The translations under genes and the position numbers were made by a program. From Microbacterium sp. 4R-513 (lineage in GTDB: Bacteria; Actinomycetota; Actinomycetes; Actinomycetales; Microbacteriaceae), in assembly GCF_011046485.1 (NCBI RefSeq), contig NZ_CP049256.1, forward strand, positions 1,054,001 to 1,118,000: DNA of 64,000 nucleotides. Direction: 5' to 3'. The notes beneath the pieces are model-generated. The model had not been told where the DNA came from, ran no database searches, and saw only the letters and a program-made list of their open reading frames with translations. This document shows, one piece after another, positions 1 to 64,000 of the stretch (position 1 is its first letter; every line of letters begins with the position of its first letter).

Positions 1-357
1 GCGCTCGTCGCGGGTGCGCCCGTGCTCGCGCTCGACGAGCCGACCTACGGGCAGGACCGGGCGCGCGCCGACGAGCTCCTCCGCCTCCTGACCGACCTTC
101 ACCGCGACGGCACCACGATCATCGTCGTGACGCACGACATGCAGCTCGTGACCGAGCACGCCGACCGCACCCTGGTCCTCGCCGACGGGCGGATCATCGC
201 CCACGGCGCAACGTCCGACGTCTTCGCCGACGAGGCGCTCATCGAGAGAGCGGGTCTGGGGCAGCCCCCGCTGCGCCGGGCGTTGCAGGGGCTCACGAGG
301 CATCCCGCGCTCGCGCGCATCGCACGGCTGGCGGATCTTCCCGGCGGTGCGGCATGA
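1..357 (+). CDS. ECF-type ABC transporter ATP-binding protein, C-terminal part
   Basis: Only the last 118 codons are in the window; frame 1 is open from base 1. The visible part holds a Walker B with D-loop (LALDEPT, then YGQD) and the switch histidine (VVTHD), as in the energy-coupling-factor (CbiO/EcfA) branch of ABC ATPases. It would hydrolyse ATP on the cytoplasmic face to drive vitamin or metal uptake. Its TGA overlaps the next gene's ATG (ATGA), so it is translationally coupled to the EcfT subunit. The substrate cannot be told because the S component is not visible. Confidence 0.85.
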   Translation, partial: ALVAGAPVLALDEPTYGQDRARADELLRLLTDLHRDGTTIIVVTHDMQLVTEHADRTLVLADGRIIAHGATSDVFADEALIERAGLGQPPLRRALQGLTRHPALARIARLADLPGGAA

Positions 358-1178
358 GCACCACGGCCGAGGCATCCGTCGACCCGTACGCCGAAGCCCC
401 CTCGGCGTCGCCGGTCCGGTTCCTCTACCGTCTCAACCCGCTCGCCAAACTCGCGGCTCCGGCCCCCGCGATGCTGCTGCTCGTCTTCGTCCGGGATGCC
501 GCGACGCCCGCCGCCTTCCTCGCGCTCGCGTACGCGGTCCTCCTCATCGGAGTCCGGCTCACCCGACGCCTCGCGCTCGCGCTCTTCGTCGGCATACCCG
601 CCGCGATCCTGATCCTCGGCGTCGGGTTCTCGCTCTGGACCGACCCGACCCGCATCGACGCGAGCGCCCCCGTCCTGGAGGTCGGCGGCTGGACCCTCTA
701 CAGGGGCATGCTCGAGGTCGGCTTCGCCACGGCCCTCCGGCTCGGGGCCATCGTGGCGCTGTCGCTCGTCGTCGGCCTCAGCACGACCGGCCCCGACCTC
801 GTGCGCTCTTTCGTGCAGCAGCTGCGCGTGCCTTATCGCATCGGCTACACGGCGCTCGCGGCGTTCCGGTTCGTGCCGCGGTTCGCCTACGAGCTCGACG
901 TCATCCGCCAGGCGCACCGGGTGCGCGGCGCACACGGCGGGCGGGGACCGTTCGCGGCGATCGCGCGCTGGTGGGGCTACCTCGTCCCCCTCCTCGCGGG
1001 CGCCATACGGCACGCCGAGCGCGTGGCCTTGGCGATGGATGCGCGCGCCTTCGGCGCCTACCCGGACCGCACGGAGCGGTATCTCGTGCCGTGGCGCCGG
1101 CGCGACACGGTCTTCGTCGCGGCCTTCCTCATCGTCTCGGCGATGATCTTCGCGCTGCTCTACCCCTGGGGTCTGTGA
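354..1178 (+). CDS. ECF transporter transmembrane subunit (EcfT/CbiQ family)
   Basis: A 274-residue polytopic protein with four or more hydrophobic segments. It opens with the family-typical RLNPLAKL stretch (about residues 26-33). Two cytoplasmic coupling regions follow: HRVRG near residue 188 and AMDARAFGAY near 227. These resemble the two short Arg-containing motifs with which EcfT contacts the two ATPases. The start overlaps the upstream ATPase stop by ATGA. The subunit would link an unseen substrate-binding S component to the ATPases. Assignment rests on motif and operon context. Confidence 0.85.
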   Translation: MSTTAEASVDPYAEAPSASPVRFLYRLNPLAKLAAPAPAMLLLVFVRDAATPAAFLALAYAVLLIGVRLTRRLALALFVGIPAAILILGVGFSLWTDPTRIDASAPVLEVGGWTLYRGMLEVGFATALRLGAIVALSLVVGLSTTGPDLVRSFVQQLRVPYRIGYTALAAFRFVPRFAYELDVIRQAHRVRGAHGGRGPFAAIARWWGYLVPLLAGAIRHAERVALAMDARAFGAYPDRTERYLVPWRRRDTVFVAAFLIVSAMIFALLYPWGL

Positions 1179-1221
1179 CCTCTGCCGTCCCCGCATCCCG
1201 CGGTCCGGCTCGGCGGCGCAC

Positions 1222-1227
1222 TAGAAT
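1222..1227 (+). promoter_or_regulatory. -10-like box before the LCP gene
   Basis: TAGAAT lies 33 bases upstream of the LCP start and would give a leader of about 27 bases containing the GGGGGA ribosome site. No convincing -35 is visible. Confidence 0.4.
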
Positions 1228-1260
1228 CGCGGCAACCTGACGGCACGGGGGACGCGCGGG

Positions 1261-2514
1261 ATGGCAAGACGACGACGGACGGTCGCGCGACACGCGCGGC
1301 TGCCGTCCCCGCGCCCGCTCGGTCAGTTCTTCGCGATCGTCGGGGTGTGCCTCGCCGTGCTGGTCGTGAGCCTCGGCGGCGTCGCCGCCTATGCGACGTA
1401 CGACCTGGCCGCGAGCTTCGCCGACGATGTCGTCGACATCCCGGACCAGGAAGCCGTTCCGCCTGACATCGGTGCCATCGAGGGCGGGGTCAGCGTGCTC
1501 CTCACCGGCATCGACGAGTGCGAAGAGGAGTTCAAGTATCTGTTCGGCGACCGCTGCAAGGGTCCCGACAGCACGACCCGGCTCAACGACGTCAATCTGC
1601 TCGTGCACATCGGCGACAGCCCGCGCCGAGTGACCGTCGTCTCGTTCCCGCGCGATCTCATCGTGCCGATCCCGTCATGCACGCGCGAGGACGGGTCTAC
1701 GTTCGGCGGCGGCACCGACCAGCTGAACACGACGTATCAGTACGGCGGCCTCGGCTGCGTCATGAAGACGATCTCCGACCTGAGCGACATCAACATTCCG
1801 TTCGGCGCCGTCGTGACGTTCGGCGGAGTCATCAAGGTGACCGACGCGCTGGGAGGCGTCGACGTGTGCCTGGCCCGCGGCATCCGCGACCGGAACACGG
1901 GACTGGATCTCAGCGCCGGCACCCACACCGTCTCGGGCGTGACCGCGCTGCAGTTCCTGCGCACGCGGTACGGCGTGGGCGACGGAAGCGATCTCGGTCG
2001 CATCTCGAACCAGCAGCAGTACATGTCGCGGCTCGCCAACAAGCTTGTGAGCGACGACGTGCTCTCCAACCCCGCACAGCTCTACAAGCTCGCGGCGGTC
2101 GCCCTCGACAACGTCACTCCGACGCGATCGCTCGCCAACCCGCTGACCCTCGTGCAGATCGCGCTCGCGGTGAAGGACGTGCCGTTCGACGAGATCGTGT
2201 TCGTGCAGTACCCGACCTTCACCGATCCCTCGGACGAGAACCGCCTTCGTCCGGACTACTCGTCGGCCGAAGTCCTGTGGAACGCGCTGCGCGACAATCA
2301 GCCCCTCGACATCACCGGCGACGTCGGTGCGCGCGGGGGCGTCGTCGACGTGACGCCGACGGGTGCCGCGACCCCGCCGGCCGCTGAGCCGACACCCGGC
2401 GCGACCCCCGTCGAGACGCCGGCGCCGCCCGTCGACGCGGTGGCTCTCCCGCCGACCATCACCGGATCGACGGCGGCTCAGCAGACCTGCAGCGGCGGTA
2501 ACGTCCGGGGCTGA
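1261..2514 (+). CDS. LCP family (LytR-CpsA-Psr) cell-wall glycopolymer ligase
   Basis: A 417-residue protein with a short basic N-terminus, one membrane anchor (about residues 20-48) and an extracellular LCP domain (about 75-270). Recognisable stretches are VSVLLTGID, a DSTTRLNDVNLLVHI-type segment, VVSFPRDL and the downstream FLRTRYG with SDLGRISNQQQ. LCP enzymes transfer lipid-linked wall polymers to peptidoglycan. The C-terminal 60 residues are Pro/Ala/Thr-rich and probably unstructured. The ATG follows GGGGGA at good spacing. The gene appears monocistronic. Confidence 0.9.
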   Translation: MARRRRTVARHARLPSPRPLGQFFAIVGVCLAVLVVSLGGVAAYATYDLAASFADDVVDIPDQEAVPPDIGAIEGGVSVLLTGIDECEEEFKYLFGDRCKGPDSTTRLNDVNLLVHIGDSPRRVTVVSFPRDLIVPIPSCTREDGSTFGGGTDQLNTTYQYGGLGCVMKTISDLSDINIPFGAVVTFGGVIKVTDALGGVDVCLARGIRDRNTGLDLSAGTHTVSGVTALQFLRTRYGVGDGSDLGRISNQQQYMSRLANKLVSDDVLSNPAQLYKLAAVALDNVTPTRSLANPLTLVQIALAVKDVPFDEIVFVQYPTFTDPSDENRLRPDYSSAEVLWNALRDNQPLDITGDVGARGGVVDVTPTGAATPPAAEPTPGATPVETPAPPVDAVALPPTITGSTAAQQTCSGGNVRG

Positions 2515-2622
2515 GGCTTCGCGGCCGCCGACATCGCGCCGGCGCGCCGGGCCGGCTCAGCACCTGCGGGCTGGGCCGAGCCAGCACTTGCGGGTCGACC
2601 CAGCGCCCGCGGGCGCGCCGTC

Positions 2623-3786
2623 CTAGCGCTTGCCGGCGAGCTGGCGGCCGACGATCTCGCGCATGATCTCGTTCGTGCCGCCGTAGATGCGGTGGACGCG
2701 CGCGTCGAGGAACGCCCGAGCGATCGGGTACTCCGTGATGTAGCCGTAGCCGCCGTGCAGCTGAACGCACGTGTCGAGGACGTCCCACTCGCGCTCAGTC
2801 GCCCAGAACTTGATCTTCGCCGCCTCTTCGGCCGACAGTCTGCCGTCCTTGTACGCCAGCAGCGCGCGATCGATGTATGCCCACAGGGCGTCGACGGTGG
2901 TGGCGACATCCGCGAGCTTGAAGCGTGTGTTCTGGAAGTCGATGATCCGCTCGCCGAACGCCTCGCGGCTCTTGGTGTAGTCGAGGGTCCAGTCGAGGGC
3001 GGCCTGTGCGGCGGCGGCCGCCGCGACCGCGATCGAGAGACGCTCGAGCGGGAGGTTCATCATGAGCTGCACGAAGCCCATCCCCTCTTTGCCGCTGATC
3101 AGGTTCTCCTCCGGCACGAACACGTCGGTGAACGAGAGCTCTGCGGTGTCGTGGCCCTGGAAGCCCATCTTGTGGAGCTTCTTACCGTGGTCGAAGCCCT
3201 CCATGCCGTTCTCGATGAGCAGCAGGCTGAAGGCGTCGGGACGGTTGCCCTCGCCCGTCTTGACGAACGTCACGAGGACGTCGGCCGTCTTGCCGCTCGA
3301 GATGAAGGTCTTGGCGCCGTTGACGATGTAGCCGCCTTCGGCGCGCTTGGCCGCCGTCTTGATGCCGCGCAGGTCGCTGCCCGCACCGGGCTCGGTCATC
3401 GCGAGCGCGCCGACGATCTCACCCGTCGCCATGCCGGGGAGCCACTTCTCCTTCTGCTCCTGCGTGCCCATGTGCACGAGGTACGGCACCGCGAGGTCGT
3501 CCTGGATGCCGAAGGCGCCCGCGAGCGAGCCGGCTCCGGCCTTGATCACCTCTTCGTTGACGATCGCGCGGAAGCGGTAGTCCTGCAGCATCCCGGCCCC
3601 GCCGAACTCCTCGGGAACAGAGAGTCCGATGATCCCGGCCTCGCCGGCCGCACGGATCGTTCCGCGGTCGACCTCGCCCTCGGCATCCCACCGCTCGCGC
3701 GCCTCGTTCGTGACGTAGCGCTTGCAGAACTCCTTGACGACGTCGCGGAACGCCTCGTGGTCCTCGTCGTAGATGTCGCGCTCCAT
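2623..3786 (-). CDS. Acyl-CoA dehydrogenase
   Basis: A 387-residue FAD-dependent dehydrogenase that would introduce a trans-2 double bond into an acyl-CoA. Family signatures are AMTEPGAGSDL (about 129-139), the FISSGKTAD loop and the C-terminal HGGYGYITEYPIARAFLDAR region. The usual Glu of YEGT is replaced (IYGGTNEIM). Glu248 in LPLERLSIA sits where long-chain and isovaleryl-type enzymes carry their catalytic base. The ATG at 3786 is preferred over an upstream GTG because AAGGAAGGGG precedes it by about nine bases. Chain length specificity is unknown. Confidence 0.9.
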   Translation of the reverse strand: MERDIYDEDHEAFRDVVKEFCKRYVTNEARERWDAEGEVDRGTIRAAGEAGIIGLSVPEEFGGAGMLQDYRFRAIVNEEVIKAGAGSLAGAFGIQDDLAVPYLVHMGTQEQKEKWLPGMATGEIVGALAMTEPGAGSDLRGIKTAAKRAEGGYIVNGAKTFISSGKTADVLVTFVKTGEGNRPDAFSLLLIENGMEGFDHGKKLHKMGFQGHDTAELSFTDVFVPEENLISGKEGMGFVQLMMNLPLERLSIAVAAAAAAQAALDWTLDYTKSREAFGERIIDFQNTRFKLADVATTVDALWAYIDRALLAYKDGRLSAEEAAKIKFWATEREWDVLDTCVQLHGGYGYITEYPIARAFLDARVHRIYGGTNEIMREIVGRQLAGKR

Positions 3787-3994
3787 GAGCCCGCCCCTTC
3801 CTTCGCACACCGATGGGCGCCGGCCGAGCTGCTCGATCGAGCAGGGAACACGCGGCCGCGTCGCCGGGCCGATTCTATTTCACGACGACGACATCGCGGC
3901 CCGCTCTGTGACATTGCATCTCACGTTCCGCGGGACTCGGTGCCGCGATTGTGGGATGCCTCACACGCGTCGCCGAGCGAGGGTCCGTCGCGTC

Positions 3995-5017
3995 TCAGCC
4001 GGCGTAGTCGGGGGCGGGCGGAAGCCCCAGGAACTCCTCGAGGGTGCGCCAGCCGCCGGAGTGGTAGGCGCTCGCGAGCTCGCGGCCGATGTAGCGCAGG
4101 TGCCACGGCTCCGGCGAATAGCCCGTGACGGCCGTGCACTCGTCCTCGTACCGCACGATCCATCCGTACTCCCACGCGTGCGCGGCGATCCACTGCTGCT
4201 GCGGTGTGCCTGCGAACGACTCGAGGCCGACGCATCCGGACGCGCACGCCGTCACGTCGGCGGCGAGGCCCGACTGGTGCTCGCTGAAACCGGGACGCGC
4301 GCTCACCATGTCGGCGCCGCCGATCCCCTTCGCCGAGACGAGGCGCTGATACGTGGTGCGCTGCGTCCGGTAGGAGCGGTAGCCGCTGTCGAGTGCCAGC
4401 TCGCCGGCACCGGCCGCGGCTGCGGCGGCGAACATCTCGGACAGGGATGCCGCGGCATCCGCCCGCAGGTCACCCGTCGAGATCTCGCGCACGCCGGGGC
4501 CCGTGAGCGACGCGGGCCGGTAGTCGACCGGGTCGAACGGACGCGTCTTGTTCACGACCGCCCAGACGCGCGCGGGATCGGAGAGCGAGACGCACGGCGC
4601 CGCCCCCGAGGCGACGGCCGTGCGGAAGGCGTCCGCGCCGCCGGCGGCGGCGATCGCGGCTGCATCATCGCCCGCGGCGATGGCGGCGGTGAACGCCGGG
4701 ATGCCGCACACATCGACGACCGCGGGAGCAGCCGCCACCGAGGGAGCGGGAAGCGCCTCGACCGGCTGGGGCAGCGGCACGGGAGTGGCGGAGGGCGTCG
4801 GATCGGCCTGCAGCCGGGCCTCGGGCGTGAGACCGGATGCCGTCAGCGCCGACGTCACGGCGGCGGCACCGCCGACCACGAGGGCGATCCCGGCGACGGC
4901 GGCGAAGACGCCTCGGATCCGGGCGGCCCGGCGCGCGCGGGCATGGCGCACGGGCGCCGATACGGCCGTGAGCAGCTGGGCCGCGCGGGCTTCGCGGCGT
5001 GTGACCGGTGTCGTCAC
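3995..5017 (-). CDS. M15 family D-alanyl-D-alanine carboxypeptidase (VanY-like)
   Basis: A 340-residue membrane-anchored peptidase with one N-terminal TM segment (about 37-60) and a Pro/Ala linker. The C-terminal M15B domain contains SGYRSYRTQ (211-219), SEHQSGLAAD (245-254, zinc ligands His247 and Asp254) and EPWHLRYIG (303-311, His306 as third ligand). It would trim D-Ala from peptidoglycan stem peptides outside the cell. There is no Shine-Dalgarno site; a CACAAT box ends six bases before the GTG, consistent with a leaderless start. Confidence 0.9.
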   Translation of the reverse strand: MTTPVTRREARAAQLLTAVSAPVRHARARRAARIRGVFAAVAGIALVVGGAAAVTSALTASGLTPEARLQADPTPSATPVPLPQPVEALPAPSVAAAPAVVDVCGIPAFTAAIAAGDDAAAIAAAGGADAFRTAVASGAAPCVSLSDPARVWAVVNKTRPFDPVDYRPASLTGPGVREISTGDLRADAAASLSEMFAAAAAAGAGELALDSGYRSYRTQRTTYQRLVSAKGIGGADMVSARPGFSEHQSGLAADVTACASGCVGLESFAGTPQQQWIAAHAWEYGWIVRYEDECTAVTGYSPEPWHLRYIGRELASAYHSGGWRTLEEFLGLPPAPDYAG

Positions 5018-5023
5018 CCCGCC

Positions 5024-5029
5024 ATTGTG
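5024..5029 (-). promoter_or_regulatory. Leaderless -10 box of the VanY-like gene
   Basis: CACAAT on the minus strand, six bases before the GTG at 5017. It follows the spacing rule seen at many starts in this window. Confidence 0.45.
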
Positions 5030-5103
5030 CCCTGTCGACCTGGGAGGCCCCGCCTCGTGGCATGATTCTCATCTCGGTGCATCGCTTCTTTGTTCTATCC
5101 GCC

Positions 5104-5132
5104 TTGACAGTTCTTCGTATATCTGTTCGACT
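5104..5132 (+). promoter_or_regulatory. Promoter of the radical SAM gene
   Basis: A perfect -35 hexamer TTGACA (5104-5109), a 17-base spacer and a weak -10 TCGACT (5127-5132) ending six bases before the ATG at 5139. The LexA-like box overlaps the spacer and the -10. Confidence 0.5.
5115..5130 (+). promoter_or_regulatory. LexA (SOS) box-like operator
   Basis: TCGTATATCTGTTCGA matches the actinobacterial SOS consensus TCGAAC-N4-GTTCGA at 10 of 12 conserved positions, with a perfect right half-site. Its placement over the promoter would allow repression by LexA. Confidence 0.55.
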
Positions 5133-5138
5133 GAAGGC

Positions 5139-6218
5139 ATGCGGTGGCAGGGACAGGAGCTGGGTGTTCCGGATGCCGCGGCCCTGCCCGGCCTCGAGCA
5201 TCTGAACGGCCTGGTGCGGTCCGTGACCACCCCCGAGTTCTCGGGGGTGACGTTCCACGAGGTGATGGCGAAGAGCGCCCTCAACCACGTTCCGGGCGCT
5301 TCGGCGATGCCGTTCGACTGGACGGTCAATCCCTACCGCGGGTGCTCCCATGCCTGCGTGTACTGCTTCGCGCGTGGCACGCACGAGTACCTGGAGTTCG
5401 ACGCAGGCCACGACTTCGACTCGCAGATCGTCGTGAAGATCAATGTCGCCGAGGTCCTTCGCAAAGAGCTCGCGCGCGGGACGTGGGCGCATGAGCCCGT
5501 CGCGCTCGGCACCAACACCGATCCTTACCAGCGCGCCGAGGGGCGCTATCGGCTCATGCCGGGCATCGTCTCGGCGCTGGCCGACTCCGGAACGCCGTTC
5601 TCGATCCTCACGAAGGGCTCGCTGCTGCGGCGCGACCTTCCGCTGCTTCAGGATGCCGCGGCATCCGTCCCCGTCACGATCGCCATGTCGATCGCGGTCT
5701 TCGACGAGACGCTGCAGAAGCTCGTCGAACCCGGCACGCCGACGACGGCCGCGCGGCTCGAGACGGTGCGAGCGGCGACGGACACCGGCTTCCGCGTGAC
5801 CGTCTTCCTCATGCCGATCATGCCCCACCTCACCGATTCGGTGGCCGCCCTCGACGACGCGCTGCGACGCATCAGAGAGGCGGGCGCCTCGCGGGTCGTG
5901 TACGGCGCGCTCCACCTGCGACCCGGCGTCAAGCCGTGGTTCATGCAGTGGCTCCAGCGCGAGCACCCCGAGCTCGTGTCGTCGTACCTGGGGCTGTATC
6001 CCGGCGCCTCGACCTACGCGCCGAAGCCGTACCGGTCCTGGCTCGCGAAACGCGTGCAGCCGCTGCTGCGCGTGCACGGGCTCGGCGGCCAGGCCGAAGA
6101 CGACTCCCCGCGCCGCGGGCCGGTGCCGGGGCTCGCCGCCCGCACCCAGCTCGTCACGACCTCGCGCGGCCGGGCGGCCGCCGCCGCCCGCCAGTCCGGC
6201 CCGGCGATGCTCTTCTGA
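5139..6218 (+). CDS. Rv2578c-family radical SAM protein
   Basis: A 359-residue protein with the radical SAM cluster motif CX3CX2C at Cys69-Cys73-Cys76 (YRGCSHACVYCFAR). Downstream are spore-photoproduct-lyase-like elements: GTNTDPYQRAEGRYRLM and ILTKGSLLRRDL. It would bind a 4Fe-4S cluster and cleave S-adenosylmethionine; the substrate is unknown. The open frame continues upstream to 4548, but the ATG at 5139 fits the family N-terminus (MRWQGQ) and the promoter. The LexA-like box suggests DNA-damage induction. Confidence 0.85.
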   Translation: MRWQGQELGVPDAAALPGLEHLNGLVRSVTTPEFSGVTFHEVMAKSALNHVPGASAMPFDWTVNPYRGCSHACVYCFARGTHEYLEFDAGHDFDSQIVVKINVAEVLRKELARGTWAHEPVALGTNTDPYQRAEGRYRLMPGIVSALADSGTPFSILTKGSLLRRDLPLLQDAAASVPVTIAMSIAVFDETLQKLVEPGTPTTAARLETVRAATDTGFRVTVFLMPIMPHLTDSVAALDDALRRIREAGASRVVYGALHLRPGVKPWFMQWLQREHPELVSSYLGLYPGASTYAPKPYRSWLAKRVQPLLRVHGLGGQAEDDSPRRGPVPGLAARTQLVTTSRGRAAAAARQSGPAMLF

Positions 6219-6251
6219 TCCGACGCGGGCGCCACAAGGGTCGGAGACCGA

Positions 6252-6292
6252 CCGAGGGTAGGAGAACCTCAGCGAGATTCTCCTACCCTCGG
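6252..6292. terminator. Bidirectional hairpin terminator
   Basis: A perfect 15-bp stem (arms 6252-6266 and 6278-6292, CCGAGGGTAGGAGAA and its complement) with an 11-base loop. It sits between the convergent radical SAM and helicase genes. Confidence 0.75.
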
Positions 6293-6343
6293 GCGAATTC
6301 CTACGGCTGCGAGCCGTGCGGCCGGCTGCAGGCTCGCAGCGGG

Positions 6344-8501
6344 TCAGGCGACGGGGTCGACCTGACGGCCGGCGAGCTCCTCGATGAGGTCGTCGCCGAG
6401 GCGCACCTCATCGAACGGCGCCGAGATCTCGGCCCGGTCGAGCATCTCGGTCATACGACGGCGGCGCTGACGCGTCACGAGCGTGACGACGGTGCCCGAA
6501 CGACCCGCGCGGCCCGTGCGGCCCGAGCGGTGGAGGTACGTCTTGTACTCGTCCGGCGCGTCCGCCTGGATCACGAGATCGATGTCGTCGACGTGGATGC
6601 CTCGTGCCGCGACATCCGTCGCCACCAGAACGCTGACGCGACCCGACGTGAGGCGCTCGAGGTTGCGCGTGCGCTTGGCCTGGTTGAGGTCGCCGTGGAG
6701 GGCGACCGCGTTGATGCCGGCGTCGTCGAACTGCTCGGCGAGCATCTCGGCGTAGGCGCGGGTGCGGGCGAAGACGAGGGTCTTGCCCTCGCGGTCGACG
6801 AGGGATCCGAGGATCTCCGCCTTGTCGCGGTGGTCGATCACGAGGACGCGGTGGTCGATCGTGCCGGAGTCCTGGTCCTCGCCGGCGACCTCGTAGACGG
6901 CGGGCTCGACGAGGAACTCCTCGACGAGGCCGGCGACCTCGCGGTCGAGCGTGGCCGAGAAGAGGAGCTTCTGCGAGCCCTCGGCGGTCAGGCGCAGGAT
7001 CCGCTGCACGGGCTCGAAGAACCCGAGCTCGCACATGTGGTCGGCCTCGTCGAGAACCGCGATCCGGATCTCGGAGAGGTCGAGCTTGCCCTGCTCCACG
7101 AGGTCCTCGATGCGACCGGGCGTGCCGATGATGATGTCGACGCCCTTCTTGAGCGCACCGACCTGGCGGGCCTGCGGCACGCCGCCGTAGATCTGGGTCG
7201 TGAAGAGGCCCACCGAGCGTGCGATCGGCTGGATCGTGCGGTCGATCTGCAGGGCGAGCTCACGCGTCGGCGCGAGGATGAGCGCCTTGGGCGAGCGGCC
7301 GAACTCACGGCGCTGCCCGGCCTGCGAACGCAGGATCGACTCGACGAGAGGAGCGCCGAAGGCGATCGTCTTGCCGGAGCCGGTGCGGCCGCGCGCGAGC
7401 ACGTCCTTGCCCTCCAGGATCGCGGGGATCGTCGACGCCTGGATCGGGAACGGCGCAGCGGCGCCGAGATCGGCGAGCACTCGGACGATGTTCTCGCCGA
7501 GACCGAGGTCGCCGAACGAGGTGCCGGCGACGTCCTCGGCCTGCACGGCCTCGGCCTGCAGGCGCTCGTGGACGACGTCGACGCGGTCCTCGTGGGCCTT
7601 GTCACGGGCGGGGGCGGAGCTCCAGTCCGAGCGGCCCGGGCCGTCGTTGCGGCGCGGACGGTCGTCCCGACGCGGGCGGTCGTCGAACGAGCGGGCCGGA
7701 CGGTCGCCGTATTCGCGACGCGGGCGGTCGTCGTTCGAACGCGCCGGACGGTCGTCTCGACGGGGACGGTCGTCGTAAGAGCGAGCGGGACGGTCGTCCC
7801 GACGGGGACGGTCATCGTAGGAGCGCGCCGGGCGGTCGTCATACGAACGCGTCGGGCGGTCGCCTGCCGAACGGGGGGGGACGGTCGCCGTACGAACGGG
7901 CCGGGCGGTCGTCGCGACGCGGGCGGTCGTCCGAGCGGTACGAGGGACGTGCGTCGCCGAAGGAGCGGCGGTCGTCGCGGTCGACCCGGTCGAGGCGCTG
8001 CGCGCGATCGCCGCGTCCGCGGTCGTCGTGCGAGCGGGCCGGACGATCGCCGTACGAACGAGCCGGACGGTCGTCGTACGAACGCGCGGGACGGTCGTCG
8101 CGACGGGGGCGGTCGTCGAATGAGCGCGCGGGGCGGTCGCCGTACTCCCGGCGCGGGCGGTCGTCGAACGAGCGCGCGGGGCGGTCGTCGCGGTCGTACC
8201 GGGGGCGGTCGCCGTGGCCGCGGCCCGAAGCGCCGCTCGCCTGGTTGCGGATGCCGTGCGCCTGCTCGCGTCCGGCCTTCTCCTGCGCCGTCCAGCGGCG
8301 CTTCGCCGGCGCGGTCTCAGCCGACTCGGCGCGGTAGCCGCGGTGGTTCGGGCTCTTGCTGCCGGGCTTCGAACCGTACGAGCGCTCGGATGCCGGGGCA
8401 TCCGTCCGCCGCTTGCGGTCCTGGAAGCTCGTCTTGGCGCCGTAGCGCGGCTCGAAGTTCTTGGCGGGTCGGCCGCCGGCAGGCTTCTTGTTCTTGGGCA
8501 T
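6344..8501 (-). CDS. DEAD-box RNA helicase with Arg/Asp repeat N-terminus (frameshifted in this sequence)
   Basis: Start ATG 8501 (MPKNKKPAGG) behind AGAAGGA. The first about 210 codons form a low-complexity tail of degenerate DRPARSYDDRPRRD units. The helicase core carries FPIQASTIPAIL (Q motif), GRTGSGKT (I), PTRELALQI (Ia), GTPGR, LDEADH (II), SATLD (III), TDVAARGIHVDDI and HRSGRTGRAG (VI). An RNA-remodelling, perhaps cold-stress, role is inferred. The G8 run at 7873-7880 shifts the frame; with seven Gs tail and core join in one protein of about 718 residues. Confidence 0.85.
7640..8220 (-). repeat. Degenerate tandem repeat encoding DRPARS(Y/F)DDRPRRD
   Basis: Many imperfect copies of a 21-45 base unit encode alternating Arg- and Asp-rich peptides in the helicase N-terminal tail. 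The phase-breaking G8 run lies inside it. Confidence 0.7.
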
Positions 8502-8802
8502 GGGTGTGTCCTTCTGGGTTCTCTCGCACGAGAACAGCACTCCTCAGTGCGCGCACAGGCGCGGCCGCTCAGCGGCGGCGTGGAGTAACCCGGACTTGCG
8601 TCGGCCGGGGGCCATTCACAGTGATGGTCGTCGGAGCGGATTCGCTCCCACCATCGGCCCCTTGGACTCACAAACCCATCCGCGCGCACGGCGCGGGGTC
8701 CAGAGCCGACCGAGACAGACTATCGGACGCCCCTGAGAGGATGCCTGGCGCCGAACCCGCCCCGCGATGCGAGCGCCGCCCGCGCCACCGGAGAATGGAG
8801 GC
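8502..8802. other. Intergenic region between helicase and ABM-like gene
   Basis: About 300 bases between divergent genes with no convincing ORF. The helicase side could be a long 5' leader, as is common for DEAD-box helicase genes. A short inverted pair (GGAGCG/CGCTCC) lies near 8634-8650. No clear promoter is visible for either side. Confidence 0.3.
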
Positions 8803-9420
8803 ATGGCCGAGCCCGATTCCCACCCGATCACCGTCGCGATCGAGCGACGCATCGACCCCGACCGCACCGTGGAGGCGACGAGCTGGATGCAGGCGGGCAC
8901 CGACCTCGCGACGGGCTTCGCCGGCTTCCTCGGGTCGGGCTGGGTGCGCGCCGGCGAGGGGTCCGACCTCTGGTACATGCTCTACCGCTTCCGCGACATG
9001 GCGACGCTCGAGGCGTGGGAGGAGTCGCCGCAGCGCTCCTGGTGGCTCGACTCGGGACGCGCGTTCGCGAAGGAGGTGCGCGTCGAGCGACGGACCGGCA
9101 TCGAGGGCTGGTTCGATGCGCCGTTCGCGACCCACATCGAGACGCGGCAGTTCGATGAGGGCCCCGCGTCGCCGACCGGACCGATCCAGCAGCCCATCCC
9201 CGCCGCGCCGCCCCGCTGGAAGCAGGCCGTCACGATCTGGCTCGGCTTCTTCCCGACGAACCTCCTCGCCTCGTGGCTGCTCGGCTTCGTGCCCGGCTTC
9301 ACCGAGTGGCCCCTGTACGCGCGGGTGCTGCTCGCGACTGTCCTCCTCACCCCCGTCATGACCTACTTCGTGCTCCCGTGGGTCACCCGCGCGCTGCGCC
9401 CGTGGCTCCAGAAAGGCTGA
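8803..9420 (+). CDS. Antibiotic-biosynthesis-monooxygenase (ABM)-like domain protein with membrane tail
   Basis: A 205-residue protein. Residues about 7-95 resemble a dimeric alpha/beta-barrel ABM domain (ITVAIERRIDPDR, then FLGSGWVRAGEGSDLWYMLYRFRD, then LEAWEESPQRSWWLDS). The last about 60 residues hold two TM segments (WLGFFPTNLLASWLLGFV and LLATVLLTPVMTYFVLPW). The ATG at 8803 is chosen for its CGGAGAA ribosome site; an in-frame ATG at 8767 is possible. It ends one base before the aldose-epimerase-like gene, so the two are likely cotranscribed. The substrate is unknown. Confidence 0.65.
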   Translation: MAEPDSHPITVAIERRIDPDRTVEATSWMQAGTDLATGFAGFLGSGWVRAGEGSDLWYMLYRFRDMATLEAWEESPQRSWWLDSGRAFAKEVRVERRTGIEGWFDAPFATHIETRQFDEGPASPTGPIQQPIPAAPPRWKQAVTIWLGFFPTNLLASWLLGFVPGFTEWPLYARVLLATVLLTPVMTYFVLPWVTRALRPWLQKG

Positions 9421-9421
9421 C

Positions 9422-10351
9422 ATGACCGACATCCATCGCCCCACCGGTGAGCAGTACCTCCTGCGCTCGGCCGACGGCCGCGCGACCGCCGAGATCACAG
9501 AGGTCGGAGCATCCCTCCGCGCGTTCGCGGTCGACGGCGTCGACCTCGTGCCGAGGTATCCGCTCGATGCCCCCACGCCCGCGGGCTCCGGCATCGTGCT
9601 CGTCCCCTGGCCCAACCGCGTCCGTGACGGCAAGTGGACCCAGCGCGGCGAGACGCGGCAGCTCGCGATCACCGAGCCGGCGACCGGCAACGCCTCGCAC
9701 GGGCTGCTGCGGTTCGCCTCGTACACGGTCGCGGCCCGGGACGAGGCATCCGTCACCCTCGCGGCGCCCGTCGTCCCGCAGACGGGCTACCCCTTCCACC
9801 TCGGGACGAGCGTGACCTACGCGCTCGAGGGCACCGGCATCGTGGTGCGGCACGCCATCACGAACCTCGGTTCCGAAGACGCTCCCGTCGCGCTCGGCAC
9901 GCACCCCTACGTCTGCATCGGCGATGTCGACACGGCCGATCTCGTGCTGCGCTCCTCCGGGTCGGTGCGGTTCGTCCTCGACGACAAGAAGGTGCCGACG
10001 GGCGAGGAGCCGGTGGATGCCGCGACCGACCTCCGCTCCGGGCGCCGCGTCGGCGAGCTGAGCCTCGACACGGCGTTCTCGGACCTCGTGCGCGACGCCG
10101 ACGGCCGTGTCCGCACGACCCTCAGCGCCCCCGACGGGCGATCGCTCACGCTCTGGCAGGGCGAGGGGTTCGACTACGTCCAGGTCTTCACGACCGACCG
10201 GTATCCGGGTCATCCGCTCGCCCTCGCCGTCGAGCCCATGACGGCGCCCGCCGACGCCCTGAACTCGGGCCGGAGTCTGCGCTGGCTCGCGCCCGGCGAG
10301 ACATGGGAGCTGCACTGGGGCATCGCATTCGACCCCACGCGGAGGGCCTGA
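9422..10351 (+). CDS. Aldose 1-epimerase family protein
   Basis: A 309-residue galactose-mutarotase-like protein. Typical elements are LVPWPNRVRDGKW, NASHGLLRF (catalytic-His region), GTHPYVCIG and the C-terminal ALAVEPMTAPADALNSG. The last resembles the Glu that acts as base in GalM. It would interconvert alpha and beta anomers of a hexose or a phosphorylated sugar. It begins one base after the upstream stop. Sugar specificity is not evident. Confidence 0.85.
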   Translation: MTDIHRPTGEQYLLRSADGRATAEITEVGASLRAFAVDGVDLVPRYPLDAPTPAGSGIVLVPWPNRVRDGKWTQRGETRQLAITEPATGNASHGLLRFASYTVAARDEASVTLAAPVVPQTGYPFHLGTSVTYALEGTGIVVRHAITNLGSEDAPVALGTHPYVCIGDVDTADLVLRSSGSVRFVLDDKKVPTGEEPVDAATDLRSGRRVGELSLDTAFSDLVRDADGRVRTTLSAPDGRSLTLWQGEGFDYVQVFTTDRYPGHPLALAVEPMTAPADALNSGRSLRWLAPGETWELHWGIAFDPTRRA

Positions 10352-10410
10352 CCGCCGCGTGATGCCGAGAACCACCCGCCGGGGATGATGCCGGGGCTCC
10401 CGGGCGCCAA

Positions 10411-10416
10411 TACACT
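10411..10416 (+). promoter_or_regulatory. Leaderless -10 box (TACACT)
   Basis: TACACT ends six bases before the ATG at 10423, and no Shine-Dalgarno sequence is present. Confidence 0.45.
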
Positions 10417-10422
10417 GTGCGC

Positions 10423-11529
10423 ATGCCCGAGCCCCTCGCGCCTGCCTCGGCTCCCGACGGGGCGACCACCTCCTCGACCGCGGCCGACGCTCCTGCGCCG
10501 AGCCTGCGCGTCGTCAACGAGGGTCTCGCCGCGGGCCTCGCAGCAGCGGTCGTCGGCGTCGTCCTGGGTCTCGTCGTCAGCGCGATCCGGCCCGGCCTCC
10601 CGCTCTCGGGCGGCGAATCGTTCGGCGACATCTCGGCCATCGCAGCGGGCGTCGTCGCCGGCGCCTCGAGCGGCACGGCCTACTGGCGGTCGCGCCACTC
10701 ACCCGGACAGGAGTGGCGTCTCGCTCTCAAGCCGTGGAGATTCGCCGTCAATGCCGTCTCGGTCGTGGTCGTCCACACGATCCTCGGCCTCCTCGGGACC
10801 GTCGCGCTGTACTACGTCCTGAGCCAGGGGTTCATCGGGCTCACGATGGAGCCCTTCTGGGCCGCGGTGCTCATGGCCATCAACCTCTTCCTCGCGGCGC
10901 ACTTGAGCTATGTCTCCTCGTCGCGCATGACGACCCAGCGCATGTCCACACTCCTGGTCTCGTTCATCGGCATCGGCGCACTGACCGCGACGATCACGGC
11001 GCCGGAAGCGGACTGGTGGACCTACCACTTCAGCCAGCTGGGAACCTTCCACACCATCTCGAGCTGGATCTTCAACGGCACGCTCATCGCGGGAGGACTG
11101 CTCGTCACGACCTTCGCCGTCTACGTCGCCAACGATCTCCACGCGCTCGTCGACCGAGGCATCCTGACGAACCGCCGCAGCCCGCGCATCGTGTCCACGG
11201 TGTTCGTGGTGATGGGCATCATGCTGGCGTTCGTGGGAATCGTGCCCGTCGACGTGAACCTCGTCATCCACAATCTGTCTGCGACCGGCATGGCAGTCGT
11301 CTTCCTCGGCCTTCTCATCGCGGCACCACGAGTGCTTCGCGGGATGCCCCGCACCTTCTTCCTCACGACATGGGGCTTCCTCGCGGCGCTCGTCATCTCC
11401 GTCGCCCTGTTCGTCGTCGGATACTTCGGACTGACCGCGTTCGAAATCATCGTGTTCTCGCTCGTGTTCGCATGGATCGCCGTCTTCATCCGCTTCCTCG
11501 GTGTCGCCGCACAGCAGCCGTCCGTGTGA
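10423..11529 (+). CDS. DUF998-like multi-span membrane protein (copy 1)
   Basis: A 368-residue protein with about eight predicted TM segments after an Ala/Pro-rich N-terminus. It contains DWWTYHFSQLGTF (about residue 190), resembling the His-Ser-Leu-Gly region of DUF998 proteins, whose function is unknown. The next gene encodes a shorter paralogue with DSQWWTLHFSELGT, so this is a tandem duplication. Start ATG 10423 follows a leaderless -10; a GTG two codons upstream lies in the spacer. Confidence 0.6.
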   Translation: MPEPLAPASAPDGATTSSTAADAPAPSLRVVNEGLAAGLAAAVVGVVLGLVVSAIRPGLPLSGGESFGDISAIAAGVVAGASSGTAYWRSRHSPGQEWRLALKPWRFAVNAVSVVVVHTILGLLGTVALYYVLSQGFIGLTMEPFWAAVLMAINLFLAAHLSYVSSSRMTTQRMSTLLVSFIGIGALTATITAPEADWWTYHFSQLGTFHTISSWIFNGTLIAGGLLVTTFAVYVANDLHALVDRGILTNRRSPRIVSTVFVVMGIMLAFVGIVPVDVNLVIHNLSATGMAVVFLGLLIAAPRVLRGMPRTFFLTTWGFLAALVISVALFVVGYFGLTAFEIIVFSLVFAWIAVFIRFLGVAAQQPSV

Positions 11530-11750
11530 TGGATGCCTCGTCGGCGCGGGTCTTCGCGCGCCGACGAGATTCCTCTGAACGGACTGCCGGGACACGCCCG
11601 GATTCAGTGGACAGGAGCGGGCACGATACGGTATTGGCGGACGGTGTGCCGTCGTCCAGGGGAAATGAGCTGCCCGACGCGCTCGCAGTGAACGCCCGAC
11701 CGGGGAACTTGCCGGCACGCCGGTCGCCCTGACTTGTATGTGGTGAGCCG

Positions 11751-12824
11751 ATGTCTTCGACCATCCAGGCCGTGACGCGGCGCCCGATGTGGGCCCCCGC
11801 GTTCCTCGACTCTGCCGACATCTTCCGCGGATCGCGGGTCGATTCGCGGCAGCTGGCGATCACGTCCGTCGTGATCCTGGTGCTCGGCACCGCGATCGCG
11901 GCCGCGACGACCTCGGACTCGCAATGGTGGACGCTGCACTTCAGCGAGCTCGGAACGCACCGCGACCTCTCCGGCATGGCTTTCAACATCGGCTCGATGT
12001 CGGCCGGCGGGCTGCTCGTCGTCTTCGCCGCCCGCGTGCGGCAGGAGCTCGCCACGATCCTCCGCCGCCTCGAGGTCGCGGTCCACGCCCAGACCCATCT
12101 CGCACGCGTGCTGGTCGCGCTCATCGCCTCGTTCGGCTGTCATCTGGCGCTCGTGGGTCTCGTCCCGCTCAACGTCGACACGGCACTGCACGAGCGCGGG
12201 GCGTCGGGGACGATGCTGTCGTTCCTCGGGATCCTCCTGATCATGCTCGCGAGCCCGTGGACGCCGCGTCGGCTGCGGTGGATCTCGGCGGCGATCGCCG
12301 TCGTGCTCGTGCCCGCGATCGTCGTCTTCGTGCTCGGGCTCGTCACGCTGGCGACCCTCGAGATCATCGGATTCGGCCTCATCTTCGTGTGGCTCGTGAC
12401 GTTCAGCACCGCTCTGCGCAATGCCGCCTCACCGAAGGCCGCCGCCCGCGCCCAGGCTCGTCCGGCGCCTGCGCGCGCGGCTGCTCGCGCTCGCCGGCGG
12501 GTCAGCCCGGCTCGGGGTCGCGGCGCTTCCGGCGCGTCTGCTGCACCGGCGCGGCGGGTGTCAGCCCCGAAGCGGTCAGCCCGGCAGATCCCGACGCGGG
12601 CGCCGGCGCTGCGGCCACGGTCGCAGGCTCAGCTGCTGCTGCAGCGCCCTGCACCGGTGACGGCGGCGCGTCGTCCTGTCCTCCGCGCGGTGCCGAGGCA
12701 TCCGTCCCGCCCGTCCTCCGTGCCGCTCGCCTCTCGCGGGCCCCTTCCACGAGGTTGTAGAGCGTCGGGAGGACGAGCAGCGTCAGGATCGTCGACGAGA
12801 TCAGTCCTCCGATCACGACGATAG
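11751..12824 (+). CDS. DUF998-like membrane protein (copy 2) with tail antisense to the RND gene
   Basis: A 357-residue open frame. Residues 1-225 are a membrane domain (about six TM segments) paralogous to the preceding gene, sharing WWTxHFSxLGT and a following GGLLVVFA-type helix. The remaining about 130 residues are Ala/Arg/Pro-rich and run antisense to the 3' end of the RND gene. The true C-terminus may therefore be shorter, but no stop occurs in any of the three forward frames before 12658, so the convergent overlap looks real. No clear ribosome site precedes the ATG. Function unknown. Confidence 0.55.
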   Translation: MSSTIQAVTRRPMWAPAFLDSADIFRGSRVDSRQLAITSVVILVLGTAIAAATTSDSQWWTLHFSELGTHRDLSGMAFNIGSMSAGGLLVVFAARVRQELATILRRLEVAVHAQTHLARVLVALIASFGCHLALVGLVPLNVDTALHERGASGTMLSFLGILLIMLASPWTPRRLRWISAAIAVVLVPAIVVFVLGLVTLATLEIIGFGLIFVWLVTFSTALRNAASPKAAARAQARPAPARAAARARRRVSPARGRGASGASAAPARRVSAPKRSARQIPTRAPALRPRSQAQLLLQRPAPVTAARRPVLRAVPRHPSRPSSVPLASRGPLPRGCRASGGRAASGSSTRSVLRSRR

Positions 12825-15793
12825 CCAGCGGCTGCGAGATGAAGCCGCCGTGGCCGGTGATCCCGAGGGCCATCGGCGTCAGGGCGAAGATCGTCGCGAG
12901 CGCCGTCATGAGGATCGGGCGGAGGCGTCGCGAGCCGCCCGCGATGGTCGCGTCGTGCGCCGACAGCCCCTTCTCGCGGTACTGGTTCACGAGGTCGACG
13001 AGCACGATCGCGTTCGTGACGACGATGCCGATGAGCATCAGCACGCCGATGAGCGAAGCGACGCCGAGGGGCACGCCGGTGATGATCTGCAGCAGGATCG
13101 CGCCCGTCGCCGCGAAGGGCACCGAGACGAGCAGCAGAAGGGGCTGGCGCAGCGACTTGAAGGTCGCCACCATGACGATGTAGACGATCAGGATCGCCGC
13201 GAGGAGCGCGAGCCCGAGCTGCGAGAAGGCGTCCTGCTGCTGCGTCACGACGCCGCCGATCTCGGCCTTCGCCCCGGTCGGCAGATCGACATCGGCGAGC
13301 GCCTGGTTCACCGAGGCGGATGCCGTGTTCAGGTCGTCGGTCGACGGCGTCACCGTCACCGTCGCGGTGCGCTGGGCGCGCTGCGTCGTGATCGAGGTGG
13401 GACCCTGCGACTGCTCGACGGTCGCGACCTGCTCGAGGGGGATGGGGCCCGTCGCGCTCGGGATCTGCAGCTGCTGCAGCTCTTCGATCGTGGCGGGGGG
13501 CTCGGGGACCGAGAGGTACACCGTCAGCGCGGTGTCGTCGATCTCGACCGAGCCGATCGAGCGGGGCTGCATCGTGTTCGAGACGAGCGCCCCGACGGCG
13601 ACCTCCGAGAGGCCGAGCTGGGCGGCGGCTTCGCGGTCGACCGTGACGGCGACGTACGGGAGGGATGCCGAGAGGTTGCTCGTTACCTGACCCACGCCGT
13701 CGGCGCCCTCCACGCCCGAGACGACGGCGTCCGTCGCCTTCTGCAGCGTGTCCTGGTCGGGGGCCGACACGTCGATGTCGATGTCGCTCGAGCCGAATCC
13801 CCCCGCCGCCCGACGCGACCGTCACGGTGCCGACGTCGTCGAGATCGGCGATCGCGTCCTGCACGTCTTCGCGCACCTGCACCTGGTCGGCGTCGGGATC
13901 GGTGGTCACCGAGTAGGTGATCCCCCCGCCGCCGCCCCGGAAGGCGTCGCGCAGCGCCGAGCCGCTCGACCCGATCGACGTCTGCACGGTGTCGACGCCG
14001 TCGACCGAGAGGATCGCGTCTTCGACCTTCTTGGCCGCGGCATCCTCGGCATCCAGGCTCGCGGCGGGACCGACCTCCTGCGTCACGGTGAACGTGTTCT
14101 GGCCGGAGTCGCCGAGGAAGTTGGTCTTCATCAGCGGCGCGAGGGCGATCGTCCCGACGAGCACCAGGACGGCGAGCCCGAGCGTGATCCAGGAGTGGCG
14201 CAGGGTCCAGCCGAGTACCGGGAGATAAGACTTCTGCAGGCGCGTCGGGGGTGCGTCCGGAGCCTCGGGGTCGACCTCGCGGCCCGCCGCGTCGAGCACC
14301 GGCTTGCCGGGCTTGAGGAACCAGTAGGCGAGCACGGGCACGATCGTGAGCGCGACGAGGAGCGAGGCAGACATCGCGATCGTCACGGTGAGTGCGAAGG
14401 GCCGGAAGAGCTCGCCCGTGACGTCGCCGACGAAGGCGATGGGGAGGAACACGGCGACCGTCGTGATCGTCGAGGCCGTGATGGCCGACGCGACCTCCCG
14501 AACGGCGCGGATGATCGACGGGAGCTTCTCGGCTTCGCCGACGTAGTGCCGTTTGATGTTCTCGATGACGACGATCGCGTCGTCGACGACGCGTCCGATG
14601 GCGATCGTGAGGGCGCCGAGGGTCAGGATGTTGAGCGAGTAGCCGAACGCCTGGATGCCGATGAAGGTGATGAGCACGCTGGTCGGGATCGAGATCGCCG
14701 TCACGAGGGTCGCGCGCACCGACAGCAGGAAGATCAGGATGACGATCACGGCGAAGAAGAGTCCGAGCAGCCCCTCCTGCGCGAGCGAGTCGATGGACTG
14801 CTGGATGTAGGGCGCCTGGTCGAAGACGACCGTGAACTCGGCGTCGTCGCCGATCGCATCCTGCAGGTCGGGGATCGCCGCCGTGACGGCCTTCGACACC
14901 TCGACGGTGTTCGCCGAGGGCAGCTTCGTGACCGCGATCGTGAGCGCGGGCTCGCCGTTCACGCGCGAGATCGAGGTGATCGGGTCCTGCTCCTGCGCGA
15001 CGGTCGCGACATCCGCGATCGTCACCGCGCCCGCTCGCGCCTGCTCGGGCGTCGACGGCACGAGGGGCAGGGCCGCGATCTCGTCCGCGGACGACAGCTT
15101 GGCCCCCGTCTGCACGGTGAGCGTCTGGTCGCCCTCGGTCACCGTGCCGCCCGGGAAGAGCACGCCGTTCTGCTCGAGCGCGTCGCTGATTGCCTGCTGC
15201 GAGTACCCGGCAGCGGCGAGGGCCGCGGCATCCGGCGTGATCGTCACGCGCTCCCCGCGACCGCCGACGATCTGCGCGGAGCTGACTCCGTCGATGTCCT
15301 CGAGGTCCGGGATGACGGATGCCTCGAGCTGCGACTGGATGGTCGCCTCGTCGTCGTACCCCGTGACGGCGAGCTGGATGACGGGGAGGTCGTCGATCGA
15401 GAACGACACGACGTTGGGCTCGACGTCGGCGGGAAGGTCGCTCTTGATGCGGTTGATCGCCTGCGTGATCTTCTGCTCGGCCGTGGCGAGGTCGGTGCCG
15501 TAGGTGAAGGACGCCTGGATGATGGACGCGTTCGTCGTGCTCGTCGCGGTTGTGGACTCGAGTCCGGGGATCCCCTGGATCGCCGTCTCGATCGGGGTGG
15601 AGACGTCGTTGTTGACCACCTCGGGGGAGGCGCCCGGGTAGGTCGTGAGGATCGAGAGCTGCGGGAACTCGATCGAGGGGATGAGCTCCTGCTTGAGGTT
15701 CACGAGCGCGAGGCCGCCGAAGATGGCGACGACGATCGTCACGAGCGCGATCAGCGCGCGGTTCTTGAGGCTCAGGACGGCGAGGTTCGACAC
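12502..15793 (-). CDS. RND/HAE1-family efflux transporter (frameshifted in this sequence)
   Basis: About 1,097 codons of an AcrB/YerP-like exporter. It has a first TM with ALIALVTIVVAIFGG, two periplasmic porter loops, GRVVDDAIVVIENI (proton-relay Asp pair in TM4) and a second TM bundle ending VLPTLYNLVEG. The GTG at 15793 follows GAAGG. One extra base in the C6 run at 13799-13804 shifts the frame inside an SGGGGF-type loop; with five, the halves join exactly. A Pro/Ala-rich C-tail overlaps the convergent DUF998-like ORF. No adaptor gene is adjacent, as is usual for Gram-positive RND pumps. The substrate is unknown. Confidence 0.85.
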
Positions 15794-15948
15794 GGGTGCC
15801 TTCGCTGGTGCTGTGGGGAATGCCGGGAACTCGGCCCCGCGGCACCCGGGATGCCGAGTGACGCGGCCGATACGCGGATGTATCGAGCCTCAGTATCGCA
15901 TGCGATGACGCCCGGTCCTGCGGGAGGCGGTGCGCTCCCGGCGACCGC

Positions 15949-16341
15949 TCAGCCGGGGATCCAGCCCGCGATGAGCCGCCCGAGCCCGATGCCGATCGCG
16001 GCGGCGGCGAGCGATGCCACGAGCGTGCCGAGCAGGTTGAGCCACGCCCAGTCGCGGCGGCCTGCGCGGCCGAGCAGCACCGTCTCGACCGACACCGTGC
16101 TGAAGGTCGTGTAGCCGCCCAGAAGACCCACGCCGATGGCCGTGGCCCAGGAGGCGTCGATCGCCGAGCCGAGACCCGTCACGAGGCCGAGCGCGAGGGA
16201 TCCGGTGATGTTGACGAGGAGGATGCCGAGGGGGAAGGCGCCGCGGCGCCCCCGCATCACGATCGCGTCGACGGCGTAGCGCAGGCCGGCGCCGAGGCCG
16301 CCCGCCACCGCGACGACGAGGAAGAGCATCCAGCCCGTCAC
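15949..16341 (-). CDS. crcB: Fluoride efflux channel CrcB (second subunit)
   Basis: A 130-residue four-TM protein with the CrcB/Fluc signatures LVNITGSLALG and LLGGYTTFSTVSVE. Fluc channels are dual-topology dimers; actinobacteria often encode two subunits side by side. The GTG start at 16341 overlaps the upstream crcB stop (GTGA), which implies coupled translation. An internal ATG at 16329 is the alternative. Confidence 0.9.
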   Translation of the reverse strand: MTGWMLFLVVAVAGGLGAGLRYAVDAIVMRGRRGAFPLGILLVNITGSLALGLVTGLGSAIDASWATAIGVGLLGGYTTFSTVSVETVLLGRAGRRDWAWLNLLGTLVASLAAAAIGIGLGRLIAGWIPG

Positions 16342-16769
16342 TCCGCCACCTCCGGAGGCTCGACCCGGTCGCCCGCTCCGACGACGGCGTGCCCCACCCG
16401 CAGCCCGAGCGCGGCGAAGAGCACGCCGCCGAAGAGCGACACGGCGGCGATCACGAGGCTGAGGACGGGCGCCGTGCCGCCGAGCTCCACGACCTGCACC
16501 GCGAAGGCGCTGTACGTGGTGAAGCCGCCGAGCAGGCCGGTGCCGAAGAACGCCCGGGTGAGGGGTCTGCGGTCGTCCAGCCACCCCACGACGAGCCCGA
16601 GGAGGAACGACCCGACGAGATTGATGACGAGCGTCACCGCGGGGACGAGCACGGCGTCGTCGACGCTGCCGAGCGGGACGACGAAGAGCGCGCGCAGCGC
16701 GACGCCGATCGCACCGCCCGCCACCACCGCGACGAACGCGGCCGGCGTGAACGCGCGCGTGCGGGCCAT
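16338..16769 (-). CDS. crcB: Fluoride efflux channel CrcB (first subunit)
   Basis: A 143-residue four-TM Fluc subunit with LVINLVGSFLLG and LLGGFTTYSAFAVQ. It partners the overlapping downstream copy to form a heterodimeric fluoride channel. It has no Shine-Dalgarno site but a TACAGT box six bases upstream, so it is probably leaderless. I saw no fluoride riboswitch in the 50 bases upstream. Confidence 0.9.
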   Translation of the reverse strand: MARTRAFTPAAFVAVVAGGAIGVALRALFVVPLGSVDDAVLVPAVTLVINLVGSFLLGLVVGWLDDRRPLTRAFFGTGLLGGFTTYSAFAVQVVELGGTAPVLSLVIAAVSLFGGVLFAALGLRVGHAVVGAGDRVEPPEVAE

Positions 16770-16775
16770 GGCCTC

Positions 16776-16781
16776 ACTGTA
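16776..16781 (-). promoter_or_regulatory. Leaderless -10 box of crcB
   Basis: TACAGT on the minus strand, ending six bases before the ATG at 16769. Confidence 0.45.
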
Positions 16782-16820
16782 GGAGCGGCTCCGCGCGCCG
16801 ACGGGGACGCGCGCCGGAGG

Positions 16821-17785
16821 TCAGGGCTTCAGGAGCTTGCGGATCGCCGACTCCGGCGACACGTCGAGGTCGAGCAGCCGGCCCTTGTCGTACGCCGCGA
16901 AGACGCGTGGATCGATGTAGCTCGCCCGGGCGACCGACGGCGTGTTCCCGAGCGCCTCCGACGTCGCCCGCACGGCGAGCAGCTCGGCGCGCTTGCGATC
17001 ACGCGCCGTGTCGACGGTCCCGATGCGGGCCAGCGCGTCAGCGGCGAGGATCGTGCCGCGGAGTGTCCGGAAGTCCTTCGCGGTGAACCGCGCCCCGGTG
17101 AGCGTGCGGATGTGGTCGTTCACCTCGCTCGGCGTGAGCGTCAGGCGACGACGGCCGCGGGGGGTACCAGAGCAGGTGGGCTCCCGGCTTGCCCACACGC
17201 AGCTCGTCGATGACGGGCGCGAGCTCGGCGTCGTCGATCTCGATGTAGGCACGCTGCCCGCTCTTGGCGGGGAACGACAGGGTGACGACGGATGCCTCGA
17301 CCGAGGCATCCCGTCTCAGCAGCGTCGTGAGCCCCCCGGCTGCCGTGGCGCTCGAGATACCGCGCCGACCCGATCCGCGGAGCGCCCTCGTCCAGCAGGC
17401 GGAACGAGACGGCGAGCACCTTCTGGCGGCTGAGGCCTTCCGAGCGGAGGGCCGTGGTGACCCGGCGCCGAGCGGAAGGCAGGGCCTGCGCGAGATCGAG
17501 AGCCCGCGCGTACTTGCCGCGGTCGCGCCGCTCGCGCCACCGCGGGTGGTAGAGGTACTGGCGCCGGCCCGCGTCATCCGTCCCCACCGCCTGGATGTGG
17601 CCGAGCGGATCTGCGGAGATCCACACGTCCTCCCACGCAGGCGGGATGACGAGCTCGTGGATGCGCTCGCGGTCGTCGTCGCTCGCGGCGGTGCCATCGG
17701 GCGCGATGTACCGGAAGCCGGATCCCGCGCGGACCCGCCGGATGCCGGGGTCCTGGCCCGGCCGCACTCGTGTCAGCCGTGCCAT
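16821..17785 (-). CDS. Type IB DNA topoisomerase (two frameshifts in this sequence)
   Basis: About 320 codons of a poxvirus-like bacterial topoisomerase IB. Visible are GFRYIAPDG, the PPAWEDVWI segment, RYLERHGSRGLTTLL, FPAKSGQRAY, LTPSEVNDHIRTLTGARFTAKDFRTLRGT and the late region with the probable active-site Tyr (SYIDPRVFAAY). It would relax supercoils through a 3'-phosphotyrosine intermediate. The frame is broken twice by one extra base, in C6 17332-17337 and G6 17159-17164; removing one base in each restores the whole protein. The start lies 12 bases after the SAP-domain gene, so they are probably cotranscribed. Confidence 0.85.
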
Positions 17786-17796
17786 GGCCCGGGCGC

Positions 17797-18066
17797 TCAG
17801 TGGTTCCGCAGCATGTCGATGAGCTCGGCCTTGCGCTTGCCGGAGTAGCCCGAGATGCCGAGCTCCTTGGCGCGCTTGCGCAGCCGTTCCACGGTCCAGT
17901 CGTCGTAGTCGCCGGACTTGCCGCCCTTGCTGCCGACCTGCTTGCGACCGTCTCGGGCGGCGGCGTTCGAGATCCGCGCCGCCTTCTCCTTCGAAGCGCC
18001 GTCCTCGCGGAGCTCCTCGTAGAGGTCGGGGTCCTTCAGACTGTTCGAGCCGCGTCCCTGGGGCAT
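17797..18066 (-). CDS. Small SAP/Rho-N-like domain protein
   Basis: An 89-residue basic protein. The C-terminal half (WTVERLRKRAKELGISGYSGKRKAELI) is a helix-extended-helix typical of SAP or Rho-N nucleic-acid-binding domains. The N-terminal half (NSLKDPDLYEELREDGASKEKAARISNA) resembles a widespread small actinobacterial family. It sits just upstream of topoisomerase IB, fitting a DNA-binding role. The ATG is preceded by GAAGGAGGT-like sequence. Confidence 0.7.
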   Translation of the reverse strand: MPQGRGSNSLKDPDLYEELREDGASKEKAARISNAAARDGRKQVGSKGGKSGDYDDWTVERLRKRAKELGISGYSGKRKAELIDMLRNH

Positions 18067-18316
18067 GGCGACCTCCTTCTCGATCCCTGGCTAGAACGGT
18101 ATGCACCGTCGCGCGCGGGCACGGGGGGATTGACAGTGGATGCCGCGGCGATTAGCCCTCGACGGGTCGGATCCGGGTCGCTTGTGCGGTTAGCACCGGC
18201 GATCCGGTGTCGTCAAGGGCCTCCCGGCGAACGCTCGGCGATGCCACGGTTGGTTCCATGCCAGCCCAGGCATCCGCTTCACCGAGCGGCCCCCCACAGG
18301 AGAAGGAGCGTCCCGC
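18067..18316. other. Intergenic region upstream of a small membrane protein gene
   Basis: No ORF is supported here. A TTGACA hexamer at 18130-18135 is the only promoter-like element I see, and it has no good partner -10. Another gene start is not visible. Confidence 0.25.
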
Positions 18317-18484
18317 ATGAACCTCGCCCTGATCATCATCATCGTCATCGCAATCATTCTGGCGATCGTCGGCGGACTGAACTCCGCCCTCAACTGGCTG
18401 CTATGGGTGGCGATCATCGTCGGCATCATCGCGCTGATCGTCTTCCTGTTCCGACTCATCAGCGGCGGTCGCAACCGCGTATAA
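18317..18484 (+). CDS. Small two-TM membrane protein (55 residues)
   Basis: Almost wholly hydrophobic: an N-terminal Ile/Val-rich helix (residues 3-20), a short NSALNW turn and a second helix (28-47), ending in RLISGGRNRV. The start is supported by AGAAGGAG eight bases upstream, and the gene is followed by a strong 13-bp hairpin terminator, so it is a self-contained unit. It resembles small stress-associated membrane proteins of actinobacteria, but no specific function can be given. Confidence 0.7.
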   Translation: MNLALIIIIVIAIILAIVGGLNSALNWLLWVAIIVGIIALIVFLFRLISGGRNRV

Positions 18485-18496
18485 GTCATCCCCCTG

Positions 18497-18528
18497 GTGG
18501 GCCCCGCGCTCGGGCGCGCGGGGCCCAC
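18497..18528 (+). terminator. Terminator of the small membrane protein gene
   Basis: A 13-bp perfect GC stem (18497-18509 with 18516-18528) and a six-base loop, 12 bases after the stop. Confidence 0.75.
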
Positions 18529-18616
18529 TGCCATGCTGACGCCGGCCGGCGGCCCAGGGGGGCGCCAGCCGGTCGGCGTCGCATGGGATCGCGTCAAGCC
18601 CCCCGGCAGGACGCAC

Positions 18617-18655
18617 AGAAGAGCGGATGCCCCGGCTTCGGGCATCCGCTCTTCT
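18617..18655. terminator. Bidirectional hairpin terminator
   Basis: A perfect 16-bp stem (AGAAGAGCGGATGCCC at 18617-18632 with 18640-18655) and a seven-base loop, followed by CCTTT. It serves the convergent merR gene and contains the genome word GGATGCC/GGCATCC as its arms. Confidence 0.8.
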
Positions 18656-18668
18656 CCTTTGCGACCGA

Positions 18669-19427
18669 CTAGAGGTTCGCCTCCGCATACGCGCGCAGCG
18701 CGTCACGGACGAATTCGGCGCCCTTCGTGCCGCCGTAGTTCTTCGCGAACCGCGGGTCGCCCACGTACATCTCACCGAGGCCGATGACGTATCCCTTCAC
18801 GTCACCGCCCGGCGTCTCGGCGGGCGTCCCCGGAATGCCTGTCAGCCACTCGACGTGGCGCCGCGCGAGGGTCTGCGCCTCGTCGCTGTCCGGTGCGATA
18901 CCGGACTCTGCGGCCGCGATCCAGTCGCGACCGAGGGACGTGGTGCGTGCCTGCCACGCCGACTTCTCGTCTGCGCTCATGCCGCGCCACCAGGCGTCGG
19001 AGCGCGTGTACGCGTCCTTGCCCCAGCGGTCCTCGACCTCGTCCTTGTACTGCGTGTGGTCGAACCCGTCGAACATGTTCTCTGCCATCAGTCGTTCACC
19101 TCCTCTCAATGCATCGATGGTGGACTCGACCGACACGATCTGCCGGGCGAGCCGTTCCTGCTCCTGACGCAGCCACGCGAGGTGGCCCTCCAGGGCGGTC
19201 TCTTCGGAGGTCGGCCGGGTGAGCACCTCGGCGATCTGAGGCAGTGCGAGCCCCAGCTCGCGCAGCAGCAGGATCCGCTGCAGGCGCAGGAGCGCCGTCT
19301 CGTCGTAGTACCGGTAGCCGTTGTGGCCGATGCTCGACGGGGGCAGCAGGCCGATGTCGTCGTAGTGGCGCAGGGTGCGGCTCGTCGTGCCGGCGAGCTT
19401 CGCGATCTGCTGGATGGACCATTCCAT
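18669..19427 (-). CDS. MerR family regulator with TipAS-like C-terminal domain
   Basis: A 252-residue protein. Residues 1-70 are a MerR winged helix (IQQIAKLAGTTSRTLRHYDDIGLLPP, then GYRYYDE), then a dimerising coiled coil. The C-terminal part (FDHTQYKDEVEDRWG, then WWRGMSADEKSAW, then HVEWLTGIPG) matches the antibiotic-recognition domain of TipAL-type proteins. It probably senses a drug and activates its own promoter. The ATG at 19427 follows AAGGAGG, overriding an upstream in-frame start. Confidence 0.9.
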   Translation of the reverse strand: MEWSIQQIAKLAGTTSRTLRHYDDIGLLPPSSIGHNGYRYYDETALLRLQRILLLRELGLALPQIAEVLTRPTSEETALEGHLAWLRQEQERLARQIVSVESTIDALRGGERLMAENMFDGFDHTQYKDEVEDRWGKDAYTRSDAWWRGMSADEKSAWQARTTSLGRDWIAAAESGIAPDSDEAQTLARRHVEWLTGIPGTPAETPGGDVKGYVIGLGEMYVGDPRFAKNYGGTKGAEFVRDALRAYAEANL

Positions 19428-19453
19428 GCCGTTCCTCCTTCCTTTCGTCTCCG

Positions 19454-19484
19454 ACGCTAGAGGTTGACGTTGCGTCAAGGTCAA
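19454..19484 (-). promoter_or_regulatory. MerR-type autoregulated promoter with 19-bp spacer
   Basis: Reading on the minus strand: -35 TTGACC (19484-19479), a 19-base spacer holding the palindrome TTGACGCAACGTCAA, and -10 TAGCGT (19459-19454). The long spacer and central dyad are the hallmark of MerR activation. Confidence 0.75.
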
Positions 19485-19504
19485 GCAGAGAATTCGCTGA
19501 ATTG

Positions 19505-19557
19505 GTTGACGGGCTCGCGATATATCGTGTTACTCTCCATTCACGCGATATATCGCG
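19505..19557 (+). promoter_or_regulatory. DUF4097-padR promoter with twin palindromic operators
   Basis: -35 TTGACG (19505-19510) and a -10-like GTTACT (19529-19534). Operator 1, CGATATATCG (19518-19527), lies in the spacer. Operator 2, CGCGATATATCGCG (19544-19557), lies just downstream, with centres 28 bp apart. This is a likely site of PadR autorepression. Confidence 0.75.
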
Positions 19558-19586
19558 ACTCAAGTCCCCCAGCAAGGAGAATCCCC

Positions 19587-20615
19587 ATGACTCTCGAGAA
19601 GTGGATCATCCACCCCGGCGAGACGCGTGTCATCGACATCGAGGACGTCCGCAAGCTCAAGGTCGGCCTCGTCGGCGGTCAGATCGACGTCGTCGCCCAC
19701 GATGAGCCCGGCGTCCGGATCGAAGTGCACGCCGTCACCATCAAAGACCTCCGCATCGAGGCGACGGGCGACGTCGTCGAGATCGACCACCCGCAGCTGC
19801 GCTGGGACAACTTCCTCGAGGTGTTCCGCAACTTCGGGTCGAGCGGCCCGAAGGCCGAGATCAGCGTCGCCGTCCCGCGCGACGTCGCGCTCAACCTCGG
19901 TGTGGTCACGGCGAGCGCGCTCGTGTCGGGCATCCGCAGCGACGTCAGGCTGAACACCGTGTCCGGCGACATCATCGCCGACGGCATCACGGGCGACGCC
20001 TCGGTCAACGCCGTCTCGGGCGACGTGCAGATCCGCGAGCTCACCGGCTCGCTGAGCGCCAACAGCGTCTCGGGCGCCGTCGCGGCGACCGGCTCGCTCC
20101 GCAAGGCCACGATCGACACCGTGTCGGGCGCCGTCATGGTCGACTCGACCGGCGAGGTCCACTCGGTCAACCTCAACACGGTCGCGGGCGGCGTCACGGT
20201 GCGCCTCGACGACGGCCTCCCCGCCAACTACGCGATCCGCAGCGTCAGCGGCCGCGTCCAGGTCGACGGCGTCGTGCGCTCCGGCAAGGGCGGATTCACG
20301 ACCAATTACGCCGGATCCGCGGGCGAGCTGAGCGGAACGTTCGCCGACGTCCGCGCCAACACCGTCTCGGGCGACGTCACGGTCCTGCGCCGCGCAGCGG
20401 TCGGAGCGGCCCACGAGACCGTTCGGCTGCCTCAGCACGAGACCGCCGGCCTGCCTCAGGGTGAGACCGCCGGCATGCGCCAGGGCGAGACCGCGGGCGT
20501 CCCGCAGGGTCAGTCCGCCGGCGCACCTCAGGGTGAGCCCGCCCGCCTGCCCGAGAGCGAGAGCAGCGCCGCCGGTGACGGCGGCTTCGAGGCTCCGCGC
20601 GAGGGGGGGCTGGTG
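19587..20615 (+). CDS. DUF4097 family beta-strand repeat protein
   Basis: About 343 residues. The core (residues 60-275) is a right-handed beta-helix-like array of short repeats built on NTVSGD, NAVSGDV and DTVSGAV, the DUF4097 (putative adhesin) signature. After it comes a Gln/Glu-rich tail of HETAGLPQGETAGMRQGE-type repeats (20405-20560). Start ATG 19587 follows AAGGAGA. As written, the frame runs on into PadR through the G7 run at 20603-20609; with six Gs it stops at TGA 20613-20615 of the corrected frame, overlapping the PadR ATG (TGATG). A cytoplasmic partner role for PadR is inferred. Confidence 0.75.
20405..20560 (+). repeat. Tandem ETAG(L/M/V)PQG-encoding repeat
   Basis: About six imperfect 24-27 base units encode ETAGLPQG-like peptides between the DUF4097 core and padR. 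It is probably a flexible linker. Confidence 0.55.
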
Positions 20616-21236
20616 ATGCCCCCCGTCTTCTCCCACGGCGACCTGCGCCTGTACCTGCTGAACCTCCTCGACGAGGGACCGCGGCACGGCTACGACATCA
20701 TGCAGGCGCTCTCCGACCGCACGGGCGGCACCTACACCCCGAGCGCCGGGACGATCTACCCGCGCCTCGCGAAGCTCGAGGAGGAGGGCCTGGTCACCAA
20801 GACCGTCGACGGTCGCAAGACGGTCTACCAGATCACTCCGGCGGGCCACGCCGAGGTCGAGGCGCGCGCGGGCGACCTGCAGGGCATCGAGGCCGGCCTC
20901 GCCGACTCGGTCCGGCTCATCGCCGACGAGGTGCGCGGGAGCGTGCGCGAGGCGATGAAGAGCCTCCGCGCCGACCTCGCGGCCGCCGCTCAGGATGAGC
21001 GCGCCGGCACGCGGACGATGACGGATGCCTCGTCCCCCGACGACGATCCGCGCGTCGCGAGCCGCGAGCAGCTCCACCGGGCCGAGGCCGCCGTCGCCGA
21101 GTTCCGGGCCCGCGTGCGCAGCGACCTGCGCACGCACATCGCACGCGGCGGCATGCTCGCCTCGTCGATCGTGGACGACCTCGAGTCGGCCCTCGACGAC
21201 GCCGCCCGCACCGTCACCCGCGCGCTGCGCGGCTGA
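20616..21236 (+). CDS. PadR family transcriptional regulator
   Basis: A 206-residue regulator starting MPPVFSHGDLRLYLLNLLDEGPRHGYDI. The winged helix continues TPSAGTIYPRLAKLEEEGLV, followed by DGRKTVYQITPAG. The C-terminal half is a helical dimerisation region. In this sequence it is in frame with DUF4097, but the overlap TGATG expected after removal of one G suggests two coupled genes. It likely binds the CGATATATCG operators upstream of the pair. Confidence 0.85.
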   Translation: MPPVFSHGDLRLYLLNLLDEGPRHGYDIMQALSDRTGGTYTPSAGTIYPRLAKLEEEGLVTKTVDGRKTVYQITPAGHAEVEARAGDLQGIEAGLADSVRLIADEVRGSVREAMKSLRADLAAAAQDERAGTRTMTDASSPDDDPRVASREQLHRAEAAVAEFRARVRSDLRTHIARGGMLASSIVDDLESALDDAARTVTRALRG

Positions 21237-21251
21237 CCCCTCGCCGAGATC

Positions 21252-21294
21252 GCACGAACGACGGGTGTCGTCCCCCCGCACCCGTCGTTCGTGC
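21252..21294. terminator. Bidirectional hairpin terminator
   Basis: A perfect 16-bp stem (21252-21267 with 21279-21294; GCACGAACGACGGGTG) and an 11-base loop, between the convergent padR and universal stress protein genes. Confidence 0.8.
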
Positions 21295-21362
21295 ATTCTC
21301 GACGCTTGGGCGCGCGGCGGCGGGGACGCAGCGCGCGGGGAAAGCCGGGCCGCGGGCGCTGG

Positions 21363-21902
21363 CTACGCCGGCCAGATCTCCTCGTCGTCCGGCACGGGCT
21401 CGCCGAGCGGCACCACGAGGATCGGCCGGTGCTGGCGATGCGCGAGCCGCGCGGCGACCGACCCCGTGAAGAACTCGCGGATCGACTCGCCGATCCCCCG
21501 CTTGCGCGTGCCGACGACGATGAGTCGGGCATCCACGTCCTCGGCCAGGTGCTTGATGGCGAGGGCCGGATCGCCCACGAGCTGCCGGATCGACCATTGC
21601 ACGCCGGATGCCGCGAGCACCGCGTCGGCCTCGGTCCGGACCCTCTCCAGGTCGGCTTCGCCCCCGCCGATGTTCATGTCGATCGGCGCCGAGTGCACGT
21701 AGCCGTCCGGGTCCTCGTAGGTCACGAATCGCGTGACATCGACGTGGACGACCAGGAGGTGGGCACCGAGCACCTTCGCGTAGCGCGCCGCCTCTTTGAC
21801 CACACGCGATGGCTCACCGGGCACGAGACCGACGACGACGGCGCCTCGCACGGCATCCGCTGCTCCCGCTGTATTCGCGACCTCGGATGCCTCGTCCGCC
21901 AT
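21363..21902 (-). CDS. Universal stress protein (UspA family)
   Basis: A 179-residue single-domain Usp. It has AVVVGLVPGEPSRVVKEAARYAK and LLVVHVD near the N-terminus. The C-terminal signature is LIVVGTRKRGIGESIREFFTGSVAARLAHRQHRPILVVP, resembling the ATP-binding G-2X-G-9X-G(S/T) motif. It probably has a role in dormancy or stress. The start MADEASEV at 21902 is preceded by GGAAGGGG at a long spacing of ten; an open frame continues upstream without a ribosome site. Confidence 0.9.
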   Translation of the reverse strand: MADEASEVANTAGAADAVRGAVVVGLVPGEPSRVVKEAARYAKVLGAHLLVVHVDVTRFVTYEDPDGYVHSAPIDMNIGGGEADLERVRTEADAVLAASGVQWSIRQLVGDPALAIKHLAEDVDARLIVVGTRKRGIGESIREFFTGSVAARLAHRQHRPILVVPLGEPVPDDEEIWPA

Positions 21903-22070
21903 TGGTCCATCGCCCCTTCCGCATGCAGGTGTGGGGCCGCCGGTGCCCCGATCCTCCGTGTTATTCTGAATGCTACTCTTACCGGCTCCCCAGCCGGATC
22001 GTGATTGAGCGGGCGAGAGCGAGCGGACCACCCGCGCACTGCCCGCAACTCAGAAATGAGGGGGTCTCGC

Positions 22071-22247
22071 ATGGGGCGTGGCCGTCAGAAGGCGAAGCAC
22101 ACCAAGATCGCTCGCGAACTGAAGTCGTACAGCCCGAGCGTCAACTACGCTGCGCTCGAGCGCGAACTCGGACATCCCGACGACGAGCAGTACGTCGACA
22201 AGTGGGCCGACGAGTACGCCGACGAATACGAGGACGAGAAGGCCTGA
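22071..22247 (+). CDS. DUF3073 domain protein
   Basis: A 58-residue protein, MGRGRQKAKHTKIARELKSYSP, followed by an acidic tail rich in DEYADEYEDE. DUF3073 is a small family confined largely to Actinobacteria and of unknown function. The GAGGGGG ribosome site six bases upstream fixes the start. It is divergent from the Usp gene, with a shared AT-richer promoter region at about 21955-21995. Confidence 0.9.
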   Translation: MGRGRQKAKHTKIARELKSYSPSVNYAALERELGHPDDEQYVDKWADEYADEYEDEKA

Positions 22248-22327
22248 CCACTTCGAGGTCGCCCGTCCTGCGCTGAGCCGCGGCCGCCGCCGCAGATCGC
22301 TCGGCGCGCATCCGGCGACCCCGCCGC

Positions 22328-23563
22328 CTACGACCAGGCGCCGTGCCGGCGGTCCCACTCGTCTTCGACGGTGTGCGGACGCGCGATGACGAACCCGGCC
22401 GGGATCGCCGCCGCAACGACGACGGCGAGCACCCAGAGGGGCGCCGTCCACCCGCCGGTGGCGTCGTGGAGCAGCCCGATGCTGACGGGGAACACCGCGA
22501 CGATCGCATAGCCGATGCTCTGGACGAATCCGCTGAGTGCGACGGATGCCTCGTGCGTGCGCGATCGCAGGCCGAGCAGCACGAGGGTCAGCGGGAAGAA
22601 AAGGGGCGCGATGCCGAGAAGCGCGATCCACAGCCACGTCGCGGCCTCGGGTGCGAAGAGAAGGCCGGCGATGCCCGCGAGCCCGCTCGTGACGGCGACC
22701 GCGAAGAGCGGCGCGATCGCGTTGTAGCGCGCGACCAGCACGGGCACCGCGAGCGAGGCCGGCAGGCCCATGAAGGCGAAGAGCGAGAGCAGCGTGCCCG
22801 CCTCGGCGTTCGTGACGCCCGCAGTCTGCACGAGGAGCGTGGGCAGCCACGCGAAGCACGTGTAGGCGAGGGTTCCCGAGACCACGAAGATCACCGTCAG
22901 CGCCCACGCGAGCGGGATGCGCCACATGCGGCCGAACACCCGGGGATTCGCCGCCTCCAGGTCGCCGTCCCCCGCGCGGCCGCGCTCCCGCGCGAGGAGG
23001 GCGATCCACGGGATCGTCGCGAGGGCGGCGAAGACGGCCCAGAGTCCCAGCGAGACGCGCCAGCCCGCGGCATCCGCCACCGGAACGGCGACGAGGGGCG
23101 GAAGGAACGTCGACATGGCCATGGTCGTCGAGTAGATCGTCGTCACGAGGCCGATGCGGTCGGGGAAGTGCTTCTTCACCAAGGGCGGCAGCAGCACATT
23201 GCCCGTCCCCACGGCGGCGAAGATGATCGCCGTCGAGCCGAGGAGCGTGAGCGAGTCGACCGCGAGGCTGCGCGCGACGAGTCCGATGACCGCGACGGCC
23301 ATCGCGGCGACGACGAGCCTCTCCAGACCGAACCGTCGCTCCAGGGCCGGCGTCAGCAGGCCGGTGATGGCGTAGCAGACCGGAGGCGCCGTGCCGATGA
23401 GACCGACGACGACGGCCGGAACGGGGAACTCCCGGTCGACGTGGTCGAGCAGCGGGGAGAGGGATGCCACGGCGGAGCGCAGCGAGAAGGCGAAGAGGAC
23501 GATGCCGACGAGGGCGAGAGCCCTTCCGTGCCACAGCGGACGCGCGGGCGGGGAAGAACTCAT
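22328..23563 (-). CDS. MFS transporter, CynX/NimT type
   Basis: A 411-residue, 12-TM major facilitator. Segments such as LFAFSLRSAVASLSPLL, GTAPPVCYAITGLLTP and GTGNVLLPPLVKKHFPDRIGLVTTIYSTTMA match the cyanate/2-nitroimidazole transporter branch. The substrate is unknown. There is no ribosome site; TAGGCT six bases before the ATG indicates a leaderless start. It stands between DUF3073 and purF as its own unit. Confidence 0.85.
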   Translation of the reverse strand: MSSSPPARPLWHGRALALVGIVLFAFSLRSAVASLSPLLDHVDREFPVPAVVVGLIGTAPPVCYAITGLLTPALERRFGLERLVVAAMAVAVIGLVARSLAVDSLTLLGSTAIIFAAVGTGNVLLPPLVKKHFPDRIGLVTTIYSTTMAMSTFLPPLVAVPVADAAGWRVSLGLWAVFAALATIPWIALLARERGRAGDGDLEAANPRVFGRMWRIPLAWALTVIFVVSGTLAYTCFAWLPTLLVQTAGVTNAEAGTLLSLFAFMGLPASLAVPVLVARYNAIAPLFAVAVTSGLAGIAGLLFAPEAATWLWIALLGIAPLFFPLTLVLLGLRSRTHEASVALSGFVQSIGYAIVAVFPVSIGLLHDATGGWTAPLWVLAVVVAAAIPAGFVIARPHTVEDEWDRRHGAWS

Positions 23564-23569
23564 CAGACG

Positions 23570-23575
23570 AGCCTA
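23570..23575 (-). promoter_or_regulatory. Leaderless -10 box of the MFS gene
   Basis: TAGGCT on the minus strand, six bases before the ATG at 23563; the same hexamer and spacing occur at purM and purD. Confidence 0.5.
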
Positions 23576-23615
23576 GGCGCCTGCGCCCGCCGGCCGGACC
23601 GACGGGGAGGGGGCG

Positions 23616-25076
23616 TCACGACTCCTGAGAGCCCTCGACCCAGGCGAGGTACTCCTCGGAGACCGTGCCCGTGACGTAGCGGCCGTCGAAGCAGCTCATG
23701 TCGAGATCCTCGATGTCGGAGCCCTCCAGGATCGCGGCCTTCAGGTCTTCGACCTCCTGGTACACGATGTAGTCGGCGCCGAGCTCCTCCGCGATCTCGG
23801 GGATCGTGCGGCCGTGTGCCACGAGCTCGTGGCGCGACGGCATGTTGATGCCGTAGACGTGCGGGTACCGGACGGGCGGAGCGGCTGAGGCGAACGTCAC
23901 GCTCTTGGCCCCGGCATCCCGAGCCATCTGGATGATCTCCTTCGACGTCGTGCCTCGCACGATCGAGTCGTCGATGAGAAGGACGTTCTTGCCCTTGAAC
24001 TCGGTCGACATCGCGTTGAGCTTCTGCCGCACGCTCTTCTTGCGCACCGCCTGCCCGGGCATGATGAACGTCCGACCGATGTAGCGGTTCTTGTAGAAGC
24101 CCTCGCGGTACTCGATGCCGAGCTTGCGCGCAACCTGCATCGCGGCCGGCCGCGACGAGTCGGGGATCGGCATGACGACGTCGATGGCGCCCTTGGGCGT
24201 GTACTTCGCGATCGTGTCGGCGAGGCGCTCGCCCATGCGCAGCCGCGCCTCGTAGACCGAGATGCCGTTCATGATCGAGTCGGGGCGGGCGAGGTAGACG
24301 TACTCGAACGAGCACGGCGCAAGCGTCGCGGCAGGTGCGCACTGCTTGGTGTGCAGGTGGCCCTCGAGGTCGATGAACACGGCCTCGCCGGGGTCGACGT
24401 CGCGCACGACCTCGAAGCCGCCGTTCTCGAGCACCAGGGACTCCGATGCCACGATCCACTCGTAGCCGCCCTGGTCCGCCGGGCGGGTGCCGATGATGAG
24501 AGGGCGTATGCCGAAGGGGTCGCGGAAGGCGAGCAGACCGTAGCCGGCGAGCAGCGCGATGGCGGCGTACGAGCCCTCGACGCGCTCGTGGACGCGCGAG
24601 ACGGCGTCGAACACCTGCGCCGGGTCGAGCTGCAGGCCCGAGATCGACGACTGCAGCTCGTTGGCCAGGACGTTGACGAGCAGCTCGGTGTCGGAACTCG
24701 TGTTGAGGTGGCGGCGATCCTTGTGGAACAGCTCGTCGGTGAGCTCCCGCGTGTTGGTGAGGTTGCCGTTGTGCACGAGGACGATGCCGTACGGCGCGTT
24801 GACGTAGAAGGGCTGCGCCTCCTCCTCGCTCGAAGCGGTGCCCTTCGTCGCGTAGCGGACGTGACCGAGCCCGATGTCGCCGAGGAGCGACCGCATGTCG
24901 CGCGTGCGGAAGGCCTCGCGCACCTGGCCGCGCTGCTTGGTCATGTGGAAGACGCCGTTGCGCTCCGCCGTCGCGATGCCCGTCGAGTCCTGGCCGCGAT
25001 GCTGCAGCAGTAGGAGGGCGTCGTAGATCTCCTGGTTGACGGACCCCTGGCCCACCATCCCGACGATTCCGCACAT
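23616..25076 (-). CDS. purF: Amidophosphoribosyltransferase
   Basis: 486 residues; first step of de novo purine synthesis (PRPP plus glutamine to phosphoribosylamine). It starts MCGIVGM, so the Ntn nucleophile Cys2 becomes N-terminal without a propeptide. LLLQHRGQDSTGIA and LVHNGNLTN form the glutaminase domain. The phosphoribosyltransferase domain has VMPIPDSSRPAAM and the PRPP loop VLLIDDSIVRGTTSKE. It starts five bases after purM, whose end supplies a GGAGCG ribosome site, so purM-purF form an operon. Confidence 0.97.
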   Translation of the reverse strand: MCGIVGMVGQGSVNQEIYDALLLLQHRGQDSTGIATAERNGVFHMTKQRGQVREAFRTRDMRSLLGDIGLGHVRYATKGTASSEEEAQPFYVNAPYGIVLVHNGNLTNTRELTDELFHKDRRHLNTSSDTELLVNVLANELQSSISGLQLDPAQVFDAVSRVHERVEGSYAAIALLAGYGLLAFRDPFGIRPLIIGTRPADQGGYEWIVASESLVLENGGFEVVRDVDPGEAVFIDLEGHLHTKQCAPAATLAPCSFEYVYLARPDSIMNGISVYEARLRMGERLADTIAKYTPKGAIDVVMPIPDSSRPAAMQVARKLGIEYREGFYKNRYIGRTFIMPGQAVRKKSVRQKLNAMSTEFKGKNVLLIDDSIVRGTTSKEIIQMARDAGAKSVTFASAAPPVRYPHVYGINMPSRHELVAHGRTIPEIAEELGADYIVYQEVEDLKAAILEGSDIEDLDMSCFDGRYVTGTVSEEYLAWVEGSQES

Positions 25077-25081
25077 GGGTG

Positions 25082-26242
25082 TTACTTCGCTCCGTTGTAG
25101 GTGCCGACGAGGCGCACGGCCCCGCCGTCGACGCCCTTGGCGCCCTGCTCGAATGCGCCGTCGGGGCGCGGTCCGTCCTTGACGACACCCGCCTGCCACG
25201 TCGCGATGCCCGCCTGCGAGAGGACGGATGCCGCGGCCTCCGCCTTGTCGGGCGACACGACGGCGAGGAAGCCGATGCCGAGGTTCCACGTGCCCTCGGT
25301 CTGCTCGAGGGTGAGGTCTCCGAGGTCCGCGAGGACGCGGAACACCGGGTCCGGCGACCACGTCGAGCGGTCGAGCTCGACCCACGTCTGCTGCGGCAGC
25401 ACGCGGGCGAGGTTCGCGGCGATCCCCCCGCCGGTGACGTGGCTGAGGGCGTGCACGCCGTCGCCCGTCGCCTCGATGAGCTGCAGGAGCGGGGTCGTGT
25501 AGAGGCGCGTCGGCTCGAGGAGCGTCTCGCCCCACGTGGCGCCGAAGTCGGCCGCGTTGTCGCCGTACTGGATGCCGGCCCCCGCGACGATGTGCCGCAC
25601 GAGCGAGTAGCCGTTGGAGTGGAGGCCGCTCGACGCGAGCGCGAGCACCACATCGCCCGCGCGGACGCGGTCGGCGCCGAGGATGCCGTCGGCCTCGACG
25701 ACGCCCGTCGCCGCTCCCGCGACGTCGTAGTCGTTGGGACCGAGGAGGCCCGGGTGCTCGGCCGTCTCGCCGCCGACGAGGGCCGTGCCCGTCTCGGAGC
25801 AGCCGTCGGCGATGCCCCGCACGATGTCGGCGATGCGCTCGGGGAAGACCTTGCCGGTCGCGATGTAGTCGGTCATGAAGAGGGGCTTCGCGCCCACGAC
25901 GACGATGTCGTCGACGACCATGCCGACCAGGTCGCGGCCGATCGTGTCGTGCTTGTCGATCGCCTGCGCGATGGCGACCTTCGTCCCGACGCCGTCGGTG
26001 CTCGTCGCGAGGAGGGGCCGGCGGTAGTCGTGCAGGAACGACGCGTCGTAGAGACCGGCGAAGCCGCCCACGCCGCCGAGCACCTCGGGGCCCTGCGTGC
26101 GGCGCACGGCCGACTTCATGAGCTCGACCGCGAGATCACCCGCGGCGGTGTCGACCCCCGCGGCGGCGTAGGGGTTGGAGGAGGGGGATGCGGAGTCGGC
26201 GGGGGCGCCCGTCACGGGCGCATCGTCGGTGGGAGATGCCAC
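25082..26242 (-). CDS. purM: Phosphoribosylformylglycinamidine cyclo-ligase (AIR synthetase)
   Basis: 386 residues. It converts FGAM to AIR with ATP. Motifs include NPYAAAGVDTAAGD, TDGVGTKVAIAQ, GMVVDDIVVVGAKPLFMTDY and the later GLHSNGYSLVRHIV and HVTGGGIAANLARVLP. The GTG at 26242 lacks a ribosome site; TAGGCT six bases upstream suggests a leaderless message, as at purD. The first 23 residues are a Pro/Ser/Ala-rich extension. Confidence 0.97.
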   Translation of the reverse strand: MASPTDDAPVTGAPADSASPSSNPYAAAGVDTAAGDLAVELMKSAVRRTQGPEVLGGVGGFAGLYDASFLHDYRRPLLATSTDGVGTKVAIAQAIDKHDTIGRDLVGMVVDDIVVVGAKPLFMTDYIATGKVFPERIADIVRGIADGCSETGTALVGGETAEHPGLLGPNDYDVAGAATGVVEADGILGADRVRAGDVVLALASSGLHSNGYSLVRHIVAGAGIQYGDNAADFGATWGETLLEPTRLYTTPLLQLIEATGDGVHALSHVTGGGIAANLARVLPQQTWVELDRSTWSPDPVFRVLADLGDLTLEQTEGTWNLGIGFLAVVSPDKAEAAASVLSQAGIATWQAGVVKDGPRPDGAFEQGAKGVDGGAVRLVGTYNGAK

Positions 26243-26248
26243 GCTTCC

Positions 26249-26254
26249 AGCCTA
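26249..26254 (-). promoter_or_regulatory. Leaderless -10 box of purM
   Basis: TAGGCT on the minus strand, six bases before the GTG at 26242. Confidence 0.5.
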
Positions 26255-26343
26255 CCGGCGGCGCACACGCGCGGATGCCCGATGACGGGCCGGCGCCGCC
26301 CTGCGTCGGCCCATCGTCCCGCGCCGAAGTCGGGGGCCCGATT

Positions 26344-26349
26344 TAGAAT
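26344..26349 (+). promoter_or_regulatory. Leaderless -10 box (TAGAAT)
   Basis: TAGAAT ends seven bases before the ATG at 26357. It is one of the clearest examples in the window. Confidence 0.55.
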
Positions 26350-26356
26350 GGGCGGC

Positions 26357-26968
26357 ATGGGCAGCGCCGGAGCTCCGGAGTGGGTGATTCGCGAGGACGC
26401 GAGTCAGCCTGTGCTGCTCGCCCTCTACCTGCGCCAGGTGCTCGGCATCCGCTCGCCTGACGAGCTCCCGCACCTGCGAGGCATCCCGCCCCGCGCCCAC
26501 TCCCGCGACGACGACGAGCAGGCCCGGCTCGAGCGTCAGTGGCGCGAGTACTGGGCGATGACCGTCGAGCCGCAGGCGCATCCGTCGCCCGTGCCGCTCG
26601 ACCTCGTCGACGGCTTCGACACGCTCGTCGCCCTGCCGCTGGAGGGCTCCGACGACCTGCGCGCTGCCATGGCGCCCTGTGCGGCCGAGGCCGTCGCGTA
26701 CTCGCAGTCCGCCAAGGAGCGCTATCGCAAAGAGGCCGCGGCGAAGCCCGGCGTTTCCTACCGCGCCTATGCGAGCGCGATCGCCGAGCACGAGCGCCAG
26801 GTCGGGCGGCGAGCGCACTCGTTCGAGCTCAACGTGCAGGTGCTGCCGCTCACTCAGCGCGGCGTGTGGTGGATCGGCTCGCTCACGATCGCCGTGACCG
26901 ACGGGCTGCGGGGGGATGTCGCGGCCTTCGACGCCGCCATCCACCCGATCATCGCCGAGCTGGCCTGA
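26357..26968 (+). CDS. Conserved hypothetical protein, divergent from purM
   Basis: A 203-residue soluble protein that I do not recognise. It starts MGSAGAPEWVIREDASQPVLLALYLRQV. It contains an Arg/Asp-rich segment (PPRAHSRDDDEQARLERQWREYW) and ends with an alpha/beta region (SFELNVQVLPLTQRGVWWIGSLTIAVTDGL). There are no TM segments and no catalytic motif. The leaderless -10 fixes the start, while the open frame upstream is an artefact of the antisense purM gene. It converges on a small membrane protein gene only six bases away. Confidence 0.7.
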   Translation: MGSAGAPEWVIREDASQPVLLALYLRQVLGIRSPDELPHLRGIPPRAHSRDDDEQARLERQWREYWAMTVEPQAHPSPVPLDLVDGFDTLVALPLEGSDDLRAAMAPCAAEAVAYSQSAKERYRKEAAAKPGVSYRAYASAIAEHERQVGRRAHSFELNVQVLPLTQRGVWWIGSLTIAVTDGLRGDVAAFDAAIHPIIAELA

Positions 26969-26974
26969 CGGGCA

Positions 26975-27325
26975 TCAGCCGGCGTCGGACCCCTGGACGG
27001 TCTCGCGGTCGACCGTGACCTCGCGCGTGCGCTTGCGGCTCACGCGGTCGAGGATGAGCGCGATGATCGCGAACACCGCGACGCCGACCGTCACGCAGAT
27101 GAGGGCGAGGAACCCGAAGACCTGCCCCGGCGAGTAGACGAGACCGGTGTTCTGGCTCTGGGTCAGGGTGCCGTTGAACGCGTAGGTGAGGATGAGCGCC
27201 GTCAGCAGGCCGAGGCCCGCGCCGAGCAGCAGGAAGACCGAGAACTTCGGGGCGCGCCGCACGCGGACCGTCTCCGAGCGCCGTGAAGCGCCGGGTGTCA
27301 TCGGAGGGGTGGGCGAATCGGGCAT
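26975..27325 (-). CDS. Small two-TM membrane protein
   Basis: A 116-residue protein with a Pro/Arg-rich N-terminus, TM1 (about 28-48, FSVFLLLGAGLGLLTALILTY), a short outside loop and TM2 (about 68-90), then a basic/acidic tail. The family is not recognised. A GATGAT hexamer six bases before the ATG suggests a leaderless start. It is followed upstream by a second small membrane protein on the same strand. Confidence 0.7.
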   Translation of the reverse strand: MPDSPTPPMTPGASRRSETVRVRRAPKFSVFLLLGAGLGLLTALILTYAFNGTLTQSQNTGLVYSPGQVFGFLALICVTVGVAVFAIIALILDRVSRKRTREVTVDRETVQGSDAG

Positions 27326-27331
27326 ACGTCC

Positions 27332-27337
27332 ATCATC
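27332..27337 (-). promoter_or_regulatory. Leaderless -10-like box (GATGAT)
   Basis: GATGAT on the minus strand, six bases before the ATG at 27325. Confidence 0.35.
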
Positions 27338-27794
27338 TCTCAGGCCGCCGGGGTACCGGTTCGTCGTCGCCCTCGTCGCCCGGCTCGCGCAGCCACCACG
27401 GCGCCTCGTCGGTCATGGGTGACCGCAGATCGTCGGTGATGATGGTCGAATGCTCCGTGATGACGGGGCGCGAGTGCCGGCCGACGGAGCGGTCGAGCGC
27501 GATGACGACGGTCGCCGCGACGAGCAGCCCGAACGCCACCCAGATGACGGCGAGCACGCAGTAGGTCCACATGATCCCGGATGCCTGGGACGCGAGCGGA
27601 TCGCCCGGTCCGGCGCCGGCGCTCGACAGCGCGGTGTGGATCCCGGCGACCGCGAGGCCCGCGAAGACGCTGGAGAGCAGGATGCGGCCGTACCGCGGCG
27701 ACCGGCGCAGCGCGCCGGCCTCCCACTCCTCGTCGACCACGTGCTCGTCGGCACGGTCGTCCTCGCCGGGACCGCCGGCGGGCTCACGTCCCAT
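27333..27794 (-). CDS. Small membrane protein with acidic N-terminus
   Basis: A 153-residue protein. Residues 1-30 are acidic (GEDDRADEHVVDEEWEAG), then come two TM segments (about 38-58 and 75-98) and a charged tail ending DDEPVPRRPER. The family is not recognised. The ATG at 27794 is chosen over an earlier in-frame start because GACAAT lies six bases upstream. Confidence 0.6.
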   Translation of the reverse strand: MGREPAGGPGEDDRADEHVVDEEWEAGALRRSPRYGRILLSSVFAGLAVAGIHTALSSAGAGPGDPLASQASGIMWTYCVLAVIWVAFGLLVAATVVIALDRSVGRHSRPVITEHSTIITDDLRSPMTDEAPWWLREPGDEGDDEPVPRRPER

Positions 27795-27800
27795 GCGTCC

Positions 27801-27806
27801 ATTGTC
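27801..27806 (-). promoter_or_regulatory. Leaderless -10 box (GACAAT)
   Basis: GACAAT on the minus strand, six bases before the ATG at 27794. Confidence 0.4.
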
Positions 27807-27947
27807 CCACCGCGCCGACCCGTCGGCCCTGGCTTGCGTTCCCGGGTTTGGGGCGGATGCCATCACCGACACGCCGGCAGGCCTGGCGCGGCGCGCCCGA
27901 AACACGCCCCGAACCTCGGCTTCAACCGCCTCTCCGGGGGCTCGGGC

Positions 27948-28316
27948 TCAGGGACGGAGGGGCAGCAGGTCCGACAGGTTGGAGCGGGTGCCCGAAGCGT
28001 GGATGCGGCCGGCGGTCGCGGCATCCGTCCAGTGCTCAGCGCCCGTGGCGAGGGCGATCCACGTCTCGGCGTCGGTCTCGACGACGTTCGGAGGCGTGCC
28101 GCGGGTGTGGCGAGGGCCCTCGATCACCTGCACCGCGCCGAAGGGCGGCACGCGCATCTCGACCGAGTTGCCCGGCGCCTTCTCGACGAGGAGCTGCAGG
28201 AGGTAGCGGACGGCGGTCGCCTGATCGGTGCGGGAAGGGCGAGTGGATGCCGCGGCCGCCGCGCGCACGGCGTCGAGGGCCGCGCGGCCCTCGTCGACGC
28301 AGATCTTCTTCGCCAC
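27948..28316 (-). CDS. Sterol-carrier-protein-like (SCP2-type) protein
   Basis: A 122-residue protein ending with a typical bacterial SCP-like stretch (TDAETWIALATGAEHWTDAATAGRIHASGTRSNLSDLLPL), preceded by VEMRVPPFGAVQVIEG. Such proteins are often encoded near purine genes in actinobacteria; the ligand is unknown. The GTG at 28316 has no ribosome site, but TAGCGT lies six bases upstream, so it is probably leaderless. Confidence 0.8.
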   Translation of the reverse strand: MAKKICVDEGRAALDAVRAAAAASTRPSRTDQATAVRYLLQLLVEKAPGNSVEMRVPPFGAVQVIEGPRHTRGTPPNVVETDAETWIALATGAEHWTDAATAGRIHASGTRSNLSDLLPLRP

Positions 28317-28322
28317 GCCTCC

Positions 28323-28328
28323 ACGCTA
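28323..28328 (-). promoter_or_regulatory. Leaderless -10 box (TAGCGT)
   Basis: TAGCGT on the minus strand, six bases before the GTG at 28316. Confidence 0.45.
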
Positions 28329-28352
28329 CGCCCGGCGTACGACGGCCGCGGC

Positions 28353-28976
28353 TCAGTTGGTCGGCGGCGCTCCCGGTCCGAATCGTTCGGCGGACGCGAC
28401 CTGTTCCGCGACCCTGCGCAGGGCGAGGAGGAGCGGCTCGATGAGCACCGAGCCGAGGACGACGTACCTCACCGCCGCTTCGGGTGAGTCGGTGGGAACG
28501 TTCGCGATCTCGGCCTGCGCGATGCGGCGTGAGGATTCCAGGTAGGCCGACATGACGGCATCCGGAATCTCGAAGTCCGCCTGACTGATGGTGTTGAGCG
28601 CGCGGGCGATCCCGGCCACCAGGGAGTCGTCGCACAACCCGGGCTGCCAGCCGAGCCGCTCCACGAGCGACTCGGCGGCGGTGGTGTCGATGTCGCCTTC
28701 GGCCGTCGGGGTCACCGCCGCGTGGGCCGCGCCCAGCAGATCGTGCGGGCTGGCCGGGGGATCGTCGAGAGCGTCGAGCACCTTCCGCACCTCTGCGATG
28801 CTCACGCCGGACGCGATGAGTGCGCGGATGACCTGGAGCCGCCGAACGTGGCGATCCTCATAGGTCGACTGCGTCGGCGCTGTGCGCTCGCCTCCGGGAA
28901 GGAGGCCTTCGCGCAAGTAGTACTTGATCGTCGCCACGGGGACGCCCGTGCGCGCGGAGAGCTCCGAGATTCGCAT
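28353..28976 (-). CDS. MerR family transcriptional regulator
   Basis: A 207-residue regulator. Its winged helix is RISELSARTGVPVATIKYYLREGLLPGG with YEDRHVRRLQVIRALIASGVSIAEV. The C-terminal helical domain is uncharacterised. Three consecutive candidate starts exist; ATG 28976 has AAGGGG at the best spacing. It is divergent from a DUF4188 gene across a dyad-rich promoter, forming a typical regulator-target pair. Confidence 0.85.
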   Translation of the reverse strand: MRISELSARTGVPVATIKYYLREGLLPGGERTAPTQSTYEDRHVRRLQVIRALIASGVSIAEVRKVLDALDDPPASPHDLLGAAHAAVTPTAEGDIDTTAAESLVERLGWQPGLCDDSLVAGIARALNTISQADFEIPDAVMSAYLESSRRIAQAEIANVPTDSPEAAVRYVVLGSVLIEPLLLALRRVAEQVASAERFGPGAPPTN

Positions 28977-28985
28977 CATCACCCC

Positions 28986-29031
28986 TTGACATCGATAGTA
29001 GTGCTATCCACTATGGATAGCGGGACTATCC
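28986..29031. promoter_or_regulatory. Divergent promoter with four GGATAG-type half-sites
   Basis: Plus-strand -35 TTGACA (28986-28991), then alternating half-sites GATAG, CTATCC, GGATAG and CTATCC. They form three overlapping 15-17 bp dyads (28994-29008, 29003-29020 and 29015-29031). A -10-like TATGGA at 29012-29017 would give an unusually long, MerR-like spacer of 20. Confidence 0.65.
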
Positions 29032-29044
29032 AGTGGAGGACGCC

Positions 29045-29551
29045 GTGAGCAGAGTGATCCAGGGCCGCATGACCCACCGCTACGACGGCGAGCTCGTCGT
29101 CTTCCATATCGGCATGCAGATCAACCGGTGGTGGCGCCCCGACCTGTGGTGGCCGGCATTCGTCGCGATGCCCCGAATGCTGAAGGAGCTCAGTGTCGAC
29201 CCCGACTCAGGGCTGCTCGGCTATCAGCTGCTGCTCGGTTCGGGCGGTCCGTATCTCGTCCAGTACTGGTCGTCGATCGAGAAGCTGTACGCGTACGCCT
29301 CTGACCCCGCGCAGCAGCATCGGCCCGCGTGGGCCGCGTTCAACCAGGCCGCCCGGCGGGCGCCTGGCGCCGTCGGCGTCTGGCACGAGACCTTCCTCGT
29401 CGAGCGCGCCGAGAGCGTGTTCGTCTCGACGAAGCCCATGGGTCTGCCGAAGGCGACCGCGCTCGTGCCCATCGCCCGCAAGCACGACCGGGCGCGCGCT
29501 CGATTCGCCGACGGAGAGACCCGGGTCGAGGAGAGCCCCGCAACCGTGTGA
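29045..29551 (+). CDS. DUF4188 family protein
   Basis: A 168-residue protein matching DUF4188: FHIGMQINRWWRPDLWWPAF, MPRMLKELSVDPDSGLLGYQ, and later QYWSSIEKLYAYA and GVWHETFLV. The fold is expected to be a dimeric ferredoxin-like barrel, possibly a heme- or flavin-type monooxygenase, but no reaction is established. The GTG at 29045 is selected for its GGAGGA ribosome site; an in-frame GTG at 29033 precedes that site. It is probably controlled by the divergent MerR. Confidence 0.8.
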   Translation: MSRVIQGRMTHRYDGELVVFHIGMQINRWWRPDLWWPAFVAMPRMLKELSVDPDSGLLGYQLLLGSGGPYLVQYWSSIEKLYAYASDPAQQHRPAWAAFNQAARRAPGAVGVWHETFLVERAESVFVSTKPMGLPKATALVPIARKHDRARARFADGETRVEESPATV

Positions 29552-29713
29552 GACCACCGGGTGGACGACCCGCAGGTTTGAGGCATCCTGACTTTCCTCG
29601 GGCCTAGTGTCTTATCCGAGCGTCGCCGTTCGTGGATGAGGTGTGCGACTCCTTCCGGGTCGCCGCGACCGAGGAGCCACGAGATGGCCCTGTCCCGAGA
29701 AGAGGAGACGAAA

Positions 29714-30112
29714 GTGCCCAAGTATCTGATCGCATTCAACGACGAGTGGGTCCCCCTGCACACCGCGGACGAACTGCGCAGCAAGAGCGAAGCGTCGCGC
29801 GCCGTGATCGAAGACATGGAAGCGGCTGGCGTCTACCTCTTCGGAGACGGCGGACTGGATGCCTCCACCGCCGTGTTCAGCGTCGTCAGCCAGGACGGGA
29901 AACCCGTCTTCACCGACGGGCCGTTCGTCGAGACCAAGGAGCACCTCGGCGGCTTCGCCGTCATCGAGGTGGCCGATGACGAGGCTGCGCGGCACTGGGC
30001 CGGGCGACTGGCCGTGGCCCTGGACTGGCCCCAGGAGGTTCACCGGTTCCCCTCCGGGCTCTCCGAGATCATCGAGCACCACGCGGCTGAAGCGAGTGAA
30101 ATGGGGTCGTGA
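29714..30112 (+). CDS. YCII-related (DGPF) domain protein
   Basis: A 132-residue YCII/YciI-like ferredoxin-fold protein with the characteristic DGPFVETKEHLGGFAVIEV. The GTG at 29714 follows GAGGAG. Its stop overlaps the GTG start of an ECF sigma factor, and this YCII-sigma pairing defines group ECF42. In that group the DGPF proteins are thought to be partners or targets of the sigma factor; their biochemical role is unclear. Confidence 0.85.
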   Translation: MPKYLIAFNDEWVPLHTADELRSKSEASRAVIEDMEAAGVYLFGDGGLDASTAVFSVVSQDGKPVFTDGPFVETKEHLGGFAVIEVADDEAARHWAGRLAVALDWPQEVHRFPSGLSEIIEHHAAEASEMGS

Positions 30113-31350
30113 CCCAAGGCGTCGAGGAGGCGATCGCCCGCGCTCACCAAGACGAGTGGGCGCGGCTGGTCGCCGTTCTCACCCGCCGGTTCGGTGATCT
30201 CGACCTCGCCGAGGACGCGGCATCCGAAGCCTTCGTCGCCGCGGTGGAGCGGTGGCCGCGCGACGGAGTCCCGCCCAATCCTGGAGCGTGGCTGACCACG
30301 ACGGCGACCCGCAAGGCGATCGATCGACTTCGTCGCGAGTCCCATCGCGACGTCAAGCACCAGGCGGCACAGATGCTGCGCGACGACTCTCCCCCGGACC
30401 CAACGGGGCCCATCGAGGACGACCGGCTCCGGCTGGTCTTCACCTGCTGCCATCCGGCGCTGGCGGTGGAGGCACGGGTCGCCCTGACCTTGCGCCTCCT
30501 CGGCGGGCTGACCGTCGCAGAGATCGCCCACGCGTTCTTCGTGCCGGAGACGACGATGGCAAAGCGCATCACCCGCGCCAAGGCGAAGATCAAGGCATCC
30601 CGTATCCCGTACCGGGTGCCGTCGCCGACGGACATCCGGGAACGGCTCGCCGGGGTGCTCGCCGTCATCTACCTGATCTTCAACGAGGGCTATCTGGCCA
30701 CCGCCGGCGATGATCCCCTGCGCGTGGACCTGACCGACGAGGCGATCCGCCTCGGCCGCCTCCTGCATGAGCTCCTTCCCGAGGAGGGCGAGGTGACCGG
30801 TCTCCTTGCGCTGATGCTGCTCGCCGACGCGCGCCGCGCGGCACGTGTCTCCCGCTCAGGAGAGCTCGTCACCCTCGATGAGCAGGACCGCGGCGCGTGG
30901 AACCGGGCCATGATCCGCGAGGGGCAGGCTCTCGTCCGCGAGCGCATCGCCGCCGTCGCCTCCGTCGCCGAGCCCCCGGGGCGGTACCAGCTGCTCGCCG
31001 CGATCAATGCGGTGCACACGGATGCCTCGTCCCCGCGCGACACCGATTGGTCGCAGATCGTCGCGCTCTACGACCGCCTGGTCAGGCTCGATCCCTCGCC
31101 GATCGTGCGGCTCAATCGCGCGATCGCCGTGGCCGAGGTGGACGGTCCCGACCTAGCGCTGGCCGAGATCGACCGGATCGCCGCGGCCCTCGAGGGCTAT
31201 CACGCGTACCACGCGGCGCGTGCCGACCTCCTGCGTCGGCTCGGGCGGAGCGATGACTCACGGGATGCGTACGACCGCGCCATCCAGCTCGCGGGAAACC
31301 CCGCCGAGCGGACCTATCTCATCCGCCGCCGCGACCAGCTCGCGGTGTGA
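30109..31350 (+). CDS. ECF42-type RNA polymerase sigma factor
   Basis: A 413-residue sigma-70 family protein. Region 2 spans about residues 12-80 (LAEDAASEAFVAAVERWP), region 4 about 120-170 (LTLRLLGGLTVAEIAHAFFVPETTMAKRI). A long C-terminal extension follows (TPR-like, YHAYHAARADLLRRLGRSDDSRDAYDRAI), which is the mark of ECF42. No anti-sigma gene is nearby, in keeping with the group. The GTG overlaps the YCII stop. I could not place a TGTCGA-type ECF42 promoter upstream of the pair. Confidence 0.88.
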   Translation: MTQGVEEAIARAHQDEWARLVAVLTRRFGDLDLAEDAASEAFVAAVERWPRDGVPPNPGAWLTTTATRKAIDRLRRESHRDVKHQAAQMLRDDSPPDPTGPIEDDRLRLVFTCCHPALAVEARVALTLRLLGGLTVAEIAHAFFVPETTMAKRITRAKAKIKASRIPYRVPSPTDIRERLAGVLAVIYLIFNEGYLATAGDDPLRVDLTDEAIRLGRLLHELLPEEGEVTGLLALMLLADARRAARVSRSGELVTLDEQDRGAWNRAMIREGQALVRERIAAVASVAEPPGRYQLLAAINAVHTDASSPRDTDWSQIVALYDRLVRLDPSPIVRLNRAIAVAEVDGPDLALAEIDRIAAALEGYHAYHAARADLLRRLGRSDDSRDAYDRAIQLAGNPAERTYLIRRRDQLAV

Positions 31351-31390
31351 CGCGGCGCCCGCATGAGGGGCAAGCCCGGCTGGTCGCCCG

Positions 31391-32101
31391 CTAGCGCTCC
31401 ATCGCACCGAGCGCCGCGAAGCGGATCATGTGCGCCTCTCCGGCGTGAAGCGTGTACTCGTGCACCATCTTGAGGAGCGACCAGCGCAGCGACCGGCCGT
31501 GTCCGAGCCCGCGGGTGTCGAGCGACGGGACGGCCGCGATCGCGGCGTCCGAACGCTCCACCTCCGCCATCCATCCGCGGAGGTCGTCGTCGACGGTGTC
31601 CGGCGAGCCTCCCGCGAAGTCGTCGTCGCCGTAGGTGTCGCGGTCGCCCTCACCGCTCAGGCCCGTGCCGAGGTAGCTCGCCTCCATCTGGCGCATGTGG
31701 CGCACGAGGCCGATCACCGAGAGCTCCACGGGAGGAACCGACCATTCCACCGCCTGCTCCGTCGAGAGGTCGCGCAGCTTGCGGATGAACTCGTGGCGTT
31801 GATAGTTCAGCCATGCGACGAGGTCCGCGCGTTCGTCACCGGTGTCGTCCGGCTCACTCCACCGCGTCAGGTCCAGATCGTCGAGAAGGGGAATGGATGC
31901 CTCGACCTCGCCGCCGACGACATCGTCGGCTGAGTCGGCCGGCCAGTCGCGCTGCAGACCGATCGCGTCGGTGAGGGCTTCGACCGCATCGGCCAACTCG
32001 TCCAGTTCGTCCTTCGACAGAGTCGGCAGCATGGCCGCGAGGCGGGAGACCAGCACGAGCGGTCCAGGGCGTTCGTGTGGAGGAGACGTCATGGGCGCCA
32101 T
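31391..32101 (-). CDS. DinB family protein (DUF664)
   Basis: 236 residues. The C-terminal two thirds form a DinB/DUF664-like four-helix bundle: LVAWLNYQRHEFIRKLRDLSTEQA, PPVELSVIGLVRHMRQMEASYLG and LLKMVHEYTLHAGEAHMIRFAA. His residues in RHM, HEY and GEAH would be metal ligands. It may be a thiol-dependent transferase or detoxification enzyme. The start is uncertain between ATG 32101 and 32092; neither has a ribosome site. Confidence 0.75.
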   Translation of the reverse strand: MAPMTSPPHERPGPLVLVSRLAAMLPTLSKDELDELADAVEALTDAIGLQRDWPADSADDVVGGEVEASIPLLDDLDLTRWSEPDDTGDERADLVAWLNYQRHEFIRKLRDLSTEQAVEWSVPPVELSVIGLVRHMRQMEASYLGTGLSGEGDRDTYGDDDFAGGSPDTVDDDLRGWMAEVERSDAAIAAVPSLDTRGLGHGRSLRWSLLKMVHEYTLHAGEAHMIRFAALGAMER

Positions 32102-32196
32102 TCTCGAACGCGCGGCGCGTCTCCACCAGACCAGGCGTTATGGGGTCAGGCTGCCGGAAGACGGGTCTGCACTCTTGGGAATGCGCAACGTGGCGG

Positions 32197-32547
32197 TCAG
32201 TCCACGACGGCGTAGAGCCGAAAGATGCGGTCGTCTTTCACCAGGGCGATGTCGGCTCCGGTCAGCGCGGGCGCCTCGCCGGGAGTCCCGAGCTGCCAGT
32301 GGAACAGCACCGCGTCATCGGCCTGCTGCACCGGCTTTGTGAGGGAGAACCGGGATGTCGGCCCCATCATCGCCGCGAGCGCATCGATCCTCCGGATGAA
32401 GTCCTCGCGGCCCTCGACGACGCCGTCCTGATCCACATACCGGATGTCCTCGGTGAACAGCCGCTCGATAGCTTCTCCTCTGGCCTCGGCATCCGGTTCA
32501 TTCGACACGCTCGCGAGGTACTGCTCGACAAGCTCCGAGGGCTCCAT
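32197..32547 (-). CDS. SnoaL/NTF2-like protein
   Basis: A 116-residue polyketide-cyclase/ketosteroid-isomerase fold protein (LVEQYLASVSNEPDAEARGEAIERLFTEDIRYVDQDGVVEGREDFIRRI). The substrate is unknown. A weak CAGACT box lies six bases upstream of the ATG, and no ribosome site is seen. Confidence 0.75.
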   Translation of the reverse strand: MEPSELVEQYLASVSNEPDAEARGEAIERLFTEDIRYVDQDGVVEGREDFIRRIDALAAMMGPTSRFSLTKPVQQADDAVLFHWQLGTPGEAPALTGADIALVKDDRIFRLYAVVD

Positions 32548-32689
32548 TCACCCAGTCTGGGCGTGAAGCCGCCGCCAGGTACAGATTTCGGCGGAACCCG
32601 CGTCATGAATGTGGCCAGTTCGCGTCTCTTTGAGGGGCTTCATTCCTCTGCCCCCGCGTGCAGCGACGTTTCTTACCGCGACACGCAGC

Positions 32690-32721
32690 GCCCTCGGTCG
32701 CGACCAAGCGCGACCGAGGGC
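32690..32721 (+). terminator. Hairpin terminator
   Basis: A 13-bp perfect stem (GCCCTCGGTCGCG, 32690-32702 with 32709-32721) and a six-base loop, followed by GGTTCTCTT. No intact gene precedes it on the plus strand, so it may have belonged to a lost neighbour. Confidence 0.6.
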
Positions 32722-32730
32722 GGTTCTCTT

Positions 32731-32868
32731 GTCGGCAGCGGGCACTCCTCCTACCTCAACCTGTGGGAGGTCCACTTCGCGCCGGACGGCCGTGCGCGTC
32801 GGTTCGTCGAGTGGTTCATGACCCCGGCGGGTGACGCGCCGTCAGCCGAGCCGGCTCACGCCGACTAG
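32731..32868 (+). pseudogene. C-terminal remnant of an NTF2/SnoaL-like protein
   Basis: The frame reads YLNLWEVHFAPDGRARRFVEW then FMTPAGDAP and a stop. This resembles the closing beta strands of SnoaL-like proteins of the NLW-V-F-DGR-FVEW type. No N-terminal half or start is present upstream, where a terminator sits instead. Confidence 0.45.
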
Positions 32869-32933
32869 CTCTCCGCCCGTCGCTTGCGCGCGGACGCTCG
32901 CAAACCAGGAGGGGACAGTGACGCGCATGACCG

Positions 32934-33674
32934 TCATCGCGGCGAAGGCGTGACCTCCGCAGCGGATCGCACTGCCCGTTCTGCTCCGTGGGCGGCCATC
33001 GAGCCGTCTGCCACGTCGACGCCTGAATCCGTTCCCACGCGCGTTGCACTCACGAAGCGCGCCGCATCCGACACGGCGGCGTGGAGCAGAGCGACGAGTC
33101 CTTCATCCGGGTCGCCGCCGCATGCTCCCGCGATGCCATCCACGGCACCGGTCACGATATCCCGGCTCTGCCGCGCGGTCATCCTCGCCCGGCCCGGACC
33201 GACCCTCTCGATGAACTGAATCGCCCAGGCATCCGCGCCGGGCGCTGCCCGCAGGGCGGCCTCCGCCGATTCCCGCAGGTCCGCGGCCAGCTCGTCGTCG
33301 CGTTCCGCCAGGGCTCGGAGGGCGACGTGCACCGCCACGGCCTGAGACCGCTGGCGTCCCTCAGCGGCGATCGGCAGAGCGGCGCTGGCAGCTCGCAGCG
33401 CGAGCATGACGTCGAGCATCGGATCGTCGCTGGTCAGGCCGACCACTGTCGGGATGAGCGGCGTGAGCCGGGCGCGGCCGGCTGCGCTCGTGCGATCGTT
33501 GACCATCCGCGCGAGGTGCGCGAGGGTGCCGTTCGTACACGCGGGATGGTCGCTCCACCGCTCCCCAGCTAGATACGACGCGAACTCCATGAAGCAGGCC
33601 CCGCGCCGTGGGGAACGGTGCCGTCCTGGCGAGAGGATCGGCACGACGTCCGGATAGGCGATTGAGTTGCGCAT
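32934..33674 (-). CDS. Conserved hypothetical protein
   Basis: A 246-residue soluble protein of a family I recognise only as conserved in actinobacteria. Its N-terminus is rich in invariant-looking residues (RRGACFMEFASYLAGERWSD, then HPACTNGTLAHLARMVND), with possible Cys/His ligands. It continues as an all-helical Ala-rich body. The ATG at 33674 follows GAGGAGGT. No function is assigned. Confidence 0.7.
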   Translation of the reverse strand: MRNSIAYPDVVPILSPGRHRSPRRGACFMEFASYLAGERWSDHPACTNGTLAHLARMVNDRTSAAGRARLTPLIPTVVGLTSDDPMLDVMLALRAASAALPIAAEGRQRSQAVAVHVALRALAERDDELAADLRESAEAALRAAPGADAWAIQFIERVGPGRARMTARQSRDIVTGAVDGIAGACGGDPDEGLVALLHAAVSDAARFVSATRVGTDSGVDVADGSMAAHGAERAVRSAAEVTPSPR

Positions 33675-33821
33675 GGGACCTCCTCGGGTCTCACTGTGCG
33701 CCTGTCGTGGCCCTGTTTCAAGACCGTTTGTGGATGTCGACAAGGGGGTGTCTGCGGCGGTGCACGTTCGCTCCGCGCCCAGGGTCTCGCTTACCCCAGC
33801 GATAGCGGCCGATGGGAGCAA

Positions 33822-34199
33822 CTACGCCGAGGCGGGCTCCGCTGGGGTGTCCTGACTGAAGGTGTTCCACCAGCGACCCTCGCGCTCGACCCACAGCGAA
33901 CTGATGAACATCACCTCCACGTTGGCGTTGCCCGGTCGACGGTACTCGGCGCGATAGCAGAGCAATGCGGCATCCGCGGAGATGTCGATCAATCTCGCGT
34001 CCGCGATCGCGTACGAGGCGATGCTGGGGCCATCCGCCAGCTCGTCGGTGTGGTCCGTCCGGTTCGCGAAGCCGGTCGGGAAGACACCGACGAAGTCATC
34101 CGAGAGCAGCGCGCGATCGGCCTCCGCGTCACCGCCCACCAGCGCGTCCCAGACCCGCGACTCCAGATCGACGAAGAACTGTGTGCCCCGACCGCGCAT
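33822..34199 (-). CDS. DUF4440/NTF2-like protein
   Basis: A 125-residue single-domain protein (FFVDLESRVWDALVGGDAEADRALLSDDFVGVFPTG) ending with an SLWVEREGRWWNTFSQ strand pair typical of DUF4440. The ligand is unknown. It is divergent from the oxidoreductase gene at 34333. Confidence 0.8.
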   Translation of the reverse strand: MRGRGTQFFVDLESRVWDALVGGDAEADRALLSDDFVGVFPTGFANRTDHTDELADGPSIASYAIADARLIDISADAALLCYRAEYRRPGNANVEVMFISSLWVEREGRWWNTFSQDTPAEPASA

Positions 34200-34332
34200 C
34201 TGGCCACTATCGCAGGTTCTTCATCGGAGCAGACTGCGTGGGTATCGGCGCTCGCAATGGAGCGGTGCGCCAGTGAGTAGATTTGTTGGCTGTTCCGACA
34301 ACGGTTGCGGTGCACGGATGGAGAGGTGTCCG

Positions 34333-35250
34333 ATGAAGGCGATCGTGGCGGCTGATCGAAGCTCCGATGTAGGTGGACTGACGCTGTCGGAGTTGCCCGA
34401 GCCGTCCCCGGCGATCAACGACGTGGTCGTCGAGGTCCACGCGTCCGGGTTCGTTCCTGCGGAATGGGAATGGCCGTCGACGTGGAGCGATCGTGCGGGT
34501 CGTCACCGGTCGGAGCCGGTGATCGGGCACGAATTCGCCGGAGTGGTCAGCGCGCTCGGCTACGGGACGACGGGCCTGACATTGGGCCAGCGGGTGTTCG
34601 GCATCACCGACTGGCACCGCGATGGAACCCTCGCCGAGTACACGGCAGTGGAAGCCCGGAACCTCGCACCGCTGCCCGGGGATGTCGACTTCACCGTTGG
34701 TGCGAGCTTGCCCATCTCCGGCTTGACGGCGTGGCAAGGTCTGCTGCAGCACGGTCGCCTTCGGTCCGGCCAGACCGTGCTCGCCCACGGCGCGGCGGGC
34801 GCGGTCGGATCCGTCGTCACGCAGCTCGCCCGCGAGTTCGGCGGGTATGTGATCGGCACGGGCCGGGCGGGCGCGCGGCAAGCCGCACTCGACTTCGGTG
34901 CAAATGAATTCCTCGATCTCGAGAGCGACAGCATCGAGGACGTCGGCGGCGTCGACCTCGTCTTCGACGTCCTCGGCGGCGATGTGCAACGGCGATCCGC
35001 TCGCATCATCCGGCCGGGCGGCACTCTGGTGTCGGTCGTCGGACCCGTGGAAGCTCGGCCCGTCGACGGTCTCGCCGTCGACTTCGTGGTCGAGTCCGTA
35101 CCGGCGCAGCTCTCCGAGATCGTTCAGCGGGTGCGCGATGGACGTCTTCGCCCCCACATCGGCACGGTCGCTTCTCTTGATGACGCCGTCGCCGCCCTCC
35201 ACCCGACCGCGCGGCGCACAGGCAAGACCGTCATACAGGTACGCAACTGA
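34333..35250 (+). CDS. NADP-dependent oxidoreductase, MDR superfamily (quinone-oxidoreductase-like)
   Basis: A 305-residue zinc-independent medium-chain dehydrogenase/reductase. The GroES-like half has IGHEFAGVVSALGYGTTGLTLGQRVFG. The Rossmann half has TVLAHGAAGAVGSVVTQLAR (the AxxGxxG dinucleotide motif). It would reduce a quinone or enone with NADPH. Start ATG follows GGAGAGG. It stands alone and converges on a GNAT-like gene. Confidence 0.85.
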   Translation: MKAIVAADRSSDVGGLTLSELPEPSPAINDVVVEVHASGFVPAEWEWPSTWSDRAGRHRSEPVIGHEFAGVVSALGYGTTGLTLGQRVFGITDWHRDGTLAEYTAVEARNLAPLPGDVDFTVGASLPISGLTAWQGLLQHGRLRSGQTVLAHGAAGAVGSVVTQLAREFGGYVIGTGRAGARQAALDFGANEFLDLESDSIEDVGGVDLVFDVLGGDVQRRSARIIRPGGTLVSVVGPVEARPVDGLAVDFVVESVPAQLSEIVQRVRDGRLRPHIGTVASLDDAVAALHPTARRTGKTVIQVRN

Positions 35251-35377
35251 CGACGAGGTTCTCACCGGAGCCTGCTCCTCAAGCGCGGCTACGCCTGACA
35301 GACGGTGGATCGCAAGGGTGTGAGCTTCCTGACCTTCGTACAGGATTCAACCCACTCGCAGGATCGCGTTTCGGCAC

Positions 35378-36082
35378 TCAAGAGGCGGGCACCCACACGC
35401 GGTGGGTCCCTACGACGTCGAAGCCGGCGACGAGCGCACGCTCCAGGTCGGGGCCCCGCTCGTATCCCACGACTGGGCGCCTCGGGTGGAGTCGGCCGAC
35501 CGCGGCGAGCAATCCGAGCCAGTCCGAGTCGGTGCCAGGAGACTCCCACACGTTCGAGAGCCCCACGACGTCGCCACTTCCGAGCTCATGCGTCACGGCG
35601 CCGCCGATGAGACCCCCGCCCGCGCGCCTCGCGAGGACTCGGAAGCGGGGATGCCGCAGCACGGTGTCGGGCAGAACCCCGACGTAGTCGTGCCGTTCGC
35701 TCCAGCCGTGCAGGTCGCGTGGATCGGAGAGTTCGCTCCACCCGTCGGCGAGACCCGGTTCCGGGGCTGCGCGGTGGATCCACCGCGCCTCGAAGAGCTG
35801 GTCGAACCCGTGTCCCGCGAGGTCGAGGTCGGCGAAGCAGTCCGCGATGCCACCGCCCGGGAGTCCGGCTCGCTGACGGGTTCTGACTGCCTCTGCCGCG
35901 GCATCCGCATCGATGTCGGGCCGGAGTGCGAGCACGGTCGAGTGAAACGGCGGCACCGGGCCATCGGCCACCCAGAGCGCGTCGGTCACGGTGACCGGCA
36001 CGCCGTGCAGCGCCATCACGTCGTCGTACCAACTCCGACTCGCGGCGACCGCGGCGGCAAGCCGGGAATCGACAGGCGTCAT
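35378..36082 (-). CDS. GNAT-fold-like hypothetical protein
   Basis: A 234-residue protein. The C-terminal region (GGAVTHELGSGDVVGLSNVW, then ALVAGFDVVGTHRVWV) looks like the beta4-alpha3 and beta6-beta7 parts of a GNAT acetyltransferase, but the acetyl-CoA loop Q/R-x-x-G-x-G/A is not clear. Start by the weak leaderless-type spacing (GAGACT, six bases). Assignment is tentative. Confidence 0.5.
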   Translation of the reverse strand: MTPVDSRLAAAVAASRSWYDDVMALHGVPVTVTDALWVADGPVPPFHSTVLALRPDIDADAAAEAVRTRQRAGLPGGGIADCFADLDLAGHGFDQLFEARWIHRAAPEPGLADGWSELSDPRDLHGWSERHDYVGVLPDTVLRHPRFRVLARRAGGGLIGGAVTHELGSGDVVGLSNVWESPGTDSDWLGLLAAVGRLHPRRPVVGYERGPDLERALVAGFDVVGTHRVWVPAS

Positions 36083-36256
36083 GTGCCCAGTCTCGTCCGC
36101 GGAAAGGCGAGGACGCGGCCGTCGTCCACGATGTCGGCAACGGGTTCGCTTCCCGGAAACGTGCGGGGCTTCTTCGAGTCAGGACAAGATGCGTCCTAGA
36201 TGCCGTCTAGCGTTCCCAACAGCACGGCAACACCGCTCGAAAGGATGCAGAGAAGC

Positions 36257-36778
36257 ATGGACAGCGAGACCTACAAGCCGGCGGGCTACACGAGCGTCGC
36301 GCCCTGGATCGTCACCGATGACACCGGCGCGCTGCTCGACTTCATCACGGACGTGCTCGGCGGTGAGGAACTCGCCCGCGTCAGCACCGAAGACGGCGCG
36401 ATCGGCCACGGCGAGATCCGGGTCGGCGACACGGTGCTGCTTGCCTTCGACCGGCGACCCGACTGGCCCGTCATGCCGAGCGTCCTGAGGGTGTGGGTCG
36501 ACGACCCCGACACCACCTTCGCGAAGGCCACCGCCGCGGGCGCCACAGTCGTGACTGAGCTCGCAGACAGCGCCTTCGGTCAGCGCGGCGGGCGGATCAA
36601 AGACCCGTTCGGCAACATCTGGTGGGTGGTCAGCCAGAGCGAGCAGGTTGTGGAGGATGTGATGTGGCAGCGACTGCAGCAACCCGAGTACGCCCAGCAG
36701 ATGCGGATCGCGCAAGAGACCCTCGACGCCGAGTTGAGCGGCCGGGCCGAGGGGCGCAGCAGCACCCCCATGCGCTGA
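36257..36778 (+). CDS. VOC family protein (PhnB/glyoxalase-like)
   Basis: A 173-residue vicinal-oxygen-chelate protein with two paired beta-alpha-beta units: SVAPWIVTDDTGALLDFITDVLGGEE then VLRVWVDDPDTTFAKATAAG, and QRGGRIKDPFGNIWWV. The C-terminal 40 residues are helical. A putative role is binding-type resistance or an isomerase reaction. The ATG at 36257 is preferred for the family N-terminus MDSETYKPAGY. Confidence 0.8.
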   Translation: MDSETYKPAGYTSVAPWIVTDDTGALLDFITDVLGGEELARVSTEDGAIGHGEIRVGDTVLLAFDRRPDWPVMPSVLRVWVDDPDTTFAKATAAGATVVTELADSAFGQRGGRIKDPFGNIWWVVSQSEQVVEDVMWQRLQQPEYAQQMRIAQETLDAELSGRAEGRSSTPMR

Positions 36779-36870
36779 CAGAAGACCAGGCGGGCCCACT
36801 TCGAGCGGGCCTTTCCGACGAGCAGCGACAGGGGCAAGGAATGGTCGCGGAGCCCGCAGGACAGAGGCCG

Positions 36871-36876
36871 TATGCT
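36871..36876 (+). promoter_or_regulatory. -10 box (TATGCT) ahead of the marR leader ORF
   Basis: TATGCT ends seven bases before an ATG at 36884 that begins an eight-codon ORF overlapping marR. Confidence 0.45.
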
Positions 36877-36883
36877 TCATCGC

Positions 36884-36907
36884 ATGACGGACCCGACGCC
36901 CGTATGA
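36884..36907 (+). CDS. Seven-residue leader ORF overlapping marR
   Basis: ATG 36884 reads MTDPTPV and stops at TGA 36905-36907, overlapping the marR ATG (ATGA). It is placed correctly for leaderless translation from the TATGCT box, so it could deliver ribosomes to marR, which has no ribosome site of its own. It may instead show that marR's start is misassigned. Confidence 0.4.
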   Translation: MTDPTPV

Positions 36908-37347
36908 CCGCCGAGCACCCGCCGCGCATCCTCTATCAGGTGAAGCAGGTTGAAATGGCAGTCCGGGGGCGGCTGGATGCGGTCGTCCGTCCGCACGGGA
37001 TAACGGTCGCCCAGTACACCGCTCTGACGGTGCTCGAGCAGCATCCGGGCATGAGTAGTGCCCAGCTCGCGCGGCATTCATTCGTCTCGGCGCAGGCGAT
37101 GGAGGGGATCGTGCGCGCCCTTCATGAGGCGGGGCTCATCGACCGCGTTCGCGACGACGACAACCGTCGCCGCATGACGATCTCCCTGACACCGGCCGGG
37201 GTCGCGCTCCTGGCAGCGTGCCGCGCCGACGTCGACCGAATCGAGGCCGAGGCGTTCGCCGGCCTCACCGCAGTCGAGCGCGTCACACTCGGCCGCTGGC
37301 TGCAAGACGCCCGGCACGCGCTGGAGGCCCCGGCATCCATTGACTAA
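36904..37347 (+). CDS. MarR family transcriptional regulator
   Basis: A 147-residue winged-helix repressor. Recognition region SSAQLARHSFVSAQAMEGIVRALHEAGLI, wing RVRDDDNRRRMTISLTPAG, then a helical dimer region. The stop lies inside the -35 of the next gene's promoter, which carries a TATCA-N7-TGATA dyad, so MarR probably controls the downstream hydrolase. Confidence 0.85.
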   Translation: MTAEHPPRILYQVKQVEMAVRGRLDAVVRPHGITVAQYTALTVLEQHPGMSSAQLARHSFVSAQAMEGIVRALHEAGLIDRVRDDDNRRRMTISLTPAGVALLAACRADVDRIEAEAFAGLTAVERVTLGRWLQDARHALEAPASID

Positions 37348-37367
37348 CTATCAGGAAAGTTGATAAT
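37340..37367 (+). promoter_or_regulatory. Promoter and MarR-size operator of the secreted hydrolase
   Basis: -35 TTGACT (37340-37345), a 16-base spacer and -10 GATAAT (37362-37367). The inverted repeat TATCA-N7-TGATA (37349-37365) lies between them. Confidence 0.6.
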
Positions 37368-37432
37368 TGGTCCCAGTGCTGTCGAGGCAGACGGCGCCAT
37401 CTGTCGACGATGACAATGGAAGGACCATCCCC

Positions 37433-38797
37433 ATGTCTCCACGCGTTCGCATCCGTTCGCTGGCGGTCGCCGCTGTTGCGGGCACCGCCCTCTCGGTCGC
37501 CCTGGTGGCTCCGCCGGCGATGGCCGACGCCGGCGCCGACTACTCCGGCTCCCTCCCCAACGGCACGACCTGGCTTGCCTCAGTGCCTTCGGACTGGAAC
37601 GGCACCGTGATGCTCTACAGCCACGGCTACCGCCCGTCATTCGTACCGGGCAACCCGGCGTCGGTCGCGCCGAACGATGCCACGAAGGCGCTGCTGCTCG
37701 AACGCGGCTACGCCCTCGTGGGCTCGTCGTACGCGGCGAGCGGCTGGGCGGTTCCGACGGCGGTCGACGACCAGCTGCAGTCGCTCGACGCGATGCTCGA
37801 TCAGACCGGGCTCGAGCCCGACCACGTCCTGGCCTACGGCACGTCGATGGGCGGTCTGGTCACCGGGCGCATCGCCGAGTCGGCCAGTGATGTCATCGAG
37901 GGTGCCATGCCCACCTGCGGGCTGATGGAAGGTGCCGTCGACCTGAACAACTACCAGCTCGACGGGTCGCACGCGATCGAGCAACTGCTCGCCGGCCAGG
38001 ATCTGAAGATCGAGGGCTACGCGTCGCTGAACGAGGCGTTCGCAACGTCGGCTGCTCTGAGCGCTGCGGTGCAGGAGGGGCAGAAGACGCCCGAAGGCCG
38101 CGCCCGCGTAGCGCTCGCCGCGGCGCTGTTCCACCTCTCCGACGGCGTGCCCATCGCGGAGGCGACGAAGGACACCGCTGTGCAGCAGGAATCGCTGTAC
38201 AACCAGCTGCTCGGAACCATCGGATTCGTCACCCCCGGTCGCTTCGACATCGAAGCGACGGCCGGCGGAAACGCGACATGGAACGTCGGGGTGGACTACG
38301 GCAAGCTGTTCGCGCATTCAGAGGATCGCGCCCTCGTCGCCGAGCTCTACCGTGAGGCCGGGCTCGACCTCAAGGCCGACCTGGCGACACTGACGCAGAC
38401 CGCCGACATCGCGGCCGACCCGGGATCCGTCGAGACCCTCCGCGCGTCGTCCACTCTCACCGGCGACCTGCAGATGCCCGTGGTCAGCATGCACACCCTC
38501 GACGATGTGCTGGCACCCGTGCAGGTCGAGCAGGAGTACGCCGAGGACGTTCGGGCGGCGCACGACACCAACCTGCTGCGGCAGTTCTTCGTCGATCACG
38601 TCGGACACTGCAACTTCACGCCGGCCGAGATCGCGGCAGGGATCGAGGTGCTCCAGCAGCGGGTGGAATCCGGGCACTGGTCGGCCAGCTCGGCGACGGT
38701 CATGAACCGGCTCGCCGCGTCGCTCGACGACAGTGGTTCGGCATTCGTATCGACCCAGCCCGGCGAGTTCCTCGGCGACCGCGAGGGGCGCCACTGA
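37433..38797 (+). CDS. Secreted alpha/beta hydrolase
   Basis: A 454-residue protein with a signal peptide (RSLAVAAVAGTALSVALVAPPAMA, cleavage after AMA about residue 30). The mature part is an alpha/beta hydrolase with a nucleophile elbow GTSMGG, a late acid region (MHTLDDVLAPVQ) and His in FVDHVGHCNFTP. It would be an extracellular esterase or peptidase of unknown substrate. The ATG at 37433 follows GGAAGGA. It ends at a 15-bp terminator. Confidence 0.8.
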   Translation: MSPRVRIRSLAVAAVAGTALSVALVAPPAMADAGADYSGSLPNGTTWLASVPSDWNGTVMLYSHGYRPSFVPGNPASVAPNDATKALLLERGYALVGSSYAASGWAVPTAVDDQLQSLDAMLDQTGLEPDHVLAYGTSMGGLVTGRIAESASDVIEGAMPTCGLMEGAVDLNNYQLDGSHAIEQLLAGQDLKIEGYASLNEAFATSAALSAAVQEGQKTPEGRARVALAAALFHLSDGVPIAEATKDTAVQQESLYNQLLGTIGFVTPGRFDIEATAGGNATWNVGVDYGKLFAHSEDRALVAELYREAGLDLKADLATLTQTADIAADPGSVETLRASSTLTGDLQMPVVSMHTLDDVLAPVQVEQEYAEDVRAAHDTNLLRQFFVDHVGHCNFTPAEIAAGIEVLQQRVESGHWSASSATVMNRLAASLDDSGSAFVSTQPGEFLGDREGRH

Positions 38798-38814
38798 CGG
38801 CATCCGCTTCACCC

Positions 38815-38851
38815 GGGGCGCGGCATCCATTCGAGGTGGATGCCGCGCCCC
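38815..38851 (+). terminator. Hairpin terminator of the hydrolase gene
   Basis: A perfect 15-bp stem (38815-38829 with 38837-38851) and a seven-base loop; the arms carry GGCATCC/GGATGCC. Confidence 0.8.
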
Positions 38852-38899
38852 CGCGCTGTTGACCCTCGCCCGGCGAGAATCAATCGCAGGTGTGGCCTA

Positions 38900-39271
38900 T
38901 CAGCCTCGAGCCGGCAACTGCTGAAGCGTCCACCTGTTGCCGTCTGGATCGTTGAAGGTCACGAAGCGCCCCCAATCCTGCTCGTCGACACCGCTTGCCT
39001 CGACGCCCGCGTCGCGCAGCTGAGCGAGAGCGGCGTCCGCGTCTGAGACGACAACCTGGATATTGTCCAGGCCGCCAGGCTCCATCCTGCTGCCCAGTCC
39101 CGTGCCGATCGCGATAGAGCACGCGGAGCCGGGAGGCGTCAGTTGCACGAATCGCAGGCCTTCGTACGGTTCCGCGTCGTGATCCGCATGGAAACCGATG
39201 CCGGTATAGAAGTCCTTGGCGCGGTCCACATCCGACACGGGCACGAAGATCAGCTCGATCTTCCAATCCAT
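38900..39271 (-). CDS. VOC family protein
   Basis: A 123-residue glyoxalase/bleomycin-resistance-like protein (IELIFVPVSDVDRAKDFYTGIGF, then NIQVVVSDADAALAQLRDAG, then FVTFNDPDGNRWTLQQLP). The final DPDGN is a typical VOC metal-side turn. The ATG at 39271 has GGAGAGG six bases upstream. The substrate is unknown. Confidence 0.85.
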   Translation of the reverse strand: MDWKIELIFVPVSDVDRAKDFYTGIGFHADHDAEPYEGLRFVQLTPPGSACSIAIGTGLGSRMEPGGLDNIQVVVSDADAALAQLRDAGVEASGVDEQDWGRFVTFNDPDGNRWTLQQLPARG

Positions 39272-39668
39272 GGTCATCCTCTCCGTCGGGGTTGCCGCCC
39301 CAGAGTACGGCCGGCCTCAGACAGAACGCATCGACCGCGCACATGCATGGCTCGCCGAGCGCTCCCATCTGAGCGGGTCATCATGCATCGACATCGAAGA
39401 CGACCACCTGTTCTGCCAAGTGAGAGATCAGGTGTGCAACGGGTGCATGCGCCGGATGCGGCAAATAGTCGTCTCGAGCTGAACTGCTCGAGAAGTAAGC
39501 GAAATGTCTGAGGTCCGCGAGCCTCCGCAGCTCTCCGTGCCCGGGCAAGGAGCCGAACGCCCGGACGCTATCTGCTCTCACGCGATCCGCAAGCGGACTC
39601 CGCCCGCATGCCATCCGTCCGGGCGCTCGACGGGATTTGGAGTGGCTGCGCGCACCCGCGGCCGACCC
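39272..39668. other. Intergenic region without recognised gene
   Basis: About 400 bases. A forward frame ending at 39482 contains a Cys-rich stretch (CIDIEDDHLFCQVRDQVCNGC) but has no credible start or ribosome site. Nothing is recognised on either strand. Confidence 0.3.
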
Positions 39669-40383
39669 TCAGTTCTGGGGTAGATGTAGAACGATCGCGG
39701 CAGGCATGCGCTTGACGATGAAGCGGACGAACGGTCTTGCCAGGGCCGCAGCCTCCGTCGGACCGATGATGCGTGGGGAGACCGTCGAATGAGTGGCGCC
39801 CTTCCAGGTGACGTCGGCCGAGGTCGCCGCCACGACGTTGCGCGCCCAATTGGTGTCCCGTCCCCACGGCAGACCGATCAGCACATCAGTCGGCGACATC
39901 GTGGGCACGATGGCCACCGGAGTGGCGTAGTCCGTGCCGCTCTTGCGTCCGCGATGGTGCACGACGGCCCACAGCGGAAAGCCGCGGCGACCTGCGAGCG
40001 CCGTCGCGATCGGCTGTGTCGCCTTCACCAGGGCGAGCGGCGGGCGTCCCGAACGGCCGCCCCGTGCTCCCCGCAGACCCCGGCCGCCAGACAGCACGCT
40101 ACCGAAGTGAACCGCAAGCACCGTGGCCATCGCTATCGCACCGATCGCGGCTCCGACCGCTTCTCCGCGCGTCCGGATGCCGCGGCGCAGAAGCAGCGCG
40201 CCTGTTGTCGCGTTCGCCGCACTCCACGCGACATTCACCACGGGGGACGACATACCCACGCCGGGCGGATCGGAGAACGGACTGGGGAACGGTCTCCCCC
40301 TGCACACCGTTTACTCCGTGCGGAACGGCGTTGACCACGAGCGCAGCCCCCACGATGGTCCTCGCGACCGTCCTTGCCGACAC
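39669..40383 (-). CDS. Membrane domain plus F420-dependent nitroreductase-like (DDN) domain (frameshifted in this sequence)
   Basis: About 238 codons. The N-terminal part (MSARTVARTIVGAALVVNAV, then HGVNGVQGRPFPSPFSDPPG) and two further hydrophobic helices form a small membrane domain. The C-terminal part (LWAVVHHRGRKSGTDYATPVAIVP, then GLPWGRDTNWARNVVAATSADV) matches deazaflavin-dependent nitroreductases. One extra base in C5 40296-40300 separates the N-terminus; with four, all joins. The GTG at 40383 is backed by a TAGAGT box six bases upstream. Whether membrane and DDN parts are one protein or two is uncertain. Confidence 0.6.
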
Positions 40384-40389
40384 GGCCTC

Positions 40390-40395
40390 ACTCTA
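40390..40395 (-). promoter_or_regulatory. Leaderless -10 box (TAGAGT)
   Basis: TAGAGT on the minus strand, six bases before the GTG at 40383. It supports that start and thereby the frameshift downstream. Confidence 0.45.
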
Positions 40396-40442
40396 CGACG
40401 CGCTGCCCGCCTGCGGATCCCGCGGTGGCGCATCGGGATGCC

Positions 40443-40448
40443 TAGCCT
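40443..40448 (+). promoter_or_regulatory. Leaderless -10 box (TAGCCT)
   Basis: TAGCCT ends seven bases before the GTG at 40456. Confidence 0.4.
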
Positions 40449-40455
40449 GAAGGGT

Positions 40456-40596
40456 GTGAAGGATCGTGAGCCAGAGCCGTGGGTGTGCCCGACCTGCGGC
40501 GACCCTCTGAAATTCGAGATCCTCGACGACGAGAAGTTCCTGGTCGCTTGGTCTTGCGTCAACTGCGGATTGATCCGCACGACCGAGCCGGCATAG
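40456..40596 (+). CDS. Small zinc-ribbon-like protein (46 residues)
   Basis: The frame reads VKDREPEPWVCPTCGDPLKF and continues to WSCVNCGLIRTTEPA. The CPTCG and CVNCG pairs, 24 residues apart, suit a zinc ribbon. The GTG at 40456 is supported by a leaderless -10; an ATG six codons earlier is possible. It is divergent from the DDN-like gene. A nucleic-acid or protein-binding role is only a guess. Confidence 0.5.
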   Translation: MKDREPEPWVCPTCGDPLKFEILDDEKFLVAWSCVNCGLIRTTEPA

Positions 40597-41101
40597 CTCT
40601 CATCGCGGTCAGCAGCGTCCGCTGCCCGAGCCCTTCCAGCTCGGAAACAGCCACGGCAAGTTTCGTGGCGTCGCGCAAAGAAGACACCTTGAACAGGGTC
40701 GGTGGGCTCATAGCGGCTTCCGCCGAGACTGAGCGCGACGCCCTTCGGTGACTTCGTCAGCGATGTCGCAGGCATCCCGCACCGACCGGGCGAGCCGGTC
40801 GAGCTTGGTGACGACGAGTGTGTCGCCTTTCCGCACGGCGGCCAGCGCCTCCCGCAGCCCGGGGCGGGAGCGGTTGGTTCCGGTCAGTCCGTGATCGACG
40901 TAGATGTTCGCATCGAGAACTCCGAACCGCAGCAGTGCATCGCGTCGCGCGGTCCCACCCGTGCTCACGAGCCGCACCCGGTTCGGATCGACTTGCGGGC
41001 ATTTGCGAGCATGAGGGTCGATGCGAGCGGCTGAGGTCGAATGTCGCATCGGCTCGCTAGCGTCTGTCGCGTTACGACCGTTCAGGGAAGAGGAGACCTC
41101 A
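40597..41101. other. Gene-poor stretch with recombinase remnant
   Basis: About 500 bases with no intact gene. It contains the serine recombinase remnant (40695-40977) and, upstream of the 41102 gene, a GAGGAG ribosome site. No other feature is recognised. Confidence 0.4.
40695..40977 (-). pseudogene. Serine recombinase (resolvase/invertase) remnant
   Basis: Reading down the minus strand: VRLVSTGGTARRDALLRFGV, then IYVDHGLTGTNRSRPGLREA, LAAVRKGDTLVVTKLDRLAR, SVRDACDIADEVT, and in another frame GVALSLGGSRYEPTDPV. This is the resolvase catalytic domain, but the GYAR of the GYARVST start and a few residues after TGGTA are missing in frame, a frameshift follows DIADEVT, and the E-helix and DNA-binding domain are absent. 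It is a decayed mobile-element gene. Confidence 0.8.
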
Positions 41102-41752
41102 ATGGCCGAACCGATCAGCGCCAAACAGTTCCATGAGGAGGAGGGAACAGGTGGGTGGCACGTGCTGTACGGGGGCGCGCAAACCGTGTTTCGGACGCCC
41201 TCATTCGCCGCGGGCGTGGAGTTCATCCGGCGCATCGCACTCGTGACGCAAGCGGTGGGTCGAGAACCAGACATCGACCTCAGGCCGGAGGCCGTGGTAG
41301 TTCGTACCGCCTCAACGCTGCGCGGGAGACTGGACACTGCCGACGTCGAACTGGTGCGGCATGTCTCCGCCATCGCCGCCGAACTCGGGCTCGTGCCCGA
41401 CCCATCTCAGTTGCACACGATTCAGATCGCCATCGCGGAGGCAGAGGGAGTGAGCACACGGGACTTCTGGGTCGCGGCGCTCGGTTACCAGTCGCTCGGC
41501 GGACTGGTCGTTGACCCGCTACGCCGGGGACCGCGGATGTGGTTCGACGAGATCGCCGCCCCGGGACGTGGCCGCACCCATATCGACATCGCACTGCCGA
41601 ACGATCGTGCCGAGGAGCGTGTCGCGGCAGTGATCGAAGCCGGAGGACGACTGGCGGATGACTCGCACGCACCCGACTGGTGGACGCTCGCATCGCCCGA
41701 CAATCACGGTGTCGACATCGCCGCATGGGGGGACGTCGACCACGGGACCTGA
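41102..41752 (+). CDS. Pterin-4a-carbinolamine dehydratase-like domain fused to a VOC domain
   Basis: 216 residues. Residues 1-100 align in style with 4a-hydroxytetrahydrobiopterin dehydratase (AKQFHEEEGTGGWHVLYGGA, then AGVEFIRRIALVTQAVGREPDIDLRPEAVVVR). Residues about 105-212 are a VOC unit (IQIAIAEAEGVSTRDFWVAALGY, then GRTHIDIALPNDRAEERVAAVIEAGG, then ASPDNHGVDIAAW). The ATG follows GAGGAG at seven bases. The dehydratase His motif is only partly conserved, so activity is uncertain. Confidence 0.7.
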   Translation: MAEPISAKQFHEEEGTGGWHVLYGGAQTVFRTPSFAAGVEFIRRIALVTQAVGREPDIDLRPEAVVVRTASTLRGRLDTADVELVRHVSAIAAELGLVPDPSQLHTIQIAIAEAEGVSTRDFWVAALGYQSLGGLVVDPLRRGPRMWFDEIAAPGRGRTHIDIALPNDRAEERVAAVIEAGGRLADDSHAPDWWTLASPDNHGVDIAAWGDVDHGT

Positions 41753-41868
41753 TCGCTCACCGATTGAAGCGGCGCCTCCCACCGCAAGGTTCGTGACGAT
41801 CCTCTTGCGGGCTGTGCCCATAAGCGGGCCGATCGGATGCCTCGGTCGCTCGCAACGGGATGAGTCAG

Positions 41869-41902
41869 TGCCCCTCGCGATCCGTGCGGGTCAGGAGGGG
41901 CA
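41869..41902. terminator. Weak hairpin between convergent genes
   Basis: An 8-bp stem TGCCCCTC/GAGGGGCA (41869-41876, 41895-41902) with an 18-base loop, between the PCD-VOC gene and the S1-like gene. Confidence 0.35.
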
Positions 41903-41931
41903 GTGAGCGTATCTCGCTTGTTATGAGTCGG

Positions 41932-42132
41932 TCAGGCTAGAGTCGCGCTGAATCGGCGTGCGGCCGGGTCGAACTCGACGACACCTACACGCACGACATC
42001 GCCGATATCAGCGCCCGATCCGCGGACGAGGCCCGGGACTCCAGCGGCCGTCTCGACGAACATGCCGAACGGCTTCACGGCCGTGATGGTGACGGCGATC
42101 TCGTCGCCGGAACTCAAGAGGGTTTCTGTCAC
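41932..42132 (-). CDS. Small S1-like RNA-binding domain protein
   Basis: About 66 residues forming a single OB/S1 domain (GDEIAVTITAVKPFGMFVETA then GVPGLVRG and IGDVVRVGVVEFDPAARRFSATL). The GTG at 42132 is preferred because GAGAGGGG precedes it at useful spacing; the GTG at 42141 touches that site. It may bind RNA or ssDNA, like single-domain S1 proteins. Confidence 0.65.
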   Translation of the reverse strand: MTETLLSSGDEIAVTITAVKPFGMFVETAAGVPGLVRGSGADIGDVVRVGVVEFDPAARRFSATLA

Positions 42133-42349
42133 GTGGCTCACCCCCTCTCTTCAATTGGGGTGACTCCGTACAGGCCGGCCCGCAACCGTCCTGCCGTTCC
42201 TTTCGTCGCGACCGGGTACGAGCCGGATCAAGCCCGGACGTCACCGCGACATCGTAAATCCCGCGTAGCGTGACACGCGCGATGAAGACCACACTCGCGG
42301 CGCCATCCGCGATCCATATCCGGCCGGCGAACGCTGAATGGACGTTTGC

Positions 42350-42369
42350 GGGCTCATCCCGATCGAGGG
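42350..42369 (+). repeat. 20-bp direct repeat, left copy
   Basis: GGGCTCATCCCGATCGAGGG; the right copy at 43188-43207 differs at one base. The two bound an 838-bp-period segment holding two gene remnants and a VOC gene. Confidence 0.6.
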
Positions 42370-42399
42370 TGTGGGTGCGGTCTGAAGCCGCCTGTCTCG

Positions 42400-42518
42400 G
42401 GCACGTCGTCGTAGGCCGCGCGCCGGCCCCGCAGCCGGGCCGCCGGCACCCCCGGGGGGCGGCTGAGCAGCTGGTGGTGGATCCGACGTACGTCGGCGGC
42501 GATCCGCTCGATCGGAGG
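42400..42518 (-). pseudogene. Remnant of a conserved actinobacterial hypothetical protein
   Basis: The minus strand reads PIERIAADVRRIHHQLLSRP then PGVPAARLRGRRAAYDDV. This resembles a conserved actinobacterial protein of the PIERIAADLRRL...PPGTPMARR...AYDDVL type. Only about 40 codons survive before unrelated sequence. Confidence 0.45.
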
Positions 42519-42520
42519 GC

Positions 42521-42750
42521 CGGCTGGTCACCCCACCCTTGGCGGCCCTCGCGGCGAGTCGCCTCCGCCCGGGGGCGTGTGGCGGCTGGCCACCGACTGG
42601 GCCGATTACGCCGAGCAGGTGGTGCGAGTGCTCGATGCCGAGCCCGGCCTTCGAGGTGGCGTGGTCGATCGCTGGGCCGAGCGGCCGGTGACGAGGTTCG
42701 AGCGCAAGGGGACTGCCGCCGGCCGCGGCATCGCCCACCGGGTGCAGCGC
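42521..42750 (+). pseudogene. tRNA (guanine-N7)-methyltransferase (TrmB) C-terminal remnant
   Basis: The plus strand reads RLVTPPLAALAASRLRPG, then after a one-base shift in the G5 run at 42571-42575 VWRLATDWADYAEQVVRVLD, and later WAERPVTRFERKGTAAGRGI. This is the TrmB C-terminal domain (LATDWADYA and TRFERKG are diagnostic). The SAM-binding N-terminal domain is absent. Confidence 0.7.
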
Positions 42751-42762
42751 GGATCGGGTAGG

Positions 42763-43173
42763 TCAGCCGCCCCCGGCGATGTTGACCAGCCACGAGGTCC
42801 CGAACCGGTCGACGCACATCCCGAACTCGTCGCCCCACGGCTGGGTGGCCAGCTCGACCATCACGGTCCCTCCGTCCGACAGTGCCTGCCAGTAGCCGCG
42901 CAGTTCCTCGGCGTCGTCCCCGCCGAGGCTGACCGCGAGGTTGTTCCCGGGCCGCAACGTCTCGCCCGGCAGCATGTCGGCGGCCATCAGCGTGAGGCCA
43001 GACGCTGTTTCCAGCTGGCCGTGCATGACCTGGTCGCCGATGCCGTGGTCGTCGGTGCCGAAGTCGCCGAAGTGATTGATCGTGAGATCGCCGCCGAAAA
43101 CGTCCCGGTAGAACGCGAGGGCGGCCGAGGCATCACCCGCGAAACTGAGGTAGGGGTTCAGTCGAGTGGTCAT
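42763..43173 (-). CDS. VOC family protein (PhnB-like)
   Basis: A 136-residue PhnB/DUF1338-style VOC protein: LNPYLSFAGDASAALAFYRDVFGG, MHGQLETASGLTLMAAD and WGDEFGMCVDRFGTSWLVNI. It lies inside the direct-repeat-bounded segment with the two remnants and so may have arrived with them. The ATG lacks a strong ribosome site. The substrate is unknown. Confidence 0.8.
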   Translation of the reverse strand: MTTRLNPYLSFAGDASAALAFYRDVFGGDLTINHFGDFGTDDHGIGDQVMHGQLETASGLTLMAADMLPGETLRPGNNLAVSLGGDDAEELRGYWQALSDGGTVMVELATQPWGDEFGMCVDRFGTSWLVNIAGGG

Positions 43174-43187
43174 GGGCCGATGCTAGA

Positions 43188-43207
43188 GGGCTCATCCCGC
43201 TCGAGGG
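43188..43207 (+). repeat. 20-bp direct repeat, right copy
   Basis: GGGCTCATCCCGCTCGAGGG, matching 42350-42369 at 19 of 20 positions. Confidence 0.6.
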
Positions 43208-43354
43208 AGCCAACCGGCATCGATCGTGTGTATCGCTTGGGATCCGATTGCGCGCAGGCGGGATCCTCGCGTGCTCTTCCCTTGTCTGGCGCATCGCGGG
43301 GCACGACACTAGGAGCGCCCGCTGACCGCGGCTCTGATGGGACACGGAGGGACG

Positions 43355-43756
43355 ATGACAGGAAGCGGCACTGAGAGCGACCCGTGGGTCCTCACAACGG
43401 CTCCGGGCACCTCGCAGTACACGATGTATCGCGACGGCGACCTGCTGGTCTGCCAGGTCGGGTCCACAAGGCTCAGTTATCAGGCGCGGGCGATCGAGGA
43501 CCTGCATGCCTGGCTGCTGGAGCGAGGCGACTGGGTCCCGCTGGGGGCGGCAGACGAACAGAAGCAGGCGGCCGGAGGCACCGTCGAGGCCTGGGGTCGC
43601 TCCGAGTCGAACCCGGTCGGCGGATGGTACGGCACGCGGAAGGGCTACCGTGGTCGGTTTGGGATATACATGCCCCCGCTGCTCGAGACGCTCGGGCTCG
43701 CTGAGCTCGAGCACAACCCGCGCAACAATCGCATGCGAGGCATCTCCACCAGTTGA
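43355..43756 (+). CDS. Conserved hypothetical protein (probably DUF6855)
   Basis: A 133-residue soluble protein: SDPWVLTTAPGTSQYTMYRD, VGSTRLSYQARAIEDLHAWLLE, GDWVPLGAADEQK and RSESNPVGGWYGTRKGYRGRFG. It recalls the family I know as DUF6855, from memory only. No catalytic motif is obvious. The ATG at 43355 follows GGAGG at short spacing. Confidence 0.6.
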   Translation: MTGSGTESDPWVLTTAPGTSQYTMYRDGDLLVCQVGSTRLSYQARAIEDLHAWLLERGDWVPLGAADEQKQAAGGTVEAWGRSESNPVGGWYGTRKGYRGRFGIYMPPLLETLGLAELEHNPRNNRMRGISTS

Positions 43757-43959
43757 CTGCTGCTGAGGGCGAGCCGGCCGGCGATTTCACCAACGCCAGT
43801 GGCGCGGCGATCGCTGTGCTATCCGGACACGATCCCCGAGGGCACGGCGCGGAGAAGAGGCCACAGCGTGGCGGCCGTAATCTCTCCGTGGGCACGGTAC
43901 ATCGGCCGGTGGTCCGCGACCCGTGCGACGATGTCGGTCGCCCGGGGTAGACAGGGCAC

Positions 43960-44544
43960 ATGGCTGACGTATTGATGTTCCACCACGTCCTCGGATTGAC
44001 GGCCGGCATGCGTGATTTCGCCGACCGGTTACGCGCCGGCGGTCATACGGTGCACGCACCCGACCTGTACGACGGGCGCATCTTCGACTCTATGGAAGAT
44101 GCGTTCGCCTTCGTGCAGAGTGGAGCGGTTGACGTGGATGGGCGGGCGGATGCCGCAGCCGCTGACCTCCCGGAGCGGCTGGTATACCTCGGTGTCTCGT
44201 CGGGGGTGATGCGCGCGCAGCGGCTCGCTCAGCAGCGCCCGGGCGCCGCGGGGGCGGTGCTGCTCGAGTCGGCGATCCCGGTGTCCGGCGAGTGGGCGTT
44301 CGGGCGGTGGCCCGATAACGTGCCCGTGCAGATCCACGGTAAGGACGCCGACGAGTTCTTCGCGGGCGAAGGCGATATCGACGCAGCGCGCGAGATCGTC
44401 GCGGCAGTCGACGACGGCGAGTTGTTCACCTACCCAGGCGAACAGCACCTGTTCGAGGACAGTTCGCTACCGAGCTACGACGCCGAGGCGACGGACCTGC
44501 TGGTGAGCCGCGTGCTCGCGTTCCTCGACCGGGTGGATCACTGA
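43960..44544 (+). CDS. Dienelactone-hydrolase-family protein
   Basis: A 194-residue alpha/beta hydrolase: MFHHVLGLTAGMRDFADRLRAGGHTVHAPDLYDGRIF, nucleophile region LVYLGVSSGV with Ser where classical dienelactone hydrolases have Cys, then VPVQIHGKDADEFF and the His region YPGEQHLFED. It would hydrolyse an ester or lactone. TAGACA six bases before the ATG hints at a leaderless start. Its end overlaps a TetR-like remnant on the other strand. Confidence 0.8.
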   Translation: MADVLMFHHVLGLTAGMRDFADRLRAGGHTVHAPDLYDGRIFDSMEDAFAFVQSGAVDVDGRADAAAADLPERLVYLGVSSGVMRAQRLAQQRPGAAGAVLLESAIPVSGEWAFGRWPDNVPVQIHGKDADEFFAGEGDIDAAREIVAAVDDGELFTYPGEQHLFEDSSLPSYDAEATDLLVSRVLAFLDRVDH

Positions 44545-44700
44545 CGCAGGCTCACGGCGTCGGCAGGGGTCGCGTTGAGGAATTGTTGGCGCCAATGGGT
44601 GGCGAGCCACGCGGCGTGACGTTCGTCTGTCCATCCCTGTTCGAGGATGAGACGTTGCCAGAGGTGGCCGTCGAGCGTGGCGTACATCGAACTCGTGAAG
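44538..44700 (-). pseudogene. Possible TetR-family C-terminal remnant
   Basis: The minus strand reads SMYATLDGHLWQRLILEQGW, then TDERHAAWLATHWRQQFL and a stop. This resembles the last helices of TetR regulators (ERGW-x-x-ERY-x-x-W). No HTH is found upstream. It overlaps the hydrolase stop by seven bases. Confidence 0.35.
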
Positions 44701-44923
44701 CGGCACCTCGACGGTCCGGACGAACTCGCTGGCGCCGTATTCACGCCCTGCGCGCAGGCCCCCGGCTGAACACCGCACCCGCACGGCAGACCTCCTCACG
44801 GCGCGACCCGTTGCCATCTGTCGAAAACTTGGGCCGGCCGAGAGGCTCGAGCTACGCGTGAGAATGGCGCGCGGTGATTCCCCGCCCCTCGTCATCCGGC
44901 AGGGCGGTCCCCGCACCCCTCGG

Positions 44924-44929
44924 TAGGCT
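44924..44929 (+). promoter_or_regulatory. Leaderless -10 box of purD
   Basis: TAGGCT ends six bases before the GTG at 44936, the same hexamer and spacing as purM. Confidence 0.5.
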
Positions 44930-44935
44930 TGCCGG

Positions 44936-46238
44936 GTGCGAATCCTGGTCCTCGGCTCCGGTGCTCGCGAGCACGCCATCATCCTCGCCCTGCGGTCGGA
45001 GGAGGTCGCACACGAGGTCTTCGCGGCGCCCGGCAACGCCGGCATCGCGCGCGACGCGACGATCCTCGCCCTCGACCCGAACGACCCAGCCGCCGTCACG
45101 GACTTCGCGAACACGCACTCGATCGACCTCGTCGTCATCGGTCCCGAGGCGCCGCTCGTCGCGGGCGTCGCCGATGCGCTGCGCGAGCGCGGCATCCCCG
45201 TCTTCGGACCCGGCAAGGCCGCGGCGCAACTCGAGGGCTCGAAGGCCTTCGCGAAGCGGGTCATGGAGGCTGCGGGAGTCCCGACCGGTCGCGCGGTCCG
45301 GGCGCACACGCGCGCCGAGGTCGAGGCGGCGCTCGATGAACTCGGCGCCCCGCACGTCGTGAAGGCCGACGGGCTCGCCGCCGGGAAAGGCGTCATCGTC
45401 ACCGACGACCGCGACGCCGCCCTCGCCCACGCCGACTCGTACCTGCCGAGCGGACCCGTGCTCGTCGAGGAGTTCCTCGCCGGACCCGAGGTTTCGCTCT
45501 TCTTCCTGAGCGACGGCGACCACGTCCTCCCCCCTCAGCCCCGCCCAGGACTTCAAGCGCCTGCGCGACGGCGACGAGGGCCCGAACACCGGCGGCATGG
45601 GCGCCTACTCCCCGCTGCCGTGGCTGGGCGAGCGCTTCGGCGGCTGGGCCATCGAGGGCGAGGCATCCGATCCCGAACAGGCCTTCGTCGACCTCGTCAC
45701 GCGCGAGATCGCCGAGCCGGTCATCCACCAGCTGGATGCCGAGGGCACACCCTTCATCGGACTCCTCTACGCGGGCCTCATCCTCACCGAGCAGGGCGTG
45801 AAGGTCATCGAGTTCAACGCGCGCTTCGGCGACCCCGAGACCCAGGTCGTGCTGCCGCGCCTCGTCGATCCGCTGTCGCAGCTGCTGCTCTCGGCTGCGT
45901 CGGGCCACCTCGAGGATCACCGTCGGCCTGCGTTCGCGGACGCCGTGGCGGTCACGGTCGTGCTCGCGTCGGAGGGCTACCCCGAGGCGCCGATCACAGG
46001 GCGTCCGCTTTCGGGACTGGATGCCGCGGCCGCCGTCGAGGGCGTCCACCTCGCCCATGCGGCGACGGCCGCGTCGCCCGAGGGTCTCGTCGCGACGGGT
46101 GGCCGCGTGCTCAACGTCGTCGGCCTCGGCACGACCTTCACCGAAGCGCGGGACCGTGCCTACCGCGGCATCGCCGAGATCGGCCTGGAGGGCGGCCAGT
46201 ACCGCACCGACATCGCCGCCCGCGTCGTCGAGAACTAA
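44936..46238 (+). CDS. purD: Phosphoribosylamine-glycine ligase (frameshifted in this sequence)
   Basis: About 433 codons of GARS, the second purine step (phosphoribosylamine plus glycine plus ATP). N-terminal MRILVLGSGAREHAIILAL; ATP-grasp segments VVKADGLAAGKGVIV and VEEFLAGPEVSLFFLSDG; then FKRLRDGDEGPNTGGMGAYSP and FNARFGDPETQVVLPRL. One extra base in C6 45529-45534 breaks the frame between HVLPLS and PAQDF; with five the protein is intact. The GTG start is leaderless-type. Confidence 0.93.
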
Positions 46239-46297
46239 CTCCACCACACCCGCCCGGCGGGTCAGGGCGCCAGCCAGCCGCCACTCACTCGAGCGCC

Positions 46298-46349
46298 ACA
46301 GAAACCTGCGAGGGAGGCGTCGGCAGACGTAGCGGTCGCAGGTTTCTGT
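46298..46349. terminator. Bidirectional hairpin terminator
   Basis: A perfect 14-bp stem (ACAGAAACCTGCGA 46298-46311 with 46336-46349) around a 24-base loop that has its own small CGTC/GACG stem, between the convergent purD and FGE genes. Confidence 0.65.
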
Positions 46350-46415
46350 AGCGGTCGCAGCCAGCGCGCGGCGCGGCGGTGCCACCGCCGGTCACCGAAC
46401 CGCAAGAAACCCAGG

Positions 46416-47333
46416 TCACGCGTCGCGCGCGCAGCGGAAGCCGATGTGCGTCGTCGAGGAGTCGTCGGCCTGCGGCGAGCGCGCGGCGGGGCGGAAGCGC
46501 AGGCAGTAGTCCGGCGAGCAGAGGTACGACCCTCCCTTGAGCACCCGGCGCGGGACGCTCGAGCCGACCTCGGCACTCGCCGACGCCATCAGGTCCGAGC
46601 GGGCGCCGCGGTCGACCGGCACCGACCCGGGCACGACATGGCGCGGCGAGTAGTAGTCGCTCGTCCACTCCCAGACGTTCCCGATCGTGTCGAAGAGGCC
46701 GTAGCCGTTGGCGGGGTACGACCCGACCGGAGCCGTCGACGCGCCGAACCGGCCGCGATTGTCGTAGGGGAAGCGGCCGATCCACGTGTTGGCCTGCGCC
46801 ACGTCGTCGGGGAACGCGGCATCTCCCCACGCGAACGGGGTCCCTTCACGGCCGCCGCGTGCCGCGTACTCCGCCTCGGCCTCCGTCGGCAGTCGCTTGC
46901 CCGCCCAGCGGGCGTAGGCCTCGGCATCCTCGAACGCGACCTGCACGACGGGGTGCGACATCCGCTCGTCGATCGATGATCCGAGTCCTTCGGGGTGCCG
47001 CCACTGGGCACCGGGCTCCCAGCGCCACCACTGCCGCCAGTCACGCAGGTCGACGGCGACAGTCGTCGGCGTGAAGACGAGCGAGCCGGGCACCAGGTCT
47101 TCAGCGGGCAGGTCGGGATAGTCGGATGCCTCGAGCGGCCGCTCCGCGACGGTGACGTACCCCGTCTCGGCCACGAACCGCGCGAACTCGGCGTTCGTCA
47201 CCTGGTGGCGGTCGATCCAGAACGCCTCGACCGTGCGCTCGTGCACGGGCCGCTCGTCGGGGTAGAAGTCGTCACTCCCCATCGTGAAGACCCCGGCCGG
47301 GAGGAGCACCATGTCGTCGCGGGCGGAGGTCAC
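46416..47333 (-). CDS. Formylglycine-generating enzyme (SUMF1 family)
   Basis: A 305-residue FGE-sulfatase-domain protein: LLPAGVFTMGSDDFYPDERPVH, HPVVQVAFEDAEAYARWAGKRLPTEAEAEYAARGG, IGNVWEWTSDYY and GGSYLCSPDYCLRFRPAAR. The Cys pair (about 272 and 277) matches the copper-binding catalytic cysteines. It converts the Cys of CxPxR in sulfatases to formylglycine. The sulfatase two genes upstream has CSPTR, so this is probably its maturase. The GTG start has only a weak ribosome site. Confidence 0.93.
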   Translation of the reverse strand: MTSARDDMVLLPAGVFTMGSDDFYPDERPVHERTVEAFWIDRHQVTNAEFARFVAETGYVTVAERPLEASDYPDLPAEDLVPGSLVFTPTTVAVDLRDWRQWWRWEPGAQWRHPEGLGSSIDERMSHPVVQVAFEDAEAYARWAGKRLPTEAEAEYAARGGREGTPFAWGDAAFPDDVAQANTWIGRFPYDNRGRFGASTAPVGSYPANGYGLFDTIGNVWEWTSDYYSPRHVVPGSVPVDRGARSDLMASASAEVGSSVPRRVLKGGSYLCSPDYCLRFRPAARSPQADDSSTTHIGFRCARDA

Positions 47334-47354
47334 CCTCTTACCCTCTCAGCCGCG

Positions 47355-49019
47355 CTACGCATGAGCGACCTCTTCTCGCGCGTCGGCGTACGCGCGGCGC
47401 ACGGCCGCGCCGATCCACTCGCTCCCCTCGTAGAGGTTGCGCGGGCCGATCGTCCCGGCGAGGCCGCTCGACCGGATCTGCGTCAGGACGTCCTTGTCGC
47501 TCACCACGAGCTTGAGCGTCGACCCCGCGGCATCCAGCGCGGCCGCATACCGCCGCAGCACGTCGATCGTCGTGAGCCCGATCTGGTCGACTCCGCGCAG
47601 GCGCAGGATGACCACGGCATCCGTCGACGTCCGCGACACCGCCGGAAGCTGGCGCTCGAGAGTCGGCGCGCTCGCGAAGAAGAGGCTGCCGTACGGCTGG
47701 AGCACGGTGACCGAGCCGGGCGCGATCACGGCCACGGGGTCGACCTCGCGCATGCCGCCGTCATCCGTCAGGCGCAGCTCCCGCACGCGCACCCGGTTGG
47801 ACTGCTGCACGACGAACAGCACCATGCCGAGCCCCACGCCGACGAGCACCGCGAACTGCAGCGGAATGAGGAGGGTGAGCACGAAGGTCACCGCCATGAT
47901 CACCGTCTGCAGCGGACCGGTGTTGAGCACCGACACGACCCGCGCGGGCTTGACGGCGCCCGCGCCGATCACGATGAGGAGGCCCGCGAGCGCGGGCATC
48001 GCGACGAACGCGACGGTGTCGGCGGCGAAGAGGATGACGACGACCATGCACGCGCCCGCGACGAAGATCGCCGCGCGGGTCTTGGCCCCCGCCGCCACGA
48101 CGATCGACGACGAGCCCATCGAGCCGCCGACGGGCATTCCCTGGAACACGCCGGCGAGAAGATTGCCCGCGCCCTGCGCCACGATGTCGCGCGAGATGTT
48201 CGGGCGCCGCCCGTCGGGCGTCGCGAGGCCGGTCGACACGCCGGCGCCCTGCACGATGCAGATGAGGGCGATCGAGCTCGCCGGGATGGTCACGAAGGCA
48301 AGGTCGTCCCACGTCGGCAGCACCGGCAGCGGCAGGCCGTCGGGCACCGTCACGAGATCGCCGATGAAGGCGACGGATGCCCCGGCCCACGCGTCGAGGG
48401 CTGCGGCGAGCGCGCTGCCGGCGACGATCGCGATGACGAGGCCGATGCCGCCGATGCGCGTCTGCTGCAACGCGACGATGATGGCGATCGTCACGACGCC
48501 GACGAAGATAGAGCCGATGCTCCACTCGCCGGGGTGCAGCGCCGTGTCGATGAGCTTCGCGATGCGGTTGTCGTACGGCGACGCGTACCCCGTGAGGTTG
48601 GCGAGCTGGCCGAGCACGATGTTGATGCCGACGGCCGTGAGGAACCCCGTCATGACCGCCGTGGGCACGAACCGCACGAGGCGGCCGGCCTGTGCGAGAC
48701 CCGCAACGACGAGGATGGCGCCCGTCAGCATCGACAGGGTGAAGAGCGCCCGGTCGGGGTCGGGCCGTGTCGCGAGGCCCGCGTCCGAGACGACGAGCGC
48801 GATGGCCCCCGTCGCCTGCACGACCATGAACGAGCTGCTCGTGAACAGCGCCGCGCCGACCATGCCGAAGAGGTAGGCGTAGAGCCCGGCGAGCGGGTTG
48901 ACGCCCGCGAGGAGCCCCATGGCGAGCCCGTCGGGCACGCTCTCCACCCCGAGCACGACCCCCGCGCCGACGTCCCGGGCGAGGGTTCGGCGCTTCGGTG
49001 CGGGGGTCGTCCGGGTCAC
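47355..49019 (-). CDS. SulP family anion transporter with STAS domain
   Basis: A 554-residue SLC26/SulP protein. About 12-14 TM segments start at VGAGVVLGVESVPDGLAMG, followed by a C-terminal STAS domain (about 440-545: DAVVILRLRGVDQIGLTTIDVLRRY). It probably imports or exchanges sulfate or another anion. The GTG at 49019 lies four bases after the sulfatase stop, and it ends about 20 bases before FGE, so sulfatase-SulP-FGE form one operon. Confidence 0.88.
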   Translation of the reverse strand: MTRTTPAPKRRTLARDVGAGVVLGVESVPDGLAMGLLAGVNPLAGLYAYLFGMVGAALFTSSSFMVVQATGAIALVVSDAGLATRPDPDRALFTLSMLTGAILVVAGLAQAGRLVRFVPTAVMTGFLTAVGINIVLGQLANLTGYASPYDNRIAKLIDTALHPGEWSIGSIFVGVVTIAIIVALQQTRIGGIGLVIAIVAGSALAAALDAWAGASVAFIGDLVTVPDGLPLPVLPTWDDLAFVTIPASSIALICIVQGAGVSTGLATPDGRRPNISRDIVAQGAGNLLAGVFQGMPVGGSMGSSSIVVAAGAKTRAAIFVAGACMVVVILFAADTVAFVAMPALAGLLIVIGAGAVKPARVVSVLNTGPLQTVIMAVTFVLTLLIPLQFAVLVGVGLGMVLFVVQQSNRVRVRELRLTDDGGMREVDPVAVIAPGSVTVLQPYGSLFFASAPTLERQLPAVSRTSTDAVVILRLRGVDQIGLTTIDVLRRYAAALDAAGSTLKLVVSDKDVLTQIRSSGLAGTIGPRNLYEGSEWIGAAVRRAYADAREEVAHA

Positions 49020-49023
49020 CGGA

Positions 49024-51363
49024 TCATGCGGGCACGGCGTAGGCGATGTGCACGCGGTCGATCCGGCCGTCGAAGGCGAACGGCATCCGCTCGGCGTACG
49101 CGCGCGAGACGGCACCGCCGTACGCGCGACCGATGTCGAGACAGTCGTTCGCTGAGAAGAGGAGCGGGGCGCTCACCGGCACGACGCCCTGCGCGACCTC
49201 GTCGCCGTTCACGCGCAGGGTCACGCTGAGCGGTCCCCCAGGCTTCTGCTCGACGTAGGTCGTCTCGATCTCGATCGTGACATCCCCTGCCGGGAGGGGA
49301 TCGGATGCCGCGATCGTCGTCCGCTGCACGAGGAACAGGTTGTACTCATAGGTCAGGATGCCGTCGACGACGAAGGCCGTGAGGCCGCCGCCCGCGCCGC
49401 CGAGCTTGTAGAGCACGCCGTTCGCCTTCTCGCCGAGGTCCGCCGTGATGGTCACGGTGTTCGGCTTGTTACCGAGGGCGGGAGCGCAGAACTCCGGAAC
49501 ACGCGTCGTGTCGCCCGCCATGTCCCACTCGGTGTACGGCGGAGTGAGGCGCAACTCGGGGTGGAACGGCACGATCCACAGCCCGCCGCCGACGGGGAGC
49601 ACTTTGTTCTTGGCGGCCTCGATCGCGAAGAGCTCCTTGAGAGCCGCGAGCTTCTCCGGATGCTGGTCGGCGACATCGCGCGCCTGGCTCCAGTCCTCGT
49701 CGAGGTTGTAGAGCTCCCACTTGTCCTCGTCGGGGGTCCACGTCCTGATCCCGGGAGGCGCACCCGGCACCCACGGCAGGCGCGGACCCGTCGTCGACGC
49801 CATCCAGCCGTCCTCGTAGATGGATCGGCTCGCCATGATCTCGAAGTACTGCACGCGGTGCCGGCCCTCGGCATCCTTGTCGTCGATCGAGTACGCGAAG
49901 CTCGTGCCGTCGATCGGGTCCTGGTGGACGCCGTTGACGGTCTCGGGGTGCGAGATGCCGAGGATCTCGTAGATCGTCGGCGCGACGTCGATGACATGGT
50001 GGAACTGCGTGCGCGGCACCCGGTCGGGTTCGATGCGCCCGGGCCACTGGATGAACAGCGGGTTGCGCGTGCCGCCGAGGTGCGACGCCATGAGCTTCAT
50101 GCCCTGGTACGGCGTCGAGCCGGCCCACGCCCATGCGGCGTGGTACTGGTTGTCGGTCGCCGGAGTGCCGAGCGCGTCGAGCCCGCCGAGCTCTTCGAGC
50201 GCTGCGATGTGCTGGTCGACCGTCGTGGGGATCATGTTCTGCGCGAGCAGCTCGCTGATCGTGCCGTTCTGGCCTTCGCCCGACGAGCCGTTGTCGCCCC
50301 AGATGTATATGACGATCGTGTTGTCGAGGTAGCCGAGGCGCTCGAGCTCGTCGACGAGACGGCCCGCCTGCACGTCGGCGTGCTCGCCGAAGCCCGCGCA
50401 CACCTCCATGAGCCGCGCCTGGAACGCCTTCTGGTGGTCGGGGATCTCGTCCCACCCCTGCAGCGACTCCGGGCGGGGCGTCAGCTCGGCATCCTCCGGG
50501 ATCCAGCCGGCCGCCTTCGCCCCGGCGTGGGCGTCCTCCCGGTAGGCGTCCCAGCCGTCGTCGAAGACGCCGGCGTACTTGTCGGCCCACTCCTTCATGA
50601 TGTGGTGGGGCCCGTGGATCGCTCCGGTCGCCCAGTACATGAAGAAGGGCTTGTCGGGAGCGAGGGCCTTGTGGTCGCGCAGCCACGCGATCGCGTCGTC
50701 GGCGATGTCCTCGCTCAGGTGGTACCCCTCCTCCGGGGACTTCGGCGGGAGGACGCTCGTCGTGTTGCGCACGAGGTTCGGCTCGTACTGCGACGCCTCG
50801 CCGGCGAGGAAGCCGTAGAAGTACTCGAAGCCGTTGCCGGTGGGCCAGTTGTCGTACGGACCGGCCTTCGTCGTCTCCTCGGCCGGGGTGTTGTGCCACT
50901 TGCCCCAGGCGGCCGTCGAGTAGCCGTAGTTGCGCAGCACCTCGGCCATGGTCGCGCTGCTCTTGGGGATGTGCCCGGAGTAGCCGTCCCAGTCGGCGGC
51001 GAGCTCGGCGATCTGCCCGGCGCCCACGCGGTGGTGGTTGCGGCCCGTGAGGAGCGACGCGCGCGTCGGCGAGCACATCGCCGTCGTGTGGAAGCGGTTG
51101 TACCCGATGCCGCCCTCACGGATCCGCTCGAGCGTCGGCGTCGCGACCTTGCCGCCCAGGGGAGCGGGAAGGGCCGGGCCCGCGTCGTCGATGAGCACGA
51201 CCAGCACGTTCGGCGCATCCTCGGCGAGGTGACGCTCCGGCGGCAGCGGCGAGTACGTCGACTCGGCAAGGGTTCGCCCCGCGTAGCTGCCCGAAGGCTT
51301 GGGCGGGAAGGGAAGCGTCCTCGCCGGCGGAAGGGGCGCGCCGATCACTGATTCGTCCGTCAT
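49024..51363 (-). CDS. Arylsulfatase (formylglycine-dependent sulfatase)
   Basis: A 779-residue alkaline-phosphatase-superfamily sulfatase. It has metal-site VLIDD (about 56-60), the modification motif CSPTRASLLTGR (Cys97 becomes formylglycine), GYSTAAWGKWHN, FMYWATGAIHGPHH, WGDNGSSGEG and a C-terminal beta domain. There is no signal peptide, so it is probably cytoplasmic, which suits a cytosolic FGE. It would release sulfate from an organosulfate ester. The ATG at 51363 has GAGGAG five bases upstream. Confidence 0.92.
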   Translation of the reverse strand: MTDESVIGAPLPPARTLPFPPKPSGSYAGRTLAESTYSPLPPERHLAEDAPNVLVVLIDDAGPALPAPLGGKVATPTLERIREGGIGYNRFHTTAMCSPTRASLLTGRNHHRVGAGQIAELAADWDGYSGHIPKSSATMAEVLRNYGYSTAAWGKWHNTPAEETTKAGPYDNWPTGNGFEYFYGFLAGEASQYEPNLVRNTTSVLPPKSPEEGYHLSEDIADDAIAWLRDHKALAPDKPFFMYWATGAIHGPHHIMKEWADKYAGVFDDGWDAYREDAHAGAKAAGWIPEDAELTPRPESLQGWDEIPDHQKAFQARLMEVCAGFGEHADVQAGRLVDELERLGYLDNTIVIYIWGDNGSSGEGQNGTISELLAQNMIPTTVDQHIAALEELGGLDALGTPATDNQYHAAWAWAGSTPYQGMKLMASHLGGTRNPLFIQWPGRIEPDRVPRTQFHHVIDVAPTIYEILGISHPETVNGVHQDPIDGTSFAYSIDDKDAEGRHRVQYFEIMASRSIYEDGWMASTTGPRLPWVPGAPPGIRTWTPDEDKWELYNLDEDWSQARDVADQHPEKLAALKELFAIEAAKNKVLPVGGGLWIVPFHPELRLTPPYTEWDMAGDTTRVPEFCAPALGNKPNTVTITADLGEKANGVLYKLGGAGGGLTAFVVDGILTYEYNLFLVQRTTIAASDPLPAGDVTIEIETTYVEQKPGGPLSVTLRVNGDEVAQGVVPVSAPLLFSANDCLDIGRAYGGAVSRAYAERMPFAFDGRIDRVHIAYAVPA

Positions 51364-51501
51364 CATCTCTCCTCGGATCGCGGAGGCAGAGCGTGACGCC
51401 ACGCCCCCCCGGGTGCTCAAGCTGTCTCTCTGTCTACCGACATCGCCGCCTCTGCGGGCCGGGCGATCCGGCGGTCTCACCCGTTGCGAGTGAGAGGGCG
51501 G

Positions 51502-53220
51502 TCACGACCCCTTCGGGTTCCGGGATGCCTCGTTCCGCGCCTGCGCGCGCAGGGTTTCGGCCCGTTCGTACGCCGTTTCCAGCGACTCGGCGAGCCGCGG
51601 TGTCTCGACGACGACGTTCTCCGGTCCGAGGTGCGTCAGCCGGCCCGTGCGTGTCAGGAGCTCGGCGAACTTCGGCGGCACACCGCACAGGACGAGCGAG
51701 ATGCCCTCCTTGCGCAGGTCGACGACGATCTGGTCGAGCGCCTTGAGGAAGGTGGCCGACGGGACCATGGGTGACCCGCGCATCGACAGGACGATCGCGG
51801 CATCCGTCGTCCCGTCCACCCGCGGCCAGTCCTCCTGCAGCCGGTTGACCTCGGCGAAGATGCTGCCGCCGGTGTAGTGCAGCACCGTCGTCCGATGGCT
51901 CGGCAGGTGCTCCGGCGGGTTCTCGACGACCCAGCCGTCGCCGTCCCGGACGACCTCGAGCATGCGGCCGGTCCGCGAGAGCGCGACGACGCTGAGGATG
52001 ATCGAGAGCCCGGCGCCGATGAAGATCGCCTGCTGGAGGGGCAGGGCGGTCGTGGCGACGAAGGTCACCAGGAGTGCCGCGGCCGACAGCGCCGACGTGC
52101 GGAACACGAGGACGATGTCGGGCCACCGCCCGACGACGAGCTCGCCGCCGATCACGATCATGAGCCCGCCGATGACCGGCATGGGGATGTAGCCGGCGAA
52201 CGGTCCGACGAGGAGCACGATGAGCGCGAGCCACAGACCCGCGAAGATCCCCGACCAGCGCGTCTGCGCGCCCGCGCTCATCGCGACCCCCGTGCGCGAC
52301 ATGGATCCTCCCGTGGGGAGCGCCGAGAAGAACCCGCCCGCGATGTTGGCGAGCCCCTGCGCCGTGAAGTCCTTCGAGGCATCCGACCGCGAGCCGTCGG
52401 GGTTGCTCACCGCGGCGCTGATGCCGGCCGCCTGCGCGAGCGCCACGAGCGCGACCGCGACGGCTCCCGTCGCGAGGCCGGGGATCGCCGCCAGATCGGG
52501 GAGGCTGAGTGGCGGCAGCGAGCGCGGGATCGTCGCGATGTCGGACACGTATTCGACGTCGAGACCGAGCAGGGCGACGGGCACCGTCACGACGATGAGC
52601 GCGACGAGGGTGGCAAGCGACCTGAGCGGCTTGATGAAGCGGACCACGACCCAGACGGCGACCGTGGCGGTCGAGACGAGCACCGACGCGAGCTGCCACT
52701 GGTCGATGTTGGCGAGGGCGTTGAGGATCTTGCCGACGGTGTTCGAGCTCACCGGCGAGTAGCCCGTCGCATCGTGGATGACGCCCGCGACGATCTGCAG
52801 CGCGATGCCCGTCGTGAACCCCGTCATGACGGCGGTCGAGACGTACGACATGACCGATCCGAGCTTGAGGACACCCATGACGAGCATGACGACGCCGACC
52901 ATGACGGTGAGCGTTGCGATCGCCCCGAGGTCGCCCGGGTCGAGACCCGCGGCCGTCAGCACGCTCTGCGACGTGAGGGCGATCGCGCTCGTGAGCGTCG
53001 TCACCATGAGCACGGTGCGGGTGAACATCGAGCCGATGATCGTCGGCACGATGCCCGACCAGAGGCCGAGAGGGGCGGCGAAGTTGCCGATGCTCGCGTA
53101 GGCCATCCCCTCGGGGATCGAGAAGAGGCCCGTGACGAATCCGGAGACGACGTCGCGACCGGTGGGCCGTCCGAGCCCTCCCGTCCGACGTCGGCGGCGA
53201 GGCGGTGTCGTGTCGGTCAC
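51502..53220 (-). CDS. SulP family anion transporter with STAS domain (second copy)
   Basis: A 572-residue SulP protein (DVVSGFVTGLFSIPEGMAYA, then TALPTGGSMSRTGVAMSAGAQTR-type loop). The C-terminal STAS (about 450-555) contains DAAIVLSMRGSPMVPSATFLKALDQIV. It is paralogous to the SulP gene at 47355 on the other side of the sulfatase. The GTG at 53220 has TACCGT six bases upstream and is probably leaderless. Confidence 0.88.
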   Translation of the reverse strand: MTDTTPPRRRRRTGGLGRPTGRDVVSGFVTGLFSIPEGMAYASIGNFAAPLGLWSGIVPTIIGSMFTRTVLMVTTLTSAIALTSQSVLTAAGLDPGDLGAIATLTVMVGVVMLVMGVLKLGSVMSYVSTAVMTGFTTGIALQIVAGVIHDATGYSPVSSNTVGKILNALANIDQWQLASVLVSTATVAVWVVVRFIKPLRSLATLVALIVVTVPVALLGLDVEYVSDIATIPRSLPPLSLPDLAAIPGLATGAVAVALVALAQAAGISAAVSNPDGSRSDASKDFTAQGLANIAGGFFSALPTGGSMSRTGVAMSAGAQTRWSGIFAGLWLALIVLLVGPFAGYIPMPVIGGLMIVIGGELVVGRWPDIVLVFRTSALSAAALLVTFVATTALPLQQAIFIGAGLSIILSVVALSRTGRMLEVVRDGDGWVVENPPEHLPSHRTTVLHYTGGSIFAEVNRLQEDWPRVDGTTDAAIVLSMRGSPMVPSATFLKALDQIVVDLRKEGISLVLCGVPPKFAELLTRTGRLTHLGPENVVVETPRLAESLETAYERAETLRAQARNEASRNPKGS

Positions 53221-53530
53221 GGTGTCACGGTAGGGCCGCCGTCGGGCAGGACGGCAACGCGCGTTCACAAATGAGGCGCCGATCACCCTTCATGGGCGAG
53301 ACTCGGTTCTCGGCCCTTGTGCCCCAGAACGTCACTCTGGGGGGTGTGATTCGGCCGATGAACGGCGCGACGCTTTCGCTCGCCCTCGGCATCGCGGTGA
53401 GTCCCGTGCCGGTCATCGCCGTGCTGGCGACCCTTCTGCGGCCTCGCGAGCCTCTGATCGCGCCCGACGCCCGGTCCCGCGTGCTTTGCTGGAGCAGGTC
53501 GCCTTCGCACGCGACCGGAGGAGGAATGCC
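53221..53530. other. Intergenic region with a GAP-family remnant
   Basis: About 310 bases between divergent genes. It contains the SulP leaderless -10 and a truncated GAP-like ORF (53358-53534). No other element is recognised. Confidence 0.4.
53227..53232 (-). promoter_or_regulatory. Leaderless -10 box of the second SulP gene
   Basis: TACCGT on the minus strand, six bases before the GTG at 53220. Confidence 0.45.
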
Positions 53531-53534
53531 ATGA
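53358..53534 (+). pseudogene. N-terminal remnant of a GAP (Sap)-family membrane protein
   Basis: ATG 53358 reads MNGATLSLALGIAVSPVPVI then AVLATLLRPRE, which matches the first TM of GAP/Sap-type exporters (LALGIALSPIPIIAVILMLL). After about 32 codons the similarity ends, and the frame stops just inside the next gene's start. It is a truncated copy. Confidence 0.5.
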
Positions 53535-54430
53535 CGGATGCCGCGACCCCGCCGCCGACGACCGGTGCGACCGGTTCCCCCCGCCCGGTCGAAGACCCTT
53601 CGGCACCCTTCTTCCGTGCGAACAGTCGCCACCGCTTCACGGCCCGCGAGGCTGTCGTGACCGCCGTCGCCCGGCCGGTGGACCAGTTCGTCCGGGTCAC
53701 GCTGTCGGGACCCGACTTCGACGACTTCGTGAGCACGGGCCCCACCGACCACGTGCGCGTCTTCTTCCCCCACCCGATCACGGGCGAGCTCGTCGCCCCG
53801 CGCGCCGTCGGCCCCGGCGAGGAGGGGATCGTCCGGCCCGAGGCGCCGATGTTCGCCCGCGACTTCACTCCGCTCGCTGTGCGGTTCGACGAGGCGACGG
53901 GGCAGCGGACGCTGGCCCTCGACATCCTGCGCCACGTCGATCCCGGACCCGCCGCGGCCTGGGGCGAGCAGGCGAAGGTCGGCGATCGGCTCGTGATCGT
54001 GGGACCGCGCGGCTCGAAGAACGCGCCGCAGAACGCCGCGAGGGTCGTGCTCGTCGTCGACCCGACGGCGCTGCCCTCGGCGACGCGCTGGCTCGCCGAG
54101 CTCCCCTCGACCACCGTCGTCGAGGTCATCGCCGACGTGCCGGGCGACATCGAATGGGTCGAGACGTACCTGCGCGAGGAGTCGGGTCGCGACGACGTAG
54201 ACGTGATGCAGGCGAGCGGCAGCCTGGCCGACTCGCTCGAGATGGTCGGGACGGATGCCGAGACCTTCGTGTTCGGCGCGGGCGAGGCATCCCGGCTCAT
54301 CCCCCTGCGGAGGCACCTGCGCTACGAGCTCGCGCTGCCGCGTGAGCAGTACGCGCTCAGCGGCTACTGGCGGCGCGGGGTCGTGGGATTCGACCACCAC
54401 GAGCCGATCGACCCGTCCGACCCGGACTGA
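53531..54430 (+). CDS. Siderophore-interacting protein (FAD-dependent ferric reductase)
   Basis: A 299-residue SIP-family protein. The FAD-binding barrel has ARDFTPLAVRFD (equivalent of RxYTxR) and ALDILRHVDPGPAAAWGEQAKVGDRLVIVGPRGS. The C-terminal NAD(P)H domain is followed by the family end motif YALSGYWRRG. It would release iron from ferric siderophores by reduction. The ATG at 53531 follows GGAGGA. Confidence 0.9.
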   Translation: MTDAATPPPTTGATGSPRPVEDPSAPFFRANSRHRFTAREAVVTAVARPVDQFVRVTLSGPDFDDFVSTGPTDHVRVFFPHPITGELVAPRAVGPGEEGIVRPEAPMFARDFTPLAVRFDEATGQRTLALDILRHVDPGPAAAWGEQAKVGDRLVIVGPRGSKNAPQNAARVVLVVDPTALPSATRWLAELPSTTVVEVIADVPGDIEWVETYLREESGRDDVDVMQASGSLADSLEMVGTDAETFVFGAGEASRLIPLRRHLRYELALPREQYALSGYWRRGVVGFDHHEPIDPSDPD

Positions 54431-54479
54431 CCGGCGGCTCGCTGCCGGCCCGGCGCGCGCCAAGTTCGGAGAAATGCGC

Positions 54480-54516
54480 GAAGTCCGGAGGAATCCCGCG
54501 GATTCCTCCGAACTTC
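54480..54516. terminator. Bidirectional hairpin terminator
   Basis: A 17-bp stem with one G-T pair (54480-54496 with 54500-54516) and a three-base loop, flanked by further TCCGAA/TTCGGA arms that could form alternative stems. It lies between the convergent SIP and MFS genes. Confidence 0.7.
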
Positions 54517-54547
54517 GTGCAATCCTCCGAACCTCAGGAGGCCAGAC

Positions 54548-56086
54548 TCAGCCGTCGGCGCGGTGCGCCGCCTGCCACTCGTCGGTCACGGTGAGCACGG
54601 GCCGGCGCATGAAGCACACGGCGACGAGGCCGATGAGCATGACGGCCGCGGGCAGCAGGATCGACTGAGCCATGGCGGTCGAGAAGCCGTCGACGACGAA
54701 CGGGGGCAGCTGACCTCCGCTGAACCCGCCCTGGGCGTCGCTCGCGCCGGGGAGGTTCGCCTCCAGCCTCGCCTGCATGAAGGCCGCGATCGAGGCCGAG
54801 CCGATGACGGAGCCGATCGTGCGGGTCGTGTTGTAGATGCCCGCGCCGGCGCCGGCCTGACGCGGCGGCAGGTTGCGCGTGGCGGTCGTGGCGAGCGGAC
54901 CCCACATGCCCGCGTTGCCGATGCCCATGAGGGCCGAGGGCAGCAGGAACATCCAGATCGGCGTGTCGACGTTCATCAGCGACGAGTACCAGAGCAGCGA
55001 GATCCCGACGAGGGCGAGGCCCGGAACCAGCAGGAACCGCGGGTCGGTGCGGTCGAGGAGCCGCCCGGCGAACGGTGCGAGCACGCCCGAGAGCACGGCC
55101 ATCGGGATCAGCAGGAGCGCCGACTGGGTCGGGGTGAGCCCGCGCGCGAGCTGGATGAAGAACATCAGCGGGAGCGACATGCTCGTGACCGTGAAGCCGA
55201 CAGCGGCGATCGAGATGTTGGCGACCGAGAAGTTGCGGTCGCGGAACAGCTCGAGGGGCACGAGGGGCTCGCTCTTGGTGCGGGCCTGCGTCCAGACGAA
55301 GAACGCCATGACGAGCACGCCGGCGACGATCATGCCCCACACCCACGGCGCCCAGTCGAACTTCTCGCCCTCCTGCAGCCCGAAGACGATGAGGAAGAGG
55401 CCGAGGGCGCTGAGGAACACGCCCGCGATGTCGAACCGGTGCGGGTGCGTCTCGAGCTTGGGCACGAGCACCCACGCGAGGACGAAGCCGACGATGCCGA
55501 CGGGGATGTTGATGAAGAAGATCCACTCCCACCCGAAGCCGTCGACGAGGAGGCCGCCGACGAGCGGACCGACGAGGGTCGCGACACCAGCGGTGGCGCC
55601 CCAGAGGCCCATCGCCGCGCCGCGGCGGTTCGGCGGGAAGGTGCGCGTGATGACGGCCATCGTCTGCGGCGTCATGAGCGCGGCGCCGAGGCCCTGCACG
55701 GCGCGGAACGCGATGAGCGCGCCGAGCGTCGGCGAGAGACCGCAGCCGAGCGATGCGAGGGTGAAGACCGCGAGGCCGATGAGGTAGATGTTCTTCGGCC
55801 CGAACCGGTCGCCGAGGCGGCCCGTGATGAGGAGGGGCACGGCGTAGGTCAGCAGGTAGGCCGAGGTGACCCACACGACGTTGTCGAGGTTGTTCGTGTC
55901 GGGGTCGAGCGCCGCCTTGATGGCGGGGTTCGCCACCGAGACGATGGTCGTGTCGACCAGGATCATGAAGAACCCGATGACGAGCGCCCACAGGGCGGGC
56001 CACGGGCTGCGTTCGGGAGTTCTGGGACGGAGGGATGCCGCGGCATCCGTCCCCGCGGTCCCCTGTGTTGTCGAGGGCTGAGTCAT
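54548..56086 (-). CDS. DHA2-family (EmrB/QacA) multidrug MFS transporter
   Basis: A 512-residue, 14-TM drug:proton antiporter. Motifs are FFMILVDTTIVSVANPAI (TM1), ITGRLGDRFGPKNIYLIG (motif A region) and VQGLGAALMTPQTMAVI with GLWGATAGVATLVGPLVGGLLVD (motif C in TM5). The ATG at 56086 overlaps the PadR stop (ATGA), so it is coupled to its regulator. The larger open frame upstream is antisense noise over padR. Confidence 0.92.
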   Translation of the reverse strand: MTQPSTTQGTAGTDAAASLRPRTPERSPWPALWALVIGFFMILVDTTIVSVANPAIKAALDPDTNNLDNVVWVTSAYLLTYAVPLLITGRLGDRFGPKNIYLIGLAVFTLASLGCGLSPTLGALIAFRAVQGLGAALMTPQTMAVITRTFPPNRRGAAMGLWGATAGVATLVGPLVGGLLVDGFGWEWIFFINIPVGIVGFVLAWVLVPKLETHPHRFDIAGVFLSALGLFLIVFGLQEGEKFDWAPWVWGMIVAGVLVMAFFVWTQARTKSEPLVPLELFRDRNFSVANISIAAVGFTVTSMSLPLMFFIQLARGLTPTQSALLLIPMAVLSGVLAPFAGRLLDRTDPRFLLVPGLALVGISLLWYSSLMNVDTPIWMFLLPSALMGIGNAGMWGPLATTATRNLPPRQAGAGAGIYNTTRTIGSVIGSASIAAFMQARLEANLPGASDAQGGFSGGQLPPFVVDGFSTAMAQSILLPAAVMLIGLVAVCFMRRPVLTVTDEWQAAHRADG

Positions 56087-56703
56087 CGGCGTGCGGCCTT
56101 TCGGTCTTCGAGATAGCGTGCGGAGGGCGTTTCGGGACTGCCCCAGGTGAGGTCGTGGAGCTCGAGGCGCGTGATGAGCCCGTCGAGCCAGTCGATGTCG
56201 TGACCGAGAAGGACGATCTCGCGCTCGAGCTCGAGGAGGTACTGCTCGGGCACTTCGCGTTCGCGGGCCTTGGCGAGTCCGCCGGACAGCTCGTCCCGCA
56301 CGGCGGCGAGCGCCGATCGACGGATGCCGAGCAGTTCGGTCACCTCGTCGCGATCGAGGTTGTGCGCCTCGGCGAGCGCGATGCGGAACTCGGCGGGGCG
56401 GTCGATGCGCGAGAGCTCTCGCCGCACCCATTCGCCGACCGCCTGCCGGCCGGCCTCGGTCTGTGCGTAGGTCGTGCGCTCGGGCCGGTTGCCCTCGCGG
56501 TCGATCCCGACCTCGGCGACGAGTCCCGTCCGTTGGAGGCGGCCGACCGTGTGGTACAGCGTGCCGTTCGTGATCGTCACCAGTCGGTCGTCGCGCCGCT
56601 GGCGCATGAGCCGGATCATCTCGTACGGGTGCATGTCCCCCTCGCCCAGCAGGGCGAGGATCATGAGGCCCAGAGGCGTGAGGCGGTCTACGGCGTCTTT
56701 CAT
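56083..56703 (-). CDS. PadR family transcriptional regulator
   Basis: A 206-residue PadR protein of the long (subfamily 1) type: TPLGLMILALLGEGDMHPYEMIRLMRQR, ITNGTLYHTVGRLQRTGLV, and a C-terminal helical domain ending ARYLEDRKAARR. It is first in an operon with the drug exporter and is expected to repress it until a drug binds. A TAGTCCA dyad lies upstream. Confidence 0.9.
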   Translation of the reverse strand: MKDAVDRLTPLGLMILALLGEGDMHPYEMIRLMRQRRDDRLVTITNGTLYHTVGRLQRTGLVAEVGIDREGNRPERTTYAQTEAGRQAVGEWVRRELSRIDRPAEFRIALAEAHNLDRDEVTELLGIRRSALAAVRDELSGGLAKAREREVPEQYLLELEREIVLLGHDIDWLDGLITRLELHDLTWGSPETPSARYLEDRKAARR

Positions 56704-56743
56704 GGCGGCTCAGGTTGGTCGGGATCGATTGATCCGTGTTGAT

Positions 56744-56759
56744 TAGTCCACCTGGACTA
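56744..56759. promoter_or_regulatory. Dyad operator between padR and the TfoX-like gene
   Basis: TAGTCCA-CC-TGGACTA, a 16-bp palindrome with 7-bp arms. A minus-strand -10-like TATAGT (56761-56756) overlaps it, so binding would block padR-exporter transcription. Confidence 0.6.
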
Positions 56760-56782
56760 TACCGGATGTCCCAGCCCGCGAC

Positions 56783-56788
56783 TACCGT
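56783..56788 (+). promoter_or_regulatory. Leaderless -10 box of the TfoX-like gene
   Basis: TACCGT ends seven bases before the ATG at 56796. Confidence 0.4.
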
Positions 56789-56795
56789 GTGGCTC

Positions 56796-57134
56796 ATGAA
56801 GGACGATGCCGAGCGCGAGCGCGCGCACGCGATCTTCGACCCCATCGCCGAGGAGTACCTCACGCGCGACGGTGTCGACATCGGCGCGATGTTCGGGAGC
56901 GAGGGGCTGCGCATCCGCGGCAAGGTGTTCGCGTTCGTCGGCTTCGCGGGCGGGCTCGTCGTCAAGATCCCGGCCACCCGCGCCGACGAGGTCGAAGCCG
57001 CCGGCACCGGCCACCGCATGGAGATGCGGGGGCGCCCCGCGAAGGAGTGGGTCGTCGTGCCGACCTCATCGCCCGAGGCCTGGGCGCCGCTCATGGCCGA
57101 GGCGTTCGCCTTCGTCGACGAGATCACCCCCTAG
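56796..57134 (+). CDS. TfoX N-terminal-like domain protein
   Basis: A 112-residue single-domain protein: FDPIAEEYLTRDGVDIGAMFGSEGLRIRGKVFAFVGFAGGLVVKI then GHRMEMRGRPAKEWVVV. It matches the stand-alone TfoX/Sxy N-domain family whose role in actinobacteria is unknown. The ATG at 56796 is chosen by the leaderless box; an in-frame ATG at 56766 also exists. Confidence 0.75.
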   Translation: MKDDAERERAHAIFDPIAEEYLTRDGVDIGAMFGSEGLRIRGKVFAFVGFAGGLVVKIPATRADEVEAAGTGHRMEMRGRPAKEWVVVPTSSPEAWAPLMAEAFAFVDEITP

Positions 57135-57150
57135 CTGCGGCCGAGCCCCC

Positions 57151-57325
57151 GGTCGTTGAGCGGAGGCGCGCAGCGCTGCAGACGAAACGCGCCGACCCTC
57201 CGGGCACGGCCGACCCCGCAGGTCCGGGGGCGTTTCGTCTCGCTCCGCTCGCTCAACGACCGGAGGGAACTGCCTTCTCCATAGGTCCGGGGGCGTTTCG
57301 TCTCGCTCCGCTCGCTCAACGACCG
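57151..57325. repeat. REP-like intergenic repeat cluster (three copies)
   Basis: One forward copy (57151-57194, beginning GGTCGTTGAGCGGAGGCGCG) and two identical 42-base reverse copies (57221-57262 and 57284-57325, ending CTCGCTCAACGACCG) at a 63-base period. Inverted copies can pair into long stems. The same element recurs at 60710-60965. Confidence 0.75.
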
Positions 57326-57352
57326 AGGGGCACGGCCGGCCGAAGCGGCCGC

Positions 57353-57358
57353 GATAAT
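57353..57358 (+). promoter_or_regulatory. Leaderless -10 box of purC
   Basis: GATAAT ends six bases before the GTG at 57365. Confidence 0.55.
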
Positions 57359-57364
57359 GGGCGG

Positions 57365-58318
57365 GTGACATCCCCCCTCGAGCTCCCCGGCTGGCGGCAC
57401 GTCTACTCGGGCAAGGTCCGTGACCTCTATGTCCCTGACGAGTCCGTGCCCCACGGCGCCGCTGACCGAATGCTCGTGGTCGCGAGTGACCGCGTCAGCG
57501 CCTTCGACCACGTGCTCGAGCCCGGCATCCCCGACAAGGGCGTACTCCTCACGACGCTCAGCCTCTGGTGGTTCGACCGCCTCGCGGGCGGTGACGGGGG
57601 CCGCGGCATCCCGAACCATCTCGCGGCGAGCGCGGTGCTGACCGACGGCCCGGACGGCGAGCCGAACACCGCCGACGATCTGCACTCGCTGATCCCGGCC
57701 GAGGTCGCCGGGCGCGCGATGGTCGTGCGCAACCTCGAGATGCTCCCGATCGAGTGCGTCGTCCGCGGCTACCTCACCGGCTCGGGCTGGGCGGAGTACC
57801 AGGCGCAGGGCACCGTGTGCGGCATCCCGCTCCCCGACGGACTGAACGATGGCGACCGGCTGCCGGAACCGCTCTTCACCCCGGCTTACAAGGCACCGAT
57901 GGGCGAGCACGACGAGAACATCTCGTTCGAGCAGACCGTCGAGCTCGTCGGAGCCGAGCGCGCCGCGCAGCTGCGCGACCTCTCGCTCGAGATCTACACG
58001 CGCGCGGCCGCCACGGCCGAGGCGCGCCACCTCATCCTCGCGGATACGAAGTTCGAGTTCGGCGTCGACCCCGCGGGCGTGCTGACGCTCGCCGACGAGG
58101 TGCTCACGAGCGACTCATCGCGCTACTGGGATGCCGCGGCCTGGCACGGCGGCACCACCCCCGCCGAGCGCATGGCCAGCTTCGACAAGCAGATCGTCCG
58201 CAACTGGCTTGCCGCGAACTGGGACAAGACCGGGACTCCCCCCGAGCTCCCGGACGACATCGTGGCGCAGACGGCCGCGCGCTACCGCGAACTGCTCGAA
58301 CGCCTCACCACGGCCTGA
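57365..58318 (+). CDS. purC: Phosphoribosylaminoimidazole-succinocarboxamide synthase
   Basis: 317 residues. It ligates CAIR and aspartate with ATP. N-terminal GWRHVYSGKVRDLYV and ASDRVSAFDHVLEPGIPDKG; central NLEMLPIECVVRGYLTGSGW; C-terminal ILADTKFEFGVD and SSRYWDAAAW. Length fits the longer bacterial/yeast-type SAICAR synthetase. The GTG is leaderless-type; the open frame upstream crosses the REP cluster and is not real. Confidence 0.97.
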   Translation: MTSPLELPGWRHVYSGKVRDLYVPDESVPHGAADRMLVVASDRVSAFDHVLEPGIPDKGVLLTTLSLWWFDRLAGGDGGRGIPNHLAASAVLTDGPDGEPNTADDLHSLIPAEVAGRAMVVRNLEMLPIECVVRGYLTGSGWAEYQAQGTVCGIPLPDGLNDGDRLPEPLFTPAYKAPMGEHDENISFEQTVELVGAERAAQLRDLSLEIYTRAAATAEARHLILADTKFEFGVDPAGVLTLADEVLTSDSSRYWDAAAWHGGTTPAERMASFDKQIVRNWLAANWDKTGTPPELPDDIVAQTAARYRELLERLTTA

Positions 58319-58420
58319 ATCGGCGTCTGACGGCGCGGCGGGCGTTGACGTGTCCGCTCCCAGCGAACTCCCAGGTATCGTGACCTCAGCACTACCCCGC
58401 TGAACTCCTGAGGAGCCCCC

Positions 58421-59755
58421 ATGCCCGTCTGGTCACTGCACGGAAACGGCCGCACCGTCGAACCCGGCAGGGTGGTGAAGCCCGACGAGCGACTCAACTG
58501 GGGCGCCACCGTCGCCATCGGCGTGCAGCACGTCATCGCGATGTTCGGCGCCACGTTCCTGGTGCCTGTCCTCACCGGATTCCCGGTGTCGACGACGCTG
58601 CTCTTCTCGGGCGTCGGCACGCTCCTCTTCCTCCTCATCACGCGCAACCGGCTCCCCAGCTACCTGGGCTCGTCGTTCGCCTTCATCGCTCCCGTCACGG
58701 CGGCGACGGCGTCGCAGGGCATGGGGTCGGCGCTCGCGGGGATCGTCGCGGTGGGCATCCTGCTCGCGGCGATCGGGTTCATCGTGCAGTTCGCCGGCAT
58801 CGGCTGGATCGACAAGCTCATGCCGCCGGTCGTCGCCGGCGCGATCGTGGCGCTCATCGGATTCAACCTGGCGCCCGTCGCGTGGACGAACTTCCAGCAG
58901 CAGCCGCTCATCGGCACGATCACGCTGGTCGCGGTCGTGCTCTTCAGCGTGCTGTTCCGGGGCTTCCTCGGCCGCATCTCGATCGTGCTCGGCGTCGTCG
59001 TCGGCTACATCGTCGCCGCGATCGCGGGGCAGATCGACTACAGCGCCGTCGAGAAGGCGGCATGGGTGGGTCTTCCCGAGTTCCACGTCGCCGACTTCGC
59101 CTCGCCCGGCACGTGGTCGGTCATCGCGATGTTCCTCCCCGTCGTGCTCGTGCTGATCGCCGAGAACGTCGGTCACGTGCGCGGCGTCGCGACGATGACG
59201 GATGCCTCGGTCAACAAGTACACCGGCCGCGCGCTCATCGCCGACGGCGCGGCCACGACCCTCGCGGGTCTCTTCGGCGGCTCGGGCACGACGACGTACG
59301 GCGAGAACATCGGCGTCATGGCCGCGACGCGCGTCTACTCGACCGCGGCGTACTGGGTCGCCGGCGCCGTCGCGATCCTCCTGAGCCTCTCGCCCAAGAT
59401 CGGCGCGCTCTTCAACTCGGTGCCCCCGGGCGTGCTGGGCGGGGTGACGACGGCCCTCTACGGCCTCATCGGCATCATCGGCATCAAGATCTGGGTCGAC
59501 AACCGCGTCGACTTCTCGCGTCCCGTGAACCAGTACACGGCCGCCGTCGCGCTCGTCATCGCGATCGCCGGGTTCACGATGCAGTGGGGCGACTTCCAGC
59601 TCGGCGCCATCGTCCTCGGCGCCGCTGCGGCGCTCCTCATCTACCATCTCGGCAACGCGATCGCGCGCTGGCGCAAGACCGGCGCCGACGACGGCGGCCC
59701 CATTCCGGCGGTCGGCCCCATCGGCGGCGACCCGCAGGGCATCGAGGTGCGCTGA
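58421..59755 (+). CDS. NCS2 family nucleobase permease (uracil-xanthine type)
   Basis: A 444-residue, 14-TM NCS2/NAT transporter. The TM1 region is VQHVIAMFGATFLVPVLTGF, TM8-type LVLIAENVGHVRGV, and the signature segment GGSGTTTYGENIGVMAATRV (ENxGxxxxTR). It probably imports uracil or another base by proton symport. Start ATG with GAGGAG six bases upstream. It follows purC, so salvage and synthesis genes are adjacent. Confidence 0.9.
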   Translation: MPVWSLHGNGRTVEPGRVVKPDERLNWGATVAIGVQHVIAMFGATFLVPVLTGFPVSTTLLFSGVGTLLFLLITRNRLPSYLGSSFAFIAPVTAATASQGMGSALAGIVAVGILLAAIGFIVQFAGIGWIDKLMPPVVAGAIVALIGFNLAPVAWTNFQQQPLIGTITLVAVVLFSVLFRGFLGRISIVLGVVVGYIVAAIAGQIDYSAVEKAAWVGLPEFHVADFASPGTWSVIAMFLPVVLVLIAENVGHVRGVATMTDASVNKYTGRALIADGAATTLAGLFGGSGTTTYGENIGVMAATRVYSTAAYWVAGAVAILLSLSPKIGALFNSVPPGVLGGVTTALYGLIGIIGIKIWVDNRVDFSRPVNQYTAAVALVIAIAGFTMQWGDFQLGAIVLGAAAALLIYHLGNAIARWRKTGADDGGPIPAVGPIGGDPQGIEVR

Positions 59756-59804
59756 GACGCTTCCCGCGCCTGGCGGGAAGAACGGCGGATGCCGCGGCGT
59801 TTCA

Positions 59805-59816
59805 ATTCATATGAAT
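59805..59816. promoter_or_regulatory. Palindrome at the start of the dioxygenase gene
   Basis: ATTCATATGAAT, a perfect 12-bp palindrome that is AT-rich in a GC-rich genome, overlaps the first ATG. It is a candidate operator for an unlinked regulator. Confidence 0.4.
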
Positions 59817-60692
59817 GAAATGTCCGCGGCATCCGGCGATCGGCTCGCAGCCGACACGGCCATGGGCGCCGTGACCCTGCTCGTGGCCGACCTCGACCTC
59901 ATGACGCGGTACTACCGCGACGCCGTCACCCTCGAGATCCTGTCGGCGGAGGGCGACTCCGTGACGCTCGGCCGCGCCGGCCGGGCCATCGTCGTGCTGC
60001 GGCACGAACCGGCGCTGCGGCACGCGGCCCCGCGCTCGGCCGGCCTTTTCCATACGGCGATCCTGTTCGAGACGCAGGAGGCCCTCGCCGCCGCGCTGTA
60101 CTCCGTCGCGACCCACGCGCCGGGGACCTTCACGGGCAGCGCCGACCACCTCGTGAGCCAGGCCTTCTACTTCACCGATCCCGAGGGCAACGGCGTCGAG
60201 CTCTATTGGGACCGCGCCCGCACCGAGTGGTCGTGGACGCACGGGCAGGTCGAGATGGCGACGCTGTACCTCGATCCCAACGCCTACCTCCAGGAGCACC
60301 TGACCGAACAGGCGCTGAGCGGCTCGACGGCGCGGGACGCGGCATCCGTCGGTCACGTGCATCTCTCGGTGGGGGATGTCGCGACAGCCCGCGCCTTCTA
60401 CGTCGACGCCCTCGGCTTCGACACGACGGCGTCGCTGGGGAGCACGGCCCTGTTCGTCAGCGCCGGCGGCTATCACCACCACATGGCGATGAACGTGTGG
60501 AACTCGCGCGGAGCAGGACCGCGGATGCCGGCGCTCGGCCTCGGCCGCGTCGACCTGGCGCTGCCGGACGCCGACTCGCTCGGCGCGCTCGAGGAGCGCC
60601 TGCGGCACCACGGCTTCGCCGTGCGCGACGACGGCCGGACCCTGGCGTTCGACGACCCGTGGGACAACGCGATCCTCGCGACGGCGGGCTGA
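59811..60692 (+). CDS. Two-domain VOC protein, catechol-2,3-dioxygenase (CatE)-like
   Basis: A 293-residue protein with two VOC modules: 18-125 (MGAVTLLVADLDLMTRYYRDAVTLEIL, then LFHTAILFETQ, then YFTDPEGNGVELYWDR) and 180-290 (VGHVHLSVGDVATARAFYVDALGF, then ALGLGRVDLALPDADS). His in LFHTAI, His in VGHVHL and Glu in GVELYW would be metal ligands, as in Bacillus CatE. It may detoxify catechols or quinones. Starts ATG 59811 or 59820; neither has a ribosome site. Confidence 0.82.
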   Translation: MNEMSAASGDRLAADTAMGAVTLLVADLDLMTRYYRDAVTLEILSAEGDSVTLGRAGRAIVVLRHEPALRHAAPRSAGLFHTAILFETQEALAAALYSVATHAPGTFTGSADHLVSQAFYFTDPEGNGVELYWDRARTEWSWTHGQVEMATLYLDPNAYLQEHLTEQALSGSTARDAASVGHVHLSVGDVATARAFYVDALGFDTTASLGSTALFVSAGGYHHHMAMNVWNSRGAGPRMPALGLGRVDLALPDADSLGALEERLRHHGFAVRDDGRTLAFDDPWDNAILATAG

Positions 60693-60709
60693 GGTCGTTC
60701 GTCGGCTCG

Positions 60710-60743
60710 GCGCGTTTCGTCTCGCTCCGCTCGCTCAACGACC
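60710..60743 (-). repeat. REP-like repeat, reverse copy
   Basis: GCGCGTTTCGTCTCGCTCCG continuing to CTCGCTCAACGACCG, the same element as in the 57.2 kb cluster. Confidence 0.7.
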
Positions 60744-60979
60744 GGGGGCGAGGCGGAGCGGGGAGGCCCGGTCGTTGAGCGGAGGCGCGAAGCGCCGGAG
60801 ACGAAACGCGCCGCGCCGGCGTTCGACCCTTCGACAAGCTCAGGGACCGGGCCGGGGGCGGGGCGAGGCGGAGCGGGGAGCCCCGGTCGTTGAGCGGAGG
60901 CGCGAAGCGCCGGAGACGAAACGCGCCGCGCCGGCGTTCGACCCTTCGACAAGCTCAGGGACCGGGCCGGGGGCGGGGC
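60744..60979 (+). repeat. 115-bp tandem duplication carrying REP-like and AAGCTCAGGG elements
   Basis: Two near-identical units. The GTCGTTGAGCGG motif starts at 60771 and 60886, a 115-base period. Each unit holds a forward GTCGTTGAGCGG-type repeat followed by CCCTTCGACAAGCTCAGGGA, which itself folds into a hairpin. It fills the interval between the dioxygenase and lacI genes. Confidence 0.75.
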
Positions 60980-60983
60980 GCGG

Positions 60984-61997
60984 CTACACCGAGTCGCGGA
61001 CGACGAGCTCCGTGTCGAGGATCGTCACGTGCCGGGGGTCCTTGCCGGCCAGCAGGTCGAGGAGGATGCTCGCCATGTGCTCGCCCTGGTCGAACGAAGG
61101 CTGACGCATCGTCGTGAGCTGCGGGGAGACCGAGGTCGCGACGGGCGAATCGTCGAAGCCGATGATCGCGATGTCGTCGGGCACCCGAAGCCCTGCCGCC
61201 GCGATGACCGACAGCGCGCCGCGCGCCATCAGGTCGCTCGCGACGAACAGCGCGTCGGGCGCATCGCCGCGGTCGAGGATGCGGCGCATCGCGTCGGCTC
61301 CGCCGTCCGCGGTGAAGCCGCCGTCCTCGACCGGTCCGGCCTCGAGCCCCGCGGCGGCGAGCGCTTCACGGAAGCCCTGCAGGCGGTCGACGCCCGCGGG
61401 CATCGTCAGCGGCCCGGTGATCGTGCCGATCCGGCGACGACCGCGCTCGATCAGGTGGGCCGTGGCATCCCGTCCCCCGCGCACGTTGTCGACGTCGACG
61501 TAGTAGTCGCGCTCGCGCTCCCGCACGGGGCGGCCGCCGTAGACGACCGGCACCGCGGCGGCTATGCGATCGATGAACGTGTCGCTGGTGTGGTGCGAGA
61601 CGATGATCGCCCCGTCCACGGCCCCGCTGCGGACATAGCTCGTCGTCTTGTCGCCGGGGTCGTCGCTGGCGATGAAGAGGTTGAGGACGTAGTCGGAGCG
61701 ATTGAGCCGCGCGTTGATGCCCGAGACGATCGAGGCGAAGAACGGGTCGCCGAAGAAGCGCGTCGTGTCTTCGGGCACGATCAGCCCGATGGCCTGCGTC
61801 TGGCGGCTCGCGAGCGAGCGGGCTGCGCGGTTCGGCACGTAGTTGAGGTCGGCGATCGCTCGCTGCACGGCTTCGAGGGCCGTCGGACTCACGGCCGTGG
61901 AGCCGTTGACGACCCGCGAGACTGTCGATCGGGAGACCCCCGCCGCGGCGGCGACCTCTTCGATCGTCACGGCGAGACGTGACGTGTCGGTGCTCAT
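60984..61997 (-). CDS. LacI family transcriptional regulator
   Basis: A 337-residue regulator: HTH TIEEVAAAAGVSRSTVSRVVNG, hinge helix NRAARSLASRQT, then a periplasmic-binding-like sugar domain (GLIVPEDTTRFFGDPFFASIV, DNVRGGRDATAHLIERGRRRIG, IIGFDDSPVATSVSPQLTTMRQ). It is last in a sugar ABC permease, GH1, lacI array, so it probably represses beta-glucoside use. The ATG has GGGGAG about nine bases upstream. Confidence 0.93.
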   Translation of the reverse strand: MSTDTSRLAVTIEEVAAAAGVSRSTVSRVVNGSTAVSPTALEAVQRAIADLNYVPNRAARSLASRQTQAIGLIVPEDTTRFFGDPFFASIVSGINARLNRSDYVLNLFIASDDPGDKTTSYVRSGAVDGAIIVSHHTSDTFIDRIAAAVPVVYGGRPVRERERDYYVDVDNVRGGRDATAHLIERGRRRIGTITGPLTMPAGVDRLQGFREALAAAGLEAGPVEDGGFTADGGADAMRRILDRGDAPDALFVASDLMARGALSVIAAAGLRVPDDIAIIGFDDSPVATSVSPQLTTMRQPSFDQGEHMASILLDLLAGKDPRHVTILDTELVVRDSV

Positions 61998-62017
61998 GGA
62001 GACAGCTCCCCCCGGGG

Positions 62018-63515
62018 CTAGGCGCCGGCGCCGGACTCCGGGTCGAGCGCTCGCTCGGCGATGATCCGAGCGTATTCCCGTCCGCTGTCCTTGACCGAAC
62101 GCTCCTGGGTGTCGTAGTCCACGCGCACGATGCCGAACCGCTTCTCGTACCCCCCAGGCCCACTCGAAGTTGTCGAGCATCGACCAGTAGAAGTAGCCGC
62201 GCACGTCGACGCCGCTCTCGATCGCGTCGAGGATCGCACCCAGATGCCCGCGCAGGAAATCGCTGCGCTCGGCGTCGTGGACGCGCACCTCGCCGTCGAC
62301 GACCACCGGCTCGTCGTCGTAGGCGGCACCGTTCTCGGTGACGTAGAGGACGGTTCCGGCGGGGGCGGCGTACTCCTCCGAGACCCGCTGCAGCAGCCGG
62401 GTCAGGCCCTCGGGCTGCACCTCCCAGTGCATCGAGGTGCGCGGAAGCCCGCGATCGTACCAGTGCACGTCGGCGGATGCCGGGAACGGCGAGTGCCCGA
62501 GGCGATCGGTCGGGGCATCCCCACCCTCGGGCGGGTTCGGCGACGGCGTGCCGCCGACGAGCTCGCCGTGGTAGTAGTTCACCCCGAGCGCGTCGATCGG
62601 CGTCGCGATCGTCTCGAGGTCTCCCGGACGCACGGCGGCTTCCAGCGCGTCGATGGCCTCGGCATCCACTTCCCGGATGTCCTCGACGATGTCGGCGGGG
62701 TACGAGCCGAGGAACACCGGGTCGAGGAACCAGCGGTTGAACTGACCGTCGATGAGCCGCGCGGCGTTGACATCCTCGGGCTTGGACGGGTCGGCGGGAT
62801 CCGCGACGGTCAGGTTCAGGGTGATGCCGAGCTCGAGCGACTCGTCGCGCTCGCGCAGCGCCCGCACCGTCTGGCCGTGACCGAGGAGCAGGTGGTGCGC
62901 GGCGAGGAGCCCCTCGGTCACGCTGTAGCGGCCGGGCGCATGGAGGCCGGCCGTGTAGCTGAGGAACGACGAGCACCAGGGCTCGTTGAGGGTCGTCCAG
63001 ACCTTCACGCGATCTCCGAGGGCGTCGTGCATGTCGAGCGCGTACTCGGTGAAGCGGTCGGCGGTGTCGCGGTCGGCCCAGCCGCCCTTCTCCTGCAGCG
63101 CCTGGGGCAGATCCCAGTGATACAGGGTGAGCCAGGGCAGGATGCCGGCGCCGAGCAGCTCGTCGACGAGGCGGCTGTAGAAGTCGACGCCTTGCGGGTT
63201 GAGCGGCCCGCCGTCCGGACGCACGCGCGACCACGACGTCGAGAACCGGTACGTCTGCAGGCCCATGCTCTTCATGAGCGCGACGTCGTCACCGTAGCGG
63301 TGGTAGTGGTCGCAGGCGACATCGCCGTTGTCGCCGTTGATGACGGCGCCTGGCACGCGGCAGAAGGCGTCCCAGATCGAGGCCTTGCGTCCGTCCTCGA
63401 ACGCGGCGCCCTCGATTTGGAAGGCGGCCGTGGCCGCACCGAAGAGGAAGTCGGTCGGGAACGGGCGCGCCCCGGTCGCGGTCATGTGCGAGGTGTCCTC
63501 TCTCAGAAACGTCAT
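62018..63515 (-). CDS. GH1 family beta-glucosidase (frameshifted in this sequence)
   Basis: About 498 codons. [19 protein letters not shown] at the N-terminus, TLNEPW (acid/base Glu), [10 protein letters not shown] (nucleophile Glu) and [21 protein letters not shown] near the end. It would hydrolyse beta-glucosides in the cytoplasm. One extra base in C6 62150-62155 disrupts WAWG-YEKRFG; with five the frame continues to TAG at 62018. The ATG at 63515 lies two bases after the permease stop; ATG 63485 is an alternative. Confidence 0.92.
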
Positions 63516-63517
63516 GA

Positions 63518-64000
63518 TCAGCCCTTCACTGCCCCAGCCATGATCCCACTGACGAGCTGCCGGCCGGCGAAGACGAACAGCAGGAGCAGCGGGATGGTCG
63601 CGAGGATGACGCCCGCGAGCACGACGGAATAGTCGATGAAGTAGTTCGACTGCAGGAGCGACAGCGCGACGGGGAGCGTCGGGTTCTGCCGGTCCAGCAC
63701 GATGAACGGCCAGAAGAAGTTGTTCCACGCCGTCACGAAGGTGAAGAGGCCCAGCATCGCCGCCGCGGGCCGCGCGGCGGGCATGCCGACGGTCCAGAAG
63801 GTGCGGAACGAGCTCGCGCCGTCGACGCGCGCGGCCTCGAGGAGCTCGTCGGGCACCGCCTGCTGCAGGTACTGGGTCATCCAGAACACGCCGAACGCCG
63901 TCACGAGGGCGGGCACGATGATCGCACCGATCTGGCCCGTCCAGCCGAGGTCGGCGAAGAGGATGTAGAGCGGCACGACGCCGAGCTGCGTCGGCACCGC
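63518..64000 (-). CDS. Carbohydrate ABC transporter permease (MalG/CUT1 type), C-terminal part
   Basis: The last 160 codons of an inner-membrane permease; the gene enters from beyond the window end. It contains the EAA loop ELLEAARVDGASSFRTFWTVGMPAARPAAAML, which contacts the ATPase. Three or four TM segments are visible, ending SGIMAGAVKG. It imports a sugar, probably a beta-glucoside given the adjacent GH1 and LacI genes. Confidence 0.93.
   Translation of the reverse strand, partial: AVPTQLGVVPLYILFADLGWTGQIGAIIVPALVTAFGVFWMTQYLQQAVPDELLEAARVDGASSFRTFWTVGMPAARPAAAMLGLFTFVTAWNNFFWPFIVLDRQNPTLPVALSLLQSNYFIDYSVVLAGVILATIPLLLLFVFAGRQLVSGIMAGAVKG

Follow-up and report, generated by a model that had tools for sequence, protein, structure and literature searches.

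Overlong G/C homopolymer runs in a Microbacterium chromosome: frame breaks that most likely reflect consensus error rather than mutation

Long-read assemblies are known to contain chiefly homopolymer indels, which give rise to false pseudogenes (PMC12007338; PMC8011154). Among the closest described systems are Streptomyces genomes, high-GC actinobacterial chromosomes like the one considered here, in which PacBio-only and short-read-corrected assemblies differed at 70, 295, and 335 places, thus at tens to hundreds per genome. The great majority of these differences were insertions of one base into a homopolymer; the better protein match came from the corrected version twice as often, and that account does not state which version carried the extra base (PMC6923854). 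The yardstick there was short reads, whereas here it is provided by relatives only, and under-calls occur as well. Homopolymer indels in Nanopore assemblies likewise shift frames, inflate pseudogene counts, and are exposed by the sequences of relatives (PMC8011154; PMC12007338). The Pss508 draft shows a far higher rate (1234 annotated pseudogenes), with deletions following long homopolymers and insertions tied to no particular homopolymer, whereas G/C over-calls are the majority here (PMC12007338). The indels and scars of Mycobacterium tuberculosis are also frame-shifting, actinobacterial, and tied to low-complexity sequence, but they were collected from 5977 clinical genomes, in contrast to a single consensus with a hundred or more extrapolated breaks (PMC8339072).

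The window analyzed here is a stretch of 64,000 nucleotides from the chromosome of Microbacterium sp. 4R-513. An earlier note on it listed seven G/C runs that each appeared to hold one base too many, and all are present in the window sequence (in order of position, G8, C6, G6, C6, C5, C6, and C6), with one base more than relatives at most alignable sites. Judged against the reading frame of relatives, these seven runs are one letter too long and an eighth probably is as well, so that six or seven genes in the window are broken by extra letters. Net bases were calculated by subtracting the relative from the window in aligned DNA spanning ±30 bp and were counted both by loci and by distinct relative sequences, since some genomes are represented twice among the loci. 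A tblastn two-frame screen served for the listed sites only; beyond the window it gave noisy results, since the loci available from relatives lie mainly around purD. A first ab initio frame model, in which frameshifts and overlapping gene pairs were inseparable (27 calls in 464 kb here versus 59 in 1.52 Mb of relatives), was replaced by a stricter one requiring real stop codons, which finds five of the eight window sites and misses those in the helicase, in the DDN-like gene, and at 20603.

In purD (plus strand, 44936–46238), the C6 at 45529–45534 is one base longer than in relatives at 85 of 85 loci and in 81 of 81 distinct sequences, and TIGR00877 matches as 1–207 and 248–424 in two frames. 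The gene is single copy, with one genome-wide match to its C domain. On the minus strand, the C6 at 62150–62155 lies close to the 3′ end of a glycosyl hydrolase family 1 (GH1) gene (about 63728 to 62018) and carries an extra base relative to 61/61 loci and 54/54 distinct sequences; the family is matched as 4–419 and 415–450, the end of GH1 lying in the other frame, and the broken frame continues into a LacI gene to give a 914-aa open frame holding both GH1 and LacI domains. A membrane gene that the earlier note labeled “DDN” (minus strand, about 40383 to 39669) is affected at the C5 at 40296–40300, with +1 at all 12 loci and in all 12 distinct sequences; no Pfam family was found in this region, and homology rests on the sequences of relatives. 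In the AcrB-family RND transporter gene (minus strand, about 15805 to 12502), the C6 at 13799–13804 is +1 at 27 of 35 loci (+4 in six and +6 in two) and in 23 of 31 distinct sequences, with a frame model net of 42. ACR_tran matches there as 4–623 and 672–1020 in two frames, and the open frame is 439 aa; among the best matches from the 55 other matching genomes, it reaches at least 983 aa in 54 and 452 aa in one.

The topoisomerase IB gene (minus strand, about 17806 to 16821) appears to be hit twice. The first break, the C6 at 17332–17337, is +1 at 55 of 60 loci and in 38 of 42 distinct sequences (others 0, +4, and −1), with a frame model net of 30.4. At the second, the G6 at 17159–17164, +1 is seen at 30 of 57 loci and in 19 of 41 distinct sequences, in poor alignments that also give +2, 0, −3, and −4, and the frame model net is 31.1. 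Fifteen relative proteins switch frame within 17159–17333, and Topoisom_I is split into 3–71 and 131–201, the latter in the last frame, while open-frame length (336 aa here and similar in relatives) does not discriminate. In purD, ACR_tran, GH1, and Topoisom_I, then, the two sides of a break match one family model in different frames, and across the breaks coding character is kept on both sides, as are family matches where a family exists. The comparison of run lengths with Microbacteriaceae orthologues that had been proposed as a check thus bears out the extra base for purD, GH1, the DDN-like gene, 17332, and, mostly, the RND transporter; it is weaker for 17159, and helicase values are scattered. 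The extra base is accordingly absent from independently sequenced relatives, a comparison that is weak for 17159 and for which the helicase is not alignable.

The list of seven overlooked a probable eighth overlong run, the G7 at 20603–20609 on the plus strand, where a DUF4097 gene beginning near 19527 continues into a PadR-family regulator at 20616–21236, both domains being identified by profile search. PadR lies in a frame other than that of DUF4097 in 32/32 relatives, at offset 2 in 25 and offset 1 in seven; one extra base would turn offset 2, though not offset 1, into the state of the window. Other window candidates near 21900–22060, 23482, 26200, and 27050, each backed by one to three relatives and involving opposite-strand or short genes, were set aside.

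The same pattern extends well beyond the window. Across 864 kb of this chromosome, window included, 29 breaks fall at G/C runs of five or more, versus six in 1.92 Mb of relatives drawn mostly from one chromosomal neighborhood rather than genome-wide (10.8-fold, p = 3e-10; 29 of 1258 coding runs versus 6 of 2686); among the 29 calls, two are gene junctions (L084:7901 and L095:17679) and two include a piece only 12 or 24 bases long (L095 and L315), and the relatives’ six were taken without the same check. Away from runs there are 11 breaks here versus 25 in relatives (ratio 0.98, p = 1), so that the excess lies in homopolymers and not elsewhere. It is spread over the chromosome regardless of gene function, in the window and in the 800 kb outside it and in unrelated families.

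Direction is another matter, and the “systematic +1” of the earlier note proves local to the window: the ab initio run calls in the 800 kb outside comprise 15 of +1 and nine of −1, two of the latter being gene junctions and one having a piece of only 24 bases. When 26 outside candidates were tested piecewise by profiles, a test that left out others such as L313, L315, L320, and L309, 11 were confirmed (eight +1 and three −1) in the sense that the two sides match a single family model in the right order, in some cases weakly (e.g., ABC permease and UbiA). The remainder comprise two suggestive cases with different or repeated models, four gene junctions (Ada/Ogt, two ABC-operon junctions, and two aldehyde dehydrogenases), and nine with a family on at most one side. 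None of the breaks seen lies in an unconditionally essential gene, and the tRNA synthetase and translation-factor genes found through two family searches are unsplit; this is a weak test, as about 0.9 breaks are expected in that coding length and open-frame length misses some breaks. An aconitase domain occurs in acnA and leuC alone, and each of these genes is split. Extrapolation suggests about 130 breaks genome-wide.

The frame breaks and their run-confined excess are direct results, the error origin and the platform inferences: the extra letters are most likely sequencing error rather than real mutation, and very probably homopolymer-length miscounts in the consensus of what is probably a long-read assembly. 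In a genome of 70% GC, G/C runs of four to seven are frequent in coding DNA, and an unpolished consensus would over-call some of them, mostly those read as 6–8, and under-call others, read as 5, each in-gene miscount shifting the reading frame. Consensus error rather than six pseudogenes, the reading already favored in the earlier note, is best supported because the surplus of frame breaks occurs at G/C homopolymers alone and because purD, acnA, and leuC are broken together; the argument from a uniform +1 direction is lost. Loss of these three genes would predict purine, glutamate, and leucine auxotrophy, and the sequence taken literally would impose several auxotrophies simultaneously. Real recent frameshifts, gathered at G/C runs in a slippage-prone lineage or in an isolate passaged in rich medium, would also produce an excess at runs alone and would leave the sequence past the breaks undecayed, as in fresh slippage; Actinobacteria are not known to have MutS/MutL, which makes run slippage plausible. 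Such an origin is nevertheless unlikely, as the roughly 130 extrapolated breaks would have to be nearly simultaneous, purD, acnA, and leuC would all have been lost together, and slippage is rare in runs as short as five or six bases. Very unlikely, too, is a natural slippage hypermutator in which tracts of G or C, five to eight bases long, vary in length chromosome-wide and at least a hundred genes, including purD, acnA, and leuC, are out of frame in a population of mixed, complementary, and reversible auxotrophs.

Phase variation had been suggested for the longest run in the window, the G8 at 7873–7880 (C8 in the gene), which lies upstream of the catalytic core of a DEAD-box helicase on the minus strand (about 8501 to 6344) and might toggle its N-terminal extension. 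The break falls in that Arg/Asp-repeat extension, and the DEAD and Helicase_C domains are found by profile search within 6344–7735. Here the aligned DNA gives scattered net values (+1 in three of 18 loci), the run sitting in a diverged repeat, and the run was tested at the protein level only. The MPK(N/S)KKP... extension is in frame with the helicase in 11 of the 11 relatives read on the right strand, the other 10 of the 21 printed being read on the wrong strand and uninformative. The frame change falls at 7864–7906 according to four relative proteins but at 8406–8436 according to three others, since the repeat is open in its other frame as well. A phase-variable tract is extremely unlikely and gains no support, given that the longest G run aligned at the site in relatives is four (18 loci), with no conserved or recurrent tract at that locus, that the tract lies within a coding repeat rather than at a promoter or start, and that long runs elsewhere in the genome are likewise affected: six of the eight coding runs of seven or more in the 864 kb are read with an extra base (four by the frame model and two by relatives), and the helicase G8 therefore behaves like the others. 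Full-length proteins might be made if the runs induced programmed ribosomal frameshifting or transcriptional slippage. Such a mechanism would fit the coding character retained by the downstream frames, but its probability is next to negligible, as aligned relatives have neither the runs nor the shifts, so that shift site and direction are not conserved among orthologues, and as the breaks go in either direction and occur in many unrelated families.

Consensus miscounting is an ordinary artefact, and its value is as an annotation warning. At face value the genome would appear to be without a working purD, leuC, and acnA and, by extrapolation, roughly a hundred other genes, and to encode the false fusions GH1-LacI and DUF4097-PadR; in living cells purD is probably intact, because its break is most likely a sequencing error. 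As a single 3.91-Mb contig with a completeness score of 99.99, the assembly can pass as a reference despite unreliable frames at G/C runs. Comparing breaks at runs with those elsewhere, taking relatives as the yardstick, offers a read-free test able to flag such genomes. Most of the genes confirmed as broken seem expendable in rich medium, and the same would hold for genes hit by real mutations.

All seven G/C runs in which the earlier note had placed one surplus base are present in the window (positions 1,054,001-1,118,000; 69.9% GC; the host genome is a single contig of 3.91 Mb), and at most of them the surplus is borne out by the DNA of relatives, which was compared over each site with 30 bases on either side and tallied by distinct sequence as well as by locus because some genomes were counted twice. 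The purD relatives were the best 80 of 331 confirmed loci, 78 of the 80 being titled Microbacterium, with protein identity of up to 88% over 195 residues. The window has one base more than its relatives at purD (45529-45534) in 85/85 loci (81/81 distinct sequences), at the GH1 gene (62150-62155) in 61/61 (54/54 distinct), at the DDN-like gene (40296-40300) in 12/12, and at the topoisomerase IB run at 17332-17337 in 55/60 (38/42 distinct). At the RND gene (13799-13804) the difference is +1 in 27 of 35 loci (23 of 31 distinct), the rest showing +4 (six) or +6 (two). The topoisomerase run at 17159-17164 gave weak alignments, with +1 in 30 of 57 loci (19 of 41 distinct), +2 in 13, 0 in 10, and negative values in 4; both topoisomerase breaks were nevertheless called strongly by a coding-frame model, and 15 relative proteins switch frame within 17159-17333. 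Two-piece profile matches agree with the predicted breaks in purD (TIGR00877, 1-207 and 248-424), RND (ACR_tran, 4-623 and 672-1020), GH1 (GH1 model, 4-419 and 415-450), and topoisomerase IB (Topoisom_I, 3-71 and 131-201). A 914-residue open frame at 60984-63728 comprises GH1 and a LacI regulator, and looks like a false fusion arising from the break at 62150.

A G7 run at 20603-20609, missing from the earlier list, is probably an eighth extra-base site, judging from the gene frames in related sequences. It falls where a DUF4097 gene ends; in the window, that gene continues into the adjoining PadR-family regulator gene as a single open frame. The two genes occupy differing frames in 32/32 relatives having both, with an offset of 2 in 25 and of 1 in 7; one surplus base added to an offset of 2 yields the state of the window, whereas an offset of 1 does not. 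In ten relatives inspected, the TGA of the DUF4097 gene directly precedes or overlaps the ATG of the PadR gene.

The G8 run at 7873-7880 (C8 in the gene) lies in the N-terminal extension of a DEAD-box helicase, within a diverged Arg/Asp repeat that is not alignable as DNA (18 loci with scattered values, +1 in 3). Extension and helicase share one frame in 11/11 relatives readable at the locus (of 21, the remaining ten being uninformative because taken on the wrong strand); in the window, the frame matching the relatives' extension is open as far as the G8, and the helicase core resumes in a different frame. Since the repeat is open in its second frame too, a protein-level search puts the change at 7864-7906 with four relatives but at 8406-8436 with three more, which leaves this break located less securely than the rest. 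Microbacterium relatives also have the long Arg/Asp-rich repeat (7700-8501, RDDRPARS-like), in versions that differ greatly in length and unit.

Frame breaks were further sought in 864 kb of the same chromosome, consisting of the window and 40 stretches of 20 kb spaced by hand (four around rpoB, two adjoining the window), and in 1.92 Mb from relatives, mainly a single chromosomal neighbourhood (80 loci around purD and 20 syntenic stretches from five same-genus genomes). The coding-frame model, trained jointly on the host genome and relatives with a cut-off net score of at least 10, recovered five of the window's eight sites. At G/C runs of at least 5 it called 29 breaks in the host (3.36 per 100 kb), of which two proved to be gene junctions and two involved very short pieces, versus 6 in relatives (0.31 per 100 kb; p = 3e-10), or 29 of 1258 versus 6 of 2686 coding runs. 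Away from runs the densities were equal (11 host breaks, 1.27 per 100 kb; 25 in relatives, 1.30), so that only runs show the excess. Among the eight coding runs of at least 7 in the 864 kb, four carry model-called breaks, two (7873 and 20603) were judged from relatives to hold an extra base, and two were not called.

The shared +1 direction that the earlier note had stressed holds for every break at a run in the window; outside it, calls at runs comprised 15 of +1 and 9 of -1, so that the shared direction belongs to the window and not to the genome. Over all calls, runs read as 6 or 7 account for 17 of 20 +1 breaks, and runs read as 5 for 9/9 -1 breaks; two of these nine were rejected as gene junctions by piecewise profile matches. 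When 26 candidates were checked piecewise against NCBIfam or Pfam, 11 were confirmed, in that the two sides matched successive parts of a single model: eight +1 (phosphate permease, ABC permease, GDP-fucose synthase, LysR, NarL-like regulator, UbiA prenyltransferase, gabT, and a family 13 glycosidase) and three -1 (alpha-rhamnosidase, aconitase, and an RbsR-like regulator). The glycosidase and RbsR-like breaks (L088:7516 and L091:4465, in stretches outside the window) have no G/C run of at least 5 at the called place.

These extra and missing bases are very probably homopolymer errors in the consensus sequence, since miscounted homopolymers would give a break pattern of this kind. Where PacBio-only and short-read-corrected Streptomyces assemblies were compared, 70, 295, and 335 places differed; insertions of one base in homopolymers made up the vast majority, and a better protein hit came from the corrected version twice as often, the section concerned leaving unstated which version has the extra base (PMC6923854). 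Homopolymer indels and inflated pseudogene counts in long-read assemblies are likewise described in PMC12007338 and PMC8011154, although deletions after long homopolymers, prominent in the assembly of PMC12007338, are not so in this genome. The main rival, real and recent slippage at runs, has a reference case in an actinobacterium (PMC8339072) but would need more than 100 genes to have been struck recently, and is most improbable here. Slippage-based phase variation at the helicase G8, which the earlier note had entertained, finds no positive support: relatives aligned there (18 loci) show G runs no longer than 4, and most other long runs in the genome are affected likewise.

Were the breaks real, some 130 genes would be broken genome-wide, an extrapolation from calls that include some junctions and from a model that found five of eight window sites. 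No tRNA synthetase or translation factor gene among those that two family searches picked up was split between frames, a weak test given about 0.9 breaks expected there. Loss of purD, acnA, and leuC would cause auxotrophy for purines, glutamate, and leucine together, and real breaks would impose all three simultaneously. Judged by its C domain, purD is single-copy, and the only aconitase-domain genes in the genome, acnA and leuC, are both split. The acnA pieces match 2-396 and 409-749 of its model, the split lying at a C5 run (L100:18854-18858, outside the window) in the -1 direction, opposite to the window breaks. The leuC pieces match 2-48 and 55-460 of TIGR00170, close to a run of four G; this gene (chromosome 3167725-3169081), met in the search for aconitase copies, lies outside the sampled stretches and was called +1.
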